Below, one piece after another: positions 1 to 64,000 of a DNA stretch of 64,000 nucleotides. Location: assembly GCF_964204645.1 (NCBI RefSeq), contig NC_134034.1, positions 3,752,072 through 3,816,071 of the forward strand, in the 5' to 3' direction. The position numbers and the translations under genes were made by a program. Source of the stretch: Tubulanus polymorphus. Its lineage: Eukaryota; Nemertea; Palaeonemertea; Tubulaniformes; Tubulanidae. The notes beneath the pieces are model-generated. The model saw nothing but the letters and a program-made list of their open reading frames with translations. It ran no database searches and was not told where the DNA came from. Position 1 is the stretch's first letter; every line of letters starts with the position of its first letter.

Positions 1-796
1 ATGTTTTTCGTCCTCAATTTGATTTGAGTTGCAAAGCTTACAGGTCCAGCGCTGGCTAACCTAAGCGGGTTGGCTGTTCTGGCTGTGAGACTGTGGACTC
101 GCCCTCGTACACAGTACACACAGCCTGTTTGTTGGTTCTCATTGGTTTCCCAATCAATAATTTTCACAAAATCGGAAATTCCCGCATAACTAAGTACCGG
201 TAGGCCTCTAACTTAGTACAGTTAGAAAACTGAGCCCGTATGCTGATTGTTAAATTCATTTGAATAAGCTGAAGTCAATTTCGAATCAACCTGTTCATGA
301 TCAGTACAAAAGTACATAGGCCTAACTTTATCGCTGTACCAGTGCTATCATATTTGCTTTTCCGTCAGACTTTTGTCGAGTTTTGAGTTAGATCATGGAC
401 TCTAAAATTATTTAGAGTCCATGGTTGAATATATCCCATTCCCAGGGTCCTGACGAGATGATACAAGATGATATTGAGATATAACATATTTTTAGATCAT
501 TCGATATTAAAAAATTATTGCACATATTCTTTTATAATTGAAACCAAAAAGCGAACATTGTCATGATATAAAACGCGTTTCTAAATCCATGAATAGGCCT
601 ATTAACAAACGAACGCAAAGAGTTTACGATGTTTAAGATGTTGAATACACAGTTCAGATAAAGCATATTTCTAGGTATAATGATAGGTATGATAATTTAA
701 ATCAAACAGTTTTCTACGAATTAGTTTGCTTTAGGCCTAATTCATCACATCAAAGCAACAATTCGATGAATAGTTTATAAGTGATACACTTATAAT
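1..796. other. Intergenic, no gene seen
   Basis: AT-rich sequence with scattered TAGGCCTA-like words. I see no ORF with coding character, splice-flanked exon or RNA gene. Confidence 0.6.
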
Positions 797-1021
797 GATA
801 ACCACCCTCAAACGTGGTGAACGGATAATAAGATAAAAACCCGTTATCTACAAATTAAAAGAATTTAAAAAACAAGAAATTCTTTTATTCGAACAATATA
901 AAATATATAAAATACAGGACGTTTCGATCTCACCCTACAGATCATGGTCAGGTGTGTGACCTGACGATGATATCTACGTTTTTAAATTCTTTTGAGTTGT
1001 AGACAGTGGGTTTATATCTTC
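797..1021 (-). repeat. Inverted-repeat element, copy 1
   Basis: The ends share an inverted motif around AAGATAAAA...ATTAAAAGAATTTAAAAA, read back near the right end as TTTTTAAATTCTTTTGAG. The middle holds GACGTTTCGATCTCACCCT followed by a TCAGGTG word. A unique end (ACCCTCAAACGTGGTGAACG) lies on the left. A second copy at 6354-6562 is in the opposite orientation. No coding capacity is visible, so this is probably a non-autonomous TIR element. Confidence 0.75.
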
Positions 1022-2025
1022 TTTGACACATTAGTCTCTCATTATCATTAAATCAATTTAAATCAATCGTACCGTACGATTGTATATCAACATCAGATCT
1101 GGCTTTTTTAGTTGTTTTCCCGGTTGGGGCAAGGTAAATGTAGGCTTAACCCAAATCTATCCTCACCTGCCGGGAGTCAAAAATGCTAGGCCTAAATCTC
1201 CGAGGAGATTTCACCTGCATTGTGTTCCTATTTTATTTTATATGACTACGACCAAATCGACAAGAACGGTGTTCTTGTTTACACTGTTTTTCAGGCGTAG
1301 GCCAAAAAAAAATCAGTCAGCATTGCCAAGTTCAAGAATTCATATCCAGGATATAATCAAATAAGAAAAATACATATTGTGGTATCTTTTCATTTCAATC
1401 AACTCGAAGCGTTAAGGAGCAGGGCTTCCATAGCAATGTGATGTGTACCGTACGGTGCTGTGCACTCCCACCAGGTGGGGATAGTGCCTTCAGTCCCTAT
1501 GTATGTCTTAAGTTAAATTCAATCGGAATGGTTAAATTCAATTGGAATGCTAGCTTTGCTAAAAATACCTTCATGGACTTAGATAGCCTAACTTTCCGAC
1601 GATTTATTCATCTACCGATCTTTGCCAGTATGTTTTTACCATGATGTGTATGACCCGATCAATAAAATTTGATTTGATAAGATTTCGTATTTAGCAATGG
1701 ACGAGCAGGCCCGTGCCGAGCTTTTGGATGGGCAGTTCTACTTCTCTACCGTGAATAGGAGCCCTTTCCTAAGACAGGACAGATCTTAAATAACCTATCG
1801 ATAAGCCTAAACTCAAACAATAAAACCTGAGCACATCATTTGAGAATGGATAAGGCCTACTTATCATCGTGTTTCCAAAAAAAACATGAAAATCGGTAAA
1901 AATTTCGAAAAATCTTGGGTGGTTGTGGTATCTCGGGGACGACTGATCGTTGGTGAATATTCTTTGAGAGGGTGGTTCCATTTTACACGAAATCTAACAT
2001 CTTTTTTTCTGTGGACCGTTTTCAG
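1022..2025. other. Intergenic or upstream intron of the Ly6 gene
   Basis: No convincing exon. Around 1660-1680 the text AATAAAATTTGATTTGAT resembles the 3' tail (AATAAA followed by short tandem repeats) of the CR1-like LINEs elsewhere in the window. The signal-peptide exon of the downstream Ly6 gene should lie here or further upstream, but I could not identify it. Confidence 0.4.
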
Positions 2026-2987
2026 GGTGTGACGCTATAAAAGTGAGCGAGTGTTACAAATGCAGCTCGTTCGCCGCTGGTGAAGAGGTTTGCGAATCTG
2101 GTTCGCTCGACGACTTGTCGCAGTTCGTCACGCAATGCAATTCGACCGCCCAGAAATGCGCGAAACTCGTGCAAATGTACCACACCAGCCTGACTACCAG
2201 TAAGTTTACACTTTAATCTATCTCCGATAAACTCTTGAGAGGTCATTTAATTAGTATGACGATTAAAGCGAAATATATCTACACGTACAAATAAATTCGA
2301 TATTAAGCACACGTAAATTGCCGAATCTATAAGCGTTTTCATAACAGTTAAAAACGTGCACTGATTTTCTAAATCATATCCATTTTTTGTTGCATCAAAG
2401 CTCTGAATTTGAAAGGATTTCCATCAGCCAAAAATAAATAAGTTTGCCGAAACCTCATGAAAGTTTTGTATTACTTGTCAAATGTTACTGGAGCTAGTAC
2501 AGTCTACCCCCGATATACGGCCGCCATACGCTAGAATACCACCAAAATGTGGGCCACATCTATACCGCCAAAATGTGGGCCACATCTATACCGCCAAAAT
2601 GTGGGGCGGTATATCGGGGGTTGACTGTACTAGCGCCAGTAACATTTTTGGACTGTTTTTCGTTATCATGGCGGGATTCTCTCTACATCATCGTCATAAC
2701 ACGGATTAATAGTGTTTTATCAATCGTGTATCGTCGTTTTATTATCCTCAGCTTGCTTCATCTTTTTTCTTGTTTCTGTTTCAGCGGTTTCGGGAGTGGT
2801 TAGAATGTGTACGACGGACACGTCCGACAATGGTTGTCACAGGGCGTCGGTCGGTTCGACCGGTCAGTCCAGTCAACGCTGCCTCTGCGACGACGCCAAC
2901 AACTGTAACTCCGCGTCCGTCGTCACTATGACGACCGTCGCTATGCTTTTGACGTCGCTCGTATCGTTCGTTTCGATTGGTTCATAA
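2026..2987 (+). CDS. Ly6/three-finger domain protein with GPI-anchor signal, last two exons (5' partial)
   Basis: Two exons, 2026-2199 and 2785-2987, both flanked by good splice sites (TTTTCAG acceptor and GTAAGT donor; TGTTTCAG acceptor). The phases agree: one base is carried over the intron. The joined product begins CDAIKVSECYKCSS and contains ...QCNSTAQKCAKLV... and ...RCLCDDANNCN. Such a cysteine ladder ending in a CxCxxxxxCN box is typical of Ly6/uPAR three-finger proteins. The chain ends in a hydrophobic tail (VAMLLTSLVSFVSIGS) just after the CN box, as expected for GPI attachment at the cell surface. The exon with the signal peptide was not found. The intron holds a TIR element (2484-2643). 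Binding partner and function cannot be read from the sequence. Confidence 0.85.
2484..2643. mobile_element. Short TIR element (pogo/Tc1-like ends) in the Ly6 intron
   Basis: Near-perfect inverted ends: GTTACTGGAGCTAGTACAGT on the left is mirrored by ACTGTACTAGCGCCAGTAAC on the right. The inner ends read CAGTCTACCCCCGATATAC and GTATATCGGGGGTTGACTG, set in TA dinucleotides as in Tc1/mariner/pogo insertions. Inside, a ~28-bp phrase (ACCGCCAAAATGTGGGCCAC) is tandemly repeated. It carries no transposase. Confidence 0.75.
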
Positions 2988-3087
2988 TCGAAGCTTCCGG
3001 TTCAGCCGTAGATTTATTAACATTTTCGAAATTTGAACGTACATTTTGGTTTTGAAGTTGAACAACTCGGGACTGTAGAACTAGGGG

Positions 3088-3255
3088 CTTAATCCGGATC
3101 AGTCAGGACCAATGGAATTAATCCTGTTCGTGATAAATCCGAATTACGGTAAAACCAGCTTAATCCGGATTAGCGGGGATGCAATATTGTGACATGAATA
3201 ATATCTCGATCCATTTGATCAACATCCGGATGAAGCTGATCCGGATTGAGCGGGT
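3088..3255. repeat. Short inverted repeat with AATCCGGAT ends
   Basis: CTTAATCCGGATCAG at the left is mirrored by CTGATCCGGATTGAG at the right, with another TAATCCGGATTAGCGGGG inside. It is a likely non-autonomous TIR element in the 3' flank of the Ly6 gene. Confidence 0.5.
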
Positions 3256-3259
3256 TTGA

Positions 3260-3560
3260 CTTGTTCCACAGTTCTGAGTTAGAATTAACTCTGAGCTAAA
3301 GTTAGTTCATTTTCAATGAGTTAACCCAGAGTCAAATCTTAACTCTCCGGACCCAGTTCCACAGCTGGATCCAGTTCCACAGTTCTGAGTTAAGATTTAA
3401 CTCTGAGTTAACTAATCAAAAATGAATCTACTTTTACTCAGAGTTTAATTCTTATTCACAACTGTGAAACTGGGTTAAGATTTGACTCACGAGTTAAATG
3501 AACTGATTCTAACTTGGGGTTGATTAAACTCTAACTCACAACTGTGGGACCGGGTCCCGG
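3260..3560. repeat. Clustered inverted repeats with CCAGTTCCACAG...GAGTTAA motif
   Basis: CCAGTTCCACAGTTCTGAG and its inverse CTCACAACTGTGGGACCGGG recur several times, with AACTCTGAGTTAA phrases between them. The arrangement suggests two or three nested or adjacent copies of a small TIR element. Confidence 0.6.
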
Positions 3561-4375
3561 AGTCTAACTGGTCTAGTGGTTTCAGGTCGCCGTTTAACCA
3601 TGCAGGGACCATTCATTCATTACGTACGCACAAAATCTGGAATTTTTTATAACCCACCTTCAACGCAAATCGGCCATGGACATTGAATATCACAGTGCGC
3701 TTACCCGTCCCAGTCCCCGAGCGCTTCACGTAATAAATGAATAGCTCCGCGCGTAGTGTACAGCTATTGCATGTTTAATGGAATGCGTGAATTGATGCGT
3801 AGTTTAGTTTATGATTTGTATCTTTGCCGAAAATTCCAAAAATGATTAGTACTAAAAATAAACTTTCGAAATTCGATGAATTCCAATACATATTTATACG
3901 TATTGTATAAAGTTGTTGTTCGTTGTATTTGATGTACGTATAATCTTTTCAATAAATTTATTTTAATTTGAAAATTCGAAAAATTATTCGGTTGTTCGTC
4001 TAGGCTTTGACATTTTCTGCACCCGCTACCCAGACAATCCCACGGAACCCTCTTATCCCCGGACCTGCTACACCGCCCCAAGACAATCTGCAGACGGAAC
4101 CCTCTTTCCGGGACAGTCTGCACCGACCCAGACAATCCGCGGCCTGAACCTACCGCCCCGGACAATCTGTACCGACAACGTCTAGTCGACCAGTCACTCG
4201 GTCTGTCGTCCAGCCATTCAGTTTATCGATCGAGTCGTACAGTGGCCCAGTCACTCGATCATCCAGTTATCCAGCCGCCAGCTAGTTCACCAGTCAGATG
4301 CGCGTATACTCCGTAGGGCAGGGTGGATGGATATAATACAGTCAAAGCTCGTTATACTGCCATCCGTCAACTTAG
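3561..4375. other. Intergenic; degenerate CAGACAATC repeats at 4010-4160
   Basis: No gene seen. Between 4010 and 4160 the phrase CCCAGACAATC...GGAACCCTC recurs irregularly. It is loosely reminiscent of the CAGACAATCTG minisatellite in the introns of genes C and D. The open frame across it on the minus strand is a low-complexity artefact. Confidence 0.4.
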
Positions 4376-4800
4376 AGGACTGCTACATCAACCCGAGAAA
4401 AACTACAATGAACTATCGGACTAATTACACATAGAAAATGACCAAACAATATAAAAATGCACAGAATGATCTTCAACCTTGTAATATAGCTATTTCCAAA
4501 ATTTCGATGTATTGAATTAGGCAGCCAAGAAAATTCACCCCAATCAGTCGCTTGCCGGTTCGGACTGGTTGGAAGATCGTTTGAATGAACCGGAACCGAA
4601 TTTACCAATTACGTACTTCGATTTATACAAACAATTCTGTTAACTCGACCGCCGATCACACGACTATATCTGTACCGGTACTTCGATTTCCGATTTCAAA
4701 ATCAAACCCCCTGTTCCGCTCCCGGCAGGTGTGGCTGGTCTATAAGGGACACCAAATCAAAAAATCAAACGAAATTTGCCAACCAAATAAATACCACCAA
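4376..4800 (+). repeat. Interspersed repeat, copy 1 (pair with 53671-54091)
   Basis: This ~420-bp block runs from GACTGCTACATCAAC to CCAACCAAATAAATA. It recurs in the same orientation at 53671-54091 with scattered substitutions and small indels. Just upstream lies CAGTCAAAGCTCGTTATACT, similar to a pogo-type end, and similar CGTTATA(T/C)C words follow it, so the block may be the body of a decayed DNA transposon. No transposase is recognisable. Confidence 0.7.
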
Positions 4801-6353
4801 ATTTAGTTCATTTGGTATCTATTTGTATGTAAATTAGCTCTCGTTATATCACCTCTTACCATCCGTCATAATGCCAACGAAATCCTAGAACATAAAACTC
4901 ATGGTAAAAGCATTCGTTATACCGCCAACGATCTTTCATCAATGGCGTCGTTTTCAGTCTTTTGGTTAATAATCGATACATGTGGACGGCAGTATCACAC
5001 GTCTACTCCGTCATTTTTTTTCTATTATCTAAATGAAATGAGCTAAGATCATTCTTAAATTAAGATCAACTTATGTCTAAATCTGGATTTGGTTGCTAGT
5101 CATGTTGTGTATACTCTCCCAATTGTCATTTCGTTATACCGCCAAAATCCTGTAGGTTCCAGGACTGACGTTGTAACGAGCTTCGGCTGTATGTAATCAA
5201 ATCACATATTTTCCGAGACAAATTTTGTCCCGGAACTGCTTGTAACCGGATTCTAAACTTTGGCCCAAACAGTGACGGTGGGATATCGCGGCAACCGCGA
5301 CGTATCATTCAGAAGACTCGATCGCTCAGTCCGGTCGTGTCATAGAGACTCAAGTCCGTGGCGCTAATCATCGAGAACGATTCAATTCATATCGAAAGTT
5401 TTCAATAGGGATCACAGGTTATCGAGGTTATTCGAGTATTCACAGCGACGCATATCGTTATGGATTATGACCACGTATACGAAATGTACTAGACGTGTGC
5501 GTGTGTGTCACCCTGGTCAGGCTGTGGTTGTTCGCCGTTACGAGCGGTTCGTCGCCGCTGATTCTGCAGGATTCTATATTATATTGTAAGTTGAAATTAT
5601 ATTTGGTCGGTTTAATTCGAAAATGTACACAATGCGCATTTTCGTCAATTATTGTTGATATTCGTTACACTAAATTTCTTGGTTCAGATAGACGTAGCAA
5701 ATGCTAGATATTCGTGTCCGACCTTAATCGGTTCGACAATTGTTTAAACTGAAATATCATACTTATCGAAGACTCGGAATGATGCTGTGTCTAGCAAAGA
5801 TTTATTGATTTACTCGCATACCAGGTGCGATCTCGGCTATTTCCAGTCTTGTGTTTGTTTGTTGAGTGTTTGAACTCCGCCGAATGACCGAATCGCCGAA
5901 TTCAGTTGAAATTCGATTAAATACATTGATTAATGAAATTTACTGATGGGACATTTTTACCGCTATTGTGAATATATATTTCTCGGTTTAAAACGTATTG
6001 GTGAATTCATCGTTCGCGGTTTCGAATATCTTATTATCCATGAATAAATATTAGTGTGGCCAGCTTAATTTAATCTTAATTTAGGGTACTTTAATCTTAA
6101 AATCACGGAATTACTAAGACTGGACTTATTACCGCTAGCAGCAAAACAACACGAATTTAGTGTTATCTGGCCGTCAATCATGACACGTCGTATCTAGTTT
6201 TAAAAGACGGATCGTCCTTCTATCTCGATAGCAAATTTATATTTTGCATTTACTTGGCTACAAATTAATTAAAAAGTCTATGTCTTGATCGAATTCGGTG
6301 ATTCGACGTAGTTCAAACGCCGTGGTATTATATCTACACTGATATCTACACTA
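4801..6353. other. Intergenic, no supported gene
   Basis: Contains further CGTTATACCGCCA words near 4915 and 5130, remnants of the same transposon type as 4340-4800. A possible hydrophobic N-terminus around 5495-5578 is followed by GTAAGTTG but has no ATG in frame, so I do not call it. Confidence 0.4.
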
Positions 6354-6562
6354 ATAAGATAAAATCCCACTATTTACAGATTAAAAGAATTTAAAAACCG
6401 GAATTTATTTATTCAATCAAAAATATATAAAAGACACGACGTTTCGATCTCACCCTAGAGCTCTTCGTCAGGTGTGGTCAGGTTTTTAAATTCTTTTAAT
6501 CTGTAAATAGTGGGATTTTATCTTATTATCCGTTCACCACGTTTGAGAGTGGTTATCGTTCT
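6354..6562 (+). repeat. Inverted-repeat element, copy 2
   Basis: The inverted ends are AAGATAAAATCCCACTATTT and AAATAGTGGGATTTTATCTT. The interior GACGTTTCGATCTCACCCT matches copy 1 at 797-1021. The unique end (CCGTTCACCACGTTTGAGAG) lies on the right, so this copy is reversed relative to copy 1. Confidence 0.8.
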
Positions 6563-6628
6563 ATGATATCTACACTGTTGACAATTTTGTATTTTTCCCT
6601 GTACGTTGTGATGATTTATTTTTTACAG

Positions 6629-6742
6629 AAATCCGTCGTAACAGGATTTAATGTTGTGTCAGTCCAAATACTACGACACGAGTTGAAATATGGATCGGGA
6701 ATCGTGCCGGCGCGGCCAATGCACGAATGGATTGCGCGAATT
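6629..6742 (+). CDS. Possible internal exon, unrecognised
   Basis: A 114-bp segment bounded by TTTTTTACAG and GTAAGTAT is open in only one phase (phase 0 at both ends). It encodes 38 residues beginning KSVVTGFNVVSVQILRHELK and ending HEWIARI. The splice consensus is good but no partner exon could be joined confidently. It is an unrecognised sequence and may be chance. Confidence 0.25.
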
Positions 6743-6762
6743 GTAAGTATATACCAATTTCA

Positions 6763-7299
6763 TTAGATTCAGAATTATTTGGTGGTTTTATGCTGCATTA
6801 CGAAATGTAGTATTTTTTTTCTGCAAACCGTTTTACAAAACCCACTCCAAACTCGAATATATATTTGGACCTAGACCGATTTTCATAGAATGCTATGAAC
6901 TTTTACCCGGGGCTAACTGACTTGAAAATGAATTGAGCTAGCGCCACAGGTAAAAGTTAATACCAGTAATTCACGTTCGACTTAGAGCCTCGATATATCT
7001 AGAAAATTGTGGAGTTAATATTGATAATCAAATGCAAACGGTTCGAATTTATTTCTCCGCATTCGGTCATAATTCTTACTTGAAAGTATTTGATTTGAAC
7101 CGTGCTAGGTGTGACCGGAGGTCACAGCATTCGTTTCGTTAGTATAGGCGGACTGTGACTTCCGGCTGGGTGACGACAGTGGGTTAACATAGTGACTCAT
7201 ATTCCATCTAACTGGCTTTGAATTACTAGTTTATTATATCAAAAACCAGTTTTTATGATGCAACACAATTACATAATACTGTATGGCGGGTACATGAAG
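6763..7299. other. Intergenic, nothing recognised
   Basis: No coding or structural signal seen. Confidence 0.4.
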
Positions 7300-7732
7300 A
7301 TAATTAAAGGCATATAAATACATAATATACCAAAGGTGATTGAAAGCCTTTTCACACAGATTTATGACATACATGGCATATATCTATGTGGTCATCACAC
7401 TGCACATAGTTAGATTACCCCTTCATCAGTTGAAGACGGGTATTAAAGGCTTTCCTAAGAACAGTAGAAAGATTGTATGATTTACTAGTACTGGAAATTA
7501 AGTGGATGAATTTTTCTTTGTTCGGTTTTTTCCAGTAAGTTCTTGGAATATAGCTTTGTCTTAAGCCAGAGTATGCAGGACGGATTAAGGCAAAATGATA
7601 TTCGTCCTCAATTTTATTCAGATTACAACATCTGCAAATACGATTATCATATGGTATCTTGGGTCTGGCCCAGCGTCCAGTTTCGACTAATAGATCATCA
7701 TGACTAGAACATCTAAACCTTAAGGAGGGCGT

Positions 7733-8029
7733 AGGTCGGCCTTGCGACGGCTTGCGACTCACTGCGACGCGACTCACTGCGACCGCCAGCGACGATCGCG
7801 TCGTAACGACTCACTGACCTACGCTACCTCGCGACTGCCAGCGACGCCAGTCGCAATGAGTCGCACATGTTCTACTTTCTGCGACGCGACGCGACCGTCG
7901 CAACCGACCTGCGTGCTGTTGCGACTGGCAGCAACTAGTCGCAGACTACCGCATCGCAATCGACTTGCGCGGCCACTTGTGACGCAACGCGACGATCGCG
8001 TCGCATCGCAAGGCCGACCTACGCCCGCC
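7733..8029. mobile_element. GCGAC-rich TIR element, copy 1 (Harbinger-like TTA target site)
   Basis: A ~300-bp GC-rich unit with ends GGGCGTAGGTCGGCCTT and AAGGCCGACCTACGCCC. The interior is packed with TGCGAC/GTCGCA words. It is flanked by TTA at 7730-7732 and 8030-8032. TTA (TWA) duplications are typical of PIF/Harbinger-type elements. No transposase is encoded. It sits inside the LINE C-terminal domain. Confidence 0.85.
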
Positions 8030-8032
8030 TTA

Positions 8033-8370
8033 AGGCGGGCGTAGGTCGGCCTTTCTACGGCTTGCGACTCACTGCGACGCGACTCACTGCGACCACCTGC
8101 GACGATCGCGTCGCAGCGACTCACCGACCTACGCTACCTTGCGACTGCCAGCGACGGGTTGCGACTGCTCGCGACGCCAGTCGCAATGAGTCGCACATGT
8201 TCTACTTTCTGCGACGCGACGTGACAGTCGCAACCGACCTGCGTGCTGTTGCAACTGGCAGCAACTAGTCGCACACAGTAGCTGACGACTGCATCGCAAC
8301 CGACTTGCGCGGCCACTTGTGACGCAACTCGACGATCGCGTCGCGTCGCAAGGCCGACCTACGCCCGGCT
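8033..8370. mobile_element. GCGAC-rich TIR element, copy 2, tandem to copy 1
   Basis: Same family and orientation as copy 1. It shares the TTA at 8030-8032 and is followed by TTA at 8371-8373. It carries extra short insertions relative to copy 1, for example near 8150 and 8275. The head-to-tail arrangement with a single shared TTA suggests a second insertion into the target duplicate, or unequal exchange. Confidence 0.85.
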
Positions 8371-9006
8371 TTACAATCCTTATACGTACATCCTTGGGTA
8401 AACCTAGATATGATTCATAAATTACTCCCTTCTTAAATTCACGAAAATATTTGGCTTAAGATGAGTTTTTTTTAAAAAGTATGCCATTGCTGCTTGAACT
8501 GATCAAGCATTCTAACCTCGACTGAGCGCAAGAACCGCTTTCCATTGTCTAACCAGAATTGGCTATATCCTAGACCATTCAATAGATTTCTAACTAAAGA
8601 AGCCCAATTAATAACACGGTGATCGCGTATGATATCATCTAACATTTGATTGTACATCAGCTTAGTTTCTTGGGTTTAGTTTTAATCATATTAAGCCAGT
8701 ATTTCACAATTAACATTCTTTGCTGAATAAATATTGGATATTGACCAATTTCACTTAACACAAAATTATCAGGTGTTTTTAATCAGGAGTTTTTAACTCC
8801 CAAGATGTATTCATAAAATTTGAGAGGGATTCCCTCCAGTTTTCTGTAGCTTGAAGCCCAATATTTGGCAGCCATAAGTTAAAACATGTATTGCCAGGCT
8901 GTTATAGAATTTAATGGCTAGCCTGGGTGTATCTCTTGGATACTGTGGGAGGTATTTTCTGAAGTTATAGTACCCGGTATATATGCTGATACTCCCCGAG
9001 ACGCAG

Positions 9007-9148
9007 GGGCCGGTTGCATAGTCATGGCTTAGACATAAGACAGGTCTAAGACCAACTTAGTTCTATAGCCAATCTAACAACTTAAGACTGGTCTTAAGAT
9101 TTAAGACCACTTTTTGACTTAAGTCACGACTGTGCAACTGGCCCCAGG
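9007..9148. mobile_element. Small TIR element (GGGGCCGGTTGCA ends)
   Basis: GGGGCCGGTTGCATAGTCAT at the left is mirrored by GTCACGACTGTGCAACTGGC at the right. Internal CTTAAGACTGGTCTTAAG makes the whole unit nearly palindromic. Relatives lie at 17470-17560 and 17650-17765. It is inserted in the decayed LINE. Confidence 0.8.
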
Positions 9149-10182
9149 ATTGTTGATAGTTACATCATGTTTTCCATTGAAATTGAATTCCATACCTAAG
9201 TATGTAAAGCAAATTACACTTTTTTATTACTTGTCCGTCGATCCTCAGGACAAAATATCTTACATTCTTGACTGCTTTTCTAAAGACGACAGTTTTCGTT
9301 TTTTTCATAATTAATTCCGATATGCATTACATGACAGTAATCTAAAATATTATCAAGGGCACCTCAAAAATATTATCAAGGGCACCTCCTTTTGGCGTCT
9401 CGGCGAGTATAACCGCATCATCAGCATATAACAATGATAAGAGTTTGAATGTACCTCAGTCAATTCCATCATAATCATTGCTTTAAAATGCTCTTCCATA
9501 TCATTGATAAACAGATTAAGAAGAAGAGGAGATATACACTCTCCCTGTCTTACTCCAATGTGACATACAAAATACTCAGTCAAATCGTTATGCTGCTTTA
9601 CGCACGATTTCGTTGTTCTATACATGGAGTGCATTATTCTAAGGATTTTAGATAAACCATAAAAACCATAAACCCTACTTTGGAGTTGGTTCATCAGAGT
9701 TGACCGGTCAACTAAGTCAATAGCTTTAGAAAAATCTAGGAAAGCAGCACAGACTTTGTTACCATACTAATAAAAAGATTTTACAATTTAATTTAGGACA
9801 AACATTTGGTCTATAGTGCTGCATGATGGTCTAAAACCTGCTTGCGATTCGGAAAGGACTGGAAAAGCCTCGCACCAGGAAGATAATCTTGTATCCAATA
9901 TGGTTGAAAACAACTTTCCAAAATCAATGACTACTTAGTGGATATAATGGGGATATTTAGAGACAAATTGAAACGGCGGACGGCCCCGGGTTCCTGGAGG
10001 TCCCGGTCGAAGGTAAAGAATTTATGTTTTTGACATTTAGGAGGGTCCTATCGATCCCTGAATTTCATGATCATCAAAAACCATCGGAAACATCCTAATT
10101 TAGCCCAAGGAAGCGCATTGGACCGTCTAGAAGTCATGTGAAAATGATGGCACCTTAAAAAGTGAAACAAAATAATAGATAA

Positions 10183-11945
10183 TAAACCATTTTACAGTTG
10201 GTAGCCGCCATTTTGTTAGGGTACTTTTGTCCCGTATTGTTGGGTCATTTTTTTCTCTTTTTTAAAAACTATCCGTGATGTGTATTGTATCATATTTCAT
10301 CTGTCCATGGATGGATTTTGACAACTTCAGCAACATTCAAACCGCGTGAATCTCTAGTTTTCAGTTATGTTAAAATCATTTCTCAAATTTACAACAATGC
10401 GACATGAGAGTGATATAAAAATCGGTGGTCAGTTTTTGCCGTGCGCATAGAAATCCAGGGTACTGAACTTTGAAGTTCGTTATTTTCAGAAATAATTTTC
10501 TAAAAAATCCAAACATTTCAAGCACTGTGCGCATAAACGCCCCCTTTCAGGTGAACTTTGAAATTTTAAGATATCTTGCCTAGTTTTTTTCCTATGGCAC
10601 GTTAACTGCAGCGCGTGTATTGTCATTCCGAGATTCGGCGCTGTTTTCTTTGCGTGTATTTCAGTATATGGGCGTTATTTCTTCATTTTCACTACACTTG
10701 TCTCTACGGAAAATGGTTTTAATTGTTGGTACGAGTATCAGGTTTAAATATCACGTCGTTTATGCAATATAATAGATCGGGGACATTAGAGATGTTGGGG
10801 TTTAAGGGATTTTTCTGACCAGTTTTAGCAGCGAGACTGAGCGGCATTTTGATCACGCATTCGAAGTTGCGCGCGGGAAGAGAATATATGGGCCTATATT
10901 GAGATGGAAGAAGAAAAGAAATATAGCACTCAAAATCGAGTATGATGACCATTTAAATCAGTAGTCTATCAATAAATTTACATAAAAATCTACTGAAATT
11001 AGATGGATGGAGAAGTGGTCAAAAAGCTGGACAAATGGGGTGGGGCAAATATTCAGCTATTTTCTATGAATACTTTCTATTGAGTACACTCAAGATTGAT
11101 TAGATTGGGAAGAAAATATAGGAAAACGTTTTCTTGTTTTGGTGGTGAAATATCAAGTATCAAGTTCGAATGCCAGACGCAGATGATAAAAAGTAAAAAG
11201 TGACATCTACCATCACAAAAACGCAAGAAGTGTGTGGATTGCATTTACAACAAAAGAGTGATATTTTGGGTTTTCTTGGGTGCATGTACGTAAGCCTCTG
11301 CCTGCCGTAAAAGCGGTTACCATTACAGCCATTACGAACTAGCGCCGGAGAACGGAATACAGTATTAATGCCGTAATATTTAAACCTGATACTCGTACCA
11401 ACAATTAAAACCATTTTCCGTAGAGACAAGTGTAGTGAAAATGAAGAAATAACACCCATATACTGAAATACACGCAAAGAAAACAGCGCCAAATCTCGGA
11501 ATGACAATACACGCGCTGCAGTTAAAGAGCCATAGGAAAAAAACGAGGCAAGATATCTTAAAATTTCAAAGTTCACATAAAAGGGGGCGTTTATGCGCAC
11601 AGTGCTTGAAATGTTTGGATTTTTTAGAAAATTATTTCTGAAAATAACGAACTTCAAAGTTCAGTACCCTGGATTTCTATGCGCAAGGAAAAAACTGACC
11701 ACCGATTTTTATATCGCTCTCATGTCGCATTGTTGTAAATTTGAGAAATGATTTTTTACATAACTGAAAACTAGAGATTCACGCGGTTTGAATGTTGCTG
11801 AAGTTGTCAAAATCCATCCATGGACAGATGAAATATGATACAATACACATCACGGATAGTTTTTAAAAAAGAGAAAAAAATGACCCAACAATACGGGACA
11901 AAAGTACCCTAACAAAATGGCGGCTAGCAACTGTAAAATGGTTTA
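10183..11945. mobile_element. Foldback element with ~560-bp terminal inverted repeats
   Basis: The left arm (10183 to ~10745) and right arm (~11385 to 11945) are near-perfect reverse complements. Both begin at the outside with TAAACCATTTTACAGTTG followed by TAGCCGCCATTTTGTTAGGG. The ~640-bp middle has no recognisable transposase; the long open frame on the minus strand (11160-11657) lies largely inside the right arm and looks like a by-product. Ends of the same type occur at 13551-14080 and inside the palindrome arms (~30805, ~32455, ~33915). Confidence 0.9.
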
Positions 11946-12311
11946 TCATAATCGAGATAGTAAGGTCGGACGAAAAAAACCAAACAAAACTAAATGAAAA
12001 CGATTTCCATGTATTCGTGCGATGTTTCAGTTCGAATTATGAACACGGTCAGTCTGGTAATATCTGCCTTGTGGTGGCGGTGTCCCAGTGCATTTTCACC
12101 GTCCACTTAACGGTATCGTGACTTAATCCTTTTATCTAGAAGTCCAGAAAAAAATACGTCGTCGTATCACCACTGAAATCATGTTATACATTCGTTCCGA
12201 ACGAAACCAGTTCCGAGGATTCAATCTTACGATATAGGCAGGTGCTAAAGAAATTAGATAAATCGGTATCTATAATATGGAGCCAGACCTAGTAAATGTG
12301 ATAGAAGGCGC

Positions 12312-13125
12312 GACGTGCGTGACGTTATGTGTCTATGTGACCAAATCGCCCGTGTGTGATGTGCCCATGCGTGACCAAACCTACCTGTGTGTGACCAAAC
12401 CTGTCCATGTATGACATAACCTACCCGTGCGTGACGTTATGCGTCCATGCGAGACATAATGCGTCCATGCGTGACATTATGTACCCGTACGTGACCAAAC
12501 CTGCCCATGCATGACCAAACATACCCAAACCTAGCCGTGCATGACGTTATGTACCCATGCGTGACCAAACCTGCCCATGCGTGACCAAACCTGCCCATGC
12601 GTGACCAAACCTGCTCATGCATGACCAAACCTACCCGTGCGTGACCAAGCCTACCCGTGCGTGACGTTATGTGGCCATGTGTGACCAAACCTGCCCATGC
12701 ATGACCAAACCTACCCGTGCGTGACCAAACATGCCCATGCGTGACCAAACCTACCCGTGCGTGACGTTATGTGGCCATGCGTGACTAAACCTGCCCATGC
12801 ATGACCAAACCTACCCGTGCGTGGCCAAACCTACCCGTGCGTGACGTTATATGTCCGTGCGTGACCAAACCTACCCGTGCGTGACGTTGTGCCCATGTGT
12901 GACCAAACCTGCCCATGCGTGACCAAACCTGCCCATGCATGACCAAACCTACCCGTGCGTGACCAAACCTACCCGTACGTGACCATACCTACCCGTGCGT
13001 GACTAAACCTACCCGTGCGTGACGTTATGTGTCCGTGCGTGACCAAACCTACTCTTGCGTGACCAAACCTACCCATGCGTGAATGACGTTATATGCTCGA
13101 ACGCGACTAAACCTGCCCATGTGGG
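12312..13125. repeat. 20-bp minisatellite, about 40 units
   Basis: The unit is GTGACCAAACCTACCCGTGC with strict 20-bp spacing. A recurrent variant unit contains GTGACGTTATGTGGCCATGC. The two variants are interspersed, which implies higher-order shuffling. A 103-residue open frame on the minus strand (12437-12748) is a translation of the repeat, not a gene. Confidence 0.95.
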
Positions 13126-13550
13126 GATGAGATTTGCTCATGTGCGACGGACAACTGAAACAGTTGCACCTGAGCCCAGTGAAAGAATGGCAAATCTATG
13201 CATATATCATGACTCCGAGTTTTAGGACTCGCAACCGCCTTTAGCTTGAATGCCCTATTTATTTTGTAGAGTGAAGTAGTAAGGATGATACTGTAAGGGG
13301 TTGAATTACTAATGATGCGTTAGTCGTAAAAACTTAAAAAATGCGGAACGACAGGGTTTGTAAGTATGAATCCAATTCAATATCTGTAAATTAGGTCAAG
13401 ATATTTCTAAAACTTATCATAAAAATCTCGAATTAATGAGTTATAATTATGATATTCAACGAGGCTGAATTGAGGTCGAAGTCTCACCTCAGAATAAGTA
13501 GATTATGCGAAGGCTGGAGGTAGCCTGATACTGTTACTGATCGACAATCA
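13126..13550. other. Intergenic, nothing recognised
   Basis: No feature beyond AT-rich sequence. Confidence 0.4.
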
Positions 13551-14080
13551 ACCATTTTACAGTTGCTAGCCGCCATTTTGTCAGGGTATCTTGTCCTGTA
13601 TTGTCGGGTCATTTTTTTCTCTACCTCTCGAGACAAGAATAGTGAAAAATTAAAAGAAACGCCCATAAACACATAGAAAACAGCGCCGGCACGATATCTT
13701 CACAATTAAAAGTTCACTTGATAGGGGCGTTATTGTGCACAATTCCTGAAATGTTTGAATTTATGGAAAAATATTTCTAAAAATTACGAACTTCAAACTT
13801 GAGTACCCTAAATTAGATCGCACGCAGCAAAAATTGGCCACAGTTTTTTTTTATATCGCTCTCACGTCGTATCGTTGCGAATTTGCCAAATGAATTTCAC
13901 ATACCAGAAAACTAGAGATTCACACGGTTTGGATTTTACTAAAACTGTCGTAATCCATCTACAGACCAATGAAATACGATAAAACACGCTTCACAAATGG
14001 ATTTAAAAAAAGAGAAAAAATGACCCAGCGATACAGGATAAAGTACCCTAACAAAATAGCGGCTAGCAACTGTAAAATGG
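13551..14080. mobile_element. Short derivative of the foldback element
   Basis: The ends ACCATTTTACAGTTGCTAGC and GCTAGCAACTGTAAAATGGT match the 10183-11945 element, and internal blocks (ACTAGAGATTCACACGGTTT, ATATCGCTCTCACGTCGTAT) align with its right arm. About 1.2 kb of the long form is missing, so this is an internally deleted or one-armed relative. Confidence 0.85.
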
Positions 14081-14665
14081 TATATTCCGACAATTTTCGA
14101 TGAGCTGGGATCGATGGGCATTTGTTGATGGATGGGCTGATTGCTTCCGTAGATGACCCTAATAGAAAGTGTCTTGGATCGAAGGGCTAGGTATTTACCT
14201 GCTTAACCCTTATATACGGGACCGAGGGACTGGGTGATAATTACCCTTATATAAAAGTTTCCATCAACCTCAACAATTTAAAATCGTCGCAATGGGGTAA
14301 CGGCACCGCTTCAGTGGCAATCGAGGAGTCCACGTATGGCAGGCAAGGATCCGCCAGGTGTCACTAGTGGTAACTCGGTTACCGCACTTCAATTTCTTCT
14401 ACATTTCAATGAAATTCGGGTCAACTTTTTTCATTAGTAAATCAATTTCTAACAAAACTGTACCATACACTTATTGGGAACGTTAATCTTGCCCAATTCG
14501 ACAACGTTTCCATTTGGGAGCCTAAAAATCCTGATCAAAGCTCATAAAAATGAACTACAGAGTGTATAGTAGCGCCATCTGGTTTGTGCCGATACCCCAT
14601 TGTCCTCAAGTATATCCAATTAAACCCTCACTATCGAACCATATTGATCTATTTTGGAGTATAAC
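14081..14665. other. Intergenic with short repeat fragments
   Basis: A phrase ending CCAGGTGTCACTAGTGG near 14360 recurs in varied form near 15910, 23190 and 23600 (CACCAGGTGTCGCTA). No gene seen. Confidence 0.35.
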
Positions 14666-14992
14666 CTAGTATTGACCTATAACGCCTCCTAAGAACGACC
14701 ATGAATAACATGTATATAGCGTCATAAAATATGGCGGAATTTTGTCTTCAAATTGAGTTAGATCTGTTTTGATCGTTTCAGGGGGCGTTGTGACCATGAA
14801 AAAGGACGGCAGCGAAACAGCAGACTTTTGTCGAAGTAACGAAGGACGTAATTGTGAATGAAATAGAATATGAAAAATATTATTTAGAATATCGCTGCTA
14901 GTGTTATCTTTCAATTCATGTTGGACGTCAGTGTTTAGTTCTTTAAGGAAATTCTGAAGTGATGTGGTCATAGAACGTAATGAACGAATCAT
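14666..14992 (-). CDS. Hypothetical ORF, 108 aa, unrecognised
   Basis: An ATG-initiated frame begins MIRSLRSMTTSLQNFLKELN and continues with a polar, helix-prone stretch (TDVQHELKDNTSSDILNNIF). The composition of the first ~60 residues is protein-like, but there are no recognised domains and no clear splice signals. The C-terminal third (YTCYSWSFLGGVIGQY) looks less coding-like. It could be one exon of a gene or a chance frame. Confidence 0.25.
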   Translation of the reverse strand: MIRSLRSMTTSLQNFLKELNTDVQHELKDNTSSDILNNIFHILFHSQLRPSLLRQKSAVSLPSFFMVTTPPETIKTDLTQFEDKIPPYFMTLYTCYSWSFLGGVIGQY

Positions 14993-16489
14993 GTTTGAAA
15001 CCTAACCATCTTCAAGATACAAGTTCCGAGGTGAAGTGCGAATCGAAACTACTTGCACGGCGAGACCCCCGAAAAGGCGGTTATGAGGGATAAAATTAAG
15101 GGATAAGATTACTGCTACAGTAAAAAGTGACTGCTACACGATGGTTTAATTGATGCGTCATAATATTTGAATTAATGTAGAATCTATCAATCTCTTGCCT
15201 GAACATTGAACCCACTTCAAACAGACGATATCACCAATCATTGTGATTAATGAATGTCCACACTTCACAAGTGTTTAGGGATTCACCCGAGATATTAACA
15301 AGTAATACCGATAAATTAGACGGTGTTCCGAGTTCGCTGAATCGACGGACCACTGAATTTCTGAAAAGCTGGATGGCTGAATTTTATCATATTCTTATCA
15401 GTGTTTCCCCAATTTCACTCATTTAGTCAAATCATTGTAGAATGAACAATATGATAATATCGGTGGCTCCATATTTGATGACAGTAGAGCATTTAAAGCA
15501 AGATTAAAGTATTATATTAGTATTCGAATTTGGAATCGCAAGCGGTTCAGGACCGACAAACGAGAGTTATTTTTTTACACCCACCAGCCAACAATTTCAT
15601 TTCAATGAGGACTCCGTGCCACCAGCTATCCCACTAGACGGCGTGCGTATCAGTGCGACAACCCTATCAAAATCTAGAACTTTCATCTAGATTATTAGCC
15701 TCCCTCATCACTAATTAGGCAAATCCCTCTGATAAACTCGGATGAACTTTAGGTTCATGTAAAGGGTGAACTTTACTGATCGCCTATCAATTTGATTATG
15801 ATCGCCATCCAAGAGAATTTAAGAAATTATTGATAGCTTTTAATTGAATTTGAGAACAAATCCGAGAGTGGTAGTCTGAATGCCTGAATACACACTAGCG
15901 AGCCTGGTGGATCCTCGATTGCCACAGTCGAACATAGAGTCCTCATTGATACCTGGCAGATAACGCAACAAACGATAAAACTTGGGCATTCAATTGTGCC
16001 AATATGTTATTTTGATTTTTACTGACACTGGTAAATTCCCCTCGTTTAAAAAGAAGGGAGTATAAAAAGAATTTCTGAACGACTACAAAACCCGAAGCAC
16101 CGGTGATGATCGCCGTTACCGTTGTCCGCAAGCTACTACGTCAGTTACTGTAGTCCTACTGAAATTTTCCGACATTTCTTATTGCCTGGTTTAAATACGG
16201 GCGCAATTTGGGAGATTTCTTTTGAGTAAAAATCACATGTATTTAACGTATTCTACTAAAGAAAAAAAATGATTCAGCAAAATTGGATGAAATTCAGCTA
16301 TTCAGTGATTCATCGATTTAATGAAGTTCGAACACCAGGCATTAAATATTCAATCAGCACACTTTTCAAAAACTGATCTTAACACAATAAATGGTGAGTG
16401 TCTGACGGTGTGGTTCCGAGTTACAGATTGATATCTATTCTAAACAGAGGACCCTCGTTATCGCAAACTCATTAGGCCACGCTAAATAA
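14993..16489. other. Intergenic, no gene seen
   Basis: Anonymous AT-rich sequence. A phrase with GCGAGCCTGGTGGATCCTCG near 15900 belongs to the scattered short repeat noted at 14081-14665. Confidence 0.4.
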
Positions 16490-16700
16490 TAGCTTAAACG
16501 CGAAAAATTCCGAAAAATTTCCAGAAAAATAAAGTCGCAAATAAATTGGAAGCAAAAATTTAGTCGCTAAAAAATTGTTTCGAAAAAAATGAATTCGCAG
16601 AAAAATCGTTTCAAAAAAATTAAGTCGCAGGAAAATCGGGAGCAAAGAAATCATGTCGCAGATACATTGTTTCCACAAAATAAAGTCGCAGAAAAATTTG
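16490..16700. repeat. Degenerate ~30-37-bp tandem repeat
   Basis: About six irregular copies of a phrase like AAAGTCGCAGAAAAATCG followed by TTTC/AGCAAAAAA. It is A-rich and no gene is expected; the minus-strand frames across it translate the repeat. Confidence 0.75.
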
Positions 16701-17169
16701 AATAAGGCTTCTTGTTTCTCCCTTGGGCTGGAGGTAAAAATAAAAACCTGTCGCCCACGTCGTTTCTACAAACAGAGCTGATGAGAAACGAGGGTAATTG
16801 ATTTCTTTGCGTGACCTAAGTTTTGCCACATATACTATCAATGAATGGATCAAGTGAGAAATTAATATCTTCATTCATATCTTAAGATGTTTTTTTTTAA
16901 ATATTCACGAATGTTATGAATCTTTCGTCTCGCATCCGATATTTGATGGTTTAGTCTCTGATAATTTAGCGGTTTACAACGAAGTAGCTTTTAATCGTAC
17001 ATGAATGTAAAAACTTTCTTCAGTCTATTGAATCTGATAAATCGTTCGACCTGTCTTAACTCGAATCCTTTCAAGTCAAATTAGCACCTGACACCGCCGA
17101 ACATAAATCATCAAACCGTTAAAATATATGATTAAAATCAAATCCCATTGCTAAATTCCAAATATCGGG
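16701..17169. other. Intergenic, nothing recognised
   Basis: No feature beyond AT-rich sequence. Confidence 0.4.
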
Positions 17170-17320
17170 TATGATGGCCACCCAGCGCCCACCAGTCTAT
17201 ATTTAGCCAATCAGATGCGTGGCATTCATAGAGCTAATTGCCGGTTAAAACAATGCTATTATCTGATTGGCTAGATATATAGACTGGTTAGCCGCTGAGC
17301 GGTAACCTGTCCGCCCAAGA
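17170..17320. mobile_element. Small TIR element
   Basis: The left end CAGTCTATATTTAGCCAATC is mirrored by GATTGGCTAGATATATAGAC at the right, with further mirrored GCCACCCAGCGC / GCCGCTGAGCGG sequence. A fragment of the same family lies at about 19135-19200. Confidence 0.7.
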
Positions 17321-17469
17321 ATTATTTTGCAATGTAAAGGACCAATGAATTAGGGTAAGCGAGGATCACAGTTCACAGTTGTACTCGAGGTGAGATTGAA
17401 TCTTCTGTACTTGAGTTTGCTACAACGAGGGTCAATCTGTTTAACTAACACTTAGTTTCCTAAACAACG

Positions 17470-17765
17470 GGGGCCAGTTGCACAGTCGTGACTTAATGTC
17501 TAAAACTGATCTTAAATCTTAAGACTGGTCTTAAGTTGTTAAATTGATAGTCACAATTGTATTCGAGGTGAGATTAAATCGTCTGCACTTGAGTTTTCTG
17601 TTTAACTAAGCCTAAACCTAACCTAAACTAAGTTTCCTAAATAACGGAGGGGGGGGGGGCAGTTGCACAGTCGTGACCTAAAGTCCAAAACTGATCTTAA
17701 ATATCAAGACTGGTCTTAAAAGGTTAGATTGGCTACAGAACTAAGCCATGACAATGCAACCGGAC
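17470..17765. repeat. Two GGGGCCAGTTGCA-type TIR element copies
   Basis: Copies starting at about 17470 (incomplete on the right) and about 17652 carry CAGTTGCACAGTCGTGAC and ACTGGTCTTAA, as in the element at 9007-9148. The second ends in CATGACAATGCAACCGGACC. A poly-G run (17648-17659) precedes the second copy. Sequence between them (GTGAGATT(G/A)AATC) is repeated too, suggesting a local tandem duplication of element plus flank. Confidence 0.7.
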
Positions 17766-19536
17766 CCAGATATTCAAATTGTCTACTCACCGGCTGATGT
17801 GAGAGTAGCTTCTTGGATTAGCTTTTCCTCGAGATGTAAAATCCAAGCTTAGACAGAACTCAGCTCACATGAGTCAAACATCGGAACGGGCTGTTCTAAT
17901 CAGCGCAATGATGCAATCAGGTCCTGGTGAATCGAGGAAGGTCGGGAATCGAGTGATCACGCATTGGAAGTACTGAAAAAGAAGAAGGTCCTATCTGAAA
18001 AAGCAACCAAATGTTGAATAAGACTAATATGCCTATTGACGTTCGTTATATCCAGTCATTCACAACTAACGGTTTCGCTTAAATCCGTAACTAATTGAAG
18101 TTACACATTCAGGAGGAAGTTGAAATGTCTGCTCACCGTGATTCATGTGACGTGTAGAGCTTCATGGATTGATTTGGGATATACTGACTCCTCTGTCCAG
18201 TTGTTCGTTAGGTCATGACGATCCGGCAACAATCAAGTCCCGAGGAATTGCGAAAAGAGATCATCTGGAAAATAGAAATGAAAACTTCCAATTACCCCGG
18301 TTGACTGGAAGCAGGTTAGACCATCGCGTGTTCCCGAGGACGTTCTATTTCTTGTTTGAATATTCGATACCTACGGAAGTACATGTGTATTCGCCGCTGT
18401 CGCTTTAGATTGTGCGCTCTAGCGGGCTTCGCATATATCTGTTTGTACACTGAATTCGGCCAGTGTTAAGAATTAAACCTCAAATTGGTGCAATACCGAT
18501 CGAACGTTTTTCAATGCCCACAGAAGAGGACACAATATCAGGAAAGGATTCAATGTATAGGCTATACTGGTTTTGTCATAACGCGGTTGAATGAACAGTG
18601 TAATATACAGGGACACCGGCACCAATGGTTAGACGATACCTTACGGTACATTTCAAAACGTCACTATACGAATACGTGTGTTTCAAATCTATGAAGTGGA
18701 TATCACAGATAATCTACCAGTCGTCGCTATATGATATTTCCAATCTCAGAACAATTTGCAATACAAAGTTGAAATAATCAAATTCTGTCAAACGCGATTT
18801 TTAGAACTATCTGCAATAACCTATCAAATTATCTGATGGTTATTCGCGAATTCCCGGCCCAAGACAACTTTGCTAAATTGGAGATACTTAGGAGTTTATT
18901 ACTTAAGAGACTGAACATATTTCGCTTAATTCTTGGGAGTAATCATTTGACAAATGGTCGTCTGTTAATAATAGTTTAGTTGAAGTGTCAACGTTATCAC
19001 CATTTTCCTCACAATTTTCGAGGTCAAATACACTACAATTCTAGTTAATCGGTGTTGAATACTTATTTTAAGGCCAGATTCAGATCTGTACCATTCTAAA
19101 AACCACTGAGGGTATGGTTTAGCATCTGTTTGGCTAAATATACAGCCCTAGACTGGTGGCCGCTAAGCAGCAACTTGTCCGCCCAATAAATCTTGGGCCG
19201 TATAGAACACTGAAGGAAGTGTTGGCTTGAGCTTCGGTGGGAGGTAACCAAACCGAAGATGAGTACATCTAGCCATAGCTGTATCTGGCGTGAACAAATA
19301 ACTCGTCGCGTCATCTATGCACAAATGAGTAGTCACTATTCGATAGGTGAACAATAATAAGCCTTTTTACAGTTTCCAGGCGCCATTTTTGGGTACCCGC
19401 CGGGTCCGCATTGTTGAATTTTTTGTCCCCATTTTTCCCCCGTTTTATTGTCTTATTTCGTTCATATCTCTGCATTAGATTAAGATAGAAACGAAGTAAA
19501 AGTAGCGATGAACTCAGCTGATAATTATCGTTTTTT
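17766..19536. other. Intergenic with TIR fragments
   Basis: No convincing gene. 19135-19200 matches the right end of the 17170-17320 element. 19358-19440 is an isolated end of another TIR family: CAGGCGCCATTTTTGGGTAC followed by CCGCCGGGTCCGCATTGTTG, whose inverse occurs at 61716-61795. Confidence 0.45.
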
Positions 19537-19734
19537 ATGATATCACTCATTCATAAATTTAATGCAACAGTGCGCGCTGGTGAAGTTATAAACATTGATA
19601 TCGTCTTGGATCTCACTACAGCTTTATCACTAACACCAGATTCAAGTAGTTTCGACGACATCTTTTGGCGAGATGTTGGAGACAAATTTTGTAGTTACCG
19701 TATTGTATCTGGAGGACAGTGTATTTTTTCATGA
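19537..19734 (+). CDS. Hypothetical ORF or gene fragment, 65 aa
   Basis: An ATG frame reads MISLIHKFNATVRAGEVINI and then DIVLDLTTALSLTPDSSSFD before ending GDKFCSYRIVSGGQCIFS. The alternating hydrophobic pattern looks like part of a beta-rich extracellular domain, but I do not recognise a family. No signal peptide and no convincing splice sites. Probably a relic exon or chance. Confidence 0.2.
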   Translation: MISLIHKFNATVRAGEVINIDIVLDLTTALSLTPDSSSFDDIFWRDVGDKFCSYRIVSGGQCIFS

Positions 19735-19737
19735 AAA

Positions 19738-21217
19738 CCCTAAAATCACACTATTCATATCATGAAAACCCCGGTGATAACACTTAACTTGAGAGCTTGG
19801 GCTACAGGCTGATCTTATGACCAATACATTTGTTAGAAAAAAATTAATCAATACTTTTACCGACGGAAATTTTACGTTATAAACAAGGGAATTATTGAAG
19901 TTGACAAAAAGCTCCAGAATTTGTTTAAAATGCGATCTAGCGCGAACGAGTTACCGGTACTGTTTATTTTCTGGTGTAATTTAGGTGAAAAACGGAGTCA
20001 CCTCCTTCTTTGAGAACCGTAGTGTCAGTTATTTACAACATACTATACTACTGGAGGGATCTATATACATCTAAAACTAATTTGATAAATTGAGACGATC
20101 ACGAATACGATTTTATTTACAATCCAACCATTTCCATGGTATATGGAGGCCAGTGATGTGTATCATTATCTCGCCCCCTGGTGGTGGTTCATACGAGCTC
20201 TCAGTAGACGGCAGTATACGAAGCACCTCGAACCGGCCACTCTCAGGACTGGGTGAAGTCACCTCCAAGGTGTACATTTTCTGCGACATTTCTTGGAGCC
20301 TTTTTCCTCGACGAAGATTCAAGATCCATTGACCCCTCGTTTTTTGATGCGATCTTGTGATAAAACCACAAGCCTGCCTAAAAGGTCGACAAGACGGGAA
20401 TATTCCAATCCAGTTGAAATATGGGTGATTGAATGCGAGTGACCGTCTAAATTAAAACTACAAAACAGTGTTATTTTCTGCTTCATTTTATCTTTTTTTT
20501 TAAATTCATTTCATACCGTCTAAATCAAAACTTCAAAGAGGTTATTTTCAACTGCATTTTGTTTTCTTCAAATTCATTTCAAATAATTGTTTTGTGTGGA
20601 CAAAATTTTCCAAAAAAGTTAGCGCAGCAACTACATGAAGGGGTTTTTTTCTTCTTCGTTTGGACAGCATCTTCCCATAACTGCAAAGCAACAATCAAGG
20701 TTGGTGGACATAAACCAATATGTACCTGGTCGGTTTCTGCACTTGCATCCTATTCCTCTCTTCCCAATGCGACTTTCTAAAGATAAGGACAAGACAGCAA
20801 TGGTTAATGGTGTCTTCTAAATCATGCTAAATCATGCTAGTTCCGTAAATGTGTTATCCTGTTTATTTTAAATTGTAATTTTCTACTCTGTAAAATTAAT
20901 TGTCCTTTTTTCCTTTATTGCATTATATACTTGTATGTTTTACTGTAAAACTTTTAAGTTGTAATAAAGTATTTAATTGAATTGAATTGGTTAAAACTAT
21001 GTTTCAGCTTCTGCTGTGTTTTGTTAAGACTAAATCTACGAATTGTCTAATGGCACGAGGGCAATCTTGAGGGAATAAAACCAAAAAAAGCGATTTAAAT
21101 CTGGAGCTGCGGCCCGCGGAACATCTGAACTCAATGCGGTTGTGATCCAATAAACACTGTAAGACTAACTCAACCGATCCCTAAAAGGCGACCTTCTGGG
21201 AGTCAAATTGAAAACCG
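19738..21217. other. Intergenic; probable LINE 3' tail near 20940-20990
   Basis: 20100-20335 contains a fragment whose phrase CCATTTCCATGGTATATGGA recurs inverted near 23440. At 20940-20990 an AATAAA is followed by TTGAATTGAATTGG, like the tail of the nested LINE end at 41725-41965, so 20.4-21.0 kb is probably the 3' part of an old CR1-like LINE. No intact ORF. Confidence 0.4.
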
Positions 21218-21391
21218 CTACGGAAATCTGGAAGGGATCAGATCTAAGAACCGCTCTATCTGAGTACGGTCGCTGCTTGCCCCTAAAACACCTTTTGAGC
21301 TGAACAATTCTGATAAATTACCTTCATTTGCTGCCATAGCTCCAACGACCATAAACAAGGCCAAGGTAATGAACAGAGTTTTAGTAAACAT
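21218..21391 (-). CDS. Small secreted peptide precursor 1 (57 aa)
   Basis: The ATG is at 21391. The first 21 residues (MFTKTLFITLALFMVVGAMA) form a typical signal peptide with Ala-x-Ala cleavage, followed by ANEGNLSELFSSKGVLGASS and a Cys-free C-terminus ending LDLIPSRFP. The upstream AACATTCTGAA and TATATCAGTTTATA words, read on the plus strand, are shared with the paralogue at 25868-26008, and the signal-peptide DNA is almost identical. I chose the MFTK start because the paralogue begins at the same codon. The family is unrecognised; a secreted peptide (hormone-like or host-defence) is possible. A GTAATT directly after AATGAAG could alternatively be a splice donor. Confidence 0.6.
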   Translation of the reverse strand: MFTKTLFITLALFMVVGAMAANEGNLSELFSSKGVLGASSDRTQIERFLDLIPSRFP

Positions 21392-21439
21392 TCTGAACAG
21401 ATACAATTTATATCAGTTTATATACAACGAAATAGGCGA

Positions 21440-21720
21440 ATATTCCACAGGGACAGGCGCGCACACAAGTGGAACTGAAAGGACCCACACAACTGTGGAA
21501 CTGGATCAAGACAAATTAAACTCGCACAGCTGTGGAACTGGATCCACAGTCAAATCAAACAGACACAATTCAAACTGGATCCAGATCCAATTAGACCGAC
21601 ACAACTGTGGAACTGATTCCAAGCTCATATCAAACCCACACAGCTGTAGAACTGGATCCAGATTAAACTGAGACAAGTGTGGAACTGAATTCAGAGTCAG
21701 ACTAAGCTCACAGAATGGCT
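21440..21720. repeat. Degenerate repeats of CACA(G/A)CTGTGGAACTGGATCC
   Basis: Six or seven loosely spaced copies of an ACAACTGTGGAACTGGATCC phrase. It is related to the CCAGTTCCACAG motif of 3260-3560, so it is probably a cluster of decayed TIR ends. It lies directly upstream of the peptide precursor gene on the minus strand. Confidence 0.65.
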
Positions 21721-24195
<2,475 letters not shown>

Positions 24196-24429
24196 AATTC
24201 AGGTTCAAATGAACTCTGAAAAACTGAACGCTTTCAAAACGGCAAATAAACACTTTTTGCTTTTGAAAATTGAAATTTAATATATGTATATATAATACAT
24301 ATTTGTAAGGGATAGTCAAAATAAATCAAATCTAGTCTACCGATCGAGAGAGAAAGTCCGTATTTTAAGGTAAAACATGTACCAGACTATAAAAATGAAT
24401 ACTTTATGTTGCATTCTATCTAAGACCGC

Positions 24430-25330
24430 ATACTCCAAAACGATCTTCATCTAAAAACGACCAGGTTATTTTTCGGCCACCTCAGTAAAATGCTAATTGA
24501 TAAAAGATTGTCTAGATAGGCACCGTCTAATAATACACATTGATTGCTTTAGTTCACTGCGGATTTCCAACACTCGACATCAAAGTAGAGCTATTGTAGT
24601 TCACGATGCGGCATTATCTCTCATTTAGCATCGCGCTTCTTTCCTTAAATAAATGATGAATGAATGAATGAATGAATTCCCAAATATGAACATGAGTATA
24701 AACATTTTTGTTTATTTTACGTATCAATTGAAAATTTACATTTGAGGAGGTTACGTATTTGATTCTATTGCAATCATCATCTAATAATATCCGCTTCCAT
24801 TTATCGCTATCGATTATTTCGCTAGGGTATCGACGTTATGATATCGTATATGAATGCAGTATTCTAATTTTTAAGTCGAAATAAGGCCCAAAGTCGAACA
24901 GACATAGATATCAATATTCCGTAAACTCATGGAACGTTTTTTCTTAAATTACCGTGTCAAGACTCACTGTTGCTTGATTTTCGGCAACGTTGGTCATTGG
25001 GGATAGGAATCTGATTGAGCTAGCTGGGGTATCCGTGCGTGTGACCGTTTTTAACCAAAAACCCCTTTCAATTCTAAGCTGTCTTGGAAACGGGGATGAG
25101 TGATTCCTGTGGCTTCAATTGACAGAAAAAAGGTTTCTGCCTATACTTCAACAGCGAAATTAATGGTGTGTTCTCTGTTCCTCGCATACAGACTTTTATG
25201 CGACATATTTTTCGATTCATCCGAATCCGAGTTCAGAACTGGCAACTCCAAATAATCATTACAATATATTCCAGTATTACGTAGTTCACATTCAAATGGA
25301 ATCCGAACGTATGGAATTCTTTTTACGTTC
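24430..25330 (+). repeat. Dispersed segmental repeat, copy 1 (pair with 56276-56970)
   Basis: Shared blocks in the same order and orientation: AAAACGACCAGGTTATTTTT then GGCCACCTCA; TTATTTCGCTA(G/C)GGTATCGAC; a GCATACAGACTT(T/C)TATGCGACAT block; and ACTCCAAATAATCATTACA. Lengths differ through indels. No coding content recognised. Confidence 0.75.
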
Positions 25331-25867
25331 TAAAACGGCAAATATTTTATACATATTTCACTCAAAACTATGTAATCATATGACTTGAATTAGAATTATT
25401 TCATTAATACTCTATTCGCCATGAAAAGCAATACACACATTGTCGATTTTAATGTTATACGTAATGATGTGAAGCCATGCTCCCTTAGTTTGATAGCCAT
25501 CTATCTGGCTGAGATGTAAGCTTAATCATCGACAGCCCCTATGGTGCACGGATGATTCAGTCGGGGTAAATTTTGAAAATGCATAAACAGAATTTGTGCT
25601 TCGAAAAAAATCAAGTTTATTACACAAGTAATTTTACTTAAGGCAATTTCGTTTAAGAAGTTATGGATGGGTATTTCAACAAAATCCCACTAGATAATGG
25701 GACTGAGTGGATTGATAAGATATATAAACTATCATATGGTATTATCGGTATCAGCAGTGAAGAGCAAACTCGAGATAAATTTTGTCTGACATGGGCTGCG
25801 AAGTGATCTTCGAGTCAACAGTGATCTTCGAGTCAACAGTGTCACTGCTTTTCGATCTTGTCCAAGA

Positions 25868-26008
25868 TCAAGATAAAATGGTGACTAGGAAAGATGTGTC
25901 TACGATTCCAAACGATGACATTTCAATCAATAATGTAGTTTCATTTGCTGCTTTAGCTCCAACGACCATAAACAAGGCCAATGTTATGAACAGAGTTTTA
26001 TTAAACAT
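25868..26008 (-). CDS. Small secreted peptide precursor 2 (46 aa)
   Basis: The ATG is at 26008. The signal peptide MFNKTLFITLALFMVVGAKA differs from precursor 1 (21218-21391) at only two of 20 residues. The mature part, ANETTLLIEMSSFGIVDTSF then LVTILS, aligns without gaps for about 18 residues but keeps few identities (E, L, SS, G, S). No cysteines. It ends 11 residues earlier than precursor 1, so the C-terminus may be truncated. Upstream DNA is also similar (AACATTCTGAA, TATATCAGTTTATA), suggesting a shared promoter. Function not recognised. Confidence 0.55.
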   Translation of the reverse strand: MFNKTLFITLALFMVVGAKAANETTLLIEMSSFGIVDTSFLVTILS

Positions 26009-26076
26009 TCTGAAATGAAATAATCTATATCAGTTTATACAATGAGTATGTAAAATGCAAAATAAAGTCGTAATTT

Positions 26077-26334
26077 CTATATTAAATATAGCTGCATAGC
26101 AGCGATAACGGGTTTCTGCCTAACCGGTTCATATATCGCACTGGGAAGCGTCATCGAAATAATTATACAGTTCATAACATATGACTTATTTCCAAGAAGC
26201 GCAACCTGGGTCAACAATATGCTAGATATATGGATCCAGCTACATGCAAGGGCTACCACGTAAAAAGTATCGATGTACCAAAATGGCTTAACCGAAGATA
26301 TGGTTGTTTCAAAGTCTCCTGGTGGCAGTTGCAT
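26077..26334 (-). CDS. Hypothetical hydrophobic ORF, 85 aa
   Basis: An ATG frame containing FYVVALACSWIHISSILLTQ and SYVMNCIIISMTLPSAIYEP, two hydrophobic stretches that could be membrane segments. The frame upstream is broken relative to another ATG (MDQNAQGEHVRQTSS). No family recognised and no splice support. It may be a relic of a membrane protein gene or chance. Confidence 0.2.
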   Translation of the reverse strand: MQLPPGDFETTISSVKPFWYIDTFYVVALACSWIHISSILLTQVALLGNKSYVMNCIIISMTLPSAIYEPVRQKPVIAAMQLYLI

Positions 26335-27180
26335 GAACTAGTTTGTCGCACATGCTCTCCTTGCGCGTTTTGATCCATATTTTCGTTACTACAAACGGTA
26401 GGTTGGTCTACTTTTATGCATCAATTTGTTAAGTGGGGAATTTGTATTCAGAAATAAACAACGATTTTTAGAAAAAGTTTTTTTTTGTTTTCATTTATTA
26501 GTGACAGTTTACATATTATACATATGTTTGAACTATAACAACTTTGAAAACGACCTTAACAACGTATATTCAATGAACATTAATTTACTTTAATCACAAA
26601 GAGGGAATTATAGGAAACAAAATTATTGCATTGTCGGGATTCGAACACGATGTGGCATCGATGTCTTTGAAGCGATTAAGATAATGTTGAAAACATCTGC
26701 CAAACGGAAGATGGTACAAAATGGCGGCGATAAATGAAACAAAAACAGGAAATGGCGGATCGGGACTTATATCACTCCGGTAAATTTTAGGCTTTTCGGG
26801 GTGCACTTTTATCAATGGATGACGATTCTTTGCGTTATTCTTGTTACTGTTAAGACCCGGTAATTATGTGGGATTAATTCATAATAGATTACTATACGCA
26901 AATTCTAAATGGTCAGGCGCTGAGTTGTTGTTGTTCGTCCTTCGGAGTCGAAGATGACCAAACTTCAGTTTCAGCCTCTGTGTGTTCTCTGATGGCTGAT
27001 GAGACCGATTTTGGCTCTTAAGCCCCGACCGCAGTCTGGACATCTGTGCTGCACGGAAGCTGGATCGGGAGCAGCCTTTTTGAGGGTACGTTTCCGCATT
27101 GCCTCGTCGACCCGCCTGATTTCAGAGGTCATGGCTCCCTGGTGGATCAAGCTTTTGAAGCTGGCTTTTGGAGTTTTTAA
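26335..27180. other. Intergenic; GC-richer patch 26910-27180 at the palindrome edge
   Basis: From about 26910 the sequence changes composition (GTTCGTCCTTCGGAGTCGAA, then GCCCCGACCGCAGTCTGGAC) up to the point where the palindrome arm starts. An open frame 26999-27196 covers it but has no recognised domain. This may be an old repeat of unknown type. Around 26700 the words AAAATGGCGGCGATAAATG suggest another TIR fragment. Confidence 0.4.
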
Positions 27181-27261
27181 AATTCAGAGTTTTTGAACAA
27201 TATACCATATCTTCATATATGTTAAAATGAACACTCTACGTACTTCAAAATGGGAACAACG

Positions 27262-27430
27262 CCCTCGGTAGCTCAGTTGGATAAGACGTGCTGCGGTAGT
27301 ATCCATTTAATATCCGTGCTGAGTGACAAGCGGGTTCGAGTCCTGCTGACTGCTTACAGTGTGCGGGTAGCACTTCGAAGGCCGTCCTGTCGTGATGTTA
27401 AATGAAAAATCTAGGGTTAGTCTTGGGAAA
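27262..27430 (+). repeat. tRNA-derived SINE head, left arm
   Basis: The start GCCCTCGGTAGCTCAGTTGG matches a pol III A box, and GCGGGTTCGAGTCCTGC matches a B box ~65 bp later. The stretch between is too long and the acceptor stem does not close, so this is a SINE head rather than a functional tRNA. The mirrored copy is at 41170-41324. Confidence 0.75.
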
Positions 27431-28112
27431 CCAAGATCTGAACGACGTAGGGGCAAACAAACAAACTATGGCCTCCAATTTTACAAGGTTAACACACAAA
27501 CAATATATACCATACGTCATGCATGACAAAACGAAAACTCTTCCTCAAAAACTGCATCTTTTAGAAAGTGAACATCTATCTTGGAGGGATCATGAATGAA
27601 GGAATGAACAAACGAACGAACAAACTCTCTCTTGGCAGGTTGAACCTAATGGCAGGCAAAGTATTTTTCTCGCTTGCCAGGGTTTCAAAGCTCACGCCAA
27701 CAGAAACCTTTGCCGCATTAGCCTTCGTTCGTCTATTTCACTTCCCAATATATTTATATTTTTGGACAGACAGGTTCCCGCTCAAAAGGCACGTTTCCAA
27801 TCCAGCAATGAATATTTGCCTTGTTATGTCGACAATCTCTAGGTGTTACCGCACTTCCTTTCGCGGCAAAGCTGCGCAATATTATCGACTTGGTCCGGTA
27901 CATTAGGATTGGGTGTCCGTGCAATCTTGGCGTCATCCGCCAGGTTCGATTCCCAGCCGAATAATCGGCAGATACGACAAAAATCACGGAAAGTCACGGA
28001 AAGTTCGCAGTACACCAGCGCTCAACAGCAAGCAAAACATTATCACTGGTGCATAGGTCTCGAATAAATGTAAATGGAATATTTATTTCGGCTTTTACAT
28101 TATTTGTTTCGT

Positions 28113-29536
28113 CTAGTCATCGCACTGTTTTATTATTGGATTTACACAAACAGCCTGTATCTTACAACCAAGTCTGCCGTTACATTTACCAGATACTACG
28201 CATGTATTCTGGTCGGATTTCATTGCTGTCAATGAATAGGAATCATCCTGCTGCCATCTGAAAAATTAAACATTCAAGATATTTGGATCGATTTGTTTGG
28301 AAATCGAAAGTATTATAAGTGAAATATTTGGTAAGCATATATTAAGATATATTTTGGTATATTACGAGATCATTCTGAATCAGGGGACTCGGAGGCGTTT
28401 TCATATAGCTGCATCGAGCTTACGTAGCACCGGGAAAAGGAGATGGTTCTAAATGGATTAAGTTAAATCTATCGACGAGGAGTGGTCGACCGATTCGACA
28501 GTCATCGAGTGGAGGAGAATGATATAAATACTCACGGGTTATCTAAGCCGCAAGAACTGACGACGAAACCGTCGGGACATGTGATAGTCGGTGTTCTGGA
28601 ATAGTCAGTCGTTTGGACAACGTGATAGAGAGTTTCACACGTGGCGATTGCCTGGAAAAGAAAACTATCCGTGAATGTATATCTATCTGAGTAAAGAAAT
28701 ACTACACTAGGTCTCCCATCTAGACCTATCACTGAAGTATTTACTTGAACATGTATTTACTTGTACGCAACGTTTCGTATACACACACGCACAAACGCAT
28801 ATTGCGTGCAACACAAGTTGAATATGTAAGTACCTTGACTGGAGGTCTATTCAAGCTATGATTCACTCTACACATATTGTATCCGATCACTATGTTCGCA
28901 TCGCAATCCATTTCCGAGGAGCAACTGCATCGGACGACGAAAGAACCTTCCGGACACGTGACCTCACTGATGGCGTCATCAGCAGTCGAAGTTTCTGGCC
29001 CAGTCTTTTCGACTATTACACCAAGCACGTCGCTCACGAACAGGATTGCTCAAATGAAAATGAGAAAATGTTTAATCGCTGTTTATAAAAGGCTCTATAT
29101 TATTATCTTAAGAAACTGGCTACGTACCGGTACGTAATTCTTTTGAATCATTACTCGAAATTATTGCGTTAATATAACGGTTTAAGGCCACCCCCATCCC
29201 AATAAGATCGTAGTGTGGCATCTTATGTTAGTAAATAAAGTAGATAAAGAAACTATGACAGTAATGGAAAGAAGTTGAGGCAGTTTTAGGAGCTATTGTG
29301 TAGGTATAACCAGTCCGGCAATCCTCGCACAGCAGGTTTGTTATCATGATGACATCATAAACTCTTTTTATGATGTTTTATGATAACCTTCAGATTATTG
29401 TTCAGTAGCGATTTGAACGGACTATACTGCTGCGCAGTCTGAGTGCCACCTGCCGTTCAAATCACCCGCCAGGAGAGATAACATTAAGTCTGCATGATCT
29501 ATACATACCAATTATTATTCCGACAAGAAGTTTCAT
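28113..29536 (-). CDS. Gene A: secreted 12-Cys two-module protein (PCSK9 C-terminal-domain-like)
   Basis: Four coding exons on the minus strand: 29509-29536, 28834-29048, 28536-28651 and 28113-28257, all GT-AG with phases 1, 0 and 2. Product is 167 aa: signal peptide MKLLVGIIIAILFVSDVLG, then module 1 (TCPEGSFVVRCSCSSEMDCD...NMCRVNHS...AIATC) and module 2 (TCPDGFVVSSCGLDNPW...KNTCVVSGKC...CKIQAVCV). From memory, the pattern C-P-x-G...C / N-x-C-x-V / A-x-C resembles the repeated module of the PCSK9 Cys-rich C-terminal domain; this is inference and no protease domain is present. The ATG follows CTTTTCAG, implying a non-coding first exon, perhaps ending at a GTGAGT donor at 29839. Unlike gene B, the stop codon is changed to TGC, adding Cys-Asp-Asp before TAG, so this copy has 13 cysteines. 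Confidence 0.85.
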
Positions 29537-30804
29537 CTGAAAAGAACGTAAAACAATATAAGGACTAAATCACGATTGATAAATCACTCCCCGTGTCTCG
29601 CTCTCAAGATTCTGGACCCCTTTTGTAGAAAGAACCGGCATTCTTGAAATTCCGATTCTCCCGCTAATGGTCTACCAATTTTGGCATGGAGCAAGCGACC
29701 CAGCGTCACGACCGTTCACTACCGTTTTTGATTACGAGATAATTCAGCTCATGATTCACTGATGTAATTTTGAAAACTGATTTGCTAAACTAACTTTTCC
29801 TTCCAACCCTCCTGTCATGACGCGTTATGATTAACTCACTCCTCGGTTATCATCGTTGAGAGAGCAGCTATTCCCCGTGAATTACCAACGGGCGTATACA
29901 ACAACAGAAACTTTGGAAAACTAACAACAATCATTTTTCACAAAACTCTAGCGAGTATTACCGTTATTGACTAAAAATGCCCCGCGTGGCGCTCGACGGG
30001 TTGAGGGCGTTTAAAAATCTGTATTTGATACGCTTAATAGATAATGATAAAACGTGTAATCGAGTAGACCATGACCTTGGTAGCTTTTGGAACTGCGATA
30101 CATAGACCGCTGGCAAATTCAACGACACCGCAATTGAATGAAAAAAATATATAGAAAATAAAACTTTAAAGCAGCAAAATTGGTTATCAAATAGAGGGGA
30201 TTTAGAAATTGATGGATTGCAAATCGTCGTGGATTTCCTGGACTCGGTTCCATCACGGCGTCGCAGTTGGGCCCCGGTCGTTTGCGCTCGAACGCAACTA
30301 CGAAAAGTATGTCAGCTTACTGTAGGCCGGAGTAGAACATGGGCAAAACTAGCCAGATACGGCTCGCGATGGTTCGTTAGACGTCGGGTATGATGAGCCG
30401 GTTATATTATGTCGAACGAATATAACGGCTACTGCTGGCCTACTATAATGAGTAGTTAATATCGGATATAAGATATTTTTCTTGAATGAACTTATCTAAT
30501 ACACTCTTTAATTGAAATCTAACTTAGAAAGAACCGTTTATCTGGGCCTCAAAGAGCTCGAACTACTCACCGTGTGTTCGCTGGTTTCTCGCGTCTGCGG
30601 CAGTATGACCGTGACAATACAATTCATACGGTGGTACATCTCTTAAATTGTTAAAATTGTTTAAACAGCCCGCACACCAAGCATTTTATTATGTGGATTT
30701 TGGAAAATATCGAGTGTTTTCTGTCTGGACTGTTAAACATCTGCCGCCAATTATCATATTACATATAGGCCTATACGTAATCGATATTCACGTGAAATAA
30801 ATGA

Positions 30805-32460
30805 TTTAACAATTTCTAGCCGCCATTTTCTCAGGGTATTATGTTTTCATTTCTCATAATAATTTCTCAAATTTGCAAATCTCAATGAGACGAGAATATG
30901 AAATTAAACATAGTATATTGTCACGAATCGTGTTTTGTGGGGTTTACTGTAGGGGGCGCAGCTGAGCTCAACTAAACCACTGACAAGTAGCTGATACACC
31001 TAGTTTCGTTGATGATGATATTTAGGTAAAATCTCGAAAACATACTGACGTATGACTAGGTATTCTCCTATTCTATATTTACATTATCTACGGATATACA
31101 TTATATGCACAGAATAAAGTTAATTCGATGGTTGTCGGACCGAAAACACTAAATTCAAAATACAACCGATAAAAGTGGAATGATGTGGTTCATTATTTTT
31201 TTTTTTGGCGCAAAATATAAGACTGTCTACAATTCTGCTGATATCAAAATGATGGATAACGCGAAGATTATGGATATACATACGAATCAGCGGGGTCAAT
31301 TTTTCGACACAAGACGGCGATCTATTTTGTTTTCATTTCAAATTTGCAATAATTCGATATGCGAGTGGTGTAATGTAACCTTTCTAGCACCCACAGAGAA
31401 ACACAATGGATAATTTGCAGGTTGGTAGTAAAGCAGAAGTTGGTAGCTAGGGGTCAGATCGGTAGTGAGAATGTGTGATCTGTGTGCATTTTTGGCCAGC
31501 ACACAGATCACGACAATCATTAGTCAATTTGGCAGGTTATATTTTGCTAATGCGCAAGAAAAATAGCGCAGCGATAGCAATTCATGTTAACGCTATTTTG
31601 CCACTGCGGCATTATTACTGATTAGCTAATCTAGAAAATAAAGGAAAGTGTGGAGAATAGTGCGGAGTTATTCAGCAATTTTCAAGCGTAGCAAGTTTTC
31701 ACTAGAACACCGAGGCTCGCGGAATGCTTTTGATAAGCCCAATTTCAATCGTGAGAAGCATAAAGTTATTTCGACGAAAACATAGAAACTCAGGAACAAA
31801 TATGAATATGTTTAATTCCGGATACATTGTTTTCGGAAATCATGTTGCTCGTATGAGAAACGGGGAAACGATCGAAAAGATATTTCCGTCTCCTATTTTC
31901 AAGTTTCCCTGTGTCGTGTGCGTTGGGTCATGGGCTCTAAAACGATCAGAGCAGTAATACAGGCACCATCAATATGCAGTCTGGAACCACCAACATGCAG
32001 ACATTCACCATTTTCTTAACATAAAATGTTGTCGGTTCAGTTGCGGCGGCGAAAACTTGGTGACGAAAATGTATCGATATCTAATTAGCTACAAACGTTT
32101 GATGTTGAAATTTATAATGAAACGTTGAACACCAAAAACAGTGTATTATTGTATTATGAAAATGTTTTTTGCTTTGTATTTCATTTCTATTTCAAGAACA
32201 GGGGCCAGTTGCTCAACAGTTGGTTAAAGATAACTGGTGAATGAATACCATTGTAAGACGCATAGTGTCATTGACTGTAGAAAACTCAGATGAATGTAGA
32301 CCTTATTTACTGACGTTATATGTTAAATTCCACACGCGCTTTATTGCCATATTGACCGCCACCAACCGCGCAAAACTATTGCAAATTTGAGAAATGAATA
32401 TGAGAAATGAAAACAAAATTACCATAATATAATGGCGGCTAGCAACTGGTAAATGATTTA
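30805..32460. mobile_element. TIR element inside the left palindrome arm
   Basis: Ends AATTTCTAGCCGCCATTTTC and AATGGCGGCTAGCAACTGGT match the TAGCCGCCATTTT end of the 10183-11945 family. The mirror symmetry continues outwards for ~200 bp: CGAGTGTTTTCTGTCTGGAC at ~30712 is reversed at ~32505. No transposase. A matching outer end is present in the right arm at ~33915. Confidence 0.6.
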
Positions 32461-33120
32461 TTTAACATGAATATCGAATACTGTAATGATAAATGACGGC
32501 AGATGTTTAACAGTCCAGACAGAAAACACTCGATAATTCAATGTCATTTAGGTGCAATTCTCGCTCCAAATGAACAACAAAATCCACTTAAAATAAAATG
32601 TATGTAAAACTTGATAATAGATCGCGTGATCTAGTTGATACGTTCATGGTATAAGCGTTTGTGTGTGCTTAGCGCTCCCACGCACACGTGGAGGCCTTGT
32701 GTAGTGTGTTAAACAGCCCGCACGCGATCGATTATCAAGGCTTTACATTACATTTTATTTTAAGTGTAAAAGTACAAAACATGTAGACCCTCGAATCATA
32801 TTGTTTCAATCTGATACAATTTCGATGATTTCATGCATTCAGAATAAGACTAACATTGAGAAAACTATTTACATTTCACGAACAAAATGCACGGGACAGG
32901 ATACAATGCATTTAACAGGAAAAAGTAATATATTTTAGAACTGGCTCCGAACGTCCGTTTTATGTGTTACAGCATGACCGCCAAAATTCTCAATATTGTA
33001 ATTGTTGTTTCGAAACTCCATTAATGGTGACGTAGTTGGTGACTCACACAATAAATAACACAGTATTTGCCGATGTATAAAAGCTTTATTGTGAAAACTT
33101 TAATTTGCAGTATCAAAAAT
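32371..33120. other. Central spacer of the large palindrome
   Basis: About 750 bp separates the last matched bases of the arms (ACCGCCACCAACCGCG left, CGCGGTTGGTGGCGGT right). It contains the right end of the TIR element (to ~32460) and a separate hairpin element at 32587-32768. No gene. Confidence 0.75.
32587..32768. repeat. Hairpin element in the palindrome centre
   Basis: ACTTAAAATAAAATGTATGT at the left is mirrored by ACATTACATTTTATTTTAAG at the right, followed inwards by matching CTTGATAATAGATCGCGTG / CACGCGATCGATTATCAAG. About 180 bp in all. Confidence 0.8.
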
Positions 33121-35197
33121 TCGCGGTTGGTGGCGGTCAATATAGCAATAAAACGCGTGTGGAATTTAACATATAACGTCAGTAAATAAGGTCTACATTC
33201 ATCTGAGTTTTCTACAGTCAATGACACTATGCGTCTTACAATGGTATTTATTCACCGGTTATCTTTAACCAACTGTTGAGCAACTGGTCCCTGTTCTTGA
33301 AATAGAAATGAAATACAAAGCAATAAACATTTTCATAATACAATAATACACTGTTTTTGGTGTTCAACGTTTCATTATAAATTTCACCATCAAACATTGG
33401 TAGCTAATTAGATATCGATACATTTTCGTCCCCAAGTTTTCGCCGCCGCAACTGAACCGACAACATTTTATGTTAAGAAAATGGTGAATGTCTGCAGGTT
33501 GGTGGTTACATGATCACACATTCTCACTACCGATCTGACCCCTAGCTACCAACTTCTGCTTTACTACCAACCTTCCAATTATCCATTGCGTTTCTCTGTG
33601 GGTGCTAGAAAGGTTACATTACATCACTCGCATATCGAATTATTGCAAATTTGAGAATTGAATATGAGAAATGAAAACAAAATAGATCGCCGTCTTGTGT
33701 CGAAAAATTGACCCCGCTGATTCGTATGTATTTCCATAATCTTCGCGTTATCCATCATTTTGATATTAGCATAATTGTAGACAGTGTTATCAGTAAACCC
33801 CACAAAACACGATTCGTGACAATATACTACGTTTAATTTTATTTTCTCGTCTCATTGAGATTTGAAAATTTGAGAAATGATTATGAGAAATGAAAAGAAA
33901 ATACCCTAAGGAAATGGCGGCTAGAAATTGTTAAACCATTTATTTCACGTGAATATCGATTACGTATATGTGTAATATTATAATTGGCGGCAGATGTTTA
34001 ACAGTCCAGACAGAAAACACTCGATATTTTCCAAAATCCACATAATAAAATGCTTGGTTTGCGGGCTGTTTAAACAATTTAAACGATTTAAGAGATGTAT
34101 CAACGTATGAATTGTATTGTCACGGTCATACTGCCGCAGACGCGAGAAACCAGCGAACACACGGTGAGTAGTTCGAGCTCTTTGAGGCCCAGATTAACGG
34201 GACTTTCTAAGTTAGATTTCCATTGAAGAGTGTATTAGATAAGTTCATTCGAGAAAAATATCTTATATCCGATATTAACTACTCATAAGTAGGCTAGTAG
34301 CCGTTATATCCGTTCGACATAAAATAACCGGCTCATCATACCCGACGTCTAACGAACAATCGCGAGCCGTATCTGGCTAGTTTTGCCCATGTTCTACTCC
34401 GGCCTACAGTAAGCTGACATACTTTTCGTAGTTGCATTCGAGCGCAACCGACCTGGGCCCAGCTGCGACGCCGTGATGGAACCGAGTCCAGGAAATCCAC
34501 GACGATTTGCAATCCATTAATTTCTAATTCCCCTCTATTTGATAACCAATTTTGCTGCTTTAAAGTTTTGTTTTCTATATATTTTTTTCATTCAATTGCG
34601 GTGTCGTTGAATTTACCAGCGGTCTATGTATCGCAGTTCCAAAAGCTACCAACGTCATGGTCTACTCGATTACACGTTTTATCATAATCTATTAAGCGTA
34701 TCAAATACAGATTTTTAAACGCCCTCAACCCGTCGAGCGCCACGCGGGGCATTTTTAGTCAATAACGGTAATACTCGCTAGAGTTTTGTGAAAAATAATT
34801 GTTGTTAGTTTTCCAAAGTTTCTGTTGTTGTATACGTCCGTTGGTAATTCACGGGGAATAGCTGCTCTCTCAACGATGATAACCGAGGAGTGAGTTAATC
34901 ATAACTCGTCATGACAGGAGGGTTGGAAGGAAAAGTTAGTTTAGCAAATCAGTTTTCAAAATTATTTTACATCAGTGAATCATGAGCTAAATTATTTCGT
35001 AATCAAAAACGGTAGTGAACGGTCGTGACGCTGGGTCGCTTGCTCCATGCCAAATTTGGTAGACCATTAGCGGGAGAATCGGAATTTTAAGAATGCCGGT
35101 TCTTTCTACAAAAGGGGTCCAGAATCTTGAGAGCGAGACACGGGAATTGATTTATCAATCGTGATTTAGTCCTAATATTGTTTTACGTTCTTTTCAG

Positions 35198-36610
35198 ATG
35201 AAACTTCTTGTCGGAATAATAATTGGTATGTATAGATCATGCAGACTAAATGTTATCTCTCCTGGCGGGTGATTTGAACGGCAGGTGACACTAAGACTGC
35301 GCGGCAGTATAGTCCGTTTAAATCGCTACTGAACAATAATCTGAAGGTTTTGCGCTGTAAAAAAGAGTTTATGATGTCATCATGATAACAAACCTGCTGT
35401 GCGAGGATTGCCGGACTGGTTATACCTACACAATAGCTCCTCAAACTGCATCAACTTCTTTCCATTAATAACTGTCATAGTTTCTTTATCTACTTTATTT
35501 ACTAACATAAGATGCCACACTACGATCTTATTGGGATGGGGGTGGCCTTAAACCGTCATATTAACGCAATAATTTCGAGTAATGATTCAAAAGAATTACG
35601 TACCGGTACGTAGCCAGTTTCTTAAGATAATAATATAGAGCCTTTTATAAACAGCGATTAAACATTTTCTCATTTTCATTTGAGCAATCCTGTTCGTGAG
35701 CGACGTGATTGGTGTAATAGTCGAAAAGACTGGGCCAGAAACTTCGACTGCTGATGACGCCATCAGTGAGGTCACGTGTCCGGAAGGTTCTTTCGTCGTC
35801 CGATGCAGTTGCTCCTCGGAAATCGATTGCGATGCGAACATAGTGATCGGATACAATATGTGTAGAGTGAATCATAGCTTTGATAGACCTCCAGTCAAGG
35901 TACTTACATATTCAACTTGTGTTGCACGCAATATGCGTTTGTGCGTGTGTGTATACGAAACGTTGCGTACAAGTAAATACATGTTCAAGTAAATACTTGA
36001 GTGATGGGTCTAGATGGGAGACCTAGTGTAGTATTTTGTTACTTAGATAGATATACATTCACGGATAGTTTTCTTTTCCAGGCAATCGCCACGTGTGAAA
36101 CTCTCTATCACGTTGTCCAAACGACTGACTATTCCAGAACACCGACTATCACATGTCCCGACGGTTTCGTCGTCAGTTCTTGCGGCTTAGATAACCCGTG
36201 AGTATTCATATCATTCTCCTCCACTCGATGACTGTCGAATCGGTCGACCACTCCTCGTCGATAGATTTGACTTAATCCATTTAGAACCATCTCCTTTTCC
36301 CGGTGCTACGTAAGCTCGATGCAGCTATATGAAAACGTCTCCGAGTCCCCTGATTCAGAATGATCTCGTAATATACCAAAATATATCTTAATATATGCTT
36401 ACCAAATATTTCACTTATAGTACTTTTGATTTCCCACAAATCGATCCCAATATCTTGAATGTTTAATTTTTCAGATGGCAGCAGGATGATTCCTATTCAT
36501 TGACAGCAATGAAATCCGACAAGAATACATGCGTAGTATCTGGTAAATGTAACGGCAGACTTGGTTGTAAGATACAGGCTGTTTGTGTAAATCCAAAAAT
36601 ATTACAGTGA
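35198..36610 (+). CDS. Gene B: secreted 12-Cys two-module protein, mirror copy of gene A
   Basis: Coding exons 35198-35225, 35685-35899, 36082-36197 and 36475-36610 (phases 1, 0, 2) give a 164-aa protein, with AATAAA at 36645. Signal peptide MKLLVGIIIAILFVSDVIG, then two six-cysteine modules as in gene A: TCPEGSFVVRCSCSSEIDCD...AIATC, and TCPDGFVVSSCG...NTCVVSGKC...AVCV. It differs from gene A by a handful of substitutions and the normal TGA stop after KILQ. The ATG directly follows TTTTCAG in all four family members, so a 5' untranslated exon is likely; a GTGAGT at 34890, ~60 bp after GTATACG, may be its donor. Genes A and B are divergent, heads towards the palindrome centre. Secretion is clear; function unknown. 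Confidence 0.9.
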
Positions 36611-37362
36611 GATGACAAGACGAAACAAATAATGTAAAAGCCGAAATAAATATTCCATTTACATTTATTCGAGACCTATGCACCAGTGATAATGTTTTGC
36701 TTGCTGTTGAGCGCTGGTGTACTGCGAACTTTCCGTTATTTTTGTCGTATCTGCCGATTATTCGGCTGGGATTCGAACCTGGCGGATGACGCCAAGATTG
36801 CACGGACACCCAATCCTAATGTACCGGACCAAGTCGATAATATTGTGCAGCTTTGCCGCGAAAGAAACACGGATGCACCTAGAGATTGTCGACATAACAA
36901 GGCAAATATTCATTGCTCGATTGGAAACGTGCCTTTTGAGCGGGAACCTGTTATATAAATATATTGGGAAGTGAAATAGACGAACGAAGGCTAATGCGGC
37001 AAAGGTTTCTTTCTGTTGGCGTGAGCTTTGAAACCCTGGCAAGCGAGAAAAATACTTTGCCTGCCATTAGGTTCCCTTTCTAGTTTCAGTTTCAGTTTAG
37101 TTCATTCACTCCACAAGTTATAATAACATTGCACAGAGCACAAAAGTAGCGCATAGATTACAGCATATTACAAAAAATATAATGATATTGTTAATAATAA
37201 TTATATTTATAATAATAACAATTATGATTATAGTAAAAATAATAATAATAGTGATAGCAGTAATATAATACTTATAATAATAATAATTATAATTATAATG
37301 AAATTATAATGCAAAAGATGAGGCGGAATTGTAGTATCGAGATCCGATAATTATACACTATA

Positions 37363-40300
37363 TTAGGTAAATGATTTGATACCTTTTTTAATGAATATCG
37401 CCAGATTGAGCAAAGTTTTACCTCTCGAACAGAAAAGGTTATGTAAGGTATTTTCATTGGGATGTCGCCAGTAGTAACTAGGTATAAATTTGTTTCTCAG
37501 GCTTTGAAAAAAGGGACATACTAAAAGAAAATGGAATTCGTCTCCAGTTGCTGCCAAATGAAATTTCTGACAAATTCTATGCTTTCGCTCAATCTGGCGA
37601 TATCTACCGATTTCAATAGGTAACTTATGGTTCGAGCATCTGAATCGACACAAGGCTAGGCGGAGACTGGGGGGTAATTTGGTCAGGTACTCTTCGAATT
37701 TAAAACAGTTTTTAAAACGCTTGTAGGTTAAGCAAATTTGGTGTTTCGTTGACCTTGGAGTACCAGCGTTGTGCTTACTGATCCATGAGCCTCTGTTTCA
37801 AAATACTATAAAGATAATTAGCACTGGGTACAGATTGAGTTTCCCTAGCGTGGCCGAGACCATTTTTTACAAGAATATTTTTAACATTAAGAATCCAAGC
37901 GTTACCCCGACCGCCGTGGTGCGTTTGATAGATATATTTGTACATAAAAGAAGAGAAATGTTCAGTCTGATTTATCAATTTTGTCCAAAATTTAACGATT
38001 CTCAATTTAACATAAATCTCTAAAGGATAGCGCCCAAGCTCACCGTAAATGAATACACTAGACGTAGACCTTTTCAATCTGAGTAAATATTTAAAAAATT
38101 GTAGCTGAACACGCTCGAGTACCTGTGTGTTCTCATATCCCCAAATTTCACAGCCAAACAGCAATATAGGTAATACCATACTATCATAAAGTTTCAAGGT
38201 CAGATCTAGGTCTAATGAATGTTCACTTGAATTTTTTAATACAAAAAATACCGCTTTCATAGCTTGTTCCGAAAGAGTTTTACGACATTGTGTGAACGAT
38301 CCAGTGTATGAAAAGAGAACACCCAGGTACTTGAATTTATCAACTATTTCTAATTTGTGACCATTAATGTAAAATTCTGGTAAGATTCTTAATCTTCTTT
38401 TCGAGAAGATGATGACCTTTGTCTTGTCATTATTAATTGAAAGTTTCCATTCTTGGCAATATTCACAGAGATTATCTATAAGTTTTTGGAGTCCCTCGGG
38501 CGAATCACTTAATAAAACCGTGTCATCTGCATACATGAGAATTAAAAGTTGGAACCATGGCACATTGTTAGGTCCGAAAAAATTTAGGGTTGGACTATTT
38601 CGTTCTAATAGATAGCTTTCCAGGTCGTTTAAAAAGATAGAAAATAATATAGGAGACAGATTTTCACCTTGTCTTACCCCTAAATAGCTATCAAAAAAAT
38701 CTGACATTTTATTATCGGAAAAAACACATGAGTTGATACCTTGATACATTTTATGTATAACGTTAAGTACTTTGCCAGTGACACCACTGTTAATTAGTTT
38801 GTGCCACAAGGCCTTTCTCCAGATAGAGTCGAAGGCTTTTTTATAATCTATGAAAATACAATAGAGTTTTTGATTGTTGTTTAGGAAGGTGTCGACTAGA
38901 GCCTTGAGGGTAAATACGTGGTCCATAATGCTATGATTCTTCCTGAAACCGGCCTGGTTCTGTAGCAAAAGATTGTTAATTTCTAAGTACTCGGTAAATT
39001 CTTTCGTTGATAATACTAGTGAATAGTTTGCCAATATTGCTTAAAAGGGTGATTCCCCTATAATTATCGGGGTCCTTTTCGCTACCTTTTTGTTTAAAGA
39101 AAGGGACAATGATGCCTTTCAGCCATGACTCTGGAATAGTGCCTGTATCGAGAGCATTATTAAAAAGGTTTACTAATAAAGGTAGTAGTGATTCTTCGGC
39201 ACTTTTGAGGAACTCATTCGGTATCCCATCGATACCACAGGCCTTGAAATTTTTTTGCTTTTTAATGCATTTTGAGATTTCTTCCCTAGAGAACGGTTGA
39301 TTCAAAGGGCCATGGTCAAAGTTACTACCTATAAATTCATCAACGTTATTTAATAGAGGTTCGTTTCCGTTTAAAACTGGGCTTTCATTCATAGATTTGA
39401 AATGTTGGAAGAGATCGGAGTTCGGAACTTTGCACGAATTGTTATCTGATTTTTTGAATAGTTTCCAAAATGTATGAGGGTCAGAGTTTGATAGTTGTCT
39501 AATTTTCCTGCTAAATTCTTGCCTTTTGTCGTTTTTCCATTTGTTAATAGTTTTTTTTATATTTACGAAAGGCACGATTCATTTCAAAATGATTATTTCT
39601 AGTGCGCAGGCTTAGGTACAAACGTTTGGCACGGCGATAGTCAGACCTCGCTAGTCTAACTGTTACGTTGTTAGTGGCTTTAACGGCTGACCGCGGTTTG
39701 GATTTACGTTTCAAAACCCGCTTACCCATGACGTTACCAGCTGTGGTTAACGATATATTACAAAGCCTGTCGTTGGCCTCGTTTGCATTTAATGTGTTGT
39801 TTGCGAGACATTCACTGATACTATTGAGAAGAGGCATTTCCCTTTCTAAGGACTGAACAAATTGATCCTTCAGATCTGGCTTCCAATTAACTTTCTCTTG
39901 ACAGTTTTCACTGGCGTCCACAGAGGCCAGGTCTGGAATTTCGATCTTAAAACTGAACTCTGCAATTAGACCACTGTGGACGTCAGAGAAAAGCTTTTCG
40001 AATTCTAAAACCTGGAACAGTCTTACAGAACTGATCAAATGAGGGGATGCGATCATGTAATCTACTATATGTTTAATTTCGCCTTTATGACACGTATAGT
40101 CACCGGTCAATCGATCGGGAGCTATCCTGCCGTTCAAAATAATAATACTATAGTTTTTACACAGTTCTACTAAACGGGACCAATAGTTATTCACCGAGAG
40201 ATCTTTAGTTTTGCGTCTTAATATGTCATAACTGGAAAGCACCTGTTCACAAGTATAGGTTTCTAAAAGAAGCTCGTTGTCAAGGTCTGATCCAACAGTT

Positions 40301-40830
40301 AGATCCAATGTAGTTTTCTGGTGAGTTGTAGTCTAAGGGTGCTCCGGTATAGGCGTTAAAGTCACCGCATAATAATAAAAAGGATTCTGTTCTATTAAAT
40401 TTTTCGAGAATATCGATATTTAATGCATTAAAGCAGTCTACTCCGCCAAATTTACTGGTTTCTGGTGGTAAGTATACAGCCCCTATTTGTAGATTTTTAT
40501 CTTTGTCAATTATATGCTTGTCTACAAGTAGCCATAATACATAATTACAAGAACTTTTGATAATAGTTACATGAGGAGCTAAAATATTGCTTTTCGCAAT
40601 CGCTATGCCACCGGACCGGAATGAAGATAGTTTCTCACGATTTTTTAAGAATACAGTATACCCCAAATTGTTGAAGAAGTTCTTAGCCCAGGCCTCATCT
40701 GTATCGTTAAGCTTCGTTTCGGTCAGGATTATTATGTCATGTGATTTAATCAGCGATTGAAACTCGGGAATATGTTCTTTGCTTTTTAAGCCGCATACAT
40801 TTATAGTTAATGTCGATAACTTAGTCGAAA
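37363..40830 (-). pseudogene. LINE-1 ORF2: endonuclease, reverse transcriptase, C-terminal domain (frameshifted)
   Basis: Catalytic landmarks in order: INVCGLKSK and LTETKLND (endonuclease, catalytic Glu), AVYLPPET, LLCGDFNAYTG, then a changed C-terminal motif SDVHSGL where SDH is expected. The RT follows with KACGIDGIPNEFL, DNYRGITLLSNIGK, IDYKKAFDSIWR, LGVRQGENLSPILFSIFLND and the active site MYADDTVLLS. The C-terminus has CRFRCSNHKLPIEIGRYR and GDEFHFLLVCPFF. Frame changes occur near 40300, 39560 and 39000, with a break near 37700, so it is inactive but young enough to read. The enzyme would nick target DNA and copy its own RNA. Confidence 0.9.
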
Positions 40831-40849
40831 TATGCTCTGTGGTCTCCTG

Positions 40850-41038
40850 TTATGCCTCAACCGAGGGGGGAGCTTCACGATTAGCTTCGGTAGGGATGAA
40901 TTGGTCCGCGTTCATGTCTAATACCACGCGCGCTTCTTCCAAGGCTGCGCCCACGTTTACAGTTTCGTCCGATGCAATGCGTGGCCGTTTCGGCTCGGGT
41001 TTCCTAGACGTGCGCTTGGCCGTTTGTCTAGAGGGCAA
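40850..41038 (-). pseudogene. LINE-1 ORF1, C-terminal remnant
   Basis: A 62-residue frame starting MPSRQTAKRTSRKPEPKRPR (basic, RNA-binding-like) and ending in TAA just before the endonuclease reading frame. It is probably the C-terminal end of the element's ORF1 protein, cut by the 5' truncation at about 41043. Confidence 0.55.
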
Positions 41039-41169
41039 GTCTCTAAGAGATGCAGTTTTTGAGGAAGAGTTTTCGTTTTGTCATGCATGGCGTATGGTAT
41101 ATAAAGGAAGCAAGGAGGCAAGAAGCAAAGTTTGTTTGTTTGCCCCTATTTAATAGATTAACCCTATTA

Positions 41170-41324
41170 CATTTTTCATTTAACCTCACGACAGGACGGC
41201 CTACGAAGTGTTACCCGAACACTGTGTACGCAGTCAGCAGGACTCGAACCCGCTTGTCACTCAGCACGGCCGGATAAATGGATACTACCGCATCACGCCT
41301 TATCCAACTGAGCTACCGAGGGCG
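41170..41324 (-). repeat. tRNA-derived SINE head, right arm
   Basis: Reverse complement of the SINE at 27262: CCAACTGAGCTACCGAGGGC (A box) and GCAGGACTCGAACCCGC (B box). It is a stub of the palindrome arm left between the two LINE insertions. Confidence 0.8.
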
Positions 41325-41451
41325 CTGTTCCCAGTTTGAAGTACGTAGATAATGATAATTCAAAATGGCGGCACTGATAGATTGTTTGTCGGGTCGCTCT
41401 ACAAACTCGGACCATTTTTAGTATAGCTTTGGTCAGGCGAAGTGATTGAAA

Positions 41452-43130
41452 ATGGATATAAAACGACCATTAACCGTTGTATGTTTCGGCACGAGATTTT
41501 CAGAGGAGGATATATTGAGTAAGCTTGGAGAAAACACAAAGCATGTTCGAGCCATTCAGTTTTTGAAGAATGGTGAGTGCAGAATTACTTTTAACAATTT
41601 GGAAGCTATGGAAAACTACATTACAAGTGGTATAAAGATCAGAGATCGTCAAATTAAAGCGTGCAAAGTTGACGAATTAATTGATATAACGAACATAACT
41701 ATTAAAGACGCGCCGGTTGAGCTTTAGGACATCTCACAGATAAGAAACTACATGGTCCTATTGGGGAATACATCTCTAAATTATTATCTCTCTTTGAAAT
41801 AGACTCTGATAATAATTAACACGAAACTGCTTTTATTCTTGTTATATTAATGTAAAATGTTTATGTTTTGTAAATACTATTTGTAAATATCACTCTGTGC
41901 ACCTCGACCCGAAAGGGTGTAAGCAGTACAATAAAGAGTTTATTGAATTGAATTGAATTGAATTGTTCATTGTTAATCAGCTACAAAAGTATGGCAACGT
42001 AGTAACCGGTTCACTGCGAAGAGGCGAAATTAAAGACACCGAAATTTTTAATGGATCTATCTATGCGAAACTGTCAAACGTAAAAAAACATTATACCCGT
42101 GGAGACTAAGTTTGGAAGATTTGAAGTAAGACTTTTTTGCGACAATAACAAAACACAGTGCAAACATTGCGGTGACACTGATCACCCGTATTTCAGATGT
42201 TTACTGAAAACTAGAAAACTTTGTTTCAAGTGTAAATCAGCTGATCATATGGCTTATGATTGTCCGTACGGCATAATTTGTTATCATTGTCGTGAAGATG
42301 GTCACAAAAAATCTGAATGCCCAAAAATTCGAAAAATTCAAAAACGATTGAATTACGATATAGACGAAAATAGTATCAGTGATCACCAGTCAGACACAAT
42401 TCAAAACTCAGCGCGAGTTGAATTTACAACAACGCCTCTTGTTGTTGACAATCCGACCGCGGATTACCTGATCATAGGAGACTCTAACTGCAGGCGCCTT
42501 ATATTCACTGACCTGCCCAGTAGTATTCATGTTGACAGTTTGCCAGGTGCAACCGCTCATGGTATTGATCAACAATTACTCAAGCTTAACCCGAAATTAG
42601 ACAGTAGCCTAGTAAAACGTGTTATTTGTCATCTAGGAACAAATGACATTTCTTTAAACAAGGACGATAACGATCAAACTATTCTCGACTTATCCAAAGC
42701 TACAAATACACTACTTACTAGATTTCCAAATTCTGAAATTCATGTATCCAGTATCCTCCCCCGAAGAGGACGGAGCAAGACAATAATGGCACTTAATGAA
42801 TCGGCAACGGCCGTCAATAACTATTTACAAAAACTGTGTAATAGCGACGAAAGACTATTTTATATCGACAATGATGAAAAGTTCCGCCCTAACCAAGCTG
42901 GTGTTACACGAGCCCTCTTCGATTCCATGGATAAGAGTGGAGTTCATTTAGGAATAGACGGAGCCAAAGAACTGACAGCCACATTTCTGAATGCATTTGC
43001 TTTACCGTCGGGTAGAAACAAGAAAAGATCTCATAGTCAGACGTCACCTGCTATCATCAGTCCTAGTTGTAGCCAACTGACTAAAAAGGACAGGATTATT
43101 TCTGGTGACTCACCTGTTACTGCAGTTTGA
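41452..43130 (+). pseudogene. LINE-2 ORF1: zinc-knuckle and SGNH esterase protein, interrupted
   Basis: The N-terminal part (MDIKRPLTVVCFGTRFSEED...NITIKDAPVEL) runs to 41724 and resumes after a nested insertion at 41966 with FIVNQLQKYGNVVTGSLRRG. An in-frame TAA follows near 42105. Next are CCHC-type knuckles (CKHCGDTDHPYFRC, CFKCKSADHMAYDC, CYHCREDGHKKSEC). Then comes an SGNH/GDSL hydrolase domain: IIGDSN with the nucleophile Ser, CHLGTNDIS with Asn, and DKSGVHLGIDG with the Asp-His pair. CR1-group ORF1 proteins are known to carry such an esterase. The catalytic residues are still present. Confidence 0.88.
41725..41965 (+). mobile_element. 3' end of another LINE nested in LINE-2 ORF1
   Basis: It begins in the last codons of an ORF (GHLTDKKLHGPIGEYISKLL then SLFEIDSDNN, stop), continues through ~130 bp of 3' UTR and ends AATAAAGAGTTTATTGAATTG with a TTGAA tandem tail. 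ORF1 coding resumes in frame right after the tail (FIVNQL). This is a severely 5'-truncated retrotransposition. Confidence 0.85.
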
Positions 43131-43153
43131 AGTGCATTCTTATCCATCAATCT

Positions 43154-46066
43154 ATGACTAACAATCCATCTTCATCTTATAATTGTCAGTACTTTGATGA
43201 AAATAACTTTGAATTCGATAAAAGTCAATTTTCAATTTGCACTTTTAATATCCGAAGTTGCAACAAAAATTTTGATTCTTTCACTGACTACATCAATTGT
43301 ATAAAATCCGATTTTTCTATCATAGGACTTACTGAGACTTGGAGTAATGATAATGCCCATAACAATAATCTTTATAAACTACCTGGCTACAATAGTATTT
43401 TTAAAAGCCGCTCGAATTATGTAAAGGGTGATGGCGTTGCCCTTTATTTCAAAGATGATTACGAATCTATAATACGCCCAGATCTTTCTGGTAAGAATGA
43501 GGTATTTGAATCTCTCTTTCTTGAAATTATTTGTAAGAGTAAAAAGAATAAGATTATTGGTATTATATACAGACCTCCGGGGCTAAGTATATCTACTTTT
43601 TAGTTGAATTTAATTTACTATTAGACAAGCTAAATAGGGAAAGAAAAGATTGTTATTTGATTGGTGATTTTAACATTGATTTACTTCAATCAGAAGTTCA
43701 TAAGCCTACTGAATCATTTCTAGATAATCTGATAGCTTCATCCTTTTACCCACTTATTGATAAACCAACCAGGGTGACTAATAATTCATGTAGCCTAATT
43801 GACAATATTTTTTGTAATAATGTTGAAAATGTATTTAATTCGGGCATATTATGTACAGATATTTCTGATCATTTTCCAATTTTCACAATGTGTGATCAAC
43901 GTAAACGTGTCTGCAATAATTGTACTTACTCAACTAGAAACTTTAGTGATCATAATATTGATAGATTCTATAGGAGCTTAATAGCGTGTGATTGGTCGGC
44001 TATTTATAATGAAAATGACCCACAAAGGTCGTATACTGTATTTATTTCTAAATTTACTCATTTATATGATACATGCTTTCCATTTATCAAACGCATGAAC
44101 GCAAAAACCAATAAGTCTAAACCCTGGTTAACTACGGGCTTGTTAAACTCTATTAAATATAAAAATCACTTATATAGAAAACACTTTATAATTCAGATAT
44201 TGCTTTTAAATCCCGTTATTCAGAATATAAGCGATTTTTATCACGTTTATTAAAAGCTGTTGAAAAAGGTTACTATGATACTCAGTTATTTGGTGTAAAG
44301 AATGATATGAAAGCTACGTGGAAAATCTTAAAAACAGTTATTGGAAGTAACTCCGTCAAAGAACAACTACCAGCTTCCTTTAAGCTAAACAACGTAACTG
44401 TCAGTGGAAGTTTAAACATTGAACATGAGTTTAATACTTTTTTGTTAATATCGGACATCGTTTAGCAAATATGATCCCCGAGTCTGAAAAACATTTCAGC
44501 TTTTATTTAAATCGTCCTAATAATGAAAACTTCTTTTTCTTCCCAACAAACTCGCTAGAAATTGATGAAATAGTAAATAAATTCTCTGGAAATAAAGGTA
44601 TTGGCATTGACGGGATCTCTATGAAAATAGTTAAAAGAATTATTGATGTTATAAAATATCCACTTACTCATATATTCAACAATAGCCTTCATTCTGGAGT
44701 GGTCCCTGCTGAACTCAAAATTGCTCGGGTGTGCCCTCTGTATAAAAAGGGTGAATGCGATTCCTTTGACAATTATCGACCCTTATCTATTTTACCATGT
44801 TTTTCTACGATACTAGAAAAACTCGTTCATAAACGTTTAGTCGCTTTTTGTGATAAATTTGAAATTATTGATCATAACCAATTTGGATTTAGGAAAAATT
44901 ACTCAACATTAATGGCATTAACTCGTATATCTGATGAAATAGCAGCCAATATTGACGAAAGAAAAACAACGATTGGAATATTTTTGGATTTGTCTAAAGC
45001 TTTCGACACAGTAAATCACCGTATTCTTTTGGATAAACTTAATCATTATGGTATTAAAGGCACAGCACTTAATTGGTTTCAAAATTACTTAGAAGGTCGC
45101 AAGCAAATAGTCCAGATTAAAGATACTAATTCTACCGCTTTAGATATTGATATTGGAGTACCACAGGGCTCCATTTTAGGTCCATTACTATTTATACTAT
45201 ACATAAACGACTGTACTCGTGCATCTGATATCCTAAAGTTAATTTTATTTGCTGATGACACGAATGCTTTCTATAGTGATCATCTCGTTGACCGCCTGAT
45301 AAAAACGATCAATACTGAACTTTCGAAACTAGTTGTTTGGTTTTGTGCCAACAAGTTATCAATTAATATTAGTAAAACTTATTATATTATATTTAGTAAA
45401 ACTTTTGTTGGTAATACAAAGATTTATATCGATGATCGTAAAATTAAACGTGTCCACACTACCAATTTTTTGGGGGTTTTAATAGATGAAAAACTGTCAT
45501 GGGATGATCACATAAAATCTGTATGTAAAAAAGTGTCACGTTGTGTTGGCGTTCTTCATCGTGTTAAACACAAGTTGTCTTCCAATTCTTTACGTACTTT
45601 GTATTTATCCTTAATAGACCCATATCTTCAGTATTGTAACATTGTTTGGGGAAGAACTTCTGATAATAAACTGCATCCATTAACAATTCTACAAAAACGT
45701 GCTGTCCGTTTGGTCAGCAAATCCCATTATTTAGAACACACTGATCCAATTTTTGCTCGGTTAAATATACTTGAAATTAAGAATATTAACAAACTCCAAC
45801 TAGCTATTTTTTTACATAAATTCGTCAATTCAAAATTGCCTAGGACCTTTCACAACTATTGGAACTTCAATTATCAAATTCATAGTAAACCTACGCGTAA
45901 TAGATTTAGAATTAGATTGCCTTATTTCAGAACTGTAACTAGAAAATCTTCTGTCAAAATATCCGGTCCCCTATTATGGAATACTCTATCTGAATCAATT
46001 CAAACTATTCAAAGCGAACCTGCCTTTAAGCGTACCTACATGAAATCATTATTCAACACTTTGTAA
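43154..46066 (+). pseudogene. LINE-2 ORF2: APE endonuclease and reverse transcriptase (frameshifted)
   Basis: Endonuclease motifs: CTFNIRSCNKNF, IGLTETWSND, IGIIYRPPG, LIGDFNIDLL, LCTDISDHFPIF. RT motifs: KGIGIDGISMKIV, NYRPLSILPCFSTILEKL, HNQFGFRKNYST, FLDLSKAFDTVNH, GVPQGSILGPLLFILYIND, and active site LFADDTNAF. The C-terminal TILQKRAVRLVSKSHYLEHT is typical of CR1-like ORF2. The frame changes at about 43600 (run CTTTTTAG), about 44190, and about 44445 (run CTTTTTTG), with coding continuing cleanly on each side. The RT part (44471-46066) is fully open. Inactive as it stands unless the T-run shifts are sequencing errors. Confidence 0.92.
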
Positions 46067-46403
46067 ATTTTCATTCTATACAAACCTATGTTAATGTGTA
46101 ATATGTGAAACTTTTTTTCTTTTCTTTTCGCCTGTTAATTACTTGTGTGCATGATGTGTGAGTGTGATGAATGTGGTGTGGATGCTTCTGGGTGATACGG
46201 CTTAGATAGACTGTTTCAGTCTCTCCGTGTAGCCCCATTATCCTGTTACATTTTTTTTCGTCTAATCATACTTATTATATCGTTCAATAATGTAACATCG
46301 TAATGAAAATAAATTTCAATTTCAATTTCAATTTCAATTAGAGTGTTCATTTTAACATATATGAAGATATGGTATATTGTTCAAAAACTCTAAATCGAAT
46401 TTT

Positions 46404-47226
46404 GAGTTATTCACATTCAAGATGGCTGACTGGAGGACATATTGATGGATTCTGATTGTTTCCATCTTACAGCGTTTTTGAAGTGCAGCCGCCCTTTTTA
46501 TGTCACTCGAACGGAGTATGCATAACAGCTAATGGTCAAAGTTGCATTCAAGATAGCTGACTAGTGGTCCTTGTGAATTTTTTCAAACTAGCGGATTGTA
46601 ACCGGTGGATAAATACTATAGTGTTGATGAACTTGTCGTCACTGTGTCAACTATTCACTGTTTAATTACTCTAGCCAACTTTTAAACAACTGGCCCAATC
46701 GATGACCTTGAAACTCATAAAATCCGGAGACAGCACGGCGTGCACGTCGTGCTATCCACAAGAATAGACTGGTACTTAGACTGACACGTCCAGACTGTTT
46801 TAAACCGATAAGGCGATGATGACTATTCACGTGGATGTTGTATTTAGTTAATGAGAATTTGGGAAAAGAAGACACACATTTTTAAAAAATCAATTCCTGT
46901 TTACTCAAAAATGTCCCGCCTATACCTCCCCGGCAGAGATTCGAATCTGGATGGCATCGTTACACTTAGCCACAGCACGAACCCCTGCCACACTGCGGCA
47001 CTAATCAGATTGGCTCGTTGTATAATCGCTGAGGTAGATTTCGCAGAACAACTATAAGTGGGAAAACCCGGGCTAAAATAAAACGGGATATCTGATTGGC
47101 TAATAATGACATCATCTAAGCTGCGCACACGGTCTAGTGTGGTAGGGTTTCGTACCGTCGCAATCTCGATGCCTTCGGGTTCGAATCCCTGTAGGGGGAG
47201 GATGCGCCTACACATGTATAGCTGAT
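46404..47226. other. Intergenic with tRNA-like SINE fragments
   Basis: 46905-47010 read on the minus strand has TGGCTAAGTG (A-box-like) and GATTCGAATC (B-box-like). 47110-47205 on the plus strand has TTCGGGTTCGAATCCC (B box). Neither folds into a full tRNA. No gene seen. Confidence 0.45.
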
Positions 47227-49953
47227 CTAGTTAGTCAGCGTCAAAGTGCGAAATGCTTCCATGTATTTGTTTTTAACGCGACAGACGTATTGTGAATCCC
47301 AGCCGGTCGCGTCAGCTGCTGTCGGCGACTCGATCACCAAACGAGCCATAATCGATGTTTTGTGACGAGATGTGACTACCCTCTTGTTACCCGTAGATGT
47401 TATCTCGGCGGATTCTTTTTCGGGGTCGCTCAAATCGCGTATACTTTGTGTCTTGTAGAAACGGATTTCTGGAAGCGGATATCCGGTGGCATCGCAGTTC
47501 AATGTAACCTAAAACAATCAAGAAAAACAAAAAAGATACAGTAAAAAAAAACGGAACAGGAACCAGTTCACCGCTGTTTGGCAGCTCGAGATGTGTAGTC
47601 TCTAAGAATCAAGAAGTTAACAGTTTCTAGGCGCCGCTTTTTGGTGGTCCCTCGAGATCGCGATTGTTGCGATGATTTTCGAGGGCCCGTTTCAAAATTG
47701 CGCCTAAAACGCCTTTTGTCATTGATCCTAGAAAGGGAGTGACTCATTGTTATTCATTTGATTGGTAGAATGGTAGATTTCGTTTGATTTAATCTTGAAT
47801 AGGGGTCCCTCGCAAACCCAACACAACTGCCGGGAGCTGCCAGCGCTTTTGAAATCACAGAATTTTTCGTTTCAATCGAATTACTTAATTGTTTGTTATT
47901 AGCGCCTCTACGTTTTACGCGATAGATTCACATGTGGACTGCGAAGGAGTCCAGAATTAGCATTTCGCAGGGGCCAAAAGAATAACAAATATAACGGATT
48001 ATCAGAAACAATGTTGATATGTATTACCTCTTTCTCGCTAGTTGCATTGTACACCGTCTCATGCATTTCGTCGTCTGAAATGAATTTAATCGGTTCGAAC
48101 TGCGCGAACTTGATCGCTTTCGATTGAATCGGGTGTCGATAGCCGACATCTAACTTCCACTGATCCTCGAAAATCGCCGACTGGCGTCCATCCACTCTAA
48201 AATAGGATATGAGATAATTATCCGAGCGAACCGTCGAAATTGGTTTCACGAATTCACCATTACTGCCCGTCAATAAAATGAAAGGACTCGGATAAGCCAC
48301 GGTGAATACAAAGACTGTGGTTTTCTCTTTCTGGCTTATAGGTACCACACCAAACTTCTCCAAAGCGTCCGTTTTAGACTGCCATAGATTCTGGTACAAC
48401 GCGGCTGTATATAACATAACGTTTCTGATCATTCCAAAATCGCTTCTCTTGGTGACGAAAGAACACGTCGCCCTGTCAATATGAACTACATCGCCGACGC
48501 CCAAAGTAAGGTAAGATGTTGATGCGCAGTATTCACCCATATTTTCATCTGATGCTTTCAGTTTCACGACTATGCTCGACTCGTAGGTCAGATCGTCGAT
48601 CCATTTATTGTACGTTCCGTTATTGCCGATCGAATTCGGTTTGTGATGGTCCGTTTTCCGACCGTCGTTTGTGGCGAATCTGTACCAGGTGTTAGCAGCA
48701 CCCACGATGCCTCTGCTCGCTTTACTGCGTGAGAATTGCGGGGCCGCATCGGTGACATCGAACGTCAAGCGTCGCCGCAACGTCACCGTGCCATCGACTG
48801 AATCTTCCAGCAATATCGTCTCCGGAGATCCGGTAGCTGTACCCAACGGAACATCGCGCAGGATTACTTCTTCACCGGGAGTTATGATAATATGAATGGT
48901 GTATCGTCGGCAGCCGGTCAGAAACATCATCAAGCGGTATTCACCTAGTTTTTCTAGTGTTTCGGGGGCTGATTCGACTGTTAACCGCGCTGTAGTCGAC
49001 GAGCCTGAAGTTTGTAGGGATATTTTACCGTATCCATCATCATCGCCAGCATCTGGAAATATGAATTCAGAGATCATCGCAACGACAGATTCAGACTCAT
49101 ATTTCATGACACTAGATGTTTCAAACCTACTGAAAATTCAACGAATACGCAAAGGGCAGGGGAGAGTTGCCAGAAATTTAGGGAAAAAGTACCCGTTTGC
49201 AAATATAACTGTAGTCATATCTATTACAAATCTAATGCAGAATCTTTCCCTTGGGACTGAAGAACATTTTTATAGGGCCAAACTGTGATTTTGTAAGGGC
49301 TCGAAGAATCGTTATATCGGTTTTTGCTTTAGAACTGCCCTTCTGGGTTTTCGGCCCCTCCTCCAACATTCAAATGCTAGGTACGGCCCTGAACTACTTT
49401 TCTTTCTTCGCGTTATTGCTACCACAATTTCGTAAGTTATAGTGATGAACAGGACACCGGGTGATGTTGTTAATGATTGCAACGTTTGAAATTTGGTATA
49501 CGTAGAAATGGAATAATTTACCCGTAATGATGATTGGTGCATCTTGTTCGATAAACCGAACGTACCAGTGCATTATTAACTCCAGGTTTGTATCAGTGGT
49601 TACTGATATGACGAACGGTTTTCGTGCTTCGTACTCTGAAACTTCAACTCGCCGAATCCAACCGAGATTATCCGAACACTGATCGCCCCGTACGTCTGCC
49701 CAAACACCAGACGACACGATACACGCCTGTTACAATTCATACAAATATGACGTGGTTAAAATGATCGATGCTTTTCAAAGTATCGACAAAAGTGATCTTC
49801 TAAATCGTGAACGGAAATGTTTAGACTTCGCAAATATAGCCAGCATGATGTCTGTGATGATTCTGTTTTCAGATTGAATGAGAGACAATGGTCGAACGTA
49901 GACCTCGTACTTACTGTGAGAATTGTTGCAAAAGTCAAACTTAGCTTCCCCAT
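47227..49953 (-). CDS. Secreted Ig-domain protein, 4 exons, 516 aa
   Basis: Exons on the minus strand: 49915-49953, 49522-49726, 48028-49052 and 47227-47508; phases (0, 1, 0) fit at every junction and all acceptors end in AG. The signal peptide spans exons 1-2 (MGKLSLTFATILT then ACIVSSGVWA). The C-terminal exon (residues 424-516) is an I-set-like Ig domain with VTLNCDATGYPLPEIRFYK and DSQYVCRVKNKY; cysteines at about 428 and 499, and Phe in place of the usual core Trp. Residues ~15-420 look like two or three divergent Ig folds (LGEYRLMMFLTGC, DENMGEYCASTSYL, LISYFRVDGRQ) with few canonical cysteines. No transmembrane segment after the Ig domain, so probably secreted. Specific function not recognised; cell-recognition or immune roles are common for such proteins. 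Confidence 0.85.
47620..47700. repeat. Isolated TIR-like end in the Ig-gene intron
   Basis: ACAGTTTCTAGGCGCCGCTT followed by GGTGGTCCCTCGAGATCGCG. The inverse appears at 56160-56205 (GATCTCGAGGGACCGCC then GGCGCCTAGAAACTG). It is a member of the GGCGCC-ended element family. Confidence 0.6.
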
Positions 49954-50143
49954 AGTGACCACTGAATGTGAGCTGCAATCGTGTACTAACAATCGCTTAC
50001 AGACCTGTATTCATAAAATAACTGCTTATTATGATAATAATGGCATTTCGTCTAATATGCGGGTGGATAATTATTGCGATATTCAAATTACTGCGACACG
50101 GAATGTAACTAAATGGTTATTTTCCACCATTCGCACGTTCTAA

Positions 50144-51284
50144 TTTTCAAACAAATCACACGATAAAAACGCGTCATCCTCTTCGTTATCACAAATATCT
50201 GTACGGTTGATAAATAACGTATTATCCAATATTTTACGAAATGTGTTGAATAAGCGACATAAATCGAAAAGATATGTTTGGCTTATAAATATCTTAAATT
50301 GACATGGCGTAAGTCGTCATATTCGTTCGCTGTAACTGTCGATTTGTCGTACAGATAGGACGTTTTGAAGGTTAACTAGATATCATTAGAAATATGGGGT
50401 TTAGCTTCATCAGGTGAGCATTCATTTCAGGTGACCTGATGAACGATGATTTACCTGATACACTGAACCTTTTCTGCTGTTGCTTTTTTCCAAATTTCAC
50501 GCCGTTCCTTTTTTTTTCTCAAATCTCCGACTTCACTATATTACAGGGTTTTTTAATCTTATGATGGCCAGTTTAAGTTGATCATGTCATGTAATCAAAA
50601 TGATACCGAAGTGGGGTAAGTGCAACTTCATTCTTCTTCTTCTGCAACTTCATTGCCTCCATGGTTGAGGAAAGAGCTCTTCCGATGTCTGCTTGATCAT
50701 GACTTTGGAGCATAGCGTGTGACCTAGCCCGGTCGGTTTGGCTGCCACTCGATATCCTCTTCAGTCTGGGTCGAAGTAGACACTGTCATTTGAAAAAACC
50801 TGTTTATATTATTCTATATGAATAACGCATGTGTTTTGTAAGTGGCATTTTCTTATTTTCAATTCTGTAACTTGTGTTTTGTATATTTTATTTTCTTATT
50901 TTGAAATTTGTAACTTTATTGAATTTGGGAATCTGATATGTATTGTTAACATTCGAATCAATAAATAATTGAATTGGATCGGTCGGCGTGATAGTGGAGC
51001 TCTCCTCGCGCACCGCGCCAAGCAACAACCATCATCAACGTACAACCCTATCTGGCCTCATTCGGCAGGAATGTGAACTTGATGACAGACTGCACGAACC
51101 AAGCACGAATAGACCACAGGGTCATTAATATAACCACGCTACATTGCCGTGACGTCATTATCAACCGATCAGAAACTGGCTTCCGATGTATAATATCATG
51201 GATATTTGCCCTATCCGGAATCTTTTGTTGGCCCAACAACTCTTTCTGCGGCACAGCTGCGTAATTCTGTGCATTCGGTCATTT
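50144..51284. other. Intergenic; LINE-like 3' tail near 50820-50980
   Basis: Sequence up to about 50980 ends with AATCAATAAATAATTGAATTGG, similar to the 3' tails of the CR1-like elements, so 50.8-51.0 kb is probably an old LINE end. No ORF of note. 51040-51284 is anonymous. Confidence 0.4.
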
Positions 51285-51459
51285 CCGGTTCGTTGCAGTC
51301 GGGGTGCCGGTATCCTGGTTTAAATATCTGCCAAGTGATCACCAGATAACACAAGGATTAAGGTCACGGTACACCAAAAAGATAATACTAACTAATATGT
51401 ACCGGTATACAGATTGTAATTCAAATATCTTTATTGAAGATCTATCTTAGCTTATGACC

Positions 51460-54230
51460 TCAAATAAGTTCGGGATCGACGCAAACCGCCTGTATCCTAC
51501 AACCACGTCCACCAGTACATCTAGCAGAAGTTACACATGTTTTCTGGTCGGATTTCAATGCCATGATATTCGGGTTCGTATGTGCCCATCTGATAATATG
51601 AAACAATCCAGATATCAAGAACTGATTGTAAAAATCTAAAGTAGGCACACTGGAATATTTGTGCCATTTAGAAATTTGGCTAAGTCTCACACGAGACAAT
51701 CTGAATAAGATAACTTGAGGATAGAGTTGACAGGATCATCAGTGAATTCGACATCTTTGAATGAGTAGATCCAGGATTTTCAAAGGAGGGGTGCTCTGCT
51801 GGTCATCCCCCGGAAATCTTTGAAGATTTAGTCTCATTTTATGGCGTTCTGAGCATTTTTGAAACTTACCTTGCTCTTACAGATGTACCTATGTCTTTCC
51901 GATAAGGGAAAAGAAAAGAAAACTACCTTGAGCAGTTGACGGAATGAGTATAAAACAAATACTCACGGGTAATATAGGCCGCAAGATCGGACGACGAGAT
52001 CGTCGGGACATGAGGCCTTCGGTGACCTGGCATATCCGCTCGTATCGACAACATAATACAGAGTTTGACAGGTGGCGATCGGCTGTAAAAAAATTAACGC
52101 GATTTGAACCAGACGACCATCCATGATATACGTCATGAATGAAATCGTTTTAACCGAGAAATTGTAAGAGTAATGCGCTGTGAATCTGCTATTTGTATCC
52201 ACCCCTCAAGGCAATATGCTGCTAAGGTGTACCAATCAGACAATCTGTTGTACGTATGTGCCCACCCCCTAAGACGATATTCTTTTTACACCAACCCTTC
52301 AGATAATCTGCTCTCTGTACCCTGCACCCATCAGACAATCTGCTGTCCGCAGCAACCCCTCAGACAATCTCCTGTCTGTACCCTCCCTTCATGCAATCTG
52401 CTGTCAACACCCACCCCCTCAGACAACACCTTCAAAGAATTATTCAATAAGTGATGAAATGTCTTTGTTCATTTTCTATTTCAATCAAGTACCTTGACTA
52501 CAGGTTTCCCTCCGGTATGTGTCACTATACAAGTGTTTCCAATCACCCAATTCGAGTCGCAATTGGCTTGCGTGGAACAACGACATCGGACAACGGTATA
52601 CCCTGCCGGACATGCGACCGCACTGGCGGCATTATCAGCAGCCGAAGTTGCTGGCCCAGTCTGCTCGACTGTTATGCCAAGCACGTCGCTCATGAACAGG
52701 ATTCCTTCAATAGAATGAGAATATTTTTAATGTAATTGAAAAATGCATTATCCGCTCGCGTAGAAATGTAAAATGTATTGCTATTCGGGTGATAAAGGGG
52801 TAATATCAATTTTCGTAGATATAATGTGAAAAAGTTAACGAGCTAATTTCATCCCTAATGTAATTTTGATTTGCCTACGTTTGAGCGCGTACAAAATAAT
52901 ATGTATAGTGTTGAGAAAGGATGGCTGATTTGGGGCTTGATTTTACCTAGTGCGCTAGAACCCTCGGGTATTATTGGGAGATCTGGATGGCTAATTTATC
53001 TAATTTATAAAATTTGTTTCTTGAAATTTTCTGTCCTTATTTTTGATCTAATTATCTGCAAAAAGTCGGAGTATATTGACTGGGGTTTAATTTTGATACT
53101 GGATTAAATATACATCAGCATGTAAATTTAGGAAAGTCCATATTCGTTTCTTGGTTTATCTTAAATTTGAGATTGACCCTGTTAATTATTTGATTGGCAG
53201 ATTCCGTTTGATATTCTTTTTGATTTAGTGTCCCTTACAAACCCACCATATACCTGAATCGAAACAGGGGTACCATTTGTACACCACTTCAAGAATCAGA
53301 ATATATCATGTATCTTCTAGGCAAAAGGTTCTTCTGAAGAACGATTTGTTCTAAGAGTGTATTTCGGAGGAGATTTGAACCTGATAACATCGTGAAAATC
53401 AGGATTCATTCACGGACCTAACTATGCACTGTATATTAGAAACACAAAACTGCTCCTAGTGTAAAACTTTTACTTTTAGGCAAACTCAGTACCAGATGTG
53501 AAGTACCAACTGCGCACCCCTTGACGGAGAAACCCATCCTCATCGGAGCTGCACCGTCGATGTCATACAACTACACTTCGGATATCCCAGGGCCATACTT
53601 TCATCTGGAAAATTTGCGTTTCGAAATGTGCTTTCTTCCTATCTAGTCAACACGCGGGATCATCAACTTTAGAGGGCTTCTACATCAACATCTACCCGAG
53701 AAAAAACCACAATAAACTATCGGACTATTTACACGTAGAAAACGACCAAAAAATATAAAAATGGACAAAATGATCTTCAATCTTGTAATATAGCTATTTC
53801 CAGAATCTCAATGTATTAAATTAGGCAGCCAGAAAAATTCATCCCAACCAGTCGCTTGCCGGTTCAGACTGAATGGAAGATTGTTTGGATGAACCGGAAC
53901 CGAATTTCCAATTATGTACTTCGATTTGAAAATATTCTGTTAACTCTACCGCCGATCACACAACTATATCTGTACTTCGATTTCCGATTTCAAAATCAAA
54001 CCCCCTGTTTCGCTCCCGGCAGGTGTGGTGGGTCTGTAAGGGACACTCAATCGAAAAATCAAACGAAATTTACCAACCAAATAAATAAATAACGGGTACA
54101 ATCCCTATTCTAAGATAAAAAATCAGGCACGTAGTCGCAATGCTAGCTGGTTCGAATCCCAGCCGAGGAAGGTTACGTATAAAGGCTATTATTTGCACAT
54201 ACCAATTATCGTTCCGACGAGAAGTTTCAT
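51460..54230 (-). CDS. Gene C: secreted 12-Cys two-module protein
   Basis: Coding exons 54203-54230, 52493-52704, 51967-52082 and 51460-51589; phases 1, 0, 2 as in A and B; 161 aa; AATAAA on the minus strand at 51435-51430. Signal peptide MKLLVGTIIGILFMSDVLG. Module 1 has ACPAGYTVVRCRCSTQANCD, NTCIVTHTGG and PIATC. Module 2 has SCPDDLVVRSCGLYYPW, KTCVTSARC and CRIQAVCVDPELI. All 12 cysteines align with A and B although the sequence has diverged strongly, mainly in exon 3. The ATG follows ATTTTCAG, so an untranslated first exon is expected; see 54757-54822. Intron 2 holds a CAGACAATCTG minisatellite. Family assignment (PCSK9 C-terminal-domain-like) is inferred from the cysteine pattern. Confidence 0.88.
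52200..52440 (-). repeat. Intronic minisatellite in gene C
   Basis: Irregular ~30-bp units centred on CAGACAATCTGCTGTC followed by a TACCCTGCACCC-like spacer, about seven copies. The equivalent intron of gene D carries an expanded version (59900-60340). Confidence 0.8.
53107..53670. other. Intron 1 of gene C, no additional feature
   Basis: Aligns in part with unit D (for example GGCAAAAGGTT(C/T)TTCTGA(A/G)GAAC). No coding content. Confidence 0.4.
53671..54091 (+). repeat. Interspersed repeat, copy 2 (pair with 4376-4800)
   Basis: Starts GAGGGCTTCTACATCAAC and ends CCAACCAAATAAATA. It shares GTCGCTTGCCGGTTC, ATGAACCGGAACCGAATTT and CCGCTCCCGGCAGGTGTGG-type words with copy 1. It sits in intron 1 of gene C and is absent from the equivalent intron of gene D. 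Confidence 0.8.
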
Positions 54231-54756
54231 CTGAAAATATTATAAGATAATATACATGTGTCCGTTAATGATTTATTTACGCTGAAAGAACATGTCACTA
54301 GTAACGCCTTATAACCGAGTCCAATCCAGCAGGGAAGGTGGGGAAAGTAGTCATTTAAAATTTAGATGACAGAAATTAAAAAATACATCATGGTATTAAT
54401 TAAAGAATTTTAAAGGATCCTCAAAAATGTATCTCAGTTCCAGGGGATCCAAATAGCATTAATAAAAAGGATTGTGGTAGGCTATAGTCTGTCAGTAGAG
54501 ATGCGGAGACAAGCATGCTGAAAACTAAAAAAACCACAATCACCAACTTCTGAACAATTGGTACAACCCATGGTTTCCATAGGGTTCAAAAATTACGTAA
54601 TAATGTTCTGATAACCAGTTGGGTATCGAGAATCAAATTGTACGTTTGGAAAATTTGCTGATTTCCTTGAAAATGTATAAATTGCTAAATATATCAACTC
54701 TTCAATTATCTCTCACTCGAATTGATTAAACGGGTGAAAACTGACATTTACTCACG

Positions 54757-54822
54757 TTGTTTTGTGTTTGCTGTTTCTGGTTGACAGTCGTTTAATGATA
54801 TACATGTATAAACAAATATATA
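54757..54822 (-). promoter_or_regulatory. Probable TATA box and untranslated first exon of gene C
   Basis: Read on the minus strand, CTATATATTTG (54822-54812) is followed ~55 bp later by a GTGAGT donor at 54756. Between them are TCAACCAGAAACAGCAAAC-like words. Unit D has the same arrangement with the same spacing, and the coding exons of both genes start right after a TTTTCAG acceptor. The 5' exon is therefore inferred as about 54757-54795. Confidence 0.5.
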
Positions 54823-55676
54823 GTTCAGGCGGCGATACACCTGTTACAGGGATCATTACTTAGAGTGTTATGTAAGGGGGTAGAGTAGGAGTGCGTCAAA
54901 CTATGTTTTATTTATTGTATTGTTTACTATCTTAACTGATTATAGGCGGTTGATGTAGTTCTCTTTATTGCTTTTGTTCATTTGTTTTTTTTTAAAGTTT
55001 TGGGCATTCACAGCAGCATCTTGCAGTTGCTCCGGTGGTTGGACTAGCGGATGCTGATGCTGATGCTCAGTTCCTTCTAGTTGGTCAAAATCTGGGTCAA
55101 TACTTGATTAATAGTTCTAGTTTTGTTGGAGCATTGTCGTGAACTTGTGTGTAGGGTTGATCACCAGGACCAACTCTAGTCGACAATAGTCGAACTAAGT
55201 TAAACCGAATGTCAGTTAGTCGGAACAATATTCCGGAAATACTTCGGAAATTAAGCGCATTCGGTTATTTGTTCCGACCACTAGTCGACAAGAAATGAAA
55301 ATCGAATTTGGTCCTGGTTATGGGGGTATCATCTTTGCAACGCTGTCATATTTGCTATGCTATTGGCTGTCCCCACTGGTGGCATGAACCATCGGCGCCA
55401 GGGAGTGTTTTTCGTTTGTTTGAAATATCGGTTAATAGGTATGCATCTCAGGCCACGGGTTGATTTGAAATGGGTTCAACCAATTATTCATAACTCTACG
55501 GGTGGTGAATTCGGGCTTCACCGGTTACAGGTTCAGCTTTGAGAAGGACCATTGAGCATGTACGGGGATAACGTGTGGTAGGTTATTGATGCTTCATATG
55601 GCAGGCGTAGATTTTCTTGAGTGTGGTAACAGTTGCTTGGGTTGCGGTGTTTCTGGGGAAGCGTAGGCATAATACG
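54823..55676. other. Upstream region of gene C, no gene
   Basis: Collinear with 61875-62580 in unit D. It contains a short CTGATG microsatellite near 55045 and a CCCCACTGGTGGCATGAACC block. Open frames here are not conserved in unit D. Confidence 0.5.
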
Positions 55677-56158
55677 TATGTCTGCAAGGAAACTTATATT
55701 TTAAGGTGGGACGAGCATTGATGACAGGAACCTGGACAGATCCATATATAATAAGGCTGTGTAGGCTCAACCCGTTACGGCTCTCGTTCGAAAAACCCAA
55801 GAATCACCAGCAAACTTCCTTTATAATGGTGTATATTTAACTAGCAAGGGACTGGCGAGTAATTGAAATTCAATAGAAACTTTTGTTTAAAGAATGAGCG
55901 AAAATTACTGCAAGAATATGTCTGCAAGGAAACTTATATTTTAAGGTGGGACGAGCATTGATGACAGGAACCTGGACAGATCCATATATAATAAGGCTGT
56001 GTAGGCTCAACCCGTTACGGCTCTCGTTCGAAAAACCCAAGAATCACCAGCAAACTTCCTTTATAATGGTGTATATTTAACTAGCAAGGGACTGGCGAGT
56101 AATTGAAATTCAATAGAAACTTTTGTTTAAAGAATGAGCGAAAATTACTGCAAGAATA
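55677..56158 (+). repeat. Perfect 240-bp tandem duplication
   Basis: The block starting TCTGCAAGGAAACTTATATT at 55681 is repeated identically from 55921. All four compared 60-base lines match at an offset of exactly 240 until 56158, where AATATG becomes AATAGG. Unit D has only one, diverged, copy (about 62586-62837), so the tandem arose after the C/D duplication or reflects an assembly error. Confidence 0.95.
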
Positions 56159-56159
56159 G

Positions 56160-56275
56160 GGATCTCGAGGGACCGCCACAAAATGGCGCCTAGAAACTGG
56201 AAACTTGGGCTCAATGCCAGTTAAGCACGGAATAATTCCGTTCAAAGTTACATTATAAAAATGAGTAATTCGGCT
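56160..56275. repeat. GGCGCC-type TIR fragment
   Basis: GATCTCGAGGGACCGCC and GGCGCCTAGAAACTG are the inverse of the element end at 47620-47700. Confidence 0.6.
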
Positions 56276-56970
56276 AAAACGATCTTATCTAAAAACGACC
56301 AGGTTATTTTTTGGCCACCTCAATAATGCTTTTTTTCTCATTTTGCATCGCGATATTACTTTCCTATTGTTATCATCATCAAAAATTCGCTTCCATTATC
56401 GCTATCAATTATTTCGCTACGGTATCGACATTATAATATCGTATACGTATTAATGCAAGGTGTTATATTTCAGAAAGCATTCCAAAATACATTGAGTGAA
56501 ACATTTGCCTCGTGTGTCAACTAATTTTTACTTGATTTGGAGGCGATTTCTCATCCTCAGTATTCTATTTTTTAAGTTGAAATAAGACCCAATGTCAAAC
56601 TGTTTGACTTTGGCCCTTATTTCAACATCAAAGATAGAATACTGATGAATATCAATATAATTGACATGGATATCAATATAATTCCGGAAATATATAGACG
56701 CTATAGTCCTGATGCTGGTGTCCGTTGTGCGGATATCAATGACTATTTTTCGCTATCGATTCTAAGCTGGTTTTGAAATGGGTCTGAGTGGCCCTAACCC
56801 GCGGCTTCAAACAGACAGCAGGTTTTCACCTACTTCGACAGGGATATTAACAGTGTATGTTCCCTATTCCTCGCATACAGACTTCTATGCGACATGTATT
56901 TCGATTAAACGGAATCCGGATTCAGAATTGAGAACTCCAAATAATCATTACACAATATTATCACACTACA
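56276..56970 (+). repeat. Dispersed segmental repeat, copy 2 (pair with 24430-25330)
   Basis: Shares AAAACGACCAGGTTATTTTT, TTATTTCGCTACGGTATCGA, the GCATACAGACTT(T/C)TATGCG block and ACTCCAAATAATCATTACA with copy 1. An internal inverted repeat (GTATTCTATTTTTTAAGTTG and a mirrored TATTTCAACATCAAAGATAG) is private to this copy. Confidence 0.75.
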
Positions 56971-57640
56971 AACCGATATTTAAACCCGTACGATTTTGGA
57001 ATTTTGCCGGGAAAATTTGCAAGAATTTAATCCCCAACAAATGGCTAACGTTGACTGGAACCTGAATCAGGACGGATATCATACCATCCCGTCGTTTGTG
57101 AAATTTTCTTTGTCAAGATAACGAATAGTTCAGGATCGTCTGCAATCGAATCGATAATTTTTTCCGTCGATTGTGAAGAATCCTCTTTTGCCCATTAGAG
57201 ATCTCATTTTGTTGGATTAGAAAAAAAGCCGTCGCCCACACAGGGCTTATGGTTTCCTTATCTAAGTTATAGAAATTAATATCAGGCGGTACAAAACCCA
57301 ATCAATCAACTAATGAATTCAGTACTTAATTAGTCATAAATCTACAGCTGCATTAAGATATAAGTTCTTTTATTGTCTTTCGCTGCACAATATAAGCATC
57401 CAATTTTCCCCATGAAAGGTTGTACGTAGAACGGACTTCAGTGGTTTGACGAACGCGCATTCGAACGTGAGTAAAGCGAAACGGGCTCGACTCGGGGAAA
57501 CACGGAAATCGTGCAAGGTTACGATACATATGTTTGATGTTCAAATCTACAATGAAACGAAAAACTATCTAAAACAGCGTATTATTGTATAATGAAAATG
57601 TTTTTATATTTCATGTCTACCTTAAAGAACAGGCTTCGAG
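56971..57640. other. Upstream region of the two-exon secreted gene
   Basis: 57525-57640 is similar to 32090-32205 in the left palindrome arm: TTTGATGTT, ACAATGAAACG, GTATTATTGTATAATGAAAA and AAGAACAGG in the same order. The promoter of the gene at 57641 therefore shares ancestry with palindrome sequence. No other gene seen. Confidence 0.55.
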
Positions 57641-58663
57641 ATGAATTTCGTATATATTTGCTTGATGATCTGTCTGCTCGGGTCGGTGAACGTGACTATT
57701 GCGACGCTGAGTGGTAAGATGCGCAGCGTGATTTTCTTTCAATGTAGAAAACTCACCATCATAGATGGTTTTAGTGTCATATTGGCCGCTGCCACCCGTG
57801 ACTTCTTACGCTCGTAAAACCGTTACTGTACACTGATGTTCACTACATCGGTAACTTCTGCTAGATTTTTAAGGGATACCGTGTGAATCGATGTGCACTC
57901 GTCATCATTGCCTGATTAGACTGGTTGCCTATCAATTGAATTGCCGACAGGCCCCCTATTTTCAAATTCAACATAACTCAATTGGTCCATAATATTATTA
58001 TTATCACATAATTCATTGTCGAGAACATAAGACAATGTGTATGGTGGTGTAAATAAACTTAATTTTCTTCGCCCGGTTTCATAGACTGAGTATTAAAGTT
58101 ATCCCTAGGGGTAAATCGTCAATCTGGATGACAACCACCATAGTAACAATGAGAAACCATGGTTATAACTGACAAATTTCAAAATGTTCCCAGGGACTAT
58201 TTTTCTTCCCCATCTATGAAACCCAGCTGTGTTTGACGATCAGTATGACGCGCGGTGACGTTACGCAAAAATGGCCTATAGGTGGCCAGTGTGTACCGTA
58301 GTGATTTCAATTTTTGTCTTAATAACAGATGAGGATCGCTTGTGGCAAACGCGAGAGAGCCGCGCGGAGGAGAAACGAGCAGTACCGGTGGTTGGACTAG
58401 CTATTGCGGGCATCAACGCAGCCTTAGCGCTAGGTGCGAGACTATTGGGTAAAACGGGCAGCTCAGAACGACACTATGAAAACGAAGTCATGATCTGTTA
58501 CCGAAAAGACCAGGCAGCACGTGACGCCAGGGCCCGTATCGAAAGAACCTACGATAACTGTCGATTTCAGCACGATAAGAAAGCCTGGATTTTCTTTAAA
58601 AGAACGTGGTATTGCCTGATGAAACAAGATGCTTGTAAAACATTGGGCCACGCCCTTGATTAG
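57641..58663 (+). CDS. Two-exon secreted protein, 135 aa, unrecognised
   Basis: Exon 1 57641-57713 (ATG to phase-1 donor GTAAGA) encodes the signal peptide MNFVYICLMICLLGSVNVTI-ATLS. Exon 2 58329-58663 (acceptor AATAACAG, stop TAG) follows in phase; AATAAA at 58735. The mature chain begins DEDRLWQTRESRAEEKRAVP; the EEKR may be a processing site. A hydrophobic, Ala/Gly-rich helix (VVGLAIAGINAALALGARLL) follows, then a basic region with four cysteines (MICYRK, YDNCRF, WYCLMK, DACKTL). The hydrophobic segment could insert in membranes or pack as a core helix. No family recognised. It sits between the two duplicated units carrying genes C and D. Confidence 0.8.
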
Positions 58664-58740
58664 ATTTAGTGATGTAATGCCTACAATTCGTAGAACTACC
58701 TGTACGTTGTAGAAGCGGTATCGAAATACTATAAATAAAG

Positions 58741-59069
58741 AGCGTCAAAATAACTTTATTCTTCTCACAATTGAGGTTTGGCTTGTGTCTGATGTTTCCA
58801 CTGTTTTTACTCATGTGTTATGTGTGTACATGCGATCCTGGAAGTGTTTGCATTCACTGCATCTACGATCAACGATCCTAGCTTACAAAACCGTAGTACT
58901 CTTTTGGATTGTTGGGGTTAACTCAAAGAAATCATTGTTTCTAGTGTACACCTTCATCTCCCGTTAATAAACGCTGATGCCTTTGCGAGATATTTGTCGT
59001 AGAGTAATGGTAAATGAACTAATTTCTAACCACGGCCGGCCTACTGCTCGTCACGCCATCTGGCGGGGA
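58741..59069. other. Intergenic, nothing recognised
   Basis: No feature seen between the poly(A) signal of the two-exon gene and unit D. Confidence 0.4.
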
Positions 59070-59318
59070 AGCCCGTTCTGTGCACTCGGTTATTTCCCGT
59101 TCGTTGCAGTCTTGTGCCGGCATCTTGTACGTTGCAGTCTTGTACCTTGTGCCGGCATCTTGATTCAAATCTTTGCCAAGTGATCATCGGATAACACAAG
59201 GATTGATGTCACGGCACACCAATGCCAAATAGCTGTGAAAACTAATATGTACCGGTATATAGATTATAATTCAAATATCTTTATTGAAGCTTTATTTTAA
59301 CTTATGATCTCAAGTAAT

Positions 59319-61220
59319 TTAGCGATCGACGCAAACCGCCTGTACCCTACAACCACGTCCACCAGTACATCTAGCAGATGGTACACATGTTTTCTGGCCG
59401 GATCTAATTGCCATGATATTTGGGTTCATATGCGCCATTCTGAAAATATGAAAAAATCGAGATATTAGGAATCGATTGCAGAAATCTAAAGTAGGCATAC
59501 TAGAATATTTCAAAGGAAGGGGATGTCCTCTTCTGATCATCCCCAGAAATCTTTTAAAAATTAGTCTCATTTTATGGCGTTTTTAGGCAATGCTTGATCA
59601 TCTCATATATTCAGAATTGTACCTTGCTCTTACGAATACGTATCTCTTTCCTATCAGGGGATACAAATACTCACGGGTAAAATAGGCCGCAAGATCGGAC
59701 GACGAGATCGTCGGGACACGAGACAGTCGGTGAGCTGGCATATCCGCTCGAATCGACTTCATACTCGTCCACAGCATTATCACAGGTGGCGATCGGCTGT
59801 AAAAACAACGTGATTTGAACCAGACGACCATGCATAATATACGTCGTGAATGTGATCTTTTAACCGAGAAATTGCAAGAGTAATGCGCCGTCAATCTACC
59901 ATTCGTACCCACCCCTCGAGAAAATTTGCTGCCAGATCCACTCCCAAACAATCTGTTTTATGTATGTACCCGACCAAGACAATATGCAATCTGCACCCAT
60001 CCTGCAGACAATCTGCTGGTTGTATACCCACCCCTCAGGCAATTTGTTGTTCCCACCCCCTTCAGGCAATCTGCTGTTTGTATCCACCCCTAAGACTATT
60101 TTCTGTCTGTACCCTGCACCCCTATCTGATGTAGCACCACCCTTCAGACAATCTGCTGTTTGTACCTGCACCCCTTAGACAATCTGCTATCTGCAACAAC
60201 CCCTCAGACAATCTGATGTCTGTATCCTGCACCCCTTCAGACAATCTGCTGTCTGAAACAACCCCTCAGACAACCTGATGTCTGTACCCTGCACACCTTC
60301 AAGCAATCTACTGTCTGCAACAACCCCTCAGACAACACCTGCAAAGAATTATTCAATAATTGATGAAATGTCATTTTTTATTTTCTTTTTCAATCAAGTA
60401 CCTGGACTACAGGTTTCCCACCGGTATGTGTCACTCTACAAGTGTTTCCAATCACCCAATTCGAGTCGCAATTGGCCTGCGAGGAACAACGACATCGGAC
60501 AACGGCATACCCCGCCGGACATGCGACCGCGCTGGCGGCGTTATCAGCAGCCGAAGTTGCTGGTCCAGTCTGCTGGACTGTTGCGCCAAGCACGTCGCTC
60601 GCGAACAGGAATCCTTCAATCAAATGAGAATATTTATAATGTAATTGAAAAATCTATCATCCGCACGTGTACAAATCGGGAAAATGGTGGAGGGGTTATA
60701 CGAATTTCCATAGATATAAGGTATAGAGTTAACGAGCTAATTTCATCCCTTATCGAAATGTGATTTGCATATGTTTGAGCGCGTACAAAATAATGTGTAG
60801 TGCTAAAAACGGATGGCTGATTTTAGGCTTGATTTTACCAAGTACGCTAGAACCCTCGGCTATTGTTGGGAGTTCTGGATGGCTGATTTATCTATGGCTA
60901 ATATTCAAAAAGCCTCAGAAACACCATCTTTATCTCTCAAATTTGGAATTGAGTCTATTGATTATTTGATTGGTAGATTCCGTTTAATTTTTGATTTAGT
61001 ATCCCTTACAAACCCACCACCTACCTGGCCATCGAAAAAGGGGGTACCATTTTGCATACCACTCCAAGCCTCAGGATATATGTATCTTCTAGGCAAAAGG
61101 TTTTTCTGAGGAACCATTTGTTCTAAGAGTGTATTTCGGAGGAGATTCCCCAGCCGGGGAAGGTTAAGTATAAAGGCTATGGTTTGTACATACCAATTAT
61201 TATTCCGACGAGAAACTTCA
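59319..61220 (-). CDS. Gene D: secreted 12-Cys two-module protein
   Basis: Coding exons 61193-61220, 60402-60613, 59675-59796 and 59319-59439, phases 1, 0, 2; 160 aa. Signal peptide MKFLVGIIIGFLFASDVLG. Module 1: ACPAGYAVVRCRCSSQANCD, NTCRVTHTGG, PIATC. Module 2: SCPDDLVVRSCGLFYP, KTCVPSARC, CRVQAVCVDR then TAA, ending four residues earlier than gene C. Exon 3 is two codons longer than in A-C and differs most from gene C (DNAVDEYEVDSSGYASSPTV). The conserved Trp after the exon 3-4 junction is Met here. All 12 cysteines are kept, so the copy looks functional. ATG directly after CTTTTCAG; promoter and untranslated exon inferred at 61807-61873. Confidence 0.88.
59900..60340 (-). repeat. Intronic minisatellite in gene D, expanded
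   Basis: About 14 irregular ~30-bp units around CAGACAATCTGCTGT(C/T)TGTA with ACCC(C/T)TGCACCCC spacers. It occupies intron 2 of gene D, about twice the length of the version in gene C. Confidence 0.85.
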
Positions 61221-61715
61221 TCTGAAAAGATTATAAGATCGTATACATGCGTCCGTTAATGATTTATTCAGGCTCAAAGAAGATGTTTCTAGCAACACCT
61301 TATAACCGAGTCCAATCCTTTAGGGGACGGTGGGGAAAATGGCCATGTAAACTTTAGATGACAGAAAAGAAAATTTATCAAAGTCATTATCAAGAAATAG
61401 GGAAGGATCCTCAAAAAAATATCTCGGGCCCAGAGGATCCAGTCAGCTTTTGTAAAAGGTTCGTGGTTAGCTAATCGGTCAAGGTGGAGACAAGCGCTGA
61501 AAACTAAAAATTCACAACCATCAAAACTTTGAACAATTGGTACAACCCATGGTTTCCATAGGGTTCTGATAAACATTTGAGTATCGAGAGTCAAACTTTA
61601 ACGTTTGGAAAATTTGCTGGTTTTCTTGAAAATCCACTAATTGCCATTTGAATTAACTTTTCAATTATCTCTCACTCAGAACGAATTGATTAAACGGGTG
61701 ATGACAACCGACGGG
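61221..61715. other. Inferred first intron of gene D
   Basis: Aligns with 54231-54740 in unit C (CAATTGGTACAACCCATGG, ATTGATTAAACGGGTGA). No coding content. Confidence 0.5.
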
Positions 61716-61795
61716 AAAAAATAGGGACAAAAAATTCAACAATGCGGACCCGGCGGGTACCAAAAAAATGGCGCCTGGAAAATGCAAAAATGCTT
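61716..61795. repeat. GGCGCC-type TIR fragment in unit D
   Basis: AATTCAACAATGCGGACCCG then GCGGGTACC and ATGGCGCCTGGAAAATGC are the inverse of 19358-19440. It is absent at the equivalent place in unit C (after 54735), so it is an insertion after the duplication or a loss from C. Confidence 0.65.
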
Positions 61796-61806
61796 ATTCA
61801 ACTCAC

Positions 61807-61873
61807 CTTGTGTTGTATTTGCTGGTTGTGGTTAACGGTCGCATGATGTGAATAATTATCTTTATATATATAC
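61807..61873 (-). promoter_or_regulatory. Probable TATA box and untranslated first exon of gene D
   Basis: On the minus strand GTATATATATAAAG (61873-61861) is followed by ~55 bp ending in ACAACACAAG and the donor GTGAGT (from 61806). Spacing and flanking words match unit C. Transcription would start about 61835-61840. Confidence 0.55.
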
Positions 61874-62837
61874 TTAATGCAGCGATGCACCTGTTACAGG
61901 GATCATTACTTAGAGTTTTATGTAAGGGGGCAGAGTAGGAGTGCGTCAAATTATATTTTCATATATTTCATTCATTATATTTTTTACTACCTTTCCTGTT
62001 TATTGGCGGTTCATGCAGTTCTCATTGTGCTTTAGTTCAACTGTTTTTTTTAAGTTTAGGGCATTCGCAGCGGTGCTTGTAGTTGGTCCGGTGGTTGGAC
62101 GAGCGGTTGCTGATGCTGATCGGACTCTATTCCTTCCGGTTGGTCATATTCTGGGGCGATACTGGAACTAATAGTTCTTATATTGTTGAAGCATTGCCGT
62201 GAGCTCGTGCGGGAGTGAAAGGGTTATCACCTGCTGTAGAGGTATAATCTAGGGAACAGCATTGTCCTATCTGAAACGTCAAATGCCGTCCCCACTGGTG
62301 GCATGAACCATCGGTCCCAAGCAGTGTATTTCGATCGGTTGATATTTCGGTAAATGGGTATCTCAAGCCACGGGTTGATTTGAAATGGGTTCAACGGATT
62401 ACTCATTACTCTCTGGGTGGTGATTTGGGGCTTCCCCAGTTACAGGCTAAGCTTTAAGAAGGATCACCGAGCGTGAACAGGGCTAATGTGGTATGTTATT
62501 GATGTTTCATATGGCAGGCGTGGAATTTTTTTGAGTGTGGTAACAGTTGCTTGGGCCGCGATGTTTCGTAGCGTAGGCATAATATGTCTGCAAGAAACTT
62601 ATATTTCAAGGTGGGGCAAGCATTGATGACAGGAACCTGGACAGAGCCATAAGGCTATGTGTACGTGTATAGGCTCAATTCGTTTCTGCTCTCAATTGTT
62701 GCGTTCGAAAAAAACCCAAGAATCACCACCAGCAAAAATCTATTTCCACCTATTTCCTTTACAATGGTGTTATTTAACTAGCCAGGGACTGGCGAGTTAA
62801 TTGAAACTCAACGGAAACTTTTGTTTCAAAAATGTGA

Positions 62838-63032
62838 AGTAATCGGTGTGATGTAGTTTGACCTAGTTTTCGCACCCAAAGTACATTTTACCTAACTCCT
62901 TCGGTAGCAACAAATGTCAGCGTGTCTCGGGTGCCTGGCCATATCACTACATATCTGTTTTGCCTCTCCGTCTCTGGTCATGCAAAATGTTTCCCCCTTG
63001 GGGATTGGTTGAGAGTTGATGTATGTATGAAA
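62838..63032. other. Intergenic
   Basis: Nothing recognised. Confidence 0.4.
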
Positions 63033-63305
63033 TCAAAACTCATTAATCATCTTCGCAGCAGTACATTCCGGAGAACTGCTCAAAGATGATTCAGGGTGGT
63101 TATCAAATACAAACGACAAAAGTTTGGACGTCAGACATTGCTGATAGCTCCATCTGGCAATGTCTCCAATTGACGAATTTAATATTTCTTTCAAATCATC
63201 GCGATTGCAATTGCGGTTCACTTTGTTTAAGCACTGTTTAGTTTCGATTGAGCGCTCTCTAATTGAACACGGGCCCAATCCGGTTCGAGCCTGATCCGTG
63301 CCAAT
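63033..63305 (-). CDS. Possible 3'-terminal exon of a small Cys-containing protein
   Basis: An open frame on the minus strand reads ARTGLGPCSIRERSIETKQC then LNKVNRNCNRDDLKEILNSS, with two further cysteines (YQQCLTSK, SSPECTAAK), ending MINEF and TAA. GATCAG at 63306-63311 could be the acceptor, though its polypyrimidine tract is weak. Five cysteines and predicted helices suggest a secreted helical protein, but no signal-peptide exon could be joined and no family is recognised. The composition is more coding-like than the surroundings. Confidence 0.4.
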   Translation of the reverse strand: MGTDQARTGLGPCSIRERSIETKQCLNKVNRNCNRDDLKEILNSSIGDIARWSYQQCLTSKLLSFVFDNHPESSLSSSPECTAAKMINEF

Positions 63306-63489
63306 TTGGCCAGGGCCAAATCGTCAACTTTTTTATCTAGGGTTTACGTGTATTTTAGGTGTATCGAATTATGTAGAGATTAAGTAATTGGAGACAAAAG
63401 AAAGTTACGCACGAATGAAAGCAGTGAACCTAAAATTGTGACTGTGGCAAATCCTGCAATGTATGACAAACGTTCACCTTTGAAAAGAA

Positions 63490-63499
63490 TATATAAAAG
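63490..63499 (+). promoter_or_regulatory. Candidate TATA box
   Basis: TATATAAAAG, a strong TATA match, ~375 bp upstream of the ATG at 63866. It may drive that gene, with a long leader. Confidence 0.35.
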
Positions 63500-63865
63500 T
63501 TGTCTAGTCGTTTTGACCTTTTGGTATGCATACTAAACTGATCGTCGCATAAGATAAAAACGCTGACAAGCGCGTCGAGTGATTAGCCAATAAAAGATAC
63601 TAACCAGATAGTGTGTACATATATAGCCTACGACGAGAAGAGAACCTGATATAAAAACAATAAGCATGAAAACAGGAAAACTTCGAAGAAGGTTTACAGA
63701 ATCTATTTGAAATCACTAGAGCTTCACCGGGTAAAAGGTTATCACGTCAACGGAAAAACAAATGCGTACTAGGAATGACACTGATTGAGCGAGCGCGGTA
63801 ATTCTTGTATTGCGTAAGGCCTATAACATTATTTTTGCTAGAACGCCGTCTAAAGTCTTATCTGA

Positions 63866-64000
63866 GATGGCCGTTACTTCAACGACCGAAAAGACAGCAA
63901 AAACTACTGATAACTCGAACAATCTGTTAGAAACAATCATCATCATATCTGGCAGTTTGATCTCTGCCTTTATTGTGGGAGGTAATTATGCCGATGGTAT
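63866..64000 (+). CDS. N-terminus of a membrane protein, runs off the window
   Basis: The ATG starts MAVTSTTEKTAKTTDNSNNL, a Thr/Asn-rich extracellular-type head without a signal peptide. It is followed by LETIIIISGSLISAFIVGG, a clear membrane helix. Either coding continues (NYADG) or GTAATT after GGGAG is a splice donor. The arrangement, a short polar N-terminus then a first helix, fits a multi-pass receptor or channel, but too little is visible to name it. Confidence 0.4.

Follow-up and report, generated by a model that had tools for sequence, protein, structure and literature searches.

As a drug target PCSK9 is of major importance, and resistin has been much studied in inflammation and defence; we know of no established evolutionary origin for the module of resistin and the PCSK9 tail. 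Tandem-amplified host-defence peptide families form another class of relevant systems, with arrays of short, signal-bearing, cysteine-rich genes, rapidly evolving proteins, and some apparently broken copies. Resistin and the resistin-like molecules (RELMs) are described as bactericidal and as permeabilizing membranes (PMC8253364), the RELM spacing is given as C-X8-C-X-C-X3-C-X10-C (PMC9869618), and a structural likeness to resistin is reported for the PCSK9 tail, both of them binding CAP1 (PMC9816786). Among the matches listed in an open-access literature search (titles and beginnings of abstracts), none described a free-standing resistin-like or PCSK9-tail-like family in invertebrates.

The window analysed here (the whole 64,000-nucleotide stretch of Tubulanus polymorphus contig NC_134034.1, positions 3,752,072 to 3,816,071) contains four genes, A to D, which are confirmed at the sequence level (Table 1). 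Each consists of four coding exons bounded by GT donors and AG acceptors, and reading of the splice sites bears out the intron phases (1, 0 and 2) that a sequence-only reading had assigned to all four. That reading also had them sharing exon lengths, which are in fact close without being identical (28/212-215/116-122/121-145), and placed the end of gene D at 61220, one base short of its actual position, 61221; its 164-residue product for gene B was correct. The 12 aligned cysteines that it described are present in B, C, and D, while gene A carries a thirteenth in a shifted tail. In B, C, and D, residues 1 to 18 are hydrophobic (GRAVY 1.9-2.5) and, by hydropathy alone, signal-like. An AG acceptor lies immediately 5' of every ATG, and alignment of genes C and D reveals a common upstream segment with GTGAGT at its end, which makes it likely that a fifth exon, non-coding and 5' of the others, exists.

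Table 1. Positions of genes A-D, their exons and associated features in the window.
Feature	Position	Strand	Basis and remarks
Gene A	28113..29536	-	coding exon lengths 28/215/116/145 including stop; product 167 aa
Gene A exon 1	29509..29536	-	splice-site reading
Gene A exon 2, module 1	28834..29048	-	splice sites
Gene A exon 3	28536..28651	-	splice sites
Gene A exon 4, extended tail relative to B, holds 13th Cys	28113..28257	-	splice site, stop read
Gene B	35198..36610	+	coding exon lengths 28/215/116/136; product 164 aa
Gene B exon 1, start of signal-like stretch	35198..35225	+	TTTCAG acceptor precedes ATG; donor GTATGT in phase 1
Gene B exon 2, rest of signal-like stretch, then module 1 to C5	35685..35899	+	splice sites, Cys pattern
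Gene B exon 3, module 1 C6 and module 2 C7-C8	36082..36197	+	splice sites
Gene B exon 4, C9-C12 and stop	36475..36610	+	splice sites
Gene C	51460..54230	-	coding exon lengths 28/212/116/130; product 161 aa
Gene C exon 1	54203..54230	-	splice-site reading
Gene C exon 2, module 1	52493..52704	-	splice sites
Gene C exon 3	51967..52082	-	splice sites
Gene C exon 4	51460..51589	-	splice sites
Likely 5' non-coding exon of C	54756..54800	-	C/D upstream alignment; donor GTGAGT, start not fixed
Gene D	59319..61221	-	coding exon lengths 28/212/122/121; product 160 aa
Gene D exon 1	61194..61221	-	splice-site reading
Gene D exon 2, module 1	60402..60613	-	splice sites
Gene D exon 3	59675..59796	-	splice sites
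Gene D exon 4	59319..59439	-	splice sites
Likely 5' non-coding exon of D	61807..61850	-	C/D upstream alignment; donor GTGAGT, start not fixed
Inverted repeat, A and B one per arm	27642..37074		arms ~4.7 kb, 91-100% alike by segment

The four genes, first taken for the whole family, are only its local part, as the module-1 exon occurs at at least 45 places on 8 contigs of the same genome (three own-genome searches, a place being counted at E <= 0.02 in at least one of them), 26 of which sit in four head-to-tail arrays. Sequence was read for 32 of the 45 places, the other 13 being known from search matches alone. Four of the 32 were set aside: the second L048 and L055 copies, which look broken, one further C11 copy, and L059, of which the sequence read covers the module-1 exon only. 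In the 28 sampled members that remain (A to D included), all 105 intron edges that were tested keep their GT or AG, with neither position nor phase shifted. The 45 places and the kept intron edges together imply a structure beyond chance. Joined products were obtained for 22 of the 28 (for L043 the sequence used covers part of module 1; in L045, L051b, L053, L055, and L058 an exon was not found or not included), and these can be aligned from where the signal-like stretch ends up to the C-terminus. In their tree, the six sampled members of the C6 array and the two of the C11 array form clades (support 100/99). Alignment A2, used for module 1, retains 21 of 26 sequences after removal of near copies (A, L052, L049a, L049b, and L056), and alignment A3 retains 18 of 23 (A, L052, L049a, L049b, and L050 dropped, some row ends trimmed). 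Query A1 gave no match in NCBIfam, and neither a pattern search nor tblastn with this query found bacterial or viral relatives. The genome itself yields 39 Wnt exon matches, which mark it as that of an animal; innexin and GFP searches, each run with no control that gave a match, found nothing at E 0.001.

All 22 joined products have Cys-8-Cys in both modules. In module 1 the core spacing is 8,1,5,10, with 16 residues from C5 to C6. Contrary to what had been proposed, the modules are not equal: module 1 has its added cysteine pair inside the C2-C5 interval, whereas in module 2 the pair falls inside C9-C12. Aligned with each other, the two module profiles give a probability of 83.5 over 18 columns around CP-G.

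Module 1 and PCSK9 modules M1 and M3 (Pfam PF18459 and PF18463) have in common C-x8-C, a G-P about 10-14 residues upstream of the first core cysteine, C-x-V/A following C5, and an A-x-A-x-C end. In addition, the 16 residues from C5 to C6 equal the distance in M1 between what we take to be Cys509 and Cys526 (letters checked, numbering assumed). The overall architecture differs from that of PCSK9, with two modules instead of three, an added cysteine pair in each, no outer cysteine pair (A-F), and no protease. On this last point the sequence-only reading was right: the 160-167 aa products comprise a signal-like start and two modules without any subtilisin-like (S8) domain, and none of the 14 S8 matches in the genome (E <= 0.001, 22 candidates scored; contigs C1, C3, C5, and C6) lies within 0.6 Mb of any family place.

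Pfam matches to Resistin, PCSK9_C1, or PCSK9_C3 amount to 16 member-family pairs over 21 module-1 sequences, all of them below the gathering cut-offs: Resistin (PF06954) matches seven sequences (best E 0.0017; best score 19.4 bits, for L041, against 25), PCSK9_C3 six (best E 0.0033; 17.4 bits against 26.7), and PCSK9_C1 three (best E 7.4e-4; 20.1 bits against 31.3). The module-1 consensus matches PCSK9_C3 at E 0.0019 (18.8 bits against the same 26.7), the gene C piece taken with the start of exon 3 matches it at E 0.017, and the joined family consensus reaches Resistin at E 8.8 only. When ten module-1 sequences were scanned singly, five matched one or more of the three models, four of these with a match running through C6, and the other five matched none. 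With hhalign, shuffles score as well as the module-1 profile in 0/100 cases for human PCSK9 M1 and 1/100 for M3, compared with 87/100 for M2. Judged from these profiles, the similarity of module 1 to the PCSK9 C-terminal module is weak but exceeds cysteine spacing. The PCSK9-tail match first suggested for both modules holds in part, for module 1 though not against M2. For module 2, none of 18 sequences matches any of the three Pfam models, shuffles do as well as its profile against M1 and M2 in 41/100 and 53/100 cases, and a search of solved structures returned no match; its likeness lies in short alignments to M3 (27 columns, with hhalign) and to module 1 (the 18 columns above). Searches of the same genome with the human PCSK9 tail, which we judged uninformative, and with PF18463, whose controls were likewise without match, found nothing.

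Comparison with resistin is at least as close. Like the RELMs, family members are short, with a start that is signal-like and the core C-P-x-G-x-x-V-x-x-C-x-C...C at spacing 8,1,(5 versus 3),10, which puts them midway between the RELMs and module 1 of PCSK9. Unlike them, they have two modules and score below the Pfam cut-off. Of the ten-cysteine RELM signature (C-X11-C-X8-C-X-C-X3-C-X10-C-X-C-X-C-X9-CC), the family has just the central C-X8-C-X-C-Xn-C-X10-C plus a single terminal cysteine, and is without the first cysteine, the two C-x-C-x-C partners, and the second cysteine of the final CC. As the outer PCSK9 pair is absent and Cys-x-Cys...Cys is present, module 1 is no less resistin-like than PCSK9-like. 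In the solved-structure search with the module-1 profile, scytovirin and other proteins outrank RELM-beta (E 3), and PCSK9 is not among the matches listed; the consensus finds neither RELM-beta nor PCSK9. We consider the scytovirin, scorpion-toxin, lectin, and lipin matches to be due to chance, as they cover few residues or members and depend on the query.

Such rankings are what would be expected if the likeness were convergent, the family being an unrelated secreted cysteine-rich group, such as venom or mucus peptides, that happens to share C-8-C, C-x-V, and A-x-C. Every Pfam score is below cut-off, hhalign probabilities to the PCSK9 modules are all <= 12%, and all three models miss module 2. 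On the other hand, members match three Pfam models of a single structural group while no other model matches more than two of the 21 sequences, four matches stay in register through the last cysteine, and none of 63 cysteine-fixed shuffles matches Resistin, PCSK9_C1, or PCSK9_C3. We regard convergence as unlikely, although it is the most serious of the alternatives. On the favoured reading, module 1 would share common descent with the RELM head domain and the Cys/His-rich repeats of the PCSK9 tail, module 2 less surely so. By analogy with PCSK9 and resistin cores, C1-C6 and C2-C5 would pair in module 1, with C3-C4 as an extra bond, and C7-C12 and C8-C9 in module 2, with C10-C11 as the extra one.

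On the same reading, genes A to D are the local share of a family that is disulfide-rich and probably secreted. Tandem and inverted duplication would have spread its genes, and their amino acids change fast while the cysteine frame stays fixed. Pairwise dN/dS is about 0.85 (C/D), 0.61 (B/C), and 0.74 (B/D), and A and B differ by eight amino-acid-changing and no silent substitutions, their introns differing by 2.4-2.7%. Arrays, short cysteine-rich genes with a signal-like start, fast protein change, and broken-looking copies recall tandem-amplified host-defence peptide families. Predicted pI ranges from 4.7 to 9.7 among the 22 products (above 7.5 in 17, with A and B acidic); the products are thus not uniformly cationic, which argues against a simple cationic antimicrobial. 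The sequence directly shows exon and splice-site structure, the family and its spacing, profile matches that are weak but specific, and the lack of a linked protease; from it we infer transcription, fold, pairing, secretion, and function. On balance we favour a family in which resistin/PCSK9-tail modules have become free-standing and have expanded in number, probably as secreted defence or recognition ligands. The most likely action would be extracellular release of rigid heads whose variable surfaces bind microbial surfaces or host receptors, much as lipids or protein partners are bound by RELMs and by modules of the PCSK9 tail.

The family might instead be a set of receptor ligands or hormones with RELM/PCSK9-like signalling, for instance through CAP or a lipoprotein-receptor partner. 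This would also accommodate the binding of CAP1 by PCSK9 tail and resistin alike (PMC9816786), but at least 45 places, arrays, high dN/dS, and broken-looking copies better fit a diversifying effector family, and we find this reading rather improbable. Venom or mucus toxins would likewise be short, signal-bearing, cysteine-rich, tandem-amplified, and fast-changing, but no named toxin family is matched beyond a 28-residue cysteine coincidence (E 0.4), which leaves them the poorest candidates.

If the favoured reading of free-standing defence or recognition ligands holds, such a large animal family would supply sequence intermediates between resistin and PCSK9, would reveal the role of the module without a protease, and would provide, for binding tests, a natural series of variants built on one fixed cysteine frame. 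More tentatively, this animal may deploy a secreted repertoire of free-standing, two-headed proteins, amplified in arrays, that are made from the resistin/PCSK9-tail module. With both the resistin C-x-C...C and the PCSK9 M1 ending, module 1 would then link two vertebrate families that structure alone has connected until now; if so, resistin and the PCSK9 tail may both stem from a secreted module of defence or recognition that is old.

All four genes proposed by the sequence-only reading were found: A, B, C and D each comprise four coding exons separated by GT-AG introns in phases 1/0/2, and the alignment of their products contains the 12 common cysteine columns claimed for them. In these products, the N-terminal six-cysteine unit (module 1) is spaced C-8-C-1-C-5-C-9/10-C-16-C, and the second (module 2) C-8-C-22/23-C-5-C-5-C-5-C. 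Genes C and D share an upstream stretch ending in a GTGAGT donor and preceded by a TATA-like stretch (by eye), and an acceptor lies ahead of each ATG in A-D, so that a 5' non-coding exon is likely. A 29-base minisatellite occupies intron 2 of C and D, and frames seemingly derived from a similar repeat occur at two other family loci (L040, 4068-4228; L044, 3727-3879); it may have spread along with the family genes or may help their duplication.

Features of the window (window positions) and arrays of module-1 exons elsewhere in the genome (contig positions)
Feature	Location	Strand	Description
Gene A	28113-29536	-	
Gene B	35198-36610	+	
Gene C	51460-54230	-	
Gene D	59319-61221	-	
Inverted repeat	27642-37074		holds A and B head to head; arms ~4.7 kb, 91-100% alike by segment; 0.75-kb centre
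LINE-type retrotransposon endonuclease/reverse transcriptase-like frame	37363-40849	-	by eye
LINE-type retrotransposon endonuclease/reverse transcriptase-like frame	42084-46066	+	by eye
409-aa open frame	47908-49137	-	no Pfam match
29-base minisatellite, gene C	52289-52426		CAGACAATCTGCTGTC-type unit
240-base unit	55677-56158		two identical tandem copies
134-aa open frame	58259-58663	+	signal-like start at first Met, GLAIAGINAALALGARLLG hydrophobic stretch, five Cys
29-base minisatellite, gene D	60139-60335		CAGACAATCTGCTGTC-type unit
Array	C6, 6.02-6.07 Mb		8 places, one direction
Array	C8, 12.14-12.17 Mb		8 places, one direction
Array	C11, 12.45-12.48 Mb		6 places, one direction
Array	C1, 31.26-31.28 Mb		4 places, one direction

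Neither the 134-aa nor the 409-aa frame matches Pfam; the latter is possibly a piece of a larger gene. Genes A and B lie one per arm of an inverted repeat of ~9.4 kb in total. Their introns differ by 2.4-2.7%, and their coding sequences by eight amino-acid-changing and no silent differences, which shows weak recent constraint, positive selection being unproven with so few sites.

The family had been taken to have four members, but the same genome (268 Mb, 77 contigs) holds 45 module-1 exon places (hand count), on contigs C1 and C5 to C11. It is an animal genome, with 39 exon matches to Wnt, and the window spans 3752072-3816071 of contig C10. Successive protein queries revealed 28 places (gene C), 13 more (a joined C1 member) and four more (a C8 exon, whose six-residue ending was approximate). 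Every place counted reached E 0.02 or lower with one or more of the three queries, and two with E >1 were excluded. Four arrays jointly hold 26 of the 45 places. In a sample of 20 stretches with 28 members, phase is conserved at the GT donor after exon 2 (27/27), the AG acceptor of exon 3 (27/27), the GT donor after exon 3 (27/27) and the AG acceptor of exon 4 (24/24), counts which are a check rather than a blind prediction, as exon edges were picked by homology. Joined products, reaching from where the signal-like stretch ends to the C-terminus, were obtained for 22 members. In their tree, six C6-array members form a clade, as do two C11-array members (100/99 support), while four C1 members group only together with the C11 pair, and that tentatively. 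Two copies seem broken by eye (cysteine lost or frame shifted). Judged from these sequences, family growth looks like birth-and-death. One module-1 exon (L059, 205-801; C6, 21.03 Mb) reads in frame with a long upstream Ser-Pro repeat.

C-8-C is present in both modules of all 22 joined members, and further cysteines are lineage-specific. The six joined C6-array members share the same two additional module-1 cysteines, the number that one more disulfide would need, and the four C1 members have one between the modules.

Full-length A, B, C and D match PF18463 (PCSK9_C3; best E 0.018). Among 21 diverse module-1 sequences, seven match Resistin, six PCSK9_C3 and three PCSK9_C1, and any other Pfam model is matched by at most two. 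Scanned alone, module 1 of family member L048a matches PCSK9_C1 (E 7.4e-4, profile positions 16-81 of 83) and that of L041 both Resistin (E 0.0017) and PCSK9_C3 (E 0.0052); single scans of ten module-1 sequences left five with no match to any of these three models. No family score reaches the curated Pfam cut-off, and 63 shuffles with every cysteine fixed gave no match to these models. We also aligned profiles (hhalign) with single modules of the human PCSK9 tail (M1-M3), against 100 cysteine-fixed shuffles. Module 1 outscores 100/100 shuffles against M1 and 99/100 against M3 but does not stand out against M2, and module 2 outscores 100/100 against M3, though across just 27 columns, and does not stand out against M1 or M2; hhalign probabilities are 12% or lower in every comparison. 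The sub-cut-off Pfam scores speak against a relation to PCSK9 and resistin, as do searches of solved-structure profiles, which returned RELM-beta (resistin-like molecule) at E 3, PCSK9 being absent from the matches. Module 1 shares C-8-C and the 16-residue last spacing with M1, and the middle of the cysteine signature with RELM (C-X11-C-X8-C-X-C-X3-C-X10-C-X-C-X-C-X9-CC in the excerpt of PMC9869618). Taken together, these Pfam, shuffle, hhalign and spacing results suggest that module 1 is probably a homologous relative of both the PCSK9 tail and resistin. Modules 1 and 2 show a short mutual profile match around C-P-x-G-x-x-V-x-x-C, and module 2 is read here as a copy that has diverged further. 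Invertebrate proteins with PCSK9-tail domains are present in databases, and the module may thus already be catalogued outside vertebrates; no paper among the matches listed describes, in its title or abstract beginning, a free-standing family of it.

The predicted absence of a protease agrees with the subtilisin (PF00082) search, which scored best candidates only, so that weak exons could escape: none of 14 matches (C1, C3, C5, C6) adjoins a family place, the closest lying ~0.7 Mb away on C5.

Resistin and its relatives are described as secreted, with a C-terminal part that binds bacterial lipids and makes pores (excerpt of PMC8253364); CAP1 is a partner common to resistin and the PCSK9 tail (excerpt of PMC9816786). 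Charge does not settle the function, A and B being acidic and 17 of the 22 joined members having a pI >7.5. Many arrayed copies, a constant cysteine frame and dN/dS values of 0.6-0.85 together would fit a repertoire of secreted binders, which we infer would be under shifting demand, and for which host defence would be the simplest role.
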